43,206 nt of DNA, from NCBI GenBank assembly GCA_013202895.1, contig JABMPR010000073.1, positions 1 to 43,206 of the forward strand, written 5' to 3'. The stretch comes from a bacterium (GTDB lineage Bacteria; Fidelibacterota; UBA8477; JABMPR01). The notes beneath the pieces are model-generated. The model made no database searches and was not told the DNA's origin. It saw nothing but the letters and a program-made list of their open reading frames with translations. The position numbers were made by a program, and so were the translations under genes. Shown piece by piece: positions 1 through 43,206 of this stretch; the stretch's first letter is position 1, and every line of letters begins with the position of its first letter.

Positions 1-13
1 ACCCTGCAAGGGT
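1..13. repeat. Short perfect hairpin at the 3' side of the transposase
   Basis: Arms of 5 bp (1-5 and 9-13) enclose a GCA triloop. It lies 9 bp beyond the transposase stop codon. Short triloop hairpins beside an HUH transposase are typical of IS200/IS605 ends and REP elements. It sits at the window edge, so the element may extend further. Confidence 0.45.
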
Positions 14-22
14 TGAACGATT

Positions 23-469
23 CTAAAGCAAATATTTTTCATCATATTCAACTTCATGTTCCATCAAAAGCTTTCTGAGTTCTTCAGCAAAAGATTTTTT
101 CTGATGGTGGCTTTCTTGGTTTTTAACATACTCAATTAAATTATCCTTCGCCTCCATAGAATAAGTGAAAGCTGCATATCCGATTTGCCAATAATCAAAA
201 GCTGGAAATATATTTTCTTGCTTGATCCATACGGAGGTAGCTGTTTTTATGATTTTTACAAAACTAGCTAATGAAACCGATGGATGAAGATGAGTAACGA
301 TGTGGATATGGTCCTCTACCCCATTTATTCTATATAAATGGCATTTGTTATTTTTAGATATTCCCCATATATATTTAAATAGTAGATCCCGTTTATCCTT
401 ATCGAGACATTTTTTTCTGCCCTTCGTAGAAAAAATGATCTGATATAATATTTGGGTATAGGTTGAAAT
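23..469 (-). CDS. REP-associated / IS200-like tyrosine (Y1, HUH) transposase, apparent ATT start
   Basis: A 148-codon reading frame encodes a Transposase_17 (Y1_Tnp) protein, a single-strand DNA nicking enzyme. The HUH motif is visible as DHIHIV (H-x-H), followed by the usual helix containing YVKNQESHHQKKSF, where the Tyr is the expected nucleophile. The protein begins at the usual place for the family (ISTYTQILYQIIFSTKGRK, normally MSTYTQ...), but the codon there is ATT, not ATG. A GGAGGAG Shine-Dalgarno sequence at 477-483 lies 7 nt upstream. The frame opens after a TAG and has no ATG, GTG or TTG before that point; the first in-frame ATG comes late and would remove the HUH motif. Either ATT is used as a rare start, or the start was lost recently and the gene is silent. 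The rest is intact, with no frameshift. It does not belong functionally to the sugar locus. Confidence 0.8.
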   Translation of the reverse strand: MSTYTQILYQIIFSTKGRKKCLDKDKRDLLFKYIWGISKNNKCHLYRINGVEDHIHIVTHLHPSVSLASFVKIIKTATSVWIKQENIFPAFDYWQIGYAAFTYSMEAKDNLIEYVKNQESHHQKKSFAEELRKLLMEHEVEYDEKYLL

Positions 470-509
470 TGTTAAACTCCTCCAGAGTTTGTTCTAGCTT
501 GTGGTTTTC

Positions 510-536
510 GTAACTACGGGTTTCACCCGTAGTTAC
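510..536. repeat. REP-like perfect palindrome (12-bp arms)
   Basis: Arms 510-521 and 525-536 are exact inverted repeats around a TTC triloop. It lies 40 bp upstream of the transposase start. This is the kind of short imperfect-to-perfect hairpin that RAYT transposases recognise and spread, so it is probably a REP element or the element's left end. Confidence 0.6.
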
Positions 537-544
537 TCCTGTTA

Positions 545-559
545 AATCCCTTCGGGATT
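545..559. repeat. Second short hairpin (AATCCC/GGGATT, TTC loop)
   Basis: Arms 545-550 and 554-559 flank a TTC triloop, matching the loop of the neighbouring 510-536 palindrome. It is probably part of the same REP-like cluster. Confidence 0.45.
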
Positions 560-596
560 CTTTTATCAAATAAATGAATTGTAGTTACCCAAGTTT

Positions 597-635
597 AATC
601 CCTTTCCTTCGACAAGCTCAGGACGACGCGGGATT
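597..635. repeat. REP-like interspersed repeat containing the CTTCGACAAGCTCAGG motif
   Basis: Outer arms AATCCC (597-602) and GGGATT (630-635) repeat the stem of the previous hairpin and enclose CTTCGACAAGCTCAGG, a word that recurs as an intergenic repeat in many environmental bacterial genomes (general knowledge). It lies in the 3' flank of the DUF4832 gene. The remaining 636-729 shows nothing else. Confidence 0.45.
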
Positions 636-729
636 TTTTGCAAATAATCAAATGGTAAATGGATCTTTCTTTGTTCATTTAGATTTCATTTCTTCTGACA
701 CCAGATACGCTTATAGTGAAGACCCTATT

Positions 730-2109
730 TTAATATACGACAAAATCACTGAGGAGCAGATTTACACCTGTCTCTGCAAGCCAGGTATCTGTGTTAGCAA
801 AACGAATGGAGTAGCGCATATCATCATGAAGACTTGCTTCACTATCCGGCATGCGAATTCCCAGTGAATAAGTGCCGGTTGGCTGGTCTTTAAGTATGCT
901 AACACTTGCATTTACCTTAATTTCTGCTCCGGCCCCCCAAAAACGTGGATCGTCTGCTAAATCAGAGCTGATCTCAGCTCCTGATTCCATATGAGTCAGG
1001 ATAATCTCAACTTTTCTGGGATTAAAAAGCTCTCCAAAACCGACGTTTTCTACCACAAAATTAAAATTCAGAATTTCACCTGCTTTTATGGCTGAAGGGA
1101 TGCTGGCACTCCTGAGGACAAATCGATATCCCAGCCGGCGCTCGATTTCAGCATAACAATCATCTTTCTTCCAGCCTTTTAATACCTGGCGGTTGTAATC
1201 AATATTTATCCAATTGATGTGAACCTTTTCCATTTCCTGGACAGCGTTCAAGCATTCAGCTCGTTCATGTACCCCACAAGTTTCCCCACCAAAGGGTACA
1301 AATCTCGATTCAGCCTCAATAAAATCTAGCTCCGCCGCAAGTGTCCAGCCTTCCTCCCCGTAAGGATAAGTCCCCACATCATCTTCTGAGGCCAGGAAAC
1401 AATCATTAAGATGTCCCACCCGAGCCAGATTTGAACCATCAAAGGCTCTTTCAGCAGTGAGAACTGAGTCCCCATTGAGAGGATCTCCAGTAAAAATATG
1501 TCTTTTATAATGAGGGGTTCTTTGAACAACCATGCGATCCTTTGGAACTTCATCAAGAATGGCAAAGAGAATATCCCTTTTATTATGGATACTGTCCAAA
1601 CCATTGGCTGAATTATGCCATTCACCCCAGCCACCGATAAATCCGGCATCCACTAGACAGATAACATCCTTATTCTTGCGCCATAGAGGTCCCAGCTGCT
1701 TGATATGGGTCATTACGATATCTTTTGGAGCATCATCACCATATTGGGCTTTGGCGCCATCATGGGGACCATGGTTGTAGGCAACCCGAGGGTTGACCTT
1801 TATTCCATTTTTGCGAGCTTCATCAAAGCCACTCTGAATGGCCTGCAAGAATTCATCAGTGAATGGCTTATCTCTAAATTTATCAGCCGAGATGCGACCG
1901 TAGATAAGGGTGATATTTTCATTTCGTATATCAAAATTTTCAGGACGAGGCAGCTCTCTGGCATGGTGAAAACCACGTTCTGGATTTGGAAAAACATCCA
2001 TGCTTTCTTCAAAGCTTATTTCTTTGATCTCAACAGTTGTTGGGCATGCTATGATGAACACACTGAGGGTGATTGAAAAGATTATGCGACTGAAATTGAG
2101 CTTGCTCAT
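730..2109 (-). CDS. DUF4874/DUF4832 lipoprotein, putative glycoside-hydrolase-like
   Basis: This 459-aa protein has a lipoprotein signal ending at Cys22 (FIIAC). The N-terminal two thirds look like a TIM-barrel DUF4874 domain (NPERGF near residue 51, then LVDAGFIGGWGEWHNS near 153-167). The C-terminal third is DUF4832 (RRLGYRFVLRSASIP and a beta-sandwich NVGFGELFNPR region). WGE at 161-163 is shared with the two other DUF4832-like proteins in this window and sits where clan GH-A enzymes place a catalytic Glu; a catalytic role is inference. The start lies 3 bp after the DUF2271-like gene, so the two are cotranscribed. It is the last gene of the long minus-strand run. Unlike its paralogue at 18237-19907 it lacks a C-terminal sorting domain and is lipid-anchored instead. 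No biochemical function is firmly known to me for this family. Confidence 0.82.
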   Translation of the reverse strand: MSKLNFSRIIFSITLSVFIIACPTTVEIKEISFEESMDVFPNPERGFHHARELPRPENFDIRNENITLIYGRISADKFRDKPFTDEFLQAIQSGFDEARKNGIKVNPRVAYNHGPHDGAKAQYGDDAPKDIVMTHIKQLGPLWRKNKDVICLVDAGFIGGWGEWHNSANGLDSIHNKRDILFAILDEVPKDRMVVQRTPHYKRHIFTGDPLNGDSVLTAERAFDGSNLARVGHLNDCFLASEDDVGTYPYGEEGWTLAAELDFIEAESRFVPFGGETCGVHERAECLNAVQEMEKVHINWINIDYNRQVLKGWKKDDCYAEIERRLGYRFVLRSASIPSAIKAGEILNFNFVVENVGFGELFNPRKVEIILTHMESGAEISSDLADDPRFWGAGAEIKVNASVSILKDQPTGTYSLGIRMPDSEASLHDDMRYSIRFANTDTWLAETGVNLLLSDFVVY

Positions 2110-2112
2110 ATT

Positions 2113-2823
2113 TCACTCCTTTTTTTCTATGAATGTCACTGTTATTGCTCGTAGTACGCGCTTGGACGTGGTCATTCCGTTCAGATCGAAGATGATATCT
2201 GGGGTTTCAAGTATTTGCTCAGTTCGACCCACAACCCTGGCAGTATCGGTCCACCCTGCAACAGCTTGGGCAATTCCTGCATAGACCAGCGAGGGTTGAC
2301 CATTTCCATCTGGATCAGGTGAGCCATTGGACTGGCTGGCTCTAAATGCATTGTTGTAATCCCCTGAAACATTTAATTCAAAAAAATAGCGCCAGGTTGA
2401 ACCGGGCTCAAGACTTGTGTAAACTTTTAGTTCTGCCTTTGGTGTTGCGCCTGTGATACCATCAGGTAAGGGCTTCAGGAAAGAAGGTTGCCCTCCTTCT
2501 TTTTCGATACCCCTGCGAGAAATCCAATATGGTAAGGCTGTGGGACACACTACTTTTCCAACCCAGACCCCTCGTGCAAGACGACTGGATACCCACAGCG
2601 TTTTGATCTCTGAACCATCCATATTTTCAAGCCACAATGCCATTTGGGGTGGTTCACCAAAATTACTCAGACGATAAATTTCCGGGTTCAATTGAATCTC
2701 AAAGAGTGTATTAGCACCTTCAGGATTACTCCATAATGGAATCCCATTGTTTTCACTCCCCCAGGCCCAGATAAAAGGCAGGATGACAGCTAGAAAACCG
2801 TAGTTAGCTTTTAGTTTAAACAC
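2113..2823 (-). CDS. DUF2271-like exported protein
   Basis: The 236-aa product from the GTG at 2823 has an N-terminal hydrophobic segment (FLAVILPFIWAWG) acting as signal peptide or anchor. It then has features resembling DUF2271: ALWLENMDGSEIKTLWVS, a GITGATPKAEL motif, and ELNVSGDYNNAF. Earlier in-frame starts reach back to 2904 but would overlap the preceding GH109 gene by almost 90 bp; GTG 2823 (or TTG 2826) overlaps it by only about 8 bp, suggesting translational coupling. DUF2271 proteins are usually annotated as periplasmic proteins of unknown function. Being locked between a GH109 enzyme and a DUF4832 protein suggests an accessory role in glycan processing or redox maintenance of the NAD-dependent glycosidases. 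The family call is moderate. Confidence 0.6.
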   Translation of the reverse strand: MFKLKANYGFLAVILPFIWAWGSENNGIPLWSNPEGANTLFEIQLNPEIYRLSNFGEPPQMALWLENMDGSEIKTLWVSSRLARGVWVGKVVCPTALPYWISRRGIEKEGGQPSFLKPLPDGITGATPKAELKVYTSLEPGSTWRYFFELNVSGDYNNAFRASQSNGSPDPDGNGQPSLVYAGIAQAVAGWTDTARVVGRTEQILETPDIIFDLNGMTTSKRVLRAITVTFIEKKE

Positions 2824-4198
2824 CAATAATCCCAAGTGGAGTTCTTGTCTTCCATTGCCCTCTGGTGAAGTCCGGGAAATCAATTGATTGAGACCGCCCC
2901 GCAACAGACAACTCAGTCAACTCCGATACAACAGACCAATCTGCAGCTTCATAGACATCCATATCCGTGGGCAACCCGTTTCGCAGACAATGGATAAGAC
3001 GATAATCCTCAATAAAATCAGCACCTCCATGACCCGCGCCTTCCGCCAGTCCTTCCATTTGAGAAATGAGGGGATGTTTGTACTGCTTTGCATAATCCAT
3101 GAGGGGTTCCCAGGTATGGGCTTGGCTTGATCCCTCGATGTGAATCAGATTCTCCTGAGTTAGATCTCTAAATCCCTGGGTGATACCTTTAGTTCCTTGA
3201 ACCAGATTGATGCGACTATACGGTCTAGGCAGATTTGTGTCCTGCACCAGATAGATAGTTTTTCCCTTCAGCGTTCGGATCAGCGAAATGTTGACATCTC
3301 CACACTTGAAATCGACTTTGGAATATTTATGATCAGGACCAAGATGTGCCTTAGCAAATTCGTGCAAACCACGGGCATTTGAGCTCATGGAGACCAGATA
3401 GTCTAAGCGATCACCCCGACTGATATTCATGCATTGAGCGATGGGTCCTAATCCATGGGTTGGATAGAGATTTCCGTTGCGCGAGATGATCTCTTTGGTC
3501 CACCAATCGCCTTCATATGCGCTACCCAGCAAATTATTCCGCATATCATGGCTGTAGGCACCCTCACCATGTAATAATTCACCAAAGACGCCCTGTTGGA
3601 CCATGTTATAGATCATCATTTCAGGTTCCATGTAGCAGACATTTTCCATCATGACACAGTGTTTGTTGAATTTCTCGGCTGTTTCGACCATTTCCCAGCA
3701 TTCTTCAATGCTTGTGGCGGCGGGGACTTCAGTAGCTGCGTGACTCCCTGTCCGCATGGCTTCAACAATAATTGGCACATGCCAGTTCCAGGGTGTTGCT
3801 GTGAAGACCAGATCCAAGTCCTCTTCTCCACACATACGTTTAAAATCGGTTTCACCTCGGAAGTAGCCTTTGGGAGCTTTTTTGCCAGCCTCAGTTGCCC
3901 ACTCCTGCATTCGCTTAACCTTGTCTTCCACAAGATCACAAACCGCTACAATCTCAACACCTTCAATGCGCAAGAAGTTTTGGAAATGAGCAGAACCCAT
4001 GTTTCCCACACCCACGATACCCAATCTAACTGTATCAATGGGACCAACCTTTGCAGCACCTGGGTTGGTGCTTATTTCCTTGGCACAACTGTTGATCGCC
4101 ATTCCAGCCAGGGCAGCCCCTAAGCCAAGGGCAGAACCCATTTGGATAAAATCTCGTCTTGATACTGACGAAACTTCTTGGGCTGATCTTTTTTTCAT
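2816..4198 (-). CDS. GH109-family Tat lipoprotein (alpha-N-acetylgalactosaminidase-like, Gfo/Idh/MocA fold)
   Basis: This 460-aa protein has a twin-arginine signal (SRRDFIQ at 13-19) followed by a lipobox-like AINSC (Cys38), so it is exported folded, probably with NAD bound, and lipid-anchored. A Rossmann GxGxxG (GVGNMG, 63-68) is followed by the Gfo/Idh/MocA body. GH109 hallmarks are present: ENVCYMEPEMM, NLYPTHGLGPIAQCMNISRG and the C-terminal HCLRNGLPTDMDVYEAADW and DFPDFTRGQWK. The Tyr and His of YPTHGLGP match residues implicated in NAD-dependent retaining hydrolysis in the characterised GH109 enzyme. The reaction known for the family is release of terminal alpha-GalNAc, as in blood group A. 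It is a tandem paralogue of 4336-5712, with a 137-bp spacer that shows no clear terminator. Its 3' end overlaps the DUF2271-like gene. Substrate specificity here is inferred. Confidence 0.9.
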   Translation of the reverse strand: MKKRSAQEVSSVSRRDFIQMGSALGLGAALAGMAINSCAKEISTNPGAAKVGPIDTVRLGIVGVGNMGSAHFQNFLRIEGVEIVAVCDLVEDKVKRMQEWATEAGKKAPKGYFRGETDFKRMCGEEDLDLVFTATPWNWHVPIIVEAMRTGSHAATEVPAATSIEECWEMVETAEKFNKHCVMMENVCYMEPEMMIYNMVQQGVFGELLHGEGAYSHDMRNNLLGSAYEGDWWTKEIISRNGNLYPTHGLGPIAQCMNISRGDRLDYLVSMSSNARGLHEFAKAHLGPDHKYSKVDFKCGDVNISLIRTLKGKTIYLVQDTNLPRPYSRINLVQGTKGITQGFRDLTQENLIHIEGSSQAHTWEPLMDYAKQYKHPLISQMEGLAEGAGHGGADFIEDYRLIHCLRNGLPTDMDVYEAADWSVVSELTELSVAGRSQSIDFPDFTRGQWKTRTPLGIIGV

Positions 4199-4335
4199 GC
4201 TTTTCTCCCTGGCAAAAAAAAGGAAATGATCGAGTAACCGATTGTTTCATTGTAGTCGCTATGATGTTTGGCATTAAAAATGAGCAGCTGCCTTATTTGT
4301 TCTACTCAAAATTGAGCTAACGGAACATTGTCATG

Positions 4336-5712
4336 TTAGATTTTAAGAATCCCCAAAGGTTCACGGGTTTTCCATTGACCCCTGGTAAAATCGGGGAAGT
4401 CAACCGCTTGTGAGCGATTGGCAACGGAGATCTCAGTTAATCCAGACACCACAGTCCAATCGGCGGCTTCATAGACATCCATATCTGTTGCTAAACCATT
4501 ACGCAAACAGTGAATCAGGCGGTAATCTTCAATAAAGTCTGCACCACCATGATTGGCCCCTTTGGCCATTTCCTCCATCTGAGTGATCAATGGATGTTTA
4601 TACTTATCGGCATGAGTCATTAGTGGTTCCCAGCTGTGTGGCTCTGTCAAACCTTCAATATGGATCAGGTTTTCATGGGTCAGGTCACTAAATCCCTGAG
4701 TAATACCCTTGGTCCCTTGTACCAGGTTAATCCGGCTATAGGGTCGCGGTAAATTTGTGTCATGTACCAGATAAATGGTTTTACCCTTGACCGTTTTAAT
4801 CATAGATGTATTGATATCACCGCACTTATAATTTGCCTTGGCAAATTCATGATCAGGTCCAAGATTTTTAGTGGCGAATTCTTTTAATCCATGGGCTGTA
4901 GTACTCATGGATACCAAATAGTCAAAACGATCTCCACGACTGATATTCATGCACTGGGCAATGGGACCCAGACCGTGGGTTGGATACAGATTTCCATCAC
5001 GATTAATGGAATGATAGATTCTCCAATTACCCTCATAAGCGCTACCCAATTTATAATTTCTTAAATCATGATTATAGGCACCTTCACCGTGTAGTAATTC
5101 TCCGAATACACCTTGTCGGGTCATATTGAAAATCATCATCTCCGGTTCCATATAGCACACATTTTCCATCATGACACAATGCTTATTGTATTTCTCGGAA
5201 GTTTCAACAAGCTCCCAGCATTCCTCGATGGTCACAGCTGCTGGCACTTCAGTTGCGGCATGGCTGCCCGTCTTCATGGCTTCCACCATGATGGGTGCAT
5301 GCAGGGACCAGGGTGTGGCAGTGAACACAAGATCCAATTCTTGTTCGGCACACATACGCTTGTAATCATTGGGACCTTTAAAATAGCCAACCGGTTTCTT
5401 TTTTCCAGCCTCAGCTGTCCAATCCTGCATGCGCTTAACTTTATCTTCTATAAGATCGCAAACCGCCACGATTTCCACCCCATCTATCTTCAGGAAGTTT
5501 CGATAATGTTGTGAACCCTGATTACCCACTCCTATAATGCCTAAGCGGACAGTATCCATAGGTCCGACTTTGGCTGCACCAGGACTGGTGGCAACTTCTT
5601 TGGCGCAGGCACTGATAGCCATACCCGCCAGGGCTGTGCCGATCCCTACAGCGCTCCCCATACGGATGAAATCTCGTCGACTTACACCTGCATCTTTTTT
5701 TAAATCAGACAT
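4336..5712 (-). CDS. Second GH109-family Tat lipoprotein (alpha-N-acetylgalactosaminidase-like)
   Basis: This 458-aa protein is similar to the 2816-4198 product along its whole length. It has a Tat motif (SRRDFIR, 11-17), lipobox Cys36 (AISAC), Rossmann GVGNQG, and the GH109 blocks ENVCYMEPEMM, NLYPTHGLGPIAQCMNISRGDR, HCLRNGLATDMDVYEAADW and DFPDFTRGQWK. Differences from the paralogue concentrate in the loop after SAYEG (NWRIYHSINRDG versus DWWTKEIISRNG), which lies next to the active-site HGLGP block and could change substrate preference. The start is 12 bp after the GH36 gene stop, so they are cotranscribed. Expected reaction: NAD+-dependent hydrolysis of alpha-GalNAc linkages at the cell envelope. 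The pair looks like a tandem duplication followed by divergence. Confidence 0.9.
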   Translation of the reverse strand: MSDLKKDAGVSRRDFIRMGSAVGIGTALAGMAISACAKEVATSPGAAKVGPMDTVRLGIIGVGNQGSQHYRNFLKIDGVEIVAVCDLIEDKVKRMQDWTAEAGKKKPVGYFKGPNDYKRMCAEQELDLVFTATPWSLHAPIMVEAMKTGSHAATEVPAAVTIEECWELVETSEKYNKHCVMMENVCYMEPEMMIFNMTRQGVFGELLHGEGAYNHDLRNYKLGSAYEGNWRIYHSINRDGNLYPTHGLGPIAQCMNISRGDRFDYLVSMSTTAHGLKEFATKNLGPDHEFAKANYKCGDINTSMIKTVKGKTIYLVHDTNLPRPYSRINLVQGTKGITQGFSDLTHENLIHIEGLTEPHSWEPLMTHADKYKHPLITQMEEMAKGANHGGADFIEDYRLIHCLRNGLATDMDVYEAADWTVVSGLTEISVANRSQAVDFPDFTRGQWKTREPLGILKI

Positions 5713-5724
5713 ATCAAATCCTTC

Positions 5725-7839
5725 CTAGTCGTTAACTGGAATAGCTTCAAGAAGCAGAGAATGGTCAAAATTGGCTGAAATCTCGGCTGCTCCACCGCTA
5801 ATTATTCCAAAATCAATATTTTTTACATAATCCGTCACTTGATACTTCTGGTCTGTTTTTAATCCTCGCAGTTGGAGCTTTCCATCAAATGCTGGGTTGT
5901 AGAAGGCGTAATACATGCGCTCATCCTTCTGGATGGCATGAGCCTCGGGATAATCATATCCAATATCGTAGAGCTCACCCCGATAATCACCTTTCGGCAA
6001 CATTTTTTCATTATAAATGGTCAACCATTTGACCCACTCGGCTTCGCGTTCTGGTGTTAAAGCAATATCAGATTTCTGTGCTTGATTTTTGCGATCATAA
6101 ACGGGCTCTTCAGGTGGCCAGGTGAATTTCGTTCCTACCACACCACCGACTCCCACAGTAGAAGCAAAATCTGACATATTGTCACTCAGTTCAACATGAT
6201 CGCCATAGTAGGGTGCATTGCGGCCCATGAGGGCTTTCAGTGTTTTTCCCTTGAGACGAATCTGCCATGAGTTTAATGGATCACTTGATACAGGTTGATT
6301 AAAGTAGGGCATACTATGAAATGCATATGATGCTCCGCAGGGACAGATTTCCACGACTGCATCTGGTTTTAGCGAGCGAGCCGTGTTATAAATATCCTGA
6401 AAGAAATTTGGCATCTGCTCCACTGATTCTTCGGGACGTTCATGATGATGAGCCGGGTTATAACAGGGTGGTGCACCATTCAAGTGCTGACCATCAATCT
6501 TGAGACCGTCATAACCCCAGGTAGTGAGAATCTTCGTAACCAGGTCTTTGGTGTATTCACGCACAGGTGGATAGGCCGGGCAAAGATAATAGCTATCCCA
6601 CCAGGAAATATCCTGGGTGCTTCCATCTTCATTCATCAGGACAAACTCTGGATGTTCCGTGATTAAGGCAGTACTGGGATCAACGGCCAGGGGTGCCCAC
6701 CAGAGCTTGGGCCGAAGACCATTTTTGCGAATTTCATCGGTAAAGGCTTTCATTCCGGCATCACCCTCGGGGAATTTATCCTTGAGGAGCTCCCAATCGC
6801 CTTCTGCGTTGTGATAACCATCATCCAGGACGGCCCATTTGTAGCCCATTTCGGCGACCTTTGGAAGGGTATTATAAATCTGATCGATTTTAAAATTGCG
6901 TTCGTAGCCCCAGGCACACCAGATTGGATCATAGGTGGTTTCAGGGAAGGCATCAAATTTAATCCCACGGTCTATCATCATTTGACGGTAGGTTTCCAGG
7001 GCAGTGAAATAATCCCCTTCGTGTAAAGCGATAAAGGTGGTGAAGGTTGCTGAGCTCTCACCAGGTTTCAAGACGAAATCATGCTGATACTTTACGGCGA
7101 TCTTTGCACCTGATTCGGTTGAAAATGAAGTTGGGAATGCTGTTAGTTTTGGAGCAAGCTCCAAATGTCCCACTGCAATACCAAAGTCCGGGTTCCAGAC
7201 ATCAATCACAGGTGTACCACCACCATAATCGGTGGCGTTCATACCCATATAATTGACTTGTTTGAATCCATCTTTGAGAGGTAGAATCCAATCTGCCCGT
7301 GATTCATAGGCACCACTCTGATAAGCAAAGAATGGAATACTATCGGTTTGCTTTGGATCTACGGGTATCATGTAGGAATTATTTTTCCAGGCCTGGATGT
7401 TTATATCAGCAGAGGAGGAATTCTTATATTCACATTGAGTAACTACGACACCGGGATATTTTTCGTAGGTCTGAAAGGTGACCGCTTTTTCTAATTCCCC
7501 ATTGCTCCCCCGAAGTGTTGTTTGTGAACCCTTGCCCATTTCATTGTCTATGGTCATCTCATTCAAATCTAAATAATTGAATGAGGTCACCCATTGATCA
7601 GCAATTTTCACCTTCTCAGAGTAGCCAAAGGGAGTTAAATCTGTGTTAGAATTACTCATTTTGACCAGTTTTGTTGCCAGTTCACTATTGATCTGGATGA
7701 GCAAATTCCCAGATTCTATACTAGCAACAAGCTTATCTGTTTCACTATTAGTGGCAAGCTTGGTGGATGATGAGCAGCTGATCAAAATTGCCCAGAGGAC
7801 TAACATTGAAAAATGTTTTAAAATGGTATTGATATCCAT
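5725..7839 (-). CDS. GH36-like alpha-galactosidase / alpha-N-acetylgalactosaminidase lipoprotein
   Basis: This 704-aa protein has a lipoprotein signal (LWAILISC, Cys22). An N-terminal beta-sandwich (residues about 30-290) precedes a TIM barrel typical of GH36/melibiase. Visible motifs are WCAWGYERNF, KWAVLDDGYHNAEGDW, LRPKLWWAPLAVD, WGYDGLKIDGQHLNG (Asp of KID is the expected nucleophile) and QPVSSDPLNSWQ (Asp the likely acid/base). A small C-terminal beta domain follows. Family members cleave terminal alpha-Gal or, in some subfamilies, alpha-GalNAc. Its place 42 bp after the GHMP kinase gene and 12 bp before two GH109 genes supports action on alpha-linked Gal/GalNAc. It is anchored in the periplasm or at the surface. 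Family assignment is good; the exact sugar is inferred. Confidence 0.85.
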   Translation of the reverse strand: MDINTILKHFSMLVLWAILISCSSSTKLATNSETDKLVASIESGNLLIQINSELATKLVKMSNSNTDLTPFGYSEKVKIADQWVTSFNYLDLNEMTIDNEMGKGSQTTLRGSNGELEKAVTFQTYEKYPGVVVTQCEYKNSSSADINIQAWKNNSYMIPVDPKQTDSIPFFAYQSGAYESRADWILPLKDGFKQVNYMGMNATDYGGGTPVIDVWNPDFGIAVGHLELAPKLTAFPTSFSTESGAKIAVKYQHDFVLKPGESSATFTTFIALHEGDYFTALETYRQMMIDRGIKFDAFPETTYDPIWCAWGYERNFKIDQIYNTLPKVAEMGYKWAVLDDGYHNAEGDWELLKDKFPEGDAGMKAFTDEIRKNGLRPKLWWAPLAVDPSTALITEHPEFVLMNEDGSTQDISWWDSYYLCPAYPPVREYTKDLVTKILTTWGYDGLKIDGQHLNGAPPCYNPAHHHERPEESVEQMPNFFQDIYNTARSLKPDAVVEICPCGASYAFHSMPYFNQPVSSDPLNSWQIRLKGKTLKALMGRNAPYYGDHVELSDNMSDFASTVGVGGVVGTKFTWPPEEPVYDRKNQAQKSDIALTPEREAEWVKWLTIYNEKMLPKGDYRGELYDIGYDYPEAHAIQKDERMYYAFYNPAFDGKLQLRGLKTDQKYQVTDYVKNIDFGIISGGAAEISANFDHSLLLEAIPVND

Positions 7840-7881
7840 GATTACTCTTTTCTTGGATTAGGGTTTGGACACATAAAATAT

Positions 7882-8958
7882 TTATTCATAGCGTGCACCG
7901 GGATCGCTTGTGACCGGAAAACAATCAGCACCGATCTCCACCAGTGCCTCACACACTTCCTGCTCTCGCCCTGGAGCTAAAATAGCAATCGTTCCACCCC
8001 CTCCTGATCCATTGATTTTGGCACCTAGGGCACCCATTTCAAGGGCTCGATTTATCATGAGGTTTATTTTGGGGACTGTAATTTGTAAATAATCACGTAA
8101 GCGTTCGTGGTGTTGATTCATAAGCTTGCCGATCTGCTTTAGATCCAAGGTGTCTTGCCTTAAATGCTCCAGAGCCTGTCTGGTAATTTCATGATTTGTG
8201 ACAGTGGCATAGAATATTGGTATGACTATTTGAGGTAATAAATCATAGTATTTGCTCAGGTCTTCGACTCGGACCTCTGATAAATTGAATTCTGGATCAT
8301 TTTCTTTTAAAATTGATATTGCGCTCTCAATACTGGGGCGGATACGACCATGCACTTCCAGAATTTCTTTTGGAATCTTTGAATTACTTAGGATCAAACC
8401 ATCAATTCCATCTCTCAACACTTCAACTTCATACGATATAGTATTGATATGAACGACCTGACCGAGACTTATGGAATAATGATCCATCATACCGCCTGGT
8501 TCACCATGTTCCAGAACTTCGGCCTGGTAGGCCAGCTGAGCAACATCTCCAGGCTCTAATTCTTTTTGATAATTGTAAAGTTTGACAAATATTTTAATCA
8601 AGCCAACGATCATGGCGCTGGAGCTGGATGAACCCGCTTTGTATGGTATATTTCCAGAAAATTCAATGTGACAACCCGAGTGAAATACTACACCTTCTCT
8701 TCTCAAAACCCGGATGATGGAAGCTAGATAGTCACGTGGCTTTAATTCCTCAAATTTTTCCTCTAAGTCAATCCGTCTCGTCTCATTGATATCGGGCATG
8801 ACAATAGTCATGTGCTTATTTGAATTCAATTGACCTTTGAAATTGATGTGACGATTTATGGCGGTAGCTATGACGGGTAAACCAAGATAATCCTGGTGTT
8901 CTCCAAAGAGACAAATTCGGCCTGGTGATTTTACCCGAACCACAGCTTGAGCGGACAT
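7882..8958 (-). CDS. GHMP-family sugar kinase (galactokinase / N-acetylgalactosamine-1-kinase-like)
   Basis: This 358-aa cytoplasmic protein carries the three GHMP motifs: SPGRICLFGEHQDY (11-24, the galactokinase-like GEHxDY signature), PYKAGSSSSSAM (ATP loop) and AKINGSGGGGTIAIL. GGMMDHYSISLG corresponds to the segment bearing the catalytic Asp in sugar-1-kinases. GHMP sugar kinases phosphorylate the anomeric hydroxyl, giving for example Gal-1-P or GalNAc-1-P. Being cotranscribed with GH36 and GH109 enzymes, galactose or GalNAc is the natural substrate. A nucleotidyltransferase at 32313-33182 could use the product. It has an AGGAG ribosome site just upstream. It is slightly shorter than canonical GalK and lacks the usual GEHTDYNDG, so it is not classical galK. 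Confidence 0.82.
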   Translation of the reverse strand: MSAQAVVRVKSPGRICLFGEHQDYLGLPVIATAINRHINFKGQLNSNKHMTIVMPDINETRRIDLEEKFEELKPRDYLASIIRVLRREGVVFHSGCHIEFSGNIPYKAGSSSSSAMIVGLIKIFVKLYNYQKELEPGDVAQLAYQAEVLEHGEPGGMMDHYSISLGQVVHINTISYEVEVLRDGIDGLILSNSKIPKEILEVHGRIRPSIESAISILKENDPEFNLSEVRVEDLSKYYDLLPQIVIPIFYATVTNHEITRQALEHLRQDTLDLKQIGKLMNQHHERLRDYLQITVPKINLMINRALEMGALGAKINGSGGGGTIAILAPGREQEVCEALVEIGADCFPVTSDPGARYE

Positions 8959-9026
8959 GAAGCTCCTAAATCATTGATAAGTATTATCCACACCTGGACA
9001 ATGATAAAAAATCCTGAATAGAAGGT

Positions 9027-9049
9027 GGGGAGCCCAATATGGGCTCCCC
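9027..9049 (-). terminator. Stem-loop downstream of the CBM9-like secreted gene
   Basis: Perfect 9-bp arms (9027-9035 and 9041-9049) enclose a 5-nt loop. It sits 14 bp past the stop of the 9064-10626 gene. On the minus strand a T-rich stretch follows about 14 nt after the stem, so it may be an imperfect intrinsic terminator or an mRNA-stabilising 3' hairpin. It divides the long run, with the GHMP/GH36/GH109 genes downstream. Confidence 0.55.
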
Positions 9050-9063
9050 TGTGAAACAACAGC

Positions 9064-10626
9064 TTATTTGAGCATTATCATTTTACCGGAAACAGCACCA
9101 GCAGGTGTTGATACGCGGTAAATATAGACACCTGAATCCACTGACTGATTTAAGTCATTGGTACCATTCCAGGTTACTTCGTTTGCACCGGTCTGACCCA
9201 TTCCGTTATAAACGGTGGCGACTTTCTGACCGAGCATGTTGTAGATATCCAGAGACACAGCTGAAGCAGTATTCAATGAGAATCTGATTGTTGTGCTTGG
9301 ATTGAAGGGATTTGGATAGTTGCCAATGATTGCGAATTCACTGGGAAGAGTGATTTGATCTTCATCGATTGTAACAGGATCAGCTCGACGTGTACCACCG
9401 GCTCCAAATGAGAATAGAGCTGTTTGGTATCCAAGATCATCTTCTATTGCTCCTGGGAAAGCATCGTTACTCCAGTCTGTCATTTCCTCATTTAATATGA
9501 GAAGATTTAGACCTTCATAAAAGACCCCTACTTCGCCAACATCAGCACGAGGAATGGCGAGTTCAAAGGCATTATCGTCACCATTAATAGCTACCTCATA
9601 ACCTGAACCGACATCTTCATAATCTTCGGCTGAGCCGCCTTCACCGATATAATGCTGAATTATATTACCTTCGTCAAGTGGATTTAGCACATAATCACAA
9701 CCAGTTGCCCACCAGTCCCATGTAAGACCAGTCGCAGCACTCACATCCGTATCAAGGAAGACCGAGATTACACCAGGTACATCGGGAATATCCCCAAAAA
9801 GACCATCCTCATTAATATCAAGACGGACATAAATATAATCGTCATCGTGAGCCATATAGACATCCTTGATATCCATGGATGGATAGGCGAAATCACCAGT
9901 TTCTTCTACCATATTTGGAGCGACATCCATTTGATGACCAGGAGCCCAGTCAGACATATCCCCATCAATTGTGATGGTATGACCAAAGTAGTATTCTACC
10001 GTCCATGATCCGAGATCATCCTCTATGCCTCCCGGGTAGGCATCATTGCTCCAATCGGTCATTTCCTCATTCAGGACAAGGATTCTAGTTGATGCATCAG
10101 CAGCATCTAGACCAAGATCAACTCTCGGAACAGCAAACTCGAAGCCGTTATCGTCACCATTAATAGCGACGCTATAGCCAGTTCCAACATCTTCATAATC
10201 TTCGGCTGAGCCGCCTTCACCGATATAGTGCTGAATTATATTACCTTCGTCAAGTGGATTTAGGATAAAATCACAACCAGTTGCCCACCAGTCCCAGGTA
10301 AGACCTGTCTCAGCACTCATATCCGTATCAAAAAAGAACTGGAATACACCTGGTACGTCAGGAATATCACTTAGAAGACCATCTTCATTGATATCAATCC
10401 GAACATAGACATAATCAGCGTCGTTGGTCATGTATACATCCTTGATATCCAAAGATGGGTAAGCGAAATCACCCGTTTCTTCAGTATATCCCGGTGCCAC
10501 ATCCAGCTGCATGGCAGGTGTCCAATCTGACATGTCACCATCGATGAGAATTGTCGCGGCAGATACGAATACTGCAAGAAGCAGAATACTCAGACCCACC
10601 AGCGTGTTACGTAGCGTTTTAAGCAT
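9064..10626 (-). CDS. Secreted protein with two tandem CBM9/DOMON-like domains and a C-terminal sorting domain
   Basis: This 520-aa protein has a cleavable signal peptide (LSILLLAVFVSAA, about 1-24) and two near-identical repeats of 192 residues (about 26-217 and 218-409), each starting ...IDGDMSDW and resembling the beta-sandwich DOMON/CBM9-like fold. The last 90 residues form a type IX sorting / FlgD-Ig-like domain (IGNYPNPFNPSTTIRFSL ... LGQKVATV ... SGVYIYRVS). It has no catalytic motif, so a surface carbohydrate-binding role is plausible. The start is supported by a strong AAGGAGG about 8 nt upstream. An 81-bp spacer separates it from the preceding gene. The repeats are very similar at DNA level, pointing to recent duplication or conversion. 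Confidence 0.8.
   Translation of the reverse strand: MLKTLRNTLVGLSILLLAVFVSAATILIDGDMSDWTPAMQLDVAPGYTEETGDFAYPSLDIKDVYMTNDADYVYVRIDINEDGLLSDIPDVPGVFQFFFDTDMSAETGLTWDWWATGCDFILNPLDEGNIIQHYIGEGGSAEDYEDVGTGYSVAINGDDNGFEFAVPRVDLGLDAADASTRILVLNEEMTDWSNDAYPGGIEDDLGSWTVEYYFGHTITIDGDMSDWAPGHQMDVAPNMVEETGDFAYPSMDIKDVYMAHDDDYIYVRLDINEDGLFGDIPDVPGVISVFLDTDVSAATGLTWDWWATGCDYVLNPLDEGNIIQHYIGEGGSAEDYEDVGSGYEVAINGDDNAFELAIPRADVGEVGVFYEGLNLLILNEEMTDWSNDAFPGAIEDDLGYQTALFSFGAGGTRRADPVTIDEDQITLPSEFAIIGNYPNPFNPSTTIRFSLNTASAVSLDIYNMLGQKVATVYNGMGQTGANEVTWNGTNDLNQSVDSGVYIYRVSTPAGAVSGKMIMLK
9400..10551 (-). repeat. Intragenic tandem duplication, period 576 bp
   Basis: The same DNA word starting ACATCTTCATAATCTTCGGC occurs at 9611 and 10187, exactly 576 bp (192 codons) apart. 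The match continues for about 75 bp with one or two differences. The two units encode the DOMON/CBM9-like domains. Similarity at silent positions implies recent duplication or ongoing gene conversion. Confidence 0.85.
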
Positions 10627-10707
10627 GATACAACCTCCTTAGGTTTGTTTTATTACTTAATTTATATTTAAACTCTCTACCCCTCTTGAAATAGAGACCG
10701 TCCTTAT

Positions 10708-12810
10708 TCATCGAATCACCACAAATTTCTCATATATATCAGGCAATTCAGATTGATCCAGATTCACACAATCCGTAACATAGGCGATATATACGCCACT
10801 CACAATACGCTGGTTGGATTCGCTGAGTTGGTCCCAGGCCTCATCCCCACTACCAGAAACATGCTCAATTGATTTTACCAAATCGCCTGTGGCATTATAA
10901 ATTTTGATAGTGCAGAAAGCAGGCAGATTCACAAATAAGATCTTATTTGGATCTCCCGTAAAGTTCAATTCACCTCCAGTTGAGATGAATGGATTTGGAA
11001 CAACCCTGACACTGTCGTTGTGAGTCGGTGCTGGTTTGAATGATACTGCCCCACTCACCGTTCTGTTCTGGTAATGAGAACTCTCAAGGGGGGTACCTGG
11101 AAATAATCCATCATTCTGGGAACCATCGTCCACTGTTGTTACGTAATATCGATAGTTTTCGCCCCTGACGGCCAGGGTATCTAGGAATTCTGTGACCGTG
11201 GAATCAACTTCCCCAATCAGCTCATAAACGATGCCCTTACCGAACTCATCCTCTTTAAAATTAATAAGTTGAGCACCTAATTTCCTGTAGATACGATAAC
11301 CGGCCAGATCGGGAATACCGGTCACTGGATCCGGCACGGACCGCATATCCTCCCACTCCAATTTTATAAACCCGCCACCACTGGTTACTTCTAAAGCTGG
11401 TGAAGGCAGAGGTGCTGGTACTGGATGACCACTATTCATTCGATCCCAGGCCCAGCGGGCACGGCTGAGGTATTCATATAAAGAATCCTTGCCCTGTGCC
11501 AGAAAATCGCGTTTGGCTATATCATCAAATGTTGCGCCGGGTTCGTCACGATACCAGCTTAACCATTCCTGACCTTTGGTAACGGTTTCTTCATAGTCCA
11601 CACCACCAACACCCACAGCATAGATGATATCCACATCTTCTCCCATTGAGAAATCGTAGGGTCCCAGACTCATATTCATATGATCACTCTTGGACCAGTG
11701 GCTGTTGCCCGGATCTTCCCAGTCCGGCGGATGCTGCCATTCACCTGTGGAGAAATAATTATAAGATGGCATCCCACTAAAAACATTGGCCCATACTTCA
11801 AATATATCAGACATGGCTAAGGTGTGGGGAAGATTGGGATCATCTGAACTATCAGCGGCTGAAACATCAGCGTGTAACAGCGTATAGCCTGGGAATTGAT
11901 ATGATAAAAACTGACCTTTTAAAACATGGGCAAAACTGGGGTCACCTGTATCATTAAATTCTTTCCCACCTGCTTCAAGCGTTTCCACATCAGTGTCATT
12001 TCCATCCCAGCCCCAGACTAACAACATATCATCGCGTGAATCGTCCAGACTTGAGGGGTAGAGTGGGTCAACAAGCTCCCAATCCATCCAGTCATCAAAT
12101 GCATCTCCACCCCAACGACTTCCATACATGATCTCTTTCTGACCAGCAAAACTGGGAATCATATGATAACCAATTACAAAATAGACATTGGTCAACTCCT
12201 GTTCAGGAATATCAGGATCCAGATCGAGGAAATCATAATCACCGGTAAATTTGAAGTTCAGATGATAGATGATGTAGTCGTCATGGAATTCATTGGCAAA
12301 TGAATAGGTCTTCAGGGTGATATAAAAACCTGGCTGGGCTTTCATCACCAGATCAATCTGAACATCGGAGAGCAATTCCGTAGAGAGTTCCCCATTAAAT
12401 TCATAACTGTCATTTGAATTATCAACTGTGATCTGTGGTGGTGCATAGCGCCGATATTCATAAATGCCCCAGGGTGGACCAATGCTTCCCAATTGACCAA
12501 TATCGATATATGAATTACTAAAACCTGCTACCAGGGTATCTGAGGTTTGCGTAGTATCGGTATACGCCCGGTAGGATTCGACGTTTATTAAAACCCTGGA
12601 GAACTGGCAATTCTCTGAGTCGTATACCCCTTGGGGCCAGGATAAAACGGGTTTGGTAGGACCTGAAGTATCCAACCATAAGGCCGTATCAATGCGATGT
12701 TTTAGCTTACCCAGATCATGAAAGCGACTGCCTTCATAGGTCTGAGCCTGAATCACTGCCACGAACAGAAATGAAACAAGTGCAATATTAAGTAGTTTGA
12801 GCAATTTCAT
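10708..12810 (-). CDS. Large secreted protein with FN3-like and type IX sorting-like C-terminal domains
   Basis: The start is placed at ATG 12810 (MKLLKLLNIALVSFLFVAVIQAQ, a signal peptide); an upstream ATG at 12894 would overlap the TonB receptor gene. The product is about 700 aa. Its N-terminal region contains FHDLGKLKHRIDTALWLDTSG and WPQGVYDSEN; the middle is rich in Asp/Trp/Tyr; an FN3-like segment covers about residues 480-600 (LEWEDMRSVPDPVTGIPDLAGYRIYRK). The C-terminus (VVPNPFISTGGELNF ... IKIYNATGDLVKSIEH ... SGVYIAYV) is a sorting/FlgD-like domain. It follows the TonB receptor by 17 bp, so it may serve as a surface partner of the transporter, as SusD-type proteins do, but it is not recognisably SusD. 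A full-length paralogue is at 28483-30579. Function unknown. Confidence 0.75.
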   Translation of the reverse strand: MKLLKLLNIALVSFLFVAVIQAQTYEGSRFHDLGKLKHRIDTALWLDTSGPTKPVLSWPQGVYDSENCQFSRVLINVESYRAYTDTTQTSDTLVAGFSNSYIDIGQLGSIGPPWGIYEYRRYAPPQITVDNSNDSYEFNGELSTELLSDVQIDLVMKAQPGFYITLKTYSFANEFHDDYIIYHLNFKFTGDYDFLDLDPDIPEQELTNVYFVIGYHMIPSFAGQKEIMYGSRWGGDAFDDWMDWELVDPLYPSSLDDSRDDMLLVWGWDGNDTDVETLEAGGKEFNDTGDPSFAHVLKGQFLSYQFPGYTLLHADVSAADSSDDPNLPHTLAMSDIFEVWANVFSGMPSYNYFSTGEWQHPPDWEDPGNSHWSKSDHMNMSLGPYDFSMGEDVDIIYAVGVGGVDYEETVTKGQEWLSWYRDEPGATFDDIAKRDFLAQGKDSLYEYLSRARWAWDRMNSGHPVPAPLPSPALEVTSGGGFIKLEWEDMRSVPDPVTGIPDLAGYRIYRKLGAQLINFKEDEFGKGIVYELIGEVDSTVTEFLDTLAVRGENYRYYVTTVDDGSQNDGLFPGTPLESSHYQNRTVSGAVSFKPAPTHNDSVRVVPNPFISTGGELNFTGDPNKILFVNLPAFCTIKIYNATGDLVKSIEHVSGSGDEAWDQLSESNQRIVSGVYIAYVTDCVNLDQSELPDIYEKFVVIR

Positions 12811-12827
12811 GTTTTTCCTGAGCCCTT

Positions 12828-15800
12828 TTAAAATGAGAACCGCACACCAATATAGATATCGCGTGGATTGAGGAATTGGGTCCATGAGTACCAACCCAGT
12901 TCCAGATATTCTTCGTCGTAAACACCATATTGATCATTCCCCTTCTGATCTCCTGTTTCAAAAGGAAGCTTCAAGGAGGATAGATATGAGGTGTATCGTT
13001 CAACATTGGTTAAGCGTTTCTCATTGAACAAGTTGGTAACTGTTGCATAGATAACCATATCTCGATCTCGAATCCGCGTGGATTTTTCAACTGAAAGATC
13101 AGTATTCTTCCAATCAACTGATTCAACCCACTTTCTGGCTGAAAGTGATGCTGATTCATCAAGGATGAATTTGCCGCCATCAGACCAACCAGTAATAAAA
13201 CTGGCTCTCCAGCCACCCATGGGATAAATCCCAGCGATTTTTTTGCCATAATTAAAGGGTGTCATAAAATTCAGGTTGGCAGAGACTGAAGGTACAGCAT
13301 AGGGTCTGATCTGCTCATACTGTAATCTTGCTTCATAATCCAGAAGCGGATCTTCATAGATCCCAATCTCCCCTGTCCTACCCCTGGTTTCTGTCGAGTA
13401 TTCAAAAGTCGTATAAAAAGTGAACCACTTACCCCGGTTCTTTTCAATCCTGAACTCAAGTCCTCGGATGTCACGATATTGATTGTTTGACCAGGTACTG
13501 ATTTGGATATCTCCAGTACCCAATTGGCCATTGCGAATTTCTAATTCAACAACCTCGTTAGAAACATCTTTGTAATAGGCTCCAAGATGAACCAGGTAAC
13601 GTTTTGCGATACTATGTTCATATCCAACTTCATATTGAATGGTTTTTGGGAAATCCAGATTCAAATTTGGTATCGTCTGACTTCCACCTGGCTTGACATT
13701 GAAATAATATCTGGGGTGTGCAACCTGGTAAAAATGACCATAATTAAAATATATTTTGGCATTTACTGATATAGGATGAGAAATTCCCAATCGGGGACTC
13801 AGGACAAATTTGGCAGTCTGCTCCTCCACTCGGAGTGAATCAAAGCCATTGCCTGTTGAATTAAAATAGCCTGAAGTGTAGGGGGAATTGAAGGGATCAT
13901 CCAGATCAAAGGGAGAGTTCCTGGGATCATAATAATCAGCACGAAGCCCAAAATTTGCAATCATACCTTCAAACTCCAGACGGTCCTGGAAAAAGGCGCT
14001 ACCCTTGATGGGATTTTCAGTGTAATAGATCCACAGGCTGGGATTTTCCTCATAGGTGAGAATCTCGCCACCGCTATTTTGTAATTCCCGTTCCTTGAAC
14101 TCAGTAAAACTGAAGTCAAATCCAGCTTTGATCTGATTGCGTTTGTTGATCTGGGAGACATAGGTACCATGGAATCGCAAACCCTTATAATTCGAGTGAT
14201 TATGTCCGCGACCCAGACCACCCAGGATTGATTGATTTGGTTGGTCCCATTGCTCGGCGCCTTCACCTAAATGAGCGCGAGGTCCCTCATCGTAACCGAC
14301 TCCAGCAATATAATGAATCAAAGTTGAATCCCGGGCTTCCAGAGGTTCCTGAAAGGTTGAGTCAATGGTAAATTCTAATCCAAGATCCAAATAGGTCGAG
14401 GGACTAAAGATATAAGACATCTGGAACCCACCAACATAGGTTTTATTCTGAATCGGATTAAAGGCACCTTCAGCCCACAGATAGGTCGGTGAATTCAGTA
14501 AATATGACATGGAATATACTGAACCACTACTCCCATTCAAGACTGCCGGTGAGGCACCATATACATCACCACCACCGACACCGTCTTCATAATTATAAAG
14601 ACCAAGAAGGCGTAGATTGATTTTATTGTTGACCCTGTAATTTAATTTCACTTGACTCACAGTATTGAAGTAAGCTTTACGACTGAGAGGCAGGTAATAC
14701 TGCGTGTTTTCAACACGTTGTGAAAGCATAAATCGCAGTCCTCGGAGTGGTGTAGGACCTGATAAGGTTAAATCAGCGACTACATCAGGTAGATCCCCAT
14801 ACTTAATTTCCCGGTGACGCCATTTCCAGATTTCTAAGGCTTCCTGTGGAGTATAGTCATTGTCCGGAATGTTGTCTTTTGCATTATTGAGGGCTACCTG
14901 ATTCCAGCCAACGAACTGAAATGGATATTCACCTGATTCCACATCTTCTTTGGAGACACCTTCAAAAGCTTTTTCACCAGCATAAACGCTCCAGAATGGT
15001 CCTTCAGGAGAGAAAGGACTGGGACCAAAATGTTTTCTGGCAGGCGGACTAAAGCGCACATCACCGTGTACTGCAATGCGTTCCTTGCCTTCTTTGGTAA
15101 TAATGTTTACCAAGCCTGAGCGCACCTGACCAAATTCAGCATTAAATCCACCGGAGAGAATCTCAATCTCTTCGATAGAAGAAACGTTAATACTGGACAT
15201 AGGCACCTGGGTTCGCTCGTTCATAAGAGAAACGCCATCCAGGATGATATTGGTTTCATCGATTCCACCACCTCGGATGCTAAAACCGGAACCATCCTCA
15301 CTTGATTGGGCAGAAACACCTAACTGGGTCGAGAGAATTTCATCAATGCCCTCAAGCGGTAGTGATTGTACATCTTCAGCCCGGATATAATATTTACTGG
15401 CCGAAACGTCCAGTTTGATAACTTCACGTTCAGCGACAACCACGACCTCTTCACCTTCAAGGCTGGATGTGATCATATCAAAATTTACAGTTGCAGTTCG
15501 GTTGACGAATACGAGGACTTGTTCCATGCGCTGATTGGCATATCCAATCATATTACAGGTAAGCGTATAGATCCCGGGCGATACGTTGATCAGATAGTAA
15601 TCACCTTCCATATCAGCGGCGGCACCAGATATTCTTTCGACGGGGTGAGGTATTCCGGCATCCCAACGTTCGACGATCATGACGTTCGCACCAGGCAGCG
15701 CTTCCCCTGTAACTACATCAATAACGCGTCCAGAGACTTTTCCGGCTCCCGCAGCAAAACTCAATGCGGGTGTCATGATTAGTAGTATTAAAGCAAAACT

Positions 15801-15833
15801 TATTTTTAAGCGAGTATTTGAATTAATCATCAT
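12828..15833 (-). CDS. TonB-dependent receptor with carboxypeptidase-regulatory-like N-terminal domain
   Basis: This 1001-aa outer-membrane transporter has a signal peptide (ISFALILLIMTPALSFA). A CarboxypepD_reg-like beta-sandwich follows (GKVSGRVIDVVTGEALPGANV, about 30-115), then the plug (GGGIDETNIILDGVSLMNE ... FGQVRSGLVNIITKEG, about 150-250) and a 22-strand-type barrel ending in the aromatic PRDIYIGVRFSF. This is SusC-like architecture, used for TonB-powered import of glycan fragments or large ligands. No SusD is adjacent; instead it is flanked by an IPT/TIG lipoprotein (5 bp upstream) and a large sorting-domain protein (17 bp downstream), both plausible substrate-capture partners. An AGGTGAT ribosome site precedes the ATG. 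Cognate substrate inferred from context only. Confidence 0.9.
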   Translation of the reverse strand: MMINSNTRLKISFALILLIMTPALSFAAGAGKVSGRVIDVVTGEALPGANVMIVERWDAGIPHPVERISGAAADMEGDYYLINVSPGIYTLTCNMIGYANQRMEQVLVFVNRTATVNFDMITSSLEGEEVVVVAEREVIKLDVSASKYYIRAEDVQSLPLEGIDEILSTQLGVSAQSSEDGSGFSIRGGGIDETNIILDGVSLMNERTQVPMSSINVSSIEEIEILSGGFNAEFGQVRSGLVNIITKEGKERIAVHGDVRFSPPARKHFGPSPFSPEGPFWSVYAGEKAFEGVSKEDVESGEYPFQFVGWNQVALNNAKDNIPDNDYTPQEALEIWKWRHREIKYGDLPDVVADLTLSGPTPLRGLRFMLSQRVENTQYYLPLSRKAYFNTVSQVKLNYRVNNKINLRLLGLYNYEDGVGGGDVYGASPAVLNGSSGSVYSMSYLLNSPTYLWAEGAFNPIQNKTYVGGFQMSYIFSPSTYLDLGLEFTIDSTFQEPLEARDSTLIHYIAGVGYDEGPRAHLGEGAEQWDQPNQSILGGLGRGHNHSNYKGLRFHGTYVSQINKRNQIKAGFDFSFTEFKERELQNSGGEILTYEENPSLWIYYTENPIKGSAFFQDRLEFEGMIANFGLRADYYDPRNSPFDLDDPFNSPYTSGYFNSTGNGFDSLRVEEQTAKFVLSPRLGISHPISVNAKIYFNYGHFYQVAHPRYYFNVKPGGSQTIPNLNLDFPKTIQYEVGYEHSIAKRYLVHLGAYYKDVSNEVVELEIRNGQLGTGDIQISTWSNNQYRDIRGLEFRIEKNRGKWFTFYTTFEYSTETRGRTGEIGIYEDPLLDYEARLQYEQIRPYAVPSVSANLNFMTPFNYGKKIAGIYPMGGWRASFITGWSDGGKFILDESASLSARKWVESVDWKNTDLSVEKSTRIRDRDMVIYATVTNLFNEKRLTNVERYTSYLSSLKLPFETGDQKGNDQYGVYDEEYLELGWYSWTQFLNPRDIYIGVRFSF

Positions 15834-15838
15834 ATCAC

Positions 15839-17185
15839 CTATTGTTGGTATCCGGTTGCGCCGACATAGACTCTCTGAATCATCCCTGCCTCGTCGACTG
15901 AAGTGACTGTGTGATCATCAGCGACATTGGAGTATACCAGCACCAGATTTATGCCATCCCAGGTCATAAAATTTGCTGTTGGTACAATGTCGCCTGGAAA
16001 AAACTCCACTAGTTCACCTGTATCCATGTTGTAGCGATAGAGTATATTAGCGCCCTCTGGTACAAAGTAAAGATTGCCATCAACATCAAATTCAAGCGTA
16101 TAGATGTTATCAAATTCATCCAAAACCACTTCGGTTTCACCTAGAGTTTCGCCAAGAATCTGATTGCGACTGATAGCCGCTCCTTCTTCCTGATAGGCCT
16201 GGGTTACATAGAGATATCCACCCATTATTTTGCAGCTTGTGGGTCGTGAATACTCCATAACCTTCAACGATAAAGTGGTGTCCGACTCGTGTGTACCCAC
16301 AAAAGATCTTCCAACTATGGGTTCATAGTAAATTCCGCCGGAGATATCTGTGATGGTGGTATCCAAGTAATCTTCAATTTCCTCAATTTCCATTTCATAA
16401 TATCCCATGCTGGAGTAGAACATGTTTCCTGAGCTCCAGTCAAAGGCAATGCCTGAGGGTGTAACTACTTCCTTGATTTTCTTTTTAAAGCTGGTAGAAC
16501 CATCGAAGGGTATTGCCGATATCCAACCCTGCTCTTTGTTTCTCCTGAGATTTGCACCCCATATGGTGTCCGTATTGACATCATAGATCAAGTTGCCCAG
16601 GATGGTGGATGTTTTCACGACACTAATCTCACCTGTAGTTGATATACTATGGAGTCCCTTGCTCCAACCGCCATCAGCTTGATTGACGATAAAATAAATT
16701 GTGCTATCTGGAGCTGTCGTAATCCCAGCGGGCCAATAAACCGTATCGGTCAAAGCTTCAAGGGCCTGAAAAAAGGTAAAACTCAGGCTATCGTTAATCA
16801 TTGAATTACCCGATGTATCGGAAGTATCTACTACTAAACCTTCCCAATAGCCCCAGAATTCACTCCCGGGGACTGAAACCTTTGGAAGGACCGTCTTATC
16901 ATTAACCATGGGTAATTGGACGATGAGTTCAGTTGATCTTGCCTCCTTCACAACACCCTGATTTGCTCCAAAGAGGACCATGTTGTCATCTAGAGTTGTG
17001 GAAAAGTTTTCACCCGTGATGGTCACATCCGAACCTGCGAACCCGGAATCAGGAACAACACTAAATATCAGAGGGGCTGGTCCTCCAGTAGGGTTAGGAT
17101 CCGTCCAGGACTTGCTCTCCTCGGTGCAGGCGATTATCCCAACCAGAATAAGCACGGAAAAAGCTGAATTGATTAATAATTTCAT
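15839..17185 (-). CDS. IPT/TIG-domain lipoprotein with beta-propeller-like C-terminal part
   Basis: The start is set at ATG 17185, which has a strong GGAGGAG site 6 nt upstream and begins a lipoprotein signal (SVLILVGIIAC). The frame remains open upstream to 17368, but that would overlap the PorV-like gene. The 448-aa product has an IPT/TIG immunoglobulin-like domain (PLIFSVVPDSGFAGSDVTI, about 38-115). It continues with repeated strands like an NHL/SMP-30-type propeller (YWPAGITTAPDSTIYFI, PSGIAFDWSSGNMFYS, NIYTLEFDVDGNLYFVPEG). Such lipoproteins directly upstream of SusC-like receptors commonly act as surface glycan-binding proteins, and I infer that role. It lies 5 bp before the TonB receptor gene and 13 bp after the PorV-like gene. 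Confidence 0.75.
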   Translation of the reverse strand: MKLLINSAFSVLILVGIIACTEESKSWTDPNPTGGPAPLIFSVVPDSGFAGSDVTITGENFSTTLDDNMVLFGANQGVVKEARSTELIVQLPMVNDKTVLPKVSVPGSEFWGYWEGLVVDTSDTSGNSMINDSLSFTFFQALEALTDTVYWPAGITTAPDSTIYFIVNQADGGWSKGLHSISTTGEISVVKTSTILGNLIYDVNTDTIWGANLRRNKEQGWISAIPFDGSTSFKKKIKEVVTPSGIAFDWSSGNMFYSSMGYYEMEIEEIEDYLDTTITDISGGIYYEPIVGRSFVGTHESDTTLSLKVMEYSRPTSCKIMGGYLYVTQAYQEEGAAISRNQILGETLGETEVVLDEFDNIYTLEFDVDGNLYFVPEGANILYRYNMDTGELVEFFPGDIVPTANFMTWDGINLVLVYSNVADDHTVTSVDEAGMIQRVYVGATGYQQ

Positions 17186-17198
17186 TTTATGCTCCTCC

Positions 17199-18203
17199 CT
17201 ATTGTACCGATAGCCCAAGTGTAAATAAATGGACTGGATTAAAGGTTGAAAAATTGTTGAAAGCATAATTGAACTCGAAACCCAGAGGTCCCATGGAATG
17301 CTTAAACCCGAGACCAAAAGTGATATCCTCATCATCGTAATTTGTCTTATATCCCGTTCTGAGAGCAATCATTTCACCAAGCCAATACTCTAGACCCAAA
17401 TGAACCCGTTCCGTATAATCTCTGGCATGCACCAGATCCGCGGCTACGGTCAGATGTTGATTATTTCCAATATTAAAAAATTCCAGCATATCCATTGCAA
17501 CCCCTAGTCTAAAGGTGAGAGGTAGCGGGAAAGATTCAGCAATGTAACTTTTTTCCTGGGAAAAATTTGAGAGGCTCATGCCAATACGCAAATCACCAAC
17601 CCCCGGATAGAATAAAGTTCCCAGATCAAAAGCTGGGACACCGAGTGTTGCATCAACATCTTCAATTTCACCGGCAGCTAAATCCGTACTGGTATGTGCT
17701 GTACCAAGGTCCTCATAACAGTATTTGATCACACCACCAACTGAAAACTTTGTGCTTATGGCTGATGACAATCCAAGACCCATAGCCATTCCAGTGGGTG
17801 AAAAGGTACCCAGCTCAATAAAACCATTTGAGTTATTCGCTCGCATCGTGGCATTGATATCCCCATAGTTGACACTCACAACTTGAGCTGAAATCACCAG
17901 GCGGTCATTTAATTTGTACCCGCCACTCATGGCCATATGATTGATATCTGCAATCCAGGCAACATTTGAGAATGTAAAACCCGAGGCTGCGATATGAGCC
18001 ATACCCGCTGGATTCCAGAATACTGATGTCAGGTCTCCGTCCATTGTAGTAACTGCGGTCCCCATACCCATAGCTCTCGCACCAACAGGTATTGACAGCC
18101 ACTTAAACCCTGTTTGGGCCAGTTTTTTGACCGCCCAAGCATTTTGGGGCAGGAACAGCAATACTAGCATTGTGGTCACCAGGAGTTTTCTGGATTTAAT
18201 CAT
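17199..18203 (-). CDS. PorV/PorQ-like outer-membrane beta-barrel protein (UPF0164-like)
   Basis: ATG 18203 is chosen because it has an AGAGGTG site and starts directly at the signal peptide; an ATG 30 bp upstream is possible. The 334-aa product shows the PorV/PorQ signature after the signal: GFKWLSIPVGARAMGMGTA ... VFWNPAGMA, followed by alternating amphipathic strands and a C-terminal LFTLGLSVQ. In type IX secretion, PorV shuttles cargo with C-terminal signals from the translocon to the attachment complex. Here it is cotranscribed with a sorting-domain cargo gene (33 bp upstream), suggesting either a dedicated shuttle for these glycan enzymes or a lineage-expanded porin-like relative. Family call firm, dedicated role inferred. 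Confidence 0.8.
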   Translation of the reverse strand: MIKSRKLLVTTMLVLLFLPQNAWAVKKLAQTGFKWLSIPVGARAMGMGTAVTTMDGDLTSVFWNPAGMAHIAASGFTFSNVAWIADINHMAMSGGYKLNDRLVISAQVVSVNYGDINATMRANNSNGFIELGTFSPTGMAMGLGLSSAISTKFSVGGVIKYCYEDLGTAHTSTDLAAGEIEDVDATLGVPAFDLGTLFYPGVGDLRIGMSLSNFSQEKSYIAESFPLPLTFRLGVAMDMLEFFNIGNNQHLTVAADLVHARDYTERVHLGLEYWLGEMIALRTGYKTNYDDEDITFGLGFKHSMGPLGFEFNYAFNNFSTFNPVHLFTLGLSVQ

Positions 18204-18236
18204 ATTTACACCTCTATACTTTAGATACTTCATAGC

Positions 18237-19907
18237 TTATTTGAGATATGTTGCTTTTTGTACAATTGCTTCACTGTAGGTGCTTGCTCGAATAAAATAC
18301 AAGCCGCTTGAAACAGTTTCGTCTGGTTTCCAGTTAATACTATACTCACCAGGGAAATATTCTTCATCAGATAAGACAGCGATTTTTTGACCGAGTTGAT
18401 TAAAAACTTCAAATAAAACTGGCGCTGATTCCAACACTTCAAATTCAAGGGCAAAATTTCCGTTAAATGGGTTTGGATAACCCGCACGTATTTCAAAGGA
18501 GCCTGGTCGTAATATTTTTGTCCCTGGGTCAATACTGGTTGGTTCTATTAACTCAAAAAACAATTCCCCGCTATAGTCTTCTCCAGGCGCAGCGCTTGAA
18601 ATGGTTAAGGTATGACCTAAATCATTATAACCCGTTTCTGCTTCCCAAATATCCTCATTTGCTAAATGGATGGCAAATTCATGGCGATAGCGTAGGGCAG
18701 GGACTGGATCAGAAAGGTGCATAAACATATCATAGCTTCCTTCAAGTATGCCTTCTGGAATTCCACCACTAATGCTCACATAGGCAGTATCTCCCCCCAT
18801 CCACCAGCGAGGATCTTCCAGACTTAGGAGAGTATATTCATCCTGACTTGTCTGATGGCGGATGACCAATTCACAATTTCTTGGATTATAGGGGCTGGCA
18901 AAACCCTCATTGAATATGCTAAACTCACTCTCCAGCATTCCACCTGGTTTGACTTCATTTTGAAGTCTTGAGTCAAGTAATTGAAAACGATAGCCCAGAC
19001 GACGCTGAATTTCTGGCCAACATCCATTCTCTTCCCAACCATCAATGACCTCTGGATGATAATCTCGATTTAATACAGACCAGCGCATGCGCGCAAGATC
19101 GATGAGAGCATTTTCACATCCGGAGTAGGCACTTGGGTTGCAGGTCTCACCACCCTGAGGTACATACCTGTTATCCAGATTTAAATAAGTTTTATCCGCT
19201 TCAATATTGCCATAAGTCCCATAATCAGTAGCGCTGGCCAGGAAACAATCGTTATGTGCACCAGTTCTTGCCCGATAGGTTTCCGAGAAAGCCGAGTCCA
19301 GGCTTAGGGGATCATTATTGGAGAAGATTGCTTTTTTATAGCCTGGTGTGCGAATCACCACCATCCGATTCGCTGGAAGTTCTTCAAGCTCTTTAAAAAG
19401 AACAGATCTTCTATCACTGGTGTTGTCAAGATCATTACTTGAATAATACCATTCTCCCCAGGCCCCTATAAATCCAGCCTCGACATAAGCTATGGCATCG
19501 GCATTTTCCGTCCAGACAGGACCCAATTGATCAATATGGGTCTGGATCCATTCCAATGAGGCATCTTCACCATCCTGGTCATCGGTATAACTATAACGCA
19601 TGACCAGTTTTATTCCACCTTCTCTCGCCGCAGTCAGGTCATTGTGTACTCTTGTCAAAAAAGAATTTGAAAGACTATCTGTGCGGTAACTTCCAGTATT
19701 GTATATCCTTTGAGCAATAGTAAGTCCATCGTTCCTAAGGTTTGTGGCATAAGTAACCGAGACAGCACTACTTTTATATGCTGACAAACCCCGCTCAGGA
19801 TTAAGGAACAAATCGTCAGTAATTGTATAGGTGTGGTCAGTAAAGGACTGTCCAATAAGAGCCATTGAAAAAAGGCTAAAAATTAATATAATGAGCAAGT
19901 TTTTCAT
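18237..19907 (-). CDS. Secreted DUF4874/DUF4832 protein with C-terminal sorting domain
   Basis: The start is taken as ATG 19907 (MKNLLIILIFSLFSMALIGQ, signal peptide); a GTG 12 bp upstream is possible. The 556-aa product has DUF4874 (NPERGLSAYK near 36, VEAGFIGAWGEWYYS near 142-156) and DUF4832 (RRLGYRFQLLDSRLQNEV, FNEGFASPYNPRNCELVI). It ends with a type IX sorting/FlgD-like domain (AGYPNPFNGNFALEFEV, SSGLYFIRAS). The shared GxWGE block (Glu152) and PERG motif match the 730-2109 lipoprotein, so this is a surface-released or surface-attached version of the same activity. It is cotranscribed with the GH42/GHL-like lipoprotein (12 bp) and the PorV-like gene (33 bp). Glycosidase activity is plausible but unproven. 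Confidence 0.82.
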   Translation of the reverse strand: MKNLLIILIFSLFSMALIGQSFTDHTYTITDDLFLNPERGLSAYKSSAVSVTYATNLRNDGLTIAQRIYNTGSYRTDSLSNSFLTRVHNDLTAAREGGIKLVMRYSYTDDQDGEDASLEWIQTHIDQLGPVWTENADAIAYVEAGFIGAWGEWYYSSNDLDNTSDRRSVLFKELEELPANRMVVIRTPGYKKAIFSNNDPLSLDSAFSETYRARTGAHNDCFLASATDYGTYGNIEADKTYLNLDNRYVPQGGETCNPSAYSGCENALIDLARMRWSVLNRDYHPEVIDGWEENGCWPEIQRRLGYRFQLLDSRLQNEVKPGGMLESEFSIFNEGFASPYNPRNCELVIRHQTSQDEYTLLSLEDPRWWMGGDTAYVSISGGIPEGILEGSYDMFMHLSDPVPALRYRHEFAIHLANEDIWEAETGYNDLGHTLTISSAAPGEDYSGELFFELIEPTSIDPGTKILRPGSFEIRAGYPNPFNGNFALEFEVLESAPVLFEVFNQLGQKIAVLSDEEYFPGEYSINWKPDETVSSGLYFIRASTYSEAIVQKATYLK

Positions 19908-19919
19908 GTCGATTCCCAC

Positions 19920-21938
19920 TTAAATTTTCTTTTCCAACCAAACCACAGCACCGCGAGTTATGGGTGGCAGTTTGGAGCTTAAACCAAATTGGTTGTACTC
20001 TGATTCCAACATGATAATCTCACCTAAATATGGTAAAAATAATATATTATCCTCAGGTCCTGCATCCATAAAGAGGATTTCAACATCTTTTTGTGGAATC
20101 TGATTCGCATTTTTTTCGGCAATTATTCCAGTGTAATTCGCTATAAACACGTGAGGTTTACCATCCACTTGAGCAATCTGTGTGGCTATGCCAGGGCCAG
20201 CCTTCAAACTTACCAAAGGCTGAGCAGAAGCGTCCTTCGTCACTGTCTCCTGGAAGATCTTAAGTGCCTGTGTACATGCATTTCCAACCCAATTGTCCGT
20301 ATAAGCTGAAGCATTAAATTCTTTATGAGCCAAATTGTAATATTCCAATCCCGGGCTACCAATATGTTTGATACCCTGAGACAAATCCGCCAGCACATTC
20401 GTCTCCAACTTCTGGCGTTGGGTGCTGTACAAGCCTGTTTCGCCAGTGGTTAATATTTTGCAGCCCCTCGAACTCAAACCTTTCAGCAGATTGATCTCAT
20501 CCTGATTCAATATGCGTGATTCAGGCATGAGAAGAGTGGTACCTTTAAAATCAGCAAGAGTGCGCGGTGTGACAATTTCAAATTCCATGTGCGATTGTAG
20601 GAGCAAATACATTAATCCTTTATAGGCAGGGACAAAATCATTGGTAAAATAGTCTCTTGATTTGGGAGAAAAATAAACTCCTACCGGATTAATAGGTAGG
20701 CGGGGACTGAAAAAGGTATTCTCATGCTCTGAGATCCAGTTATAGACTCTAGCTCTGGTTTCATAATCATTTGATCCAGACATGACATGTCCCCGTGCAT
20801 CATAGGGGTTAGTTCCAGACATGATTTGAGACATAAACATATTTTCCATGGCATCTGATGCACTGATGTTTTCTTCCTCATCCCATGAATAGCTCAGCAT
20901 CCATGATGCTTTTCCTTCTGCAAAGGCTCTGAAGGACAGCATCCCTGTCATATAGGCAAACCAATCAATGGGTTCACGGCCTGCCGCAGTGTATCCACCT
21001 TCCGAATATTCATGGGCGATAGCATCTGAAACTGCATAAAGACGATAGACATCTGCACCCACAACGACGGCATCCTCACCAATTCCGGGGTAGATCTCGG
21101 GAATGAGTAAACAGTTTGGGTTCACCGATTGAATATTCATCTGAGCTTCGGCTACAAATTCTGTAATCGCATCCAGTCTGAAATCTAACCATTTCAGGAA
21201 ATTAGGATCGTCATAATTGCCAAGCTCGAGATCAGTAAATGCATCAAGACCAGTGCGGTTTTTGAATTCAGCCACAGTATATTTATCAAAACTGGCCCAG
21301 GTATCCCACCAGCCATCAAAATGGGTCATCCAATATGGGATATCAAGCCAGAGACCGTCAATTCCAGTGGCAGCTATAGCCCGCACATGGGCCATCCATT
21401 GTTCCCGCCATTCAGGGGCAAAAGGAGAGATCCAAACGTCCTCATCCCCCTTACTAATCCAAAAGGCATCTTTTTCACTAAAAATAGCCAGGTTTCCATT
21501 ACGATCAGCCTGGACCCAGTCCGGATGATCTTTATAAAAGGAATGTTCTGATGAATCTGCTTCTGCGGTAATGCATTCCATCCCAGCGATATAAACAAAG
21601 GCATAATTCCCAGCAGCATGGGCCTGGGCTGCCATTTCTCTTATGGCTTCAAGTTTCTCGGCTGGATCGAGCCAGCTGTCATATCGACCCGGGATATCAT
21701 TGTCTGTCTCAATACCAAAAACATGGGTTTCCTGAACCTTTTTAATTATCCCGGGAATGTTAGCCATACTCAGGCCATGTCCGGCAATCCGTGTTCGATG
21801 TGACCAATGGTCGGGGTCTGTGACTGCAATCGTGGCGCTTTTTGTATTCTCAGGAACACTCTCTGAGCTACATCTGATGTGTGTCATAGTAAGCAGCACG
21901 CAGACTAGAAGGAGGCAGGTGATCTGTCTTGCAGTCAC
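19920..21938 (-). CDS. Lipoprotein with GH42/GHL-like TIM barrel and class I GATase-like domain
   Basis: This 672-aa protein has a lipoprotein signal (LLTMTHIRC, Cys23). The N-terminal half is a TIM barrel: RIAGHGLSMANIPGIIKK, YAFVYIAGMECITAE, WREQWMAHVRAIAATGIDGLWLDIPYW (Asp at the end of a strand), and CLLIPEIYPGIGEDA (Glu candidate). The second half (GLMYLLLQSHMEFEIVTP, LLMPESRILNQDEINLLKG, SRGCKILTTGETG) resembles the trimerisation/GATase-like domain of GH42 beta-galactosidases and of hypothetical glycosidase family GHL6. A beta-sandwich end follows. It is likely a periplasmic or surface exo-glycosidase on the Gal/GalNAc glycan. It lies 10 bp after the DMT permease gene. I cannot assign a CAZy family with certainty. 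Confidence 0.65.
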   Translation of the reverse strand: MTARQITCLLLVCVLLTMTHIRCSSESVPENTKSATIAVTDPDHWSHRTRIAGHGLSMANIPGIIKKVQETHVFGIETDNDIPGRYDSWLDPAEKLEAIREMAAQAHAAGNYAFVYIAGMECITAEADSSEHSFYKDHPDWVQADRNGNLAIFSEKDAFWISKGDEDVWISPFAPEWREQWMAHVRAIAATGIDGLWLDIPYWMTHFDGWWDTWASFDKYTVAEFKNRTGLDAFTDLELGNYDDPNFLKWLDFRLDAITEFVAEAQMNIQSVNPNCLLIPEIYPGIGEDAVVVGADVYRLYAVSDAIAHEYSEGGYTAAGREPIDWFAYMTGMLSFRAFAEGKASWMLSYSWDEEENISASDAMENMFMSQIMSGTNPYDARGHVMSGSNDYETRARVYNWISEHENTFFSPRLPINPVGVYFSPKSRDYFTNDFVPAYKGLMYLLLQSHMEFEIVTPRTLADFKGTTLLMPESRILNQDEINLLKGLSSRGCKILTTGETGLYSTQRQKLETNVLADLSQGIKHIGSPGLEYYNLAHKEFNASAYTDNWVGNACTQALKIFQETVTKDASAQPLVSLKAGPGIATQIAQVDGKPHVFIANYTGIIAEKNANQIPQKDVEILFMDAGPEDNILFLPYLGEIIMLESEYNQFGLSSKLPPITRGAVVWLEKKI

Positions 21939-21948
21939 GACCCAGACC

Positions 21949-22815
21949 CTAATCGTTTGCCATGAGGTATGCTGCCAGAACGGCTAGAACCATACCCGTG
22001 ATAATGACAGGTTGTGGTATAACTGAATAGATAATCAAGCTCAGAATTATTGTAATTACAGGCGCTCCGGCATTCGTCAAGGGACTAACAATAATAGCTT
22101 TACCATAGCGAAAAGCATATACAATACACAGTGCCCCAACCGCATTAAGCACTTGTATCAATGCCGCTAAATACGGTCCTTTGAATCCCCAGTTAATGGG
22201 TTCACTAAAATCTGTCATATAAAGGGCAATAGGAGCTAACAGAAGCCCGGTGACCATCATATAGAAAAAGATGCTTTCGGCTTTCATGGTCTCATTGGCG
22301 AATTTCATGACATAAGCTTGAAATCCCCAGGCTGCAAAAACCAGGAGTGAAAAGATGACCCAGAGCGAACCCGCGGTGGCTGCATTTTCAGGTGGTGAAT
22401 ATGAAAGCAGGATAATGGCAATTAAGGCTGCAACAATCCCAATCCAACCGCGCTTGGAAGCCCTTTCCTTCAGCAAAATGAAAGATAAAATGATGGTCAC
22501 TACAGGCGACATTGATATGATGGGAAATATCATATAGGCAGGTCCCATTCGAAGTGTCTGAAAAAGTATGAGTTGACCGCCAGCACCGGTAAATCCAATA
22601 ATGGCGCCCAGCATAATAGACTTTTTGTCAAATTCAAGTTTCCAATCGATAATCTTGAGGGCAATCAGAGCAGGTGGGATCATGGTCAGAGCCCAAACCA
22701 CATAGCCCAATGTTGCCGGAAAACCCGCCTTTTCGGGAATCTCGATCAGAGCTCCCCAGATACCCCAAAAACTGGTAGTCACTATAGCGTAAACAAGCCA
22801 AAGTCTAGATTTCAT
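21949..22815 (-). CDS. EamA/DMT-family inner-membrane permease
   Basis: This 288-aa protein has about ten hydrophobic segments in two homologous EamA halves (LWLVYAIVTTSFWGIWGAL at the start; IFSLLVFAAWGFQAYVMKF at the start of the second half; P-x-x-x-I-I-L-S-x-I near each end). Drug/metabolite transporter members export or import small metabolites, and several act on sugars. Its ATG overlaps the stop of the KbaZ-family gene (ATGA), so translation is coupled to a catabolic enzyme, suggesting that it carries a substrate or product of this pathway. It might import the monosaccharide (GalNAc, galactosamine or galactose) or export an intermediate; the sequence does not say which. Confidence 0.82.
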   Translation of the reverse strand: MKSRLWLVYAIVTTSFWGIWGALIEIPEKAGFPATLGYVVWALTMIPPALIALKIIDWKLEFDKKSIMLGAIIGFTGAGGQLILFQTLRMGPAYMIFPIISMSPVVTIILSFILLKERASKRGWIGIVAALIAIILLSYSPPENAATAGSLWVIFSLLVFAAWGFQAYVMKFANETMKAESIFFYMMVTGLLLAPIALYMTDFSEPINWGFKGPYLAALIQVLNAVGALCIVYAFRYGKAIIVSPLTNAGAPVITIILSLIIYSVIPQPVIITGMVLAVLAAYLMAND

Positions 22816-24131
22816 GAATTTACTCCTGGTATCGGTTTATTAATTCCACATGCGCTGGCATAAGTCTCTAGAACCTGTCTGACTTTTCCATGCATAAGTG
22901 TTATTGGATCATTTTTGATTCGGCCCTCCCGAATTTTTTCATACTCAAAAGGCAAGTACTGACTGATAAGCGAGAGCGGGATAGTTTGTGTCGAAAGATT
23001 TTGAATGAGCTTATCCAAAGACTTTTGAAGGGCATCCGTTGGCCAATAGTAGCGGATACGGTCACTCAAACTGAAGAAAAACTCATACAGATGTTGCGAT
23101 GCGTCAGAGCTATAATGGCTATCCCAGTATTTCGGATCGCTGTTCATGGTGCTGATGATGCTGGATCGGATCTCAGAGCTTGTCCACCCGGGATTCAGGG
23201 TCAGCAGCTCTGATTCAATATGAGCCAGAGCAAGAATAGCCTCACGCAGAGCGTAGGTAAGTTGAGGTCCAACCTTGAGAATTGCGAAATGATCTTCAAC
23301 CAGTTTGCTCAATCCGCTGGCCAACTGATAATCCGTGGAATGGGCTTCAAATAGCAAGGAGTCATACCCCTCAATCAGCCGCACAAGAGCTACCGCTTCT
23401 GATGCTTTATATTCCGCCACAAATTGGGATCCAAATTCCAGACCGGGTTGTGCAACCACTGCAATGACACGATCCCAGGCTGCCCTCAAACCATGTTGAA
23501 TAAATAGATTTTTATGAATAGCTATCGTTTCAGCAACATCACTTGCTACACTGGGAACAAGTTCTTCAAATCCTTCATGGGAACCACCTGGCACTGGAAC
23601 CTCTGTTCCAATCACATATACGGGTGGGCTTAAATTTTCTCCAGCTATAGATTTTTCGGCAACTGCACACAGGTCAGCCGCCCGCTCAGCCACTAGCTTT
23701 GAGTCAAGTGCTCCTATAGGGTCATCAGAACAGCGCATGCTGGTATCGAGATGAATCTTACTAAATCCTGCCTTCACATATTCAGCAACAAGGACCCGTG
23801 CATTTGCCATGGCCTTTTCGGCTGGTAAATCCTGCCAGGCGTTGGGTCCTAAGTGATCACCTCCAAAAATAATATTGTCCTGTGCAAAATTCATGTCGGA
23901 GGCTATTGTCTTTACAAACTGAATAAAATCAGAGGGTAGCATCCCAGTATACCCACCAAACTGATCGACCTGATTTGAGGTCGCCTCAATCAAAAGAAGA
24001 CTATCATCAACTATTGCCTGTTCAAGCGCAGCTCTGATGACATGGGGATTGGCAGAACAGACGGCATAGATGCCCAAAGCCTGCCCGGCTTTATGTTGGC
24101 GTGTTAATTCTGAAAGTGAGCTATAATGCAT
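22812..24131 (-). CDS. KbaZ/GatZ-family protein (tagatose-bisphosphate aldolase subunit or tagatose-6-phosphate 4-epimerase)
   Basis: The start is ATG 24131 (MHYSSLSELTRQHKAGQALG), which matches family N-termini; the frame extends upstream to 24251 inside the PfkB gene. The 439-aa product contains GIYAVCSANPHVIRAAL, GGDHLGPNAW (90-99), SKIHLDTSMRC, IGTEVPVPGG and HSTDYQ, all KbaZ/GatZ/AgaZ landmarks with likely metal-binding His/Asp. In E. coli this family is the non-catalytic partner of the class II aldolase KbaY/GatY. A related Agrobacterium protein was shown to be a tagatose-6-phosphate 4-epimerase. No KbaY/GatY gene exists in the window, so the epimerase role (tagatose-6-P to fructose-6-P) deserves equal weight. 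It follows the PfkB gene by 4 bp and overlaps the permease start. Confidence 0.85.
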   Translation of the reverse strand: MHYSSLSELTRQHKAGQALGIYAVCSANPHVIRAALEQAIVDDSLLLIEATSNQVDQFGGYTGMLPSDFIQFVKTIASDMNFAQDNIIFGGDHLGPNAWQDLPAEKAMANARVLVAEYVKAGFSKIHLDTSMRCSDDPIGALDSKLVAERAADLCAVAEKSIAGENLSPPVYVIGTEVPVPGGSHEGFEELVPSVASDVAETIAIHKNLFIQHGLRAAWDRVIAVVAQPGLEFGSQFVAEYKASEAVALVRLIEGYDSLLFEAHSTDYQLASGLSKLVEDHFAILKVGPQLTYALREAILALAHIESELLTLNPGWTSSEIRSSIISTMNSDPKYWDSHYSSDASQHLYEFFFSLSDRIRYYWPTDALQKSLDKLIQNLSTQTIPLSLISQYLPFEYEKIREGRIKNDPITLMHGKVRQVLETYASACGINKPIPGVNS

Positions 24132-24135
24132 ATAC

Positions 24136-25086
24136 TTAAATAGAAATAAAGATCTCTTTCCCGTTCTCTTTGATAAAGGATAACATTTCCGGCATATCCG
24201 GTGAAGCCGTAGCCCCACCCGCTCTGGTGGTAGCAATGGCTCCGCAGGCACTTCCAGCTATAAGACAATTTTTCAGTTCATCACCCTGCAGCCAGCTTGA
24301 TAGAAATCCACAATTAAAACTATCTCCGGCTCCTGTAGTATCAATGGGGTCCACCTGATATACTTTTGTCTTGAGCGTCTCGCCCTTTGAGTGGGCTAAA
24401 ACTCCCTCACTGCCACATGTAATGACGGTTGTGCTGGCATATTGTGAAAGAAACTCGAGTGCTGCTTCTACATTATCTGTATGGGCAATACACATTGCCT
24501 CAGATTCATTTGGTAGGAAAACATCAATATATGGTAAAACTTCAAGGATATCATCTTCCCATTTTTCATCAGGATCCCAGCCCGGATCAAACGATGTGGT
24601 CATCCCCAGGGATTTAGCCCTCTTGAAAAGTTCCGCACAAGCAGGACGCATACCTGGCTGTAAATAGTATGAGGAAAAGTGCAGGTGCTTCCCGCGCTTT
24701 ACATAATCAAAATCAACATCGGCGAGATTAAAAGTCTCCATGGCTCCCATGTAGGTCATCATTGCATAATCGTCGGGATAAGAAAGAGCAACAGTAATAC
24801 CCGTCTGCTCATCATCCTTGACCTGAACTCCTGTACAATCAACTCCCCGTGCTGCCAGTGTATCGGTCACAATTTTTCCCAGATAGTCATTTCCCAGTTT
24901 GCCAATAAAGCCCACCTTCAGACCCAGATGGGCAATATTTGTTGCGAAGATTGCCGAAGCACTTCCCATGGTCAGGAGCATGCCTCTTGCCAGTTTTTCT
25001 TTCCCCATTTCTGGAAAACCCTGAGGATCATGAAGAATCAGATCCGCATTTAACTCTCCGACGACTACAATATCAAAATCACTCAA
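24136..25086 (-). CDS. PfkB/ribokinase-family sugar kinase (candidate tagatose-6-phosphate or hexosamine kinase)
   Basis: This 316-aa protein starts at a TTG with an AAAGGA site 6-7 nt upstream. PfkB features are IVVVGELNADLIL (7-19), GSASAIFATNIAHLGLKVGFIGKLGND (41-67), PNESEA (192-197) and the signature DTTGAGDSFN (249-258) with Asp255 as catalytic base. Between AgaS and KbaZ genes the classical assignment is tagatose-6-phosphate kinase. The sequence, however, looks more ribokinase-like than LacC/1-phosphofructokinase-like. It could instead phosphorylate the incoming hexosamine at C6, which a PTS-free pathway would need. It is part of a run with 27 bp and 4 bp spacers. Confidence 0.82.
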   Translation of the reverse strand: MSDFDIVVVGELNADLILHDPQGFPEMGKEKLARGMLLTMGSASAIFATNIAHLGLKVGFIGKLGNDYLGKIVTDTLAARGVDCTGVQVKDDEQTGITVALSYPDDYAMMTYMGAMETFNLADVDFDYVKRGKHLHFSSYYLQPGMRPACAELFKRAKSLGMTTSFDPGWDPDEKWEDDILEVLPYIDVFLPNESEAMCIAHTDNVEAALEFLSQYASTTVITCGSEGVLAHSKGETLKTKVYQVDPIDTTGAGDSFNCGFLSSWLQGDELKNCLIAGSACGAIATTRAGGATASPDMPEMLSFIKENGKEIFISI

Positions 25087-25113
25087 TTACGTTCCTTTCC
25101 AATCCCGGACATT

Positions 25114-26160
25114 TTAGAGTGTCACTACCTGGGTTAGGTTTCGTGGTTCATCAGGGTCCATGCCCTTCTTGAGAGCATTGTGATAGGCTAGTTGTTGTAG
25201 AATTGGGAGTGCCAGTATCAATCGAGCATTTTCTTCTACACCAGAATTGAGTTCCACAACATAATCTGCATTAGCACTTACAGCAGTATTTGCCGTCTCA
25301 CAGATAGCAATTGATTTGGCACCAAGTGCGTTCATTTCGCCAATGAGTTTGATTTCAGCATCACCTGTATGATCAGATAATAGATAAATGATAAGCGTAT
25401 CTTTGTCCACCAGAGACATGGGTCCATGGCGAAATTCAAGGCTGTGATAGGCCTCAGAATGGGCTACCGACATCTCTTTTACTTTCAGCATGCCTTCACT
25501 GGCCAATCCAAAATGAGGACCATGCCCCAGGTATATAAATTTTGTAAAACTATTGGATGATATAATCTCTTCAGCCAGTCCATTGTTTTTTCCCATAAGG
25601 GCTGTACCAATATCTGGCAGGCTTGAAAGCTGGTCGAAGAAGGATTGGTTCCCGGAAAATCGTGATGCCAGAATCTGAATTTGCAGCAGCATGCTGGTGA
25701 ATGAACGTGTCATCACAACGCTTTTTTCATCCGCATTTCCGATGAGATAGCGATATTCTCCCATCCTGGACAATTCGCTTTCCGCCCGGCATGTCAGCGA
25801 TATTCTATTGGTTTTGTACTTATTCAAAGTATTGCCAGCCAGTAAAATTTCAGAAGTGGTACCAGAGCGGGATATGAGAACAGCTGAATCGACGCCTCTC
25901 GATTTTGCATATAGATCGGCGTAAAACATTATATCTGCTGATGGGATAGCCTGGGCAGGAAGCCCGGTGATTGCTTTCCACATGGCTGCTGCACTTAATG
26001 AGAGATAATAGGATGTTCCTGATCCAATAAATCCGAAACTATGATCAGAAGCATTTTTGATGAGATCTGCAGTGGTTCCGTTTAAATTTTCGTTATGCTT
26101 AATCAATGACTGCCAGATTCTGGGCTGAGACATAATCTCTTCAACTGTGTGCTTCGTCAT
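25114..26160 (-). CDS. agaS: AgaS-like SIS-domain galactosamine-6-phosphate deaminase/isomerase
   Basis: This 348-aa cytoplasmic protein has two SIS domains. The first carries FGFIGSGTSYYLSLSAA and AVLISRSGTTSEILLA; the second carries IYLGHGPHFGLASEGMLKVKEM and HSEAYHSLEFRHGPMSLVD. The C-terminal LPILQQLAYHNALKKGMDPDEP...LTQVV is the characteristic AgaS ending and separates it from GlmS, which has an extra glutaminase domain. AgaS converts galactosamine-6-phosphate to tagatose-6-phosphate plus ammonia. It lies 28 bp downstream of the AgaR-like regulator and 27 bp upstream of the PfkB gene. It is the strongest single indicator that the locus degrades galactosamine or GalNAc. Confidence 0.88.
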   Translation of the reverse strand: MTKHTVEEIMSQPRIWQSLIKHNENLNGTTADLIKNASDHSFGFIGSGTSYYLSLSAAAMWKAITGLPAQAIPSADIMFYADLYAKSRGVDSAVLISRSGTTSEILLAGNTLNKYKTNRISLTCRAESELSRMGEYRYLIGNADEKSVVMTRSFTSMLLQIQILASRFSGNQSFFDQLSSLPDIGTALMGKNNGLAEEIISSNSFTKFIYLGHGPHFGLASEGMLKVKEMSVAHSEAYHSLEFRHGPMSLVDKDTLIIYLLSDHTGDAEIKLIGEMNALGAKSIAICETANTAVSANADYVVELNSGVEENARLILALPILQQLAYHNALKKGMDPDEPRNLTQVVTL

Positions 26161-26188
26161 AATTCCTCTCTTCTCTCTCTAGACGATG

Positions 26189-26962
26189 TCAGACCAGAAT
26201 GACACCAATATTATGCTCTTCCAGATATTTCAAATACAGCGGAGGGATGTTTGAATCTGTGATGACACGATCTATTCGATCCAGACCAATAATCGATACC
26301 AGGCTTTTTCGTCCAAACTTGCTTGAATCAGTCAAAACAATGACTTCTTTGGCTGCATCGACCATAATGCTATTTAGATGGGCCTCGTATGGATTTGGTG
26401 TAGTTAAGCCCGTTTCCATATCAAAGCCGTCTACCCCCAGAAACACCTTGTCAAAGTGATATTCTTTCAGCATACGTTCCGCCTGAATGCCAACGAGGCT
26501 AAATGATTTCTCTCGAAGGACACCACCTGTAAGCATTACTGTGCTGTTGGTTTTTCCAGCTAAATCCGTGGCAATGTTTACAGCATTGGTCATGATGGTT
26601 AAATTTTCCTTGCCATCCAAAAACCTGACAACTTCCGATGTAGTCGTCCCAGAATCGAGAATGATGGAGTCTCCATCATGAATCAAAGCAGCTGCCGCAG
26701 CACCAATTCTACGCTTTTCATCGGCATGCAGTTTTCGCTTTTGAAGAATGGAAACGTCTGTTCCCACGGGCTCGCGGATCTGAGCTCCGCCATATGAGCG
26801 TAAGATGATACCCTGCTCTTCAAGATGCCGCAGATCAGCTCTAATAGTCACCTCGGATACGCCGAATCGTTCACTTAGAATATCTACTTTTACTCGTCCA
26901 GCGTGACTAATGAGATCCTTGATCTGATTTCGTCTCTCTACTGTTGGTTTTAAAGATCCCAT
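26189..26962 (-). CDS. DeoR-family repressor, AgaR-like
   Basis: This 257-aa protein has an N-terminal HTH_DeoR (RRNQIKDLISHAGRVKV ... FGVSEVTIRADLRHLEEQG, about 10-57) and a C-terminal DeoRC sugar-phosphate sensor (DGDSIILDSGTTTSEVVRFL, LTIMTNAVNIA, LTGGVLREKSFSLVG, KVFLGVDGFD, DSSKFGR). AgaR proteins repress agaS-type operons and are released by amino-sugar phosphates. It sits just upstream of agaS, so the pathway intermediate is its likely ligand. It is a paralogue of the 35044-35814 regulator. A 40-bp gap to the amidohydrolase gene implies that it is transcribed from the 28140-28482 promoter region and may autoregulate. Confidence 0.88.
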   Translation of the reverse strand: MGSLKPTVERRNQIKDLISHAGRVKVDILSERFGVSEVTIRADLRHLEEQGIILRSYGGAQIREPVGTDVSILQKRKLHADEKRRIGAAAAALIHDGDSIILDSGTTTSEVVRFLDGKENLTIMTNAVNIATDLAGKTNSTVMLTGGVLREKSFSLVGIQAERMLKEYHFDKVFLGVDGFDMETGLTTPNPYEAHLNSIMVDAAKEVIVLTDSSKFGRKSLVSIIGLDRIDRVITDSNIPPLYLKYLEEHNIGVILV

Positions 26963-27002
26963 ATAATCTCAGTCCGACTCCCTTATTCAGAGCTTTTGAG
27001 AA

Positions 27003-28139
27003 CTAATCCTTTTTTCCGAATAGGCGTTCGGCATTTTCATAATAGATTTTTTTCAGCACTTCATCCGGTAGACCCATGCCATTTAGCGCCCAGTGATACC
27101 CGTATTGATCATGACCATAGAAGTGCTCATCCTCTGTCTCCAGCTGACGAATGGTCATACGATACATATCCACATCATGTCCCATGTCAGTGCCATAGAA
27201 AATTCGATCCTGGTATTCTTTATAAAAGTTTGCTGCAGCTCGCGGAATGGGACCGACCTCAGCGTAGCGGGCGCCATTATCCACATACAAGTTGGGATAG
27301 CTAGACAAAAGCTCAGCCAATTGCGATAGATCATAACTGAGATTGGCATAATGACAGGCGATAAACGTGGTTTCGGGGTGTCTCTTGACCGTATTTTCGA
27401 GAATATCAATCATACCCTGATGACCCACGATATCAGGTTTATTATCCAGGCGCCATGAAAATGCATTCATGAGACCGTCATTTGTCGCATCCATTGGCAG
27501 ATACATCCAGATCGGTTCAGCAACATGGATGTTAATGGGCATGTCCAGTTCAGCACATTTTTGAAGTAGACCATCAAGCCGGGGATCATCCAGATGAATT
27601 CTGGGGACTGGTGTTTTGCTTCTGACCAGACCTGAGCCCTTATCACTCAATTCGCCCACACCTCTTGCACCGACCGCGTAACAACGCTCCAGTTCAGCAA
27701 CGGCAGCTGGACCAAAACCTGGTTTGTCATAACCGGTGTAGTCAAAACCGCACCATATTTCGAAACGATCTGCGTAAGGTGCATATGCATTGTAAATAGA
27801 ATCGAAAACTGCTCCAGTTGCTTTAGTGAGAATGATGGTCTTTTTAATTCCTACAGCATCCATGTTTTTCAATGCCTGCTCAATACCCCCTTCAGCAAGG
27901 GCGTAGGTATGCGAATGCATATCGATGACAGGATATTTAGCACTCATGATTTCAGTGGTGGGGGTCTTGTACACAGAAATTGGTCGATAGTCTTCTAAAA
28001 GTATTTGCTGAACTCCGGAAGGGGGTGGTGACTCTGTCATAGGCGCTGGAGTATGAGAAATAGAGCATGTTGCCAGACTCATTATGAATACCAGTGCAGA
28101 CGTGATGTACAGGATACGGTTCATGTTCAATAATCTCAT
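27003..28139 (-). CDS. Exported amidohydrolase_2-family lipoprotein
   Basis: This 378-aa protein has a lipoprotein signal (LVFIMSLATC). The mature part is a TIM-barrel amidohydrolase (PF04909-like): VIDMHSHTYA (metal-binding HxH), PINIHVAEP, IVGHQGM, TFIACHYANL and RIFYGTDMGHDVDMY (C-terminal metal Asp). This superfamily includes decarboxylases and lactonases; it is not the NagA/AgaA deacetylase type. The location outside the cytoplasm suggests hydrolysis of a lactone, ester or amide in the glycan or its aglycone. It is the first gene of the long minus-strand run. ATG 28124 is an alternative start; neither has a strong ribosome site. Confidence 0.75.
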   Translation of the reverse strand: MRLLNMNRILYITSALVFIMSLATCSISHTPAPMTESPPPSGVQQILLEDYRPISVYKTPTTEIMSAKYPVIDMHSHTYALAEGGIEQALKNMDAVGIKKTIILTKATGAVFDSIYNAYAPYADRFEIWCGFDYTGYDKPGFGPAAVAELERCYAVGARGVGELSDKGSGLVRSKTPVPRIHLDDPRLDGLLQKCAELDMPINIHVAEPIWMYLPMDATNDGLMNAFSWRLDNKPDIVGHQGMIDILENTVKRHPETTFIACHYANLSYDLSQLAELLSSYPNLYVDNGARYAEVGPIPRAAANFYKEYQDRIFYGTDMGHDVDMYRMTIRQLETEDEHFYGHDQYGYHWALNGMGLPDEVLKKIYYENAERLFGKKD

Positions 28140-28482
28140 TTTTTTAAACTAAATAATTGTGCGCAAATATAGAATCTTCAGCGAGGATCAACAACAGAAT
28201 ATTCTACAATGAAAGAATAAATATAATTTATCGTAAGATATCGTAAGCTTAATTAGCTATTTTATGGACGTTTCTGTAAATGCTTGGTATAATACATATT
28301 TCACTGTGTAAATTATCTTTGGCTTATATCCTTATTATTTATGTGTTTAGATGATTTTATTTTAGAAAACAGAATTTCTTGTATAATGAAAGCTCACCAT
28401 TTAGATTAGACACAAGCAAAGTATATTTAATAAATGCCTTAATCTGAAATGGTTGATTGAACCCAATCAAGGAGTCTGAAAG
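28140..28482. promoter_or_regulatory. AT-rich divergent intergenic regulatory region with CTTTCATT boxes
   Basis: This gene-free region lies between the 28139 (minus) and 28483 (plus) starts. It contains two copies of the octamer AATGAAAG (reverse complement CTTTCATT) at 28208-28215 and 28385-28392. The same octamer occurs twice in the 35846-35891 repeat beside the second DeoR gene. The 28385 copy overlaps a TATAAT at 28382-28387, a good place for repression of the plus-strand gene. A second TATAAT lies at 28288-28293. The DeoR/AgaR box assignment is inferred. Confidence 0.55.
28229..28247. repeat. Direct repeat TATCGTAAG, 10-bp spacing
   Basis: Two identical 9-mers (28229-28237 and 28239-28247) lie one helical turn apart in the divergent intergenic region. 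Equal-face direct repeats of this kind are common in operators for DeoR or activator proteins. The protein that would bind them is unknown. Confidence 0.4.
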
Positions 28483-30579
28483 GTGAATCAAATGAGACGA
28501 TCATCCCACTATTTGACACTTGGAGTCATTCTGATCATGCTAAGCACATCCGGATACATCCTGGCTCAGAGCTTTTCCAGCCCAAGTGTATTCCATGATC
28601 GTGGTGAGATGAAATGGCGGGTTGATCCGGCATTGTGGTTAGATACCTCAGGAAGTTTGAAACCCATAGCTGCCTGGCCACAGGGTGTCTACGACTCAGA
28701 GAATATTCTATATCAGTATTTCATGATAACGGGTGATTCCTATATTGATAGTTCCGGAAATGTTGTAGCAAAATATCACAACGCAAATCTAAGTATGGGC
28801 GAGCTGGTCAATCGAGGAGATCCCTGGGGCCTGTTTCAGAGCCGACGCTACGATAATCCAACTGTCAATGTAAATGGTCTCGGCGATGGATATCCATACG
28901 AGGGCGGAATTGATCCAGATTTACCGGCTGATATCGTTACTACGCTTCATATGAAAGCCTCTCCCGGTTTCGAGATAACTCAGAAAACATATTCTTTTGT
29001 AAATTCAAACCATGATGATTATATCATTAACCACCTCAACCTGAAATACACTCGTAACTGGGACTTCAGGGATGAAGAACCTGACATCCCGGAGCAGAAT
29101 CTTCTGGATGTCTATTTTGCAATTAGTTATCACTTGCAGCCTTCATGGGCCGGCACAAAAGAAGTCATGGGTCATAGATGGGGTGAGGATGCCTATGATG
29201 ACTGGGTAGATTGGGAAATTGTGGACGCGGTAATTCCATCTAACCTTGATGACGATGTACCTGATATGCTGCTTGCTTATGGTTGGGATGGCGATGAAGA
29301 GGATATCAGTGAGTTAGAAGCAGGTGGGCAGTATTTTAATGATACTGGCGACCCTAGTTTTGAATATGATATCAAGGGTCAATTTCTCTCATACCAGTAT
29401 CCTGGATATACCCTGTTACATGTTGATAAGAGTACCAGCGACTCCACACACGACGAATCCCAACCCTTAACCCTTGCCCCACTTGGACAATACGAAATCT
29501 GGGGTGGCTATGCCGGTGTTGGACCCTTTGAATTTATCTCATCCGGAGAAAGGTCCCATCCCCCAGATGAAGAAGGGAACAGCCACTGGGAGCGTGGTGA
29601 TCACATGCTTATGGGTCTGGGTCCTTTTGATTTTTCTGATGGTCAGGATGTCGATATCGTCTGGGCAGTGGGAGTTGGTGGTGTTGCATACGACAGTACT
29701 GTCACTCGCGGAGCTGACTGGCTGAGTTGGTATCGAGGTGAAACTGGAGCTACTTTTGATGATGCAGCCAAAAAAGAATTCCTGAGTCAGGGCATAGACT
29801 CATTGCATCTTACCTTAAGTCGGGCTCGCTGGGCCTGGGACAAAATCCGAAACGATGAAAAGATACCCGCTCCTCTATCTCCCCCGGATCTGACAGTAAC
29901 AGACGGTGGTGGTTTTATAAAATTGGAGTGGCAGGATATGAGCAGCATTCCTGACCCGGTTACAGGGGTGCCCGATCTGGCAGCATATCGCATCTATCGG
30001 AAATTAGGAGCTGCCCTGATTAATTTCCGTGAGGATGAGTTTGGCAAAGGAATCACATATGAATTTCTTGATGAAGTGGGACCTGAGATCACTGAATATA
30101 TTGATACAACCACAGTACGCGGAGAAAGCTACCATTATTATGTCACTGCATTAGATGACGGTAGTCAAAACACAAACGGCTTGTTCCCCGGTCAAGCACT
30201 GGAAAGTTCCATGTATGCAAACAGAACTCAAGCTGGAGCTGTATCATTCAAACCTGCCCCGACACATAATGACAGCATCAGGATCGTCCCGAATCCCTAT
30301 ATCATTTCTGGTGGAGAACTCAATTTCACTGGGGATGAAAATAAATTACTTTTTGTTGGTCTACCTGCTTACTGTACAATCAATATTTACAACTCCACCG
30401 GTGATAAGGTTAAGGTACTGGAACATATTTCTGGTAGTGGTGATGAAGCGTGGGATCAACTCTCTGATTCAAACCAAAGAATCGTTTCAGGTGTATACAT
30501 TGCTCAGATCTCAGATTGCGAGAATCTGGATGGTACAAAATTATCAGATGTTATCGAGAAATTTGTCATCGTCAGGTAG
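28483..30579 (+). CDS. Large secreted sorting-domain protein, paralogue of the 10708-12810 product
   Basis: This 698-aa protein has a signal peptide (LTLGVILIMLSTSGYILAQ). It shares the whole architecture of the 10708-12810 protein: FHDRGEMKWRVDPALWLDTSG, WPQGVYDSEN, an FN3-like segment (LEWQDMSSIPDPVTGVPDLAAYRIYRK) and a C-terminal sorting/FlgD-like domain (VPNPYIISGGELNF, INIYNSTGDKVKVLEH, SGVYIAQI). GTG 28483 has AAGGAG 8 nt upstream; ATG 28492 with AAAGGTG is an equally good start. It stands alone on the plus strand with its own promoter region and ends in a strong terminator. I do not recognise a function; extracellular glycan binding or structure is plausible because its twin follows the TonB receptor. 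Confidence 0.75.
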   Translation: MNQMRRSSHYLTLGVILIMLSTSGYILAQSFSSPSVFHDRGEMKWRVDPALWLDTSGSLKPIAAWPQGVYDSENILYQYFMITGDSYIDSSGNVVAKYHNANLSMGELVNRGDPWGLFQSRRYDNPTVNVNGLGDGYPYEGGIDPDLPADIVTTLHMKASPGFEITQKTYSFVNSNHDDYIINHLNLKYTRNWDFRDEEPDIPEQNLLDVYFAISYHLQPSWAGTKEVMGHRWGEDAYDDWVDWEIVDAVIPSNLDDDVPDMLLAYGWDGDEEDISELEAGGQYFNDTGDPSFEYDIKGQFLSYQYPGYTLLHVDKSTSDSTHDESQPLTLAPLGQYEIWGGYAGVGPFEFISSGERSHPPDEEGNSHWERGDHMLMGLGPFDFSDGQDVDIVWAVGVGGVAYDSTVTRGADWLSWYRGETGATFDDAAKKEFLSQGIDSLHLTLSRARWAWDKIRNDEKIPAPLSPPDLTVTDGGGFIKLEWQDMSSIPDPVTGVPDLAAYRIYRKLGAALINFREDEFGKGITYEFLDEVGPEITEYIDTTTVRGESYHYYVTALDDGSQNTNGLFPGQALESSMYANRTQAGAVSFKPAPTHNDSIRIVPNPYIISGGELNFTGDENKLLFVGLPAYCTINIYNSTGDKVKVLEHISGSGDEAWDQLSDSNQRIVSGVYIAQISDCENLDGTKLSDVIEKFVIVR

Positions 30580-30610
30580 CCTCCATTTATTGACATTCAC
30601 GATAACAAAT

Positions 30611-30640
30611 AAAAGAGCCCACTCTTGAGTGGGCTCTTTT
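30611..30640. terminator. Bidirectional intrinsic terminator
   Basis: A perfect 14-bp inverted repeat (30611-30624 and 30627-30640) starts with AAAA and ends with TTTT. It lies between the convergent stops at 30579 and 30666, so it serves both strands. Confidence 0.9.
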
Positions 30641-30665
30641 ATTTACAAGTATTTCTTAATATTTT

Positions 30666-32189
30666 CTATTCACCCCAGCTTACCATACCCAGATTTTTAC
30701 CCTGTACCACACCTTCAATCGATCCCTGCTTGTATACTGCTTCGATTTTGAAAGGTGGTTCAATATTTCCCCAGGGATCGATCCTCACTCCACCGTTTGA
30801 TCGGATTTTAAGTATGACCTCCTGATCAACTCCTGGTTCTAACACAGCTCTGTATGCTTCCATCGAATAGTTTTCAAGGGATTCATCTGAAAGACGCAAT
30901 TCGAATTCAATAGGTTTTGAAATATTCCCAGAATTCAGAATGAAAGTTTTCTTTACTGGCCGTTCCGGTAGGGGTGGGCGGTCAAGAGCCCATGAAATCG
31001 GACCTGCAAATATCCTCAAAATATCCAATTCATCTCTTGGTTCAGCCAAAGCTAAATAGTCAGCCTGTTGCGAGCCATCTTGATTTTTTGAAATGAGCAG
31101 CGAATCCAACATTAAACCGTCTATATCATAAATTTTGAGTTTTAGTTCTTGCCCATTCAGATAAACGTCCGCATAATGATTCACCGATTTTGAATAAGCC
31201 AGGACAGGGTGTTGAACTGCCTCATAAAGACTGGCACCAGAACCACCAGTCGTAATGTAAGTGATGGCCCAATCCTCAAAGCCTTCCTTGTAAACGGGAT
31301 AAAAGCGTTCATAGATATGGGAATGTCCTCCAAAAACCATATCAATTTTGTATTTTTGGAATAGATCCGGCCACTGAGGATTACCCCAGAAGGATCGATG
31401 TCCACCCAGGTTATAGGGTGGCCGATGCATAAAGACAATATTCCACCGAGCATTAGAGGCTTGTATATCTTTCTCAAACCAGGCCTTCATCTCTTCAGAA
31501 TCTGAATGACGATAATCCAGAGATATCATGTGGACCATCCCATAATCGAAGGAGTACCATAGCTTTTCGTAATCCAGGTCTGGAAATAAAAAGTGATTGA
31601 ACAACACTCCCTCATCACCACTACCTTCGTGATCTCCCAGTGTTGAGATTAAGGGTCGTCCTGAGATCAACTCTTTTGCAGGACCAAAATAGAAATTACC
31701 CCATTCCTCATAATTACCCCCATCTTCAACAAGGTCTCCCATACTGATAATGAAATCTGGATTGGAATGGGCAATCCCCGCAACGATCTGGGCAAAAATC
31801 TGCGGTTGAGAACGGCTGTCACCAGAGATGGCAAAGTTACATGAAGCATCACTGCCTGGAGGAGCAGTGAAATGGAACCGATCCCCCTTCTTCCTCCCCA
31901 CTTTCACCTGATATTCATAGTCAGCACCTAGTTCCAGGTCTTCCAGGTTTACTTCATATAAAAAATGCTCAGATACTTCTCCAAGAAACCTGGCCTTTTC
32001 CGACAGTTTTAATTTCTTATTCAGTCCATAGAAAACCTGAGCTTTGCTCTCCTGGTCAAGCTCCCACCGAATCTTGATACTGCCTGGTTTTGGCTCAGCC
32101 AGATAAGGACCTTTGGTAATAATCTGTGCATTTAATGAAAGCGTGATTCCTAAAGCGATAAGCCAGGTGATGGAATTTCTTTTCTTCAT
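30666..32189 (-). CDS. Secreted purple-acid-phosphatase-like metallophosphoesterase
   Basis: This 507-aa protein has a signal peptide (ITWLIALGITLSLNAQ). An N-terminal FN3-like purple-acid-phosphatase domain (residues 25-115, GPYLAEPKPGSIKIRWEL) precedes the calcineurin-like catalytic domain: FAISGDSRS (Asp124), ISMGDLVEDGG (Asp152), STLGDHEG (185-188), VFMHRPPY and GGHSHIYER. The fourth block is normally GNHE, where Asn is a metal ligand; here Asp186 replaces it. A C-terminal beta domain of about 120 residues follows. The likely role is periplasmic phosphate-ester hydrolysis, perhaps of phosphorylated glycans. It lies 123 bp downstream of the nucleotidyltransferase gene, possibly in the same transcript. 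Confidence 0.83.
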   Translation of the reverse strand: MKKRNSITWLIALGITLSLNAQIITKGPYLAEPKPGSIKIRWELDQESKAQVFYGLNKKLKLSEKARFLGEVSEHFLYEVNLEDLELGADYEYQVKVGRKKGDRFHFTAPPGSDASCNFAISGDSRSQPQIFAQIVAGIAHSNPDFIISMGDLVEDGGNYEEWGNFYFGPAKELISGRPLISTLGDHEGSGDEGVLFNHFLFPDLDYEKLWYSFDYGMVHMISLDYRHSDSEEMKAWFEKDIQASNARWNIVFMHRPPYNLGGHRSFWGNPQWPDLFQKYKIDMVFGGHSHIYERFYPVYKEGFEDWAITYITTGGSGASLYEAVQHPVLAYSKSVNHYADVYLNGQELKLKIYDIDGLMLDSLLISKNQDGSQQADYLALAEPRDELDILRIFAGPISWALDRPPLPERPVKKTFILNSGNISKPIEFELRLSDESLENYSMEAYRAVLEPGVDQEVILKIRSNGGVRIDPWGNIEPPFKIEAVYKQGSIEGVVQGKNLGMVSWGE

Positions 32190-32312
32190 GCAATCCTCGT
32201 TTGAGAAATCTTTATAATCTTTGATTTGTTACTAAACTTTTACTACTCATAGAAACAGTCATAGCTGAGCCAATCGGGTCATGAAAAGACTATTCTTTAA
32301 TGGTCTGCATTT

Positions 32313-33182
32313 TTACCAATCTAATTCAGTATAATGTTTACTAAGAAAAGCCCGAACTCGGGCAATATCGGATTTTTCAGTTAAATCGGGTACATGTTCA
32401 TGGAGGGGGATACCCAGGACAGTGCGTGGGTATTCTTCCCCAATGGTCAGAACAGTTGCAGGTAGTTCCTTCTCCTGCCTCTCCTCACTCAAGGGACAGT
32501 CCCGGATATATGGAAATGCTATAGACCCAGTGAGTTTGAATATATTCATGCTGACTCTCAAACTACCGGAGGCATCGGCATAGCTGTGAATTTCTGCGAG
32601 GTCAGGTTTTTCCACCATCCCCACCAGATAACCATCTGAATCTGTGATAGTGAGGGCGAATCCTGCAATCTTCTCTGCCGAAAAATCCAGACCGTCACGA
32701 TCATAGTTTATCCAGGCGTGTGGTGCATCGCATACCCTCAATAATTGTAATGCTTCTCTTGAATACAAATTATCACTGTTACAGCAGGTGAAGGCTCGCT
32801 CTTGAAGTTCTGGATAAGCAATCATGGCCTGGTAAATCGCATCGGCGGTACCATAGGGCTTGGCGCGACCTTCCGGTATAGATTGTACCGCATAGGAGAT
32901 CACAAGTCCATGAAAAGCATTATCCGCTTCCATAGACCCATATTGTGATTTTATTGCTGAATTGTCCATCCCGGTAACAATAATCACTCGCCTGTAACCT
33001 GCTTCACGAGCATTGTATAATAAATAATCCATTAGGGGACGGTTCGTAGAACCAACCCCTATCATACCTTTATCTTTTGAATCAGCCTGAGCTGCATCTA
33101 CTGTATGCACAGATTGATCAGCTGCTGCACGCTTCATCCTGGATGATAATCCACCAGCCATGATAACGAGTTGGTCATGCAT
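32313..33182 (-). CDS. Sugar-phosphate nucleotidyltransferase-like protein
   Basis: This 289-aa cytoplasmic protein has the NTP_transferase fold: LVIMAGGLSSRMKRA (nucleotide-binding loop), NRPLMDYLLYNAREAGYRRVIIVTG, KPYGTADAIYQAM (uridine/thymidine-binding GTAxAI-type block) and TCCNSDNLYS, which stands where the metal-binding GDN/ADN motif usually is. The family activates sugar-1-phosphates to NDP-sugars. It is 3 bp downstream of the sodium symporter gene under the second DeoR regulator. Together with the GHMP kinase at 7882 it could form a route hexose(-NAc) to 1-phosphate to UDP-sugar, running beside the AgaS catabolic route. Substrate not determined. Confidence 0.75.
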   Translation of the reverse strand: MHDQLVIMAGGLSSRMKRAAADQSVHTVDAAQADSKDKGMIGVGSTNRPLMDYLLYNAREAGYRRVIIVTGMDNSAIKSQYGSMEADNAFHGLVISYAVQSIPEGRAKPYGTADAIYQAMIAYPELQERAFTCCNSDNLYSREALQLLRVCDAPHAWINYDRDGLDFSAEKIAGFALTITDSDGYLVGMVEKPDLAEIHSYADASGSLRVSMNIFKLTGSIAFPYIRDCPLSEERQEKELPATVLTIGEEYPRTVLGIPLHEHVPDLTEKSDIARVRAFLSKHYTELDW

Positions 33183-33185
33183 GAT

Positions 33186-34832
33186 TTACTCCAGATACAC
33201 TCTCAACAAACCACCAATAAAATAAACCAACATTCCAATGACGGCTATCCAGCTGGCGATAGCATAGCCACCACTTCCCAGAAATACTCCCAGTAGGAAC
33301 AGGACTAATCCGGATAGAAAAACAAGCATGGATAGACGTCCCCTTGGCGTTTTGGGGATGATGTGATAGATTTGTCCGCTTTCAATTTCTTCATCACTGA
33401 TTTGCCTGGCTCTCCAGACAACTGCCACTTTTTCTTCAGATTCAGGTCTAGAGATAAAACTGACCAGGGGTGTGACGATAAGCGCAACAGCCGCCCCTAG
33501 AAAAGTGGTTGAATTGAAATCAAATTCGAGGAAAAATTTGCCAAAAATACCTGCTGCAGCCCCAGCCAGATAGCCAACTAATGCGGCGGTACTGGTAGCC
33601 CGTTTCCACAGAAGTCCATAGACAATGGCGACAATAAAGAGGGGCATATCCATGATTCCTATAACAGTGAGATAGGCTTCAACAGCTCCACCCAGCTTTG
33701 GTACCAAAAAGGCAAAACCAATCATAAAAACACCCACGATACCTGTCATTACTCGTGCAATCAAGAGAACTTCTTTACTCGTAGCCTTACGCTTTCTCAG
33801 ACTTTCGTAAATGTCATTGGTAAAAAGTGTGGCAACTCCATTTAGATTACCCGAAATGGTAGATAATTGAGACGATATGAGACCACAAAGTACCAGACCC
33901 AAGACCACATTGGGAAGCATGTCTGCCAATAATATGGGTATAGCCTGATCGGCATTCTCCAAACCAGGATATAGAACACTGGCGGCCAGTCCCGGGAGAT
34001 TCCAGAGCAAAGCAAAGGGTGTTGTAATAATACCGGCAAGAACCATCCCTTTTGCCACAGTTCTGGTGCTCTCCGCTCCAAAGGCACGTTGCAATAATCC
34101 TTGATCAACACTTGCCCATTGAATCCCCAGGAGGAATATGGCTAAAATGAATTTCCAATTGTACGTGCCTTCCTCTCTGACAAGCGTTAAAGCATGTTCC
34201 GGTAATTTCTCAATGAGACCAGGCATCCAGCCTACGGCAGCCATAGCCATTGGGAGTACGATGAGTGCTCCGATCAGCATAAAAACAAACTGAATAACAT
34301 CGGTAAAAGCAATAGCCCACATCCCGCCTAATACGGTGTAAACAATGGCAACAAAGGCAAAAACAAAAATCCAGAAGGCGAAAGATTCGATACCCGTAAT
34401 GGCCTGTGCCGCGACCACTGCGGTATAGAGAACCACACCTAACCAGAAAGCCAGACGAAAAATCCAGAGGACCCCCACCAGCGTTCGTACACGTTTGTCA
34501 TAACGTTGTTCTAAAAATTCCGGAATAGTTCGAATACGCAGGCGGCGCATGATGGGAATGATAAATAGACCGGAAAATACAATGGCCATATTTCCGGTCC
34601 AGGTCTGCCATAAAATGGCAATTCCGTGTTTGTAAGCCACTCCTGCCTGCCCGATAAAGCTATATAGGTTAACATTTGTCGCTGCGATTACTGCAGCCAG
34701 GATAAACGGAGTTAATTTTCGCCCCGCTACCATAAAATCATCTGGATCCCCCACCCAGCGATAAAAGAAAGATCCGATATAAAACGTTATTCCAAGAAAA
34801 ACGAGTACGATTACGATATCAATTGTAGCCAC
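33186..34832 (-). CDS. Sodium:solute symporter (SSS family), probable sugar importer
   Basis: This 548-aa inner-membrane protein has about 13-14 transmembrane segments and SSS-family landmarks: DFMVAGRKLTPFILAAVIAATNVNLYSFIGQAG near the N-terminus, IPEFLEQRYDKRVR, and GLISSQLSTISGNLNGVATLFTNDIY in the signature region. SSS members couple Na+ to uptake of sugars, amino acids or carboxylates. It is preceded by a DeoR/AgaR-like repressor and a 40-aa membrane peptide and followed by a nucleotidyltransferase, so import of the sugar sensed by that repressor is the simplest reading. No PTS component exists in the window. The ribosome site is weak. Confidence 0.88.
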   Translation of the reverse strand: MATIDIVIVLVFLGITFYIGSFFYRWVGDPDDFMVAGRKLTPFILAAVIAATNVNLYSFIGQAGVAYKHGIAILWQTWTGNMAIVFSGLFIIPIMRRLRIRTIPEFLEQRYDKRVRTLVGVLWIFRLAFWLGVVLYTAVVAAQAITGIESFAFWIFVFAFVAIVYTVLGGMWAIAFTDVIQFVFMLIGALIVLPMAMAAVGWMPGLIEKLPEHALTLVREEGTYNWKFILAIFLLGIQWASVDQGLLQRAFGAESTRTVAKGMVLAGIITTPFALLWNLPGLAASVLYPGLENADQAIPILLADMLPNVVLGLVLCGLISSQLSTISGNLNGVATLFTNDIYESLRKRKATSKEVLLIARVMTGIVGVFMIGFAFLVPKLGGAVEAYLTVIGIMDMPLFIVAIVYGLLWKRATSTAALVGYLAGAAAGIFGKFFLEFDFNSTTFLGAAVALIVTPLVSFISRPESEEKVAVVWRARQISDEEIESGQIYHIIPKTPRGRLSMLVFLSGLVLFLLGVFLGSGGYAIASWIAVIGMLVYFIGGLLRVYLE

Positions 34833-34885
34833 GGCTGTTCCCTTTTTCTAAATTATTTCTGAATTTTCCAATCTCGTGCTTAACA

Positions 34886-35008
34886 TCAGGATTCTGCTGC
34901 CCGCTCGCGCTTCAATTTTAAAAATTCCTTGATGGGTACGATGATCCACATAACCAGGATAATGAAACCCATTGACCAAATACCCCAGGTGATCCAGTCA
35001 AAATACAT
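34886..35008 (-). CDS. 40-aa single-span membrane peptide, candidate symporter accessory subunit
   Basis: A complete short frame starts at ATG 35008 with an AGGAG site 7 nt upstream and ends with TGA at 34886. The peptide begins MYFDWITWGIWSMGFI, has one hydrophobic helix (about residues 5-25) and a basic tail (KEFLKLKRER) that predicts a cytoplasmic C-terminus. It sits 53 bp before the sodium:solute symporter gene and 35 bp after the DeoR-family gene on the same strand. Small one-helix proteins encoded beside SSS transporters are known as accessory proteins, so a stabilising or regulatory subunit is likely. It is too short for common gene-calling limits and easily missed. Confidence 0.72.
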   Translation of the reverse strand: MYFDWITWGIWSMGFIILVMWIIVPIKEFLKLKRERAAES

Positions 35009-35043
35009 AGTATTACTCCTAATATTTGGCGGTTCGCCAAGTG

Positions 35044-35814
35044 TTAATGCGCAATGATAACTTCCACACCCAGGTTCTCAAGATTGTGTTTAAACCCGGG
35101 GTCTATACCTTCATCGGTGATAAGTTTGCTAATGGCTTCAACTCTGCAGATGTTGGAAAGGCTGCAACGCCCAAACTTACTGGAGTCTGCCACAACGATC
35201 ACTTCACGCGAGATCCCAACCATGATCCGATTCAGGCTGGCTTCTTCTGGATTTGGGGTGGATATGCCATATTCTATATCCAGACCATCCACTCCAATAA
35301 AAAGTTTATCAACAAAATACTTTGACAATAATTCTTCTGCATCTGGTCCCACAAGCGAGAATGATCGTTTTCTGAGAAAACCACCCGTTAGCAGCGTTTG
35401 GACATTCGTGAGAGAAACAGCCGCATATGCAATATTGACTGCGTTTGTAAGGATGGTGATATCAGATTTTTTAGCAAGATGCTGCAAAATCTCGAAGGTT
35501 GTGGTGCCTGAATCAAGGATTATCGAATCTCCATCCTGGATAAGCCCAGCCGCGATTTGAGCGATTTTACGTTTCTCCGACATCCTTAAACGCTGTTTTT
35601 CCATGAGCGGATGATCAAAACCGACATTTTGCTTGAGTAAGGCTCCACCATGGGAGCGATGGATAAGACCCCGTTGTTCTAAATATTTGAGATCATTTCT
35701 GATCGTAACCTCTGAAACGGCATAATCCTTGGCCATATTTTCCACACGGGCGCTGCCCAGTTCATGAATAAGCTCGAGTATGGACTGACGTCGTTCAGTC
35801 GTCTTATTTTTCAT
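35044..35814 (-). CDS. Second DeoR/AgaR-like repressor
   Basis: This 256-aa protein has HTH_DeoR (RRQSILELIHELGSARV ... YAVSEVTIRNDLKYLEQRG) and a DeoRC domain (DGDSIILDSGTTTFEILQHL, ITILTNAVNIAYAAV, LTGGFLRKRSFSLVG, KLFIGVDGLD, DSSKFGR). It is colinear with the 26189-26962 repressor and clearly paralogous. It heads the minus-strand group peptide-symporter-nucleotidyltransferase and is divergent from the acyltransferase/DUF4832 pair. The shared intergenic region has two copies of a 14-bp repeat that is a good operator candidate, so autoregulation and control of both directions are expected. The ligand is probably a phosphorylated (amino)sugar. Confidence 0.87.
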   Translation of the reverse strand: MKNKTTERRQSILELIHELGSARVENMAKDYAVSEVTIRNDLKYLEQRGLIHRSHGGALLKQNVGFDHPLMEKQRLRMSEKRKIAQIAAGLIQDGDSIILDSGTTTFEILQHLAKKSDITILTNAVNIAYAAVSLTNVQTLLTGGFLRKRSFSLVGPDAEELLSKYFVDKLFIGVDGLDIEYGISTPNPEEASLNRIMVGISREVIVVADSSKFGRCSLSNICRVEAISKLITDEGIDPGFKHNLENLGVEVIIAH

Positions 35815-35845
35815 AATTCACACTTAGTCCAAAGAATTGATAAAT

Positions 35846-35891
35846 GACTTTCATTATCTTTCGTATTAACATAAATTACTTTCATTATCTT
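35846..35891. promoter_or_regulatory. Duplicated operator candidate for the DeoR/AgaR-like repressor
   Basis: ACTTTCATTATCTT occurs at 35847-35860 and again, identically, at 35878-35891. The copies are 31 bp apart, about three helical turns. The first copy continues as TTTCGTATT, so TTTC recurs 10 bp apart. This resembles the published enterobacterial AgaR box, which is built from TTTCRTTTY-like words. It lies between divergent genes, one of them the DeoR gene itself. Confidence 0.65.
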
Positions 35892-35977
35892 ATCAAGTAT
35901 TAATAGCTTGGTTCTATGCTCGAATTATGAAATGGCAATATTTTCTGTTCAAAATATGAAATTTGAAAGGATTGATC

Positions 35978-37093
35978 ATGACGGAAACTGATGTGGCTTC
36001 AGGCAGTATTGAAAATGAGCGCCTTCTGTCCCTGGATGTATTTCGTGGGATAACCATGTTTTTACTCATAGGTGAAACAACACTGTTTTACGATCATTGG
36101 TTGGAGATAAGCGGAGAAGGGGGTGTTTTGCACGCTCTGGCGCTTCAATTTCATCATCACCCCTGGAATGGTCTCAGATTCTGGGACCTGATCCAACCAT
36201 TTTTCATGTTCATAGTTGGTGTATCCATGCCATTTTCTTTTGGTGCTCGCTGGGCAAAGGGGCATACCTGGAAAAAAACCCTGAAACATGCATTGATTCG
36301 TTCAGCAATTTTGCTCTTTCTCGGGTGGGCTCTGTATTGTATTGGACCGGGGAAAATAACATTCGAGCTTTGGAATGTACTCGCTCAACTTTCGTTCACC
36401 TATCTTCTGGCATTCCTCATCATGCGCAAGGATTTGAAAATACAATTTGCCATTTCTCTGGGAATTCTGCTCTTGACGGAGCTTCTATTCCGGACCTGGT
36501 CAATGGCGGGATATGATCAGGCATTCGTCCCTGATAAAAATTTTGGTGCCTGGGTTGATATGCTCCTCATGGGCAAACTCTCAGGTGGTCATTGGCTGGC
36601 TTTTAATGCAGTCCCCAGCAGTGCACATACTATTTGGGGTGTTCTGGCTGGCATCATTTTAAAAAGTGAGCGTGACTGGATGGGAAAACTGAAGATCCTG
36701 GTCATTGCCGGGCTGGTTATGCTGGTCGTTGGGTATGGTCTAAATCCCATCACCCCCATAATTAAAAGAATCTGTACTTCCTCATTCATTTTAGCATCAG
36801 GTGGCTGGTCCCTGCTTACGCTTGCCTTCCTGTATTGGCTAATAGATGTGCGTAAAACAGGATCCTGGCTATTCTTCTTTGCCATCGTTGGGATGAATCC
36901 ATTATTCATTTATCTATTCACATTAACCGGTGGATCTGAATGGTTTCAGCAGATCATTCATCCATTTGTTCACGGAATTCTTGCCTTTACACCCCGGGGA
37001 TTTATCCTGACTATTGAATCCTTTACGATCTGGGGTATGCTCTGGGCGCTTACCTATTGGCTTTATAGACAAAAAATCTTCATTCGCATTTAA
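35978..37093 (+). CDS. NagX / HGSNAT-like membrane acyltransferase (DUF5009-like)
   Basis: The start is ATG 35978, preceded by AAAGGA 6 nt upstream; the frame also opens at a TTG 15 bp earlier. The 371-aa protein has about ten transmembrane helices and the family N-terminus RLLSLDVFRGITMFLLIGE, then FWDLIQPFFMFIVGVSMPFSF, HTIWGVLAGIIL and GMNPLFIYLF. Human HGSNAT acetylates the terminal glucosamine of heparan sulphate across the membrane; bacterial NagX relatives occur in amino-sugar loci. Here it may N-acetylate galactosamine residues or free amino sugar at the membrane. It is divergent from the DeoR gene, follows the duplicated operator and is 14 bp upstream of the Tat-exported DUF4832-like gene. 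Confidence 0.78.
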   Translation: MTETDVASGSIENERLLSLDVFRGITMFLLIGETTLFYDHWLEISGEGGVLHALALQFHHHPWNGLRFWDLIQPFFMFIVGVSMPFSFGARWAKGHTWKKTLKHALIRSAILLFLGWALYCIGPGKITFELWNVLAQLSFTYLLAFLIMRKDLKIQFAISLGILLLTELLFRTWSMAGYDQAFVPDKNFGAWVDMLLMGKLSGGHWLAFNAVPSSAHTIWGVLAGIILKSERDWMGKLKILVIAGLVMLVVGYGLNPITPIIKRICTSSFILASGGWSLLTLAFLYWLIDVRKTGSWLFFFAIVGMNPLFIYLFTLTGGSEWFQQIIHPFVHGILAFTPRGFILTIESFTIWGMLWALTYWLYRQKIFIRI

Positions 37094-37107
37094 ACAGAGG
37101 GGAAATT

Positions 37108-38649
37108 ATGGATCGACGAACATTTATAAAAGCGACTACCAGCCTGGCTGCATTGGCTGGTGTTGGTATCCGCGATGCGCAGGGATTTATTCCAGCTCAC
37201 AATTGGGATGGTTATGACTTTGGGCCTGGTCCTGAAGTGAATGATCGTCTAAACCAGGGTCCCTTCCCCATCTATGCCCCGGAAGAGGTCGTTCCAAATA
37301 GCGAGGTTGTCATGGCAACCACACCCTCGGATAAGCTGATATCGAATTTCGGCATGGGGATGACGACCTATCTTTGTGATGAAGCTGGACCGGCAAAACG
37401 TGCTGGAGAAGATTTACAAACTTCCCTTGAAAAACTCATCAAACTGGACCTGGGACAGAAATTGTATATTCGTCTGGATTGGCGCGACATTCAGTCAAAG
37501 GCAGGTCGTCTGGATCTTTGCGACCACTGGCGGATTGCTTTTGATCTTGCCCAAAAATATGGGAAGCGTATCGGGATTCGTGTTCAACTCATGAGTCCGG
37601 TCATCGAGCCCCATTCGGTACCAGACTTTTTAGCGGCCAAGATCCCCTTTGTTAAATTAGGCAAGACCAAGGAAATAGGCATCAAGGGCAAGACCCATTA
37701 TGCTCCGCGCTACGATCACCCTGAATTTCTCAAAGCTTTTAAAGAGCTGGATGACCTCCTTGCTGCTGAATATAATGGTCATCCAAATATCGAATTTGTA
37801 GATACCTGTATGTACGGTTTCTGGGGTGAAGGTCACACTTGGCCATTCGAATCTAATCCCTTTCCCGATTATCAGACCGCTGAAAAGACCAATCTCGAAA
37901 TGTTCAACCATCAGCTGCAAAATTGGACACGAACTCCGCTAGTCACGAATACTCAGCCAGATTGGAGTCGGGTTGGTAATTCTGAGGTTCTTGATCGCAC
38001 CATCAGAACTCACAATTGGCTACGGACTGATACCATTTTCATAGAAAATATGCAGGTAGAATCTTTGAGCAATCGTCCTCCCTGGGTTGCAACCGTCCTT
38101 GAAAAAGGAATGTCGGATGGGTCACCCAAATCTCTGAGAATCAATGAAGGAATACCCATTTCTGACAGTGTTTTCTACCATTTTAAGGATATCGGCGCCC
38201 ATTATGGCTCATTATGGAACTGGCACAAGATTCAGGCTGAACGCATCCTGAACTATTATAATCAGTTTCCAAATGCCATTGATGATCTCGCCAGAAATAT
38301 TGGTTATCGGGTAAGACCTTCCTGGATATGGCATTATGAAAAGAATGGAATTCCTGGAATTATCCTCGGCATGGTAAATGACGGTGTGGCTGGTGTCCCC
38401 GGAGTCTTGCGGCTCACTGTCACCAATGACGCGGGTCAAGTCCTGAGCAGTGGCTGTCTTGATCCTGGCTATCCCCTACCTAAGAAGGTTCGCCAGGCAC
38501 AATTGGTACTACCTAAAGGAACTGATTGGAAGGGTCTGAGAGTCAAAGCCGAAATTGAGGTTAAGGGTCAGAAATACCCGGTCAACTGGGCATGCCAGCA
38601 AGCTGTGAATCAAGATGGGAGTTTGACACTTAAGCCAAATCTTCGCTAA
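37108..38649 (+). CDS. Tat-exported DUF4832-like putative glycosidase
   Basis: This 513-aa protein has a short Tat signal (MDRRTFIKATTSLAALAG, RR at 3-4) and no lipobox. A TIM-barrel-like region (YIRLDWRDIQSKAGRLDL, GIRVQLMSP, FVDTCMYGFWGEGHTW at 230-245) is followed by IGYRVRPSWIWHYEKNG and a beta-sandwich. The GFWGE block (Glu241) and the downstream GYR motif mirror the two DUF4874/DUF4832 proteins in this window, although overall similarity is low. Tat export suggests folding or cofactor loading before transport. A strong AGAGGGG ribosome site precedes the ATG. It is cotranscribed with the acyltransferase under the duplicated operator. Activity unknown; a glycoside hydrolase acting on an amino-sugar polymer is a reasonable guess. 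Confidence 0.7.
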   Translation: MDRRTFIKATTSLAALAGVGIRDAQGFIPAHNWDGYDFGPGPEVNDRLNQGPFPIYAPEEVVPNSEVVMATTPSDKLISNFGMGMTTYLCDEAGPAKRAGEDLQTSLEKLIKLDLGQKLYIRLDWRDIQSKAGRLDLCDHWRIAFDLAQKYGKRIGIRVQLMSPVIEPHSVPDFLAAKIPFVKLGKTKEIGIKGKTHYAPRYDHPEFLKAFKELDDLLAAEYNGHPNIEFVDTCMYGFWGEGHTWPFESNPFPDYQTAEKTNLEMFNHQLQNWTRTPLVTNTQPDWSRVGNSEVLDRTIRTHNWLRTDTIFIENMQVESLSNRPPWVATVLEKGMSDGSPKSLRINEGIPISDSVFYHFKDIGAHYGSLWNWHKIQAERILNYYNQFPNAIDDLARNIGYRVRPSWIWHYEKNGIPGIILGMVNDGVAGVPGVLRLTVTNDAGQVLSSGCLDPGYPLPKKVRQAQLVLPKGTDWKGLRVKAEIEVKGQKYPVNWACQQAVNQDGSLTLKPNLR

Positions 38650-38879
38650 AACTGTTTAACCACTTAGATTGAGACGTTCCACAGCTGGGTCAATAGGTCA
38701 TAAATGAGTCGGAAAAGTATGTCCTTTAGGAATTAATAGAACGAAGACAATCTATTCCGATTATTATGCTTGTCTGATCCACCCTCCCCCCTCATTGAGC
38801 AGCGTCATTAATTCCATTATTTTTTCTTGTGATTAAATTATACGTTTTGTTTTTTTCAAACATTCCATATATTGAATAC

Positions 38880-40598
38880 ATGCAAAATATTCCAGCAGTC
38901 GCAGATCAATCCACGACTCAAATTTTCCTGCAATCCGCTGAACGCTGGACCGATAAGATTCGGTGGCAAATCCCTACTACACAAGGCTGGGACCCCATTA
39001 CCTGGAAGACGTATCGAAATAATGTGTGTTGTGTAGCAGCCTACATACAGCATGAGGGTTATGCCAATCCCGACAAAATCGGTATTATTGCACATAACTC
39101 CCTGAATTGGATTTATGCTGCAATGGGTGTGATGATTTCGACAGCTATTTTGGTTCCCATCTATGCCGGAAATACAACTGACCAGACCCTGTTTATGATC
39201 AAGCACTCAGATATGCAGGTCCTGATCATAGGTTCAGCAGAGCTGGCTCAGAAACTTATTGACGCCGGACTTGAAACATCTGATGTTCGTCTGATCATCC
39301 TGCTTGATGGAGATCCAGCCGACTGCAATACATCCCTGCCTGTCTATCAGTTTGAGGATGTCTCAGCCACGGGATCACAAATTTTATCCCAACAACCCGA
39401 TCTTATTAACGAACTGGCCCAAAATCCTCGCATGGATGATATCGCCTATATGATCTACACCTCCGGTACCACCGGAAAGCCGAAAGGCGTTCCCCTCTCC
39501 CACCGCAACCTAGCAGTATCCACCAAGGACTGGATCACGGTCAATGGATCTCTGATTCCTGAAAATGTCATAGATATTCACTGGTTACCTAACTCCCACA
39601 TTTACGGCTGGGGAGCTATCGGTCTTGGAAACCTGTTTGGATTTGAAAGTTTTCTGGCATCTCCCCTCAATGTTTTGAACCTGCTGCCCGATCTGAAACC
39701 CAACATATTCCTGAGCGTACCCGCCTATTATGAAAAACTTTATCTCATCGCTCTGAATTGCAGCAATGACAAAGCACAGCAAATTAAAAAGCTCTGTGAA
39801 CTCTGCGGTGGAAAACTGCACTTTATGCTTTCAGGTGGTGCAGGATTGAAGCTAGAGATCAAAGAATTTTTTCTGGAAGCGGGTATGTGGATCACCGAAG
39901 GTTACGGCCTCAGCGAATGCTCACCCACTCTGACAATGAACCACAAGGACGACTATCGCTTTGATTCTGTGGGCAAAGCCTTCCCCTCTGTTCAGTTAAA
40001 ATTGGCAGCCGATGGTGAAATCCTGGCAAAAGGTGAAAATGTCTTTAAAGGCTACTATAAAGATCCTGATGCGACTAAAAAGTGCTTTACCGCAGATGGC
40101 TGGTTCCAGACCGGTGATCTGGGCAAATGGCTGGAGGGTGGTTTTCTTGAAATAATTGATCGCAAAAAGGATATTATTGTTACCAGCGGAGGCAAGAATA
40201 TAGCCCCACAGCGTATCGAGAGAATGTTTGTTGACAATCCCCTTATAGAACATATAATCACCTATGGTAGTGGCAAAAAGTACATTGTTGCCATAATAAC
40301 CCTAAACGAAAGCAGTATTCACCAGCGCCTGGAGCTTGATGAACCTGGTCCTTCAGAGTGGAGTAAATTGATCAGACGACCTGATGTGATGGGTCTTGTT
40401 CAAGAGGCTGTGGATCATGTCAATCTCGATCTGGCTTCATATGAAACAATTAAATATTTTCATATTAGCTGGGACCATTTCAGCCCGGAAAATAATCTGC
40501 TAACCGCAGCCTTAAAACCACGTCGAAAAGCCGCTATCCAGAGATACCAGGATCAATTAGATGAATTGTATGTATTGCAGACAAATACAACTTCGTAA
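38880..40598 (+). CDS. AMP-dependent acyl-CoA synthetase (long-chain fatty-acid CoA ligase-like)
   Basis: The start is set at ATG 38880 (MQNIPAVADQSTTQIF), which matches family N-termini; the frame extends to a GTG at 38829 without a good ribosome site. The 572-aa product carries the ANL motifs YTSGTTGKPKGVPLSHRNL (A3), TEGYGLSECSP (A5), GWFQTGDLGKW (A7) and DRKKDIIVTSGGKNIAPQRIE (A8). The final lysine-containing block is LKPRRKAAIQRY rather than the common LTPTLKxxR. The enzyme activates a carboxylic acid to acyl-AMP, then acyl-CoA. It heads a plus-strand operon with a GbsR/MarR regulator, an alpha/beta hydrolase and a KAS III-like enzyme, so lipid or acyl metabolism is the theme, unrelated to the sugar locus. 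The 38650-38879 gap shows no feature. Confidence 0.88.
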   Translation: MQNIPAVADQSTTQIFLQSAERWTDKIRWQIPTTQGWDPITWKTYRNNVCCVAAYIQHEGYANPDKIGIIAHNSLNWIYAAMGVMISTAILVPIYAGNTTDQTLFMIKHSDMQVLIIGSAELAQKLIDAGLETSDVRLIILLDGDPADCNTSLPVYQFEDVSATGSQILSQQPDLINELAQNPRMDDIAYMIYTSGTTGKPKGVPLSHRNLAVSTKDWITVNGSLIPENVIDIHWLPNSHIYGWGAIGLGNLFGFESFLASPLNVLNLLPDLKPNIFLSVPAYYEKLYLIALNCSNDKAQQIKKLCELCGGKLHFMLSGGAGLKLEIKEFFLEAGMWITEGYGLSECSPTLTMNHKDDYRFDSVGKAFPSVQLKLAADGEILAKGENVFKGYYKDPDATKKCFTADGWFQTGDLGKWLEGGFLEIIDRKKDIIVTSGGKNIAPQRIERMFVDNPLIEHIITYGSGKKYIVAIITLNESSIHQRLELDEPGPSEWSKLIRRPDVMGLVQEAVDHVNLDLASYETIKYFHISWDHFSPENNLLTAALKPRRKAAIQRYQDQLDELYVLQTNTTS

Positions 40599-40614
40599 AA
40601 AGTGAGCGAACAAT

Positions 40615-41073
40615 ATGAATGATATCGTAACTGATTCCATAGCCCAACTCATGACTGATTTTGGAAATGCCTATGCAGCTTTTGGGCAGCCGCGAATAAG
40701 GGGTCGAATCGTCGGTCTGCTCTTGTCCAGTCCTGAACCACTCTCCCTGGATGCAATTGTTGAGGCACTTCAAGCGAGCAAGGGACCGGTTAGTATGGAG
40801 ACCCGCCAATTGAAGGAATTCGGACTGATTCGCAACCTTAATAAGCCCCGCGACCGAAAGGTTTATTATGAAATTGCTGAACACCCCATTTCCCTTGCTG
40901 CACGCAGGAACCTTTCGCTAATTGGCGAAAACCAGAAAATCTCAAAGACTTATCTGGAGACCGAAGGGCTTGATCCCATCGTTGAGAGGCGTTTCCAGCG
41001 TATGCTGGAATTCCATTCTCGTCTCCATGGCATATTCAAAGAATTTATTGATGAGTGGGAAGCTGAATTATGA
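40615..41073 (+). CDS. GbsR/MarR-family transcriptional regulator
   Basis: This 152-aa protein begins with a helix (AQLMTDFGNAYAAFGQPRI) and has a winged helix (RGRIVGLLLSSPEPLSLDAIVEALQASKGPVSMETRQLKEFGLIRNL, about 28-75) with a beta wing KPRDRKVYYEI, then a helical C-terminus for dimerisation. This is the GbsR-like branch of MarR (compare the start 'FG.P...GRI.GLLL'). It lies 16 bp after the ligase gene, and its stop overlaps the hydrolase start (ATGA), so it probably controls its own operon, possibly in response to acyl or lipid ligands. Confidence 0.83.
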   Translation: MNDIVTDSIAQLMTDFGNAYAAFGQPRIRGRIVGLLLSSPEPLSLDAIVEALQASKGPVSMETRQLKEFGLIRNLNKPRDRKVYYEIAEHPISLAARRNLSLIGENQKISKTYLETEGLDPIVERRFQRMLEFHSRLHGIFKEFIDEWEAEL

Positions 41074-42011
41074 GTTTTAGAATCGTTTTTATCATCCTGG
41101 CTAGTCTGCTCATAGCCCAGTGTGGATCGGACATTGATGCAAATACTGAAATAAAAATGGAAGGAATCACATTTAGTCATATGAAATATCCTTATCCAGA
41201 ACAGTCATTTAATTTCAGAGGGCACAATGTTGTATATATCGACTCGGGCAGCGGACCGCCATTGGTCTTCCTCCATGGACAAGCCTCGGATTTACTGAAT
41301 TTCGATCCAGTTTTCTCCCTATTTGATTCTGAGTTCCGCGTTATTGCTGTTGATTATCCTGGATTTGGCAAATCCGATAAACCTGAGATATCTTTCAGCG
41401 AAGACTTCATGGTGGATATGCTGGATAGCCTTTTTGAGGTAACCAACATTGAATCCGCTACACTGATTGGTCACAGTTATGGTGGCTATATCAGTATGCT
41501 GTATGGTTCGGCTCGACCGGATCGTGTAAATTCCATGGTCCTGATAAGTCCTGCAGGAATACAGAAATTCAATTCCTTCATGAGTGCCGCCATGAGAAAA
41601 GGATTCACAGTTGAAGCCATCATGAAAACGAGTCTAAGAAAAGCAATGCAGAACTATCATAACAGCAGCGTGAATTGGAGTCCGGATATGGAAACCTATG
41701 CCTTGCGCAGGGTAGCACTCTTAACCGAAGGCGGTGAAGAATATCGAAGCTATGCCCATGCCATGGTACAGGCAATGGAGTTAATGCTAAATACCAGCGT
41801 TCGAGATAGAATCGGAGCACAAGCATTACCGACCCTGATCCTGTGGGGCACAAAAGATCCATTGATACCATTGAAGGTGGCCCAGGAGACGCTCCAATTT
41901 ATACCCGGCGCCCAACTCGAGACCATCGAGAAATGTGGTCATTTCCCCATGCTGGAATACCCCCTGGAGTTCCATCGCATCGTCGAAGCATTTCTTAAGG
42001 GGATATCATGA
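41070..42011 (+). CDS. Alpha/beta-hydrolase lipoprotein
   Basis: This 313-aa protein has a lipoprotein signal (ILASLLIAQC, Cys18), so it acts outside the cytoplasm. The fold is recognised from LVFLHGQASD (oxyanion loop), VIAVDYPGFGKSDKP, the nucleophile elbow GHSYGG (Ser136), LILWGTKDPLIP (Asp) and EKCGHFPMLE (His). It is likely an esterase or lipase of unknown substrate. Its ATG overlaps the regulator stop and its TGA overlaps the KAS III start (both 4 bp), giving tight translational coupling in the acyl-metabolism operon. Confidence 0.85.
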   Translation: MSFRIVFIILASLLIAQCGSDIDANTEIKMEGITFSHMKYPYPEQSFNFRGHNVVYIDSGSGPPLVFLHGQASDLLNFDPVFSLFDSEFRVIAVDYPGFGKSDKPEISFSEDFMVDMLDSLFEVTNIESATLIGHSYGGYISMLYGSARPDRVNSMVLISPAGIQKFNSFMSAAMRKGFTVEAIMKTSLRKAMQNYHNSSVNWSPDMETYALRRVALLTEGGEEYRSYAHAMVQAMELMLNTSVRDRIGAQALPTLILWGTKDPLIPLKVAQETLQFIPGAQLETIEKCGHFPMLEYPLEFHRIVEAFLKGIS

Positions 42012-42994
42012 AGCGGTTTGCCCGGATAATTGGAACGGGTCACTATGCTCCCCAGCGGATTATGAAGAACGCCGAGTTCTCAGCCATCCTGGGTGAGGAC
42101 ATCGAGGAGTTTGTCGGCGGAAAACTCAATATTTTTGAGCGTAGAATCATGGCGGAGGATGAAAGTCCTGCCACCATGGCGGTTCAGGCAGCCCAGTCTG
42201 CTCTGGAGGCAGCAGGTATCAAGGCAGAAGATCTGGATTTGTTGATTGTCGCCACCGATACACCAGAAACTATTTCACCGGCCACATCTTCTAAGGTTCA
42301 ACACCTCCTGGGTGCCCGGAATGCTGGAACATTTGACGTGAATTGTGCCTGCGCCGCATTTGTAACCGGGGTGGATATTGCCGCTAAATACATAGGTAGC
42401 GATGAACAATATGAACATATCCTGGTGGTTGCTACATATGGTATGACCCGCTTCCTTGATTTTCATGATCGTTACACCGCAACCATATTTGCTGATGGAG
42501 CAGGTGCCGTAATTCTCCAAGCACAGGAAAAACCTGGTTTCCTGGCATCCAAACTGATCGCTGATGGCAGTTATCATGACTATATGGGCATCTACGCTGG
42601 TGGAGCACAGAATCCTATTACTCCAGAACGAATGGAGAGAGGTGAACATCAGGTCCGTTTTGTAAAAAAATTCCCAGAGGATACAAATTCAATTCACTGG
42701 CCAGTCCTGATAAGGGATATCCTTGGTCGAATAGGAAAAGTCGAATCAGATATTGATTTTGTACTCTTCACTCAAATTAATATTGGCACCATCCAGGAGG
42801 TAATGAAGGAACTGGGCTTACCGTGGGAAAAGACCCATACTATCATGGATCATTATGGGTACACAGGTTCAGCCTGCATCCCCATGGCTCTAGATGAAGT
42901 TATGCGAGCGAACCGGATTCAGGATGGAGATCTTGTCCTCTTAGTCGGATCAGGTGGTGGATATGCCATGGGTGCAATTGCTTTTAACTGGTAA
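42008..42994 (+). CDS. Atypical KAS III (FabH-like) ketoacyl synthase
   Basis: This 328-aa protein has the FabH/thiolase fold: IIGTGHYAPQRIMKN, the nucleophile block DVNCACAAFVTGV (Cys115), and the C-terminal GDLVLLVGSGGGYAMGAIAF. The two other catalytic positions of FabH are changed: where the His block PHQAN is expected there is FTQIN (Thr255), and where GNTSAA is expected there is GYTGSA (Tyr285). It may therefore perform acyl transfer or a different condensation rather than decarboxylative priming. The partner genes (acyl ligase, hydrolase) suggest a specialised acyl product. It overlaps the hydrolase gene by 4 bp. Confidence 0.82.
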   Translation: MKRFARIIGTGHYAPQRIMKNAEFSAILGEDIEEFVGGKLNIFERRIMAEDESPATMAVQAAQSALEAAGIKAEDLDLLIVATDTPETISPATSSKVQHLLGARNAGTFDVNCACAAFVTGVDIAAKYIGSDEQYEHILVVATYGMTRFLDFHDRYTATIFADGAGAVILQAQEKPGFLASKLIADGSYHDYMGIYAGGAQNPITPERMERGEHQVRFVKKFPEDTNSIHWPVLIRDILGRIGKVESDIDFVLFTQINIGTIQEVMKELGLPWEKTHTIMDHYGYTGSACIPMALDEVMRANRIQDGDLVLLVGSGGGYAMGAIAFNW

Positions 42995-43009
42995 GAGAGG
43001 GATTCTGCT

Positions 43010-43206
43010 ATGATCAAATGGATAATATTCCTGATCTATATTTCGATAACCATATATCTGGCTTATCTGGGCAATAAAAAAACCCAATCATTGAGCAGCT
43101 ATGCTGTGGGGGACCGAAAAATGAATCCCTGGATAGTGGCTTTTGCCCTGGCAGCCAGCATGACCAGCACTGCCACCTTTATAATTAATCCGGGCATCGT
43201 ATATGC
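43010..43206 (+). CDS. Sodium:solute symporter, 5' part only (runs off the window)
   Basis: The frame starts at ATG 43010 with GAGAGGG upstream and stays open to the end. The visible 65 residues begin MIKWIIFLIYISITIYLAYL and include SLSSYAVGDRKMNPWIVAFALAAS, the typical SSS N-terminus (helix, short loop with 'YxVGxRK', helix). It follows the KAS III gene by 15 bp, so it is the next gene of the acyl operon. A monocarboxylate or lipid-precursor transporter is possible; specificity cannot be read. Confidence 0.78.
   Translation, partial: MIKWIIFLIYISITIYLAYLGNKKTQSLSSYAVGDRKMNPWIVAFALAASMTSTATFIINPGIVY

Follow-up and report, generated by a model that had tools for sequence, protein, structure and literature searches.

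The window analysed here, a contig of 43,206 bp (JABMPR010000073.1) from an uncultured member of the Fidelibacterota, carries cytoplasmic sugar-catabolic genes of the Aga type together with genes for outer-membrane and secreted proteins, raising the question of whether these genes form one system and which sugar it would serve. A preliminary description had proposed a PTS-free Aga-type set joined to TonB receptor, PorV, surface lipoprotein and secreted-domain genes, and all of these were found, encoded by the minus strand from 28139 down to 9064; no PTS genes were detected in the window. As argued below, this single gene run probably serves to capture a galactosamine-rich sugar polymer on the cell's exterior, to degrade it and to catabolise the amino sugar in the cytoplasm.

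Unit 1 consisted of 13 minus-strand genes running from 28139 to 9064, identified by Pfam and NCBIfam profiles. With corrected starts for GatZ (24131), the TIG lipoprotein (17185) and the gene at 10708 (12810), the gaps ranged from -4 to 81 bp (in order, 40, 28, 27, ~4, -4, 10, 0, 3, 13, 5, 17, and 81 bp). The first gene (27003–28139) encodes an Amidohydrolase_2 lipoprotein (PF04909, E = 6e-23; SLATC lipobox), and is followed by a DeoR-family repressor, AgaR (26189–26962; NF040755, 315 bits, cut-off 260); a double-SIS protein similar to GlmD and AgaS, predicted to be an aminosugar-phosphate deaminase/isomerase (25114–26160; NCBIfam, below cut-off); a ribokinase-type PfkB sugar kinase, the proposed galactosamine 6-kinase (24136–25086; PF00294, E = 1e-53); GatZ/KbaZ, the proposed tagatose-6-phosphate 4-epimerase (22812–24131; PF08013, 575 bits); and an EamA/DMT permease, the proposed galactosamine importer (21949–22815; PF00892). 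Further along the run were a GHL10/GHL6-like lipoprotein, putatively a glycosidase (19920–21938; Pfam matches under cut-off), a DUF4874+DUF4832 protein with a T9SS tail, putatively a glycoside hydrolase (18237–19919; Pfam, TIGR04183), a PorV/PorQ-family outer-membrane protein (17199–18233; NF033709, 195 bits, cut-off 90), a TIG-domain surface lipoprotein (15839–17185; PF01833), a TonB-dependent receptor with carboxypeptidase-D-like domains (12828–15833; Plug, E = 4e-13), a large secreted protein with a T9SS-type tail (10708–12810; weak PorZ-tail match), and a two-repeat secreted protein with a T9SS tail (9064–10626; TIGR04183, 42 bits, cut-off 23; DOMON/CBM9-like by eye). The T9SS protein SprA was present in the source genome. 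Since a perfect 10-bp GC-rich hairpin (9027–9049, minus strand), the probable end of the unit, sits just beyond the stop at 9064, this position is a sensible boundary; this hairpin apart, terminator and promoter scans of the region gave counts near chance.

Downstream of the hairpin, a second co-directional minus-strand run (unit 2, 8958–730) also belongs to the galactosamine locus, so that the interval 28139–9064 given in the preliminary description holds as a first unit and leaves out the downstream glycosidases and kinase. Unit 2 encodes a galactokinase-like GHMP kinase, presumably a sugar 1-kinase (7882–8958; PF00288/PF08544, galactokinase models under cut-off), a GH36 lipoprotein related to the galactosaminidase FpGalNase (5725–7839; PDB 8x1b, 9awt and 9ayu, 217–221 bits), two GH109-family proteins with Tat signals (4336–5712; PF21252, 220 bits; PDB 6t2b, 368 bits, and 2ixa, 297 bits; and 2816–4198; PF21252, 207 bits), a protein of uncertain start without family match (2113–2835), kept beside GH109 in genomes G236, G241, and G023, and a DUF4874+DUF4832 lipoprotein, putatively a hydrolase with a TIM barrel plus beta-domain (730–2109; Pfam, AF2). 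On the other side of unit 1 were a nucleotidyltransferase and an SSF symporter (32313–34832, minus strand), a type found in one run with the GHMP kinase and the core in locus L072, and a second AgaR (35044–35814, minus strand; NF040755, 305 bits, cut-off 260), which faces the gene for a NagX-like transmembrane aminosugar N-acetyltransferase (35963–37093, plus strand; NF046061, 136 bits, under the cut-off of 480). Next to the latter, a secreted protein (37108–38649, plus strand) recurred in EamA loci, at 58–63% identity beside EamA in Flavobacteriia and at 67% in G033; solved relatives were searched for this protein and the GHL10-like protein, and none of note was found.

In the explanation that we consider fairly probable, the window has a PUL-like set of genes directed at a glycan that contains galactosamine, with a route from galactosamine to fructose-6-phosphate. 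The genes present, their order and conservation, the excess of operator-like sites and the lack of NagA, NagB and KbaY over cut-off are observations, from which we infer every reaction, enzyme location and the substrate. The secreted and lipid-anchored enzymes (the DUF4832, GHL10-like, GH36, and GH109 proteins) would cut the glycan, fragments of which would be taken in by the TonB receptor and its surface lipoprotein. The EamA permease would carry galactosamine freed outside into the cytoplasm, where the PfkB kinase would phosphorylate it. The SIS protein would then deaminate and isomerise the product to tagatose-6-phosphate, which a lone GatZ, acting as epimerase, would convert to fructose-6-phosphate. 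AgaR would repress the run through CTTTC boxes, and co-released GalNAc or galactose may pass via the GHMP 1-kinase.

A scan with the EamA permease gave 201 related places, the best 80 of which were in Bacteroidota, Balneolota, Calditrichota, KSB1, Ignavibacteriota, Acidobacteria, Kordiimonadaceae, and others. In a set of EamA loci (n = 83, four being counted twice via two handles), AgaS or a short SIS protein, AgaR, and PfkB were present in more than half, GatZ in 31, KbaY in 25, and SusC in 22; SusC/SusD were present in Bacteroidota sister loci. Related loci were also found in cultured Gracilimonas, Chryseolinea, Adhaeribacter, and Maribacter. The proposal of a PUL-like arrangement in an uncultured FCB lineage was thus right as to type and lineage and too narrow in restricting it to uncultured organisms.

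The SIS protein matched GlmD at 170 bits and the AgaS family at 116 bits (AgaS cut-off 529), both below cut-off. In a tree, it fell in a clade apart from that of E. coli AgaS (split support 100/100), and its identification as an AgaS orthologue was rejected. Because of this separation, the term "agaS-type" applied to the gene earlier fits only in part. True AgaS fills the same slot in sister loci, in the same context. As for the kinase, relatives of PfkB occurred beside a LacC-type kinase and KbaY in loci L089, L093, L101, and L124, and in L118 and L119 a BadF-type kinase took its place beside AgaS and GatZ. Both the LacC pairing and the BadF swap are consistent with PfkB acting first, on the aminosugar. 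GatZ scored 562 bits with the agaZ_gatZ model, slightly under the cut-off of 568.8, and its solved relatives were PDB 2fiq and 3txv. Alignment with 2fiq showed that the zinc ligands H88, E171, and H257, the base D87, K279, and C20 are kept, matching the residues named in a study that reports C4-epimerase activity for E. coli GatZ and KbaZ (PMC11907403).

The main alternative is the classical Aga order, in which PfkB would phosphorylate tagatose-6-phosphate and GatZ would belong, as a subunit, to a tagatose-bisphosphate aldolase with the catalytic partner encoded elsewhere, galactosamine-6-phosphate coming from an unlinked kinase. GatZ was paired with KbaY in seven EamA loci. A KbaY-type aldolase was not found in the source genome, which is 88% complete and might hold the partner in its missing part; however, the one class II aldolase found lies in an fba-pgk-tpiA run, and this glycolytic context, in a sole candidate, led to its rejection as KbaY. 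The short-SIS EamA loci were likewise without KbaY, and PfkB has a dedicated LacC beside it in the four loci named above. Nine EamA loci hold AgaS, PfkB, and KbaY without LacC, and in these PfkB could be the kinase for tagatose-6-phosphate, so that the classical order is regarded as unlikely rather than set aside.

Less probable still, with perhaps a slight chance, is that the SIS and PfkB proteins handle an Amadori-type or other aminosugar in the manner of FrlB and FrlD, with GatZ taking the ketose product. The SIS protein, closest to GlmD at a sub-cut-off score and apart from AgaS in the tree, would allow this, as would a fructoselysine-kinase match of PfkB at 92 bits, but the FrlB match of the SIS protein was only 20 bits, true AgaS occupies its slot in sister loci, and the gene run contains the FpGalNase-like GH36 and GH109 proteins. 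The regulatory elements also argue against it, with two AgaR genes over cut-off and sites containing CTTTC, which we take to be the core of the E. coli AgaR site. Proposed AgaR boxes were located upstream of unit 1 (CTTTCATTGT, 28206–28215, and CTTTCATTAT, 28383–28392, both on the minus strand), and two copies of CTTTCATTAT, 31 bp apart, lay between the second AgaR gene and the NagX-like gene (35848–35888, plus strand). The pattern CTTTCATTRT occurred 4 times in 43 kb compared with 0.4 expected, and all four sites lay in promoter regions belonging to one or other of the two AgaR genes or runs. In a set of 41 AgaR genes, CTTTC was counted 65 times in the upstream sequences against 19.4 expected from dinucleotide shuffles; elsewhere a weaker excess was observed (128 versus 92).

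The linkage of the catabolic core to the capture genes was examined in 245 genomes of the phylum. GatZ was found in 6 of the 245 and in 0 of the 18 congeners listed, and EamA, 69–91% identical across families of the phylum, was directly 3′ of GatZ in every phylum locus. The order AgaR-SIS-PfkB-GatZ-EamA was identical in G023, G033, G186, and G187; in G185 the core was present with the AgaR slot unmatched. In the same four genomes, the TonB receptor, PorV, and large T9SS-type protein shared the locus of the core, as they did in named Calditrichota and KSB1 contigs, and the large protein of the 10708–12810 type followed TonB in G033, G186, L057–L061, L064, and L065. The G023 and G033 loci also hold Amidohydro_2, GH36, GHL10-like (orthologues at 49–52%), and DUF4832 proteins. 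DUF4832 was present in 10 of the 245 genomes, and 5 of these belong to the 6 that carry GatZ (p = 2e-7, the genomes not being independent). Since the core order recurs in G023, G033, G186, and G187, the linkage is not due to chance, and a chance neighbourhood of core and capture genes was ruled out, as the arrangement is seen again in other families and in other phyla.

Congeners G236, G240, and G241 had the outer-membrane module without the core, indicating that the module can serve another route. In G236 and G241 the module and unit 2 were at roughly 60–83% identity, the DUF4832 protein of 18237–19919 was 74–76% identical in congeners, and in G241 and G240 a NagC-like ROK regulator replaced the stretch from Amidohydro_2 to the GHL10-like gene. 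With congeners holding module and unit 2 without the cassette, it looks as if either the cassette was added, in this lineage, to capture genes already in place, or the congeners sampled have lost it. That the window has two unrelated units, a glycan module of the outer membrane next to which a galactosamine cassette happened to insert, is suggested by these congeners, but is very improbable given the same combination in G023, G033, G186, G187 and Calditrichota/KSB1, the zero gap at the join (19920/19919), and the aminosugar-type regulator of the congeners themselves.

The three best solved relatives of the GH36 protein were all FpGalNase by sequence, and the equivalents of K461, D463, C513, D532, D346/D347, W317, and W387 were kept, with Y464 replaced by G; in eleven relatives the D463, C513, and D532 equivalents were invariant and Y464 was not kept. 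FpGalNase acts on galactosamine following deacetylation (PMC11762096), and the hint in the preliminary description at a galactosamine rather than GalNAc intermediate gains support from this relationship. The GH109 proteins matched solved GH109 enzymes. An AF2 model of the DUF4832 protein at 730–2109 (pLDDT 85) showed a TIM barrel plus a beta domain, with E163 and E276 invariant; the folds were of glycoside hydrolase type, nearest to GH30/GH5 enzymes and beta-amylase, with no specific match. This layout is common to clans that cut mostly beta-linkages, and for this reason Pel is only one substrate option. The DUF4832 protein SIR_1591 of Streptococcus intermedius disrupts Pel aggregates (PMC12345266), Pel being an alpha-1,4 polymer of GalN/GalNAc (PMC9135694), and a DUF4832 domain with a predicted TIM barrel is also present in the window protein. 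The TonB receptor scored 51 bits against the SusC cut-off of 368 and no SusD was found in the window, so the SusC/SusD pair of a PUL was absent; an outer-membrane receptor, surface lipoprotein, CAZymes, and regulator were present in one run, as in a PUL.

The absence of a deacetylase noted earlier was borne out: AgaA and NagA were absent from the locus, and a search for nagA/agaA elsewhere in the source genome (G000, 88% complete) gave no NagA or other such deacetylase over cut-off; NagB also had no match over cut-off there. NagA over cut-off was absent in G023 (97% complete), G033 (92%), and G187 too, and in 0 of the AgaS/SIS-bearing EamA loci searched was it found; the core-bearing G185 and G186 do have NagA. 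No PDB-detectable relative of FpGalNAcDeAc was found among the window proteins searched. The Amidohydro_2 lipoprotein is, speculatively, a candidate extracytoplasmic deacetylase. Amidohydro_2 adjoins GH36 in loci L018, L070, L075, L079, L086, and L137, and PF04909-like genes numbered 24 in EamA loci against 1.2 expected, an approximately 20-fold excess (P nominal, the loci being related). Its fold was like that of ACMSD-type amidohydrolases, with no deacetylase among the matches. As a known deacetylase it was rejected, having no PDB sequence match and ACMSD-type enzymes as its nearest in fold, and its role is left as speculation on the same grounds. A stronger form of the proposed route is put forward only tentatively, as a possibility well short of even: the secreted Amidohydro_2 would deacetylate a Pel- or galactosaminogalactan-like polymer, GH36 would free galactosamine from it, and EamA, PfkB, SIS, and GatZ would lead to fructose-6-phosphate, a galactosamine-only route, undescribed and FCB-wide.

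The view that coupling of an Aga-type set to outer-membrane capture is without precedent does not stand. The Aga system of Shewanella includes a TonB receptor and relies on a permease in place of a PTS (PMC2996990; PMC12118421), and in PUL BT4240-50 of Bacteroides thetaiotaomicron a GalNAc 1-kinase is joined to SusC/D and GH109 (PMC11992087); these precedents lower the novelty of the locus. Like that of Shewanella, the present locus is PTS-free and combines a permease, a kinase, a SIS-slot enzyme (AgaS there), and a TonB-dependent receptor, but it is without a deacetylase, EamA and PfkB replace AgaP and AgaK, the SIS protein is not AgaS, and glycosidases and T9SS-type proteins are in the run. 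AgaR, a KbaZ-type protein, and a SIS deaminase are shared with the E. coli aga/gam operon (L136), whereas PTS genes, KbaY, and AgaA are missing from the window. BT4240-50 resembles unit 2 in having outer-membrane capture, GH109, and a GalNAc kinase in one locus; its kinase differs in being of the APH family and acting at O1, and no AgaS/tagatose-6-phosphate route appears in the account consulted (PMC11992087). The window GH36 is related to FpGalNase of the Flavonifractor plautii FpGalNAcDeAc/FpGalNase pair, with most catalytic residues kept (PMC11762096); it differs from that system in Y464 being G and in the missing FpGalNAcDeAc relative among the window proteins searched.

In a survey of 397 gut genomes, the GalNAc catabolic pathway was found only in Actinobacteria, Firmicutes, and Proteobacteria, although Bacteroides had the largest number of GalNAc-releasing enzymes (PMC5583593). 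Many Bacteroidota and members of related phyla have sister operons of the present locus, and such an Aga-type pathway was not found described there. The EamA/PfkB/SIS/lone-GatZ combination and its FCB-wide spread seem undescribed in the literature searched, which covered few subscription papers. These loci offer Bacteroidota and their relatives, cultured species included, a concrete and testable 6-phosphate route in which the EamA permease and the kinase are marked, and, if the glycan is Pel-like, would be a dedicated means of feeding on biofilm matrix. GatZ is reported to work without GatY as a tagatose-6-phosphate 4-epimerase in Agrobacterium, Sinorhizobium, and E. coli (PMC11907403 and references therein); the present locus likewise has no GatY, and here GatZ is apparently fed by an aminosugar deaminase.

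A second, partial copy of the locus (L021, G000:C133:1-3602) was found within the window's own assembly. Compared with the window locus, its EamA, DUF4832 and GatZ products matched at 91, 79 and 73%, respectively, and its GHL10-like gene was shortened; this copy is either a paralogue or a contig from a related strain. In G187, another genome of the phylum, an additional EamA copy (62%) adjoins a DUF4832 gene at L149 8876-11274, apart from the core locus of that genome.

An Ignavibacteriales locus (L072 1583-10861) displayed the order SSF-GHMP-NTP-ROK-SIS-PfkB-GatZ-EamA in a single run, uniting genes that are separate in the window and hinting at a parallel 1-phosphate route. On a Kordiimonadaceae contig, a gene for a DgaE-like ammonia-lyase relative (L118 3039-4229, minus strand) adjoins EamA-GatZ-AgaS-BadF.

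In the window, the large secreted protein at 10708-12810 has a divergent paralogue, encoded at 28483-30579 (+), and the shared promoter region of the latter gene contains two proposed AgaR boxes. The 513-aa product of 37108-38649 (+), with a weak Tat signal, gave no family or PDB match; its relatives (58–63%) adjoin EamA in Flavobacteriia. At 38829-42994, genes for an AMP-binding enzyme, a 152-aa ORF, an alpha/beta hydrolase and a KAS III-like protein are consecutive, a row which we take to resemble hydrocarbon/beta-lactone clusters of the OleC-B-A type.
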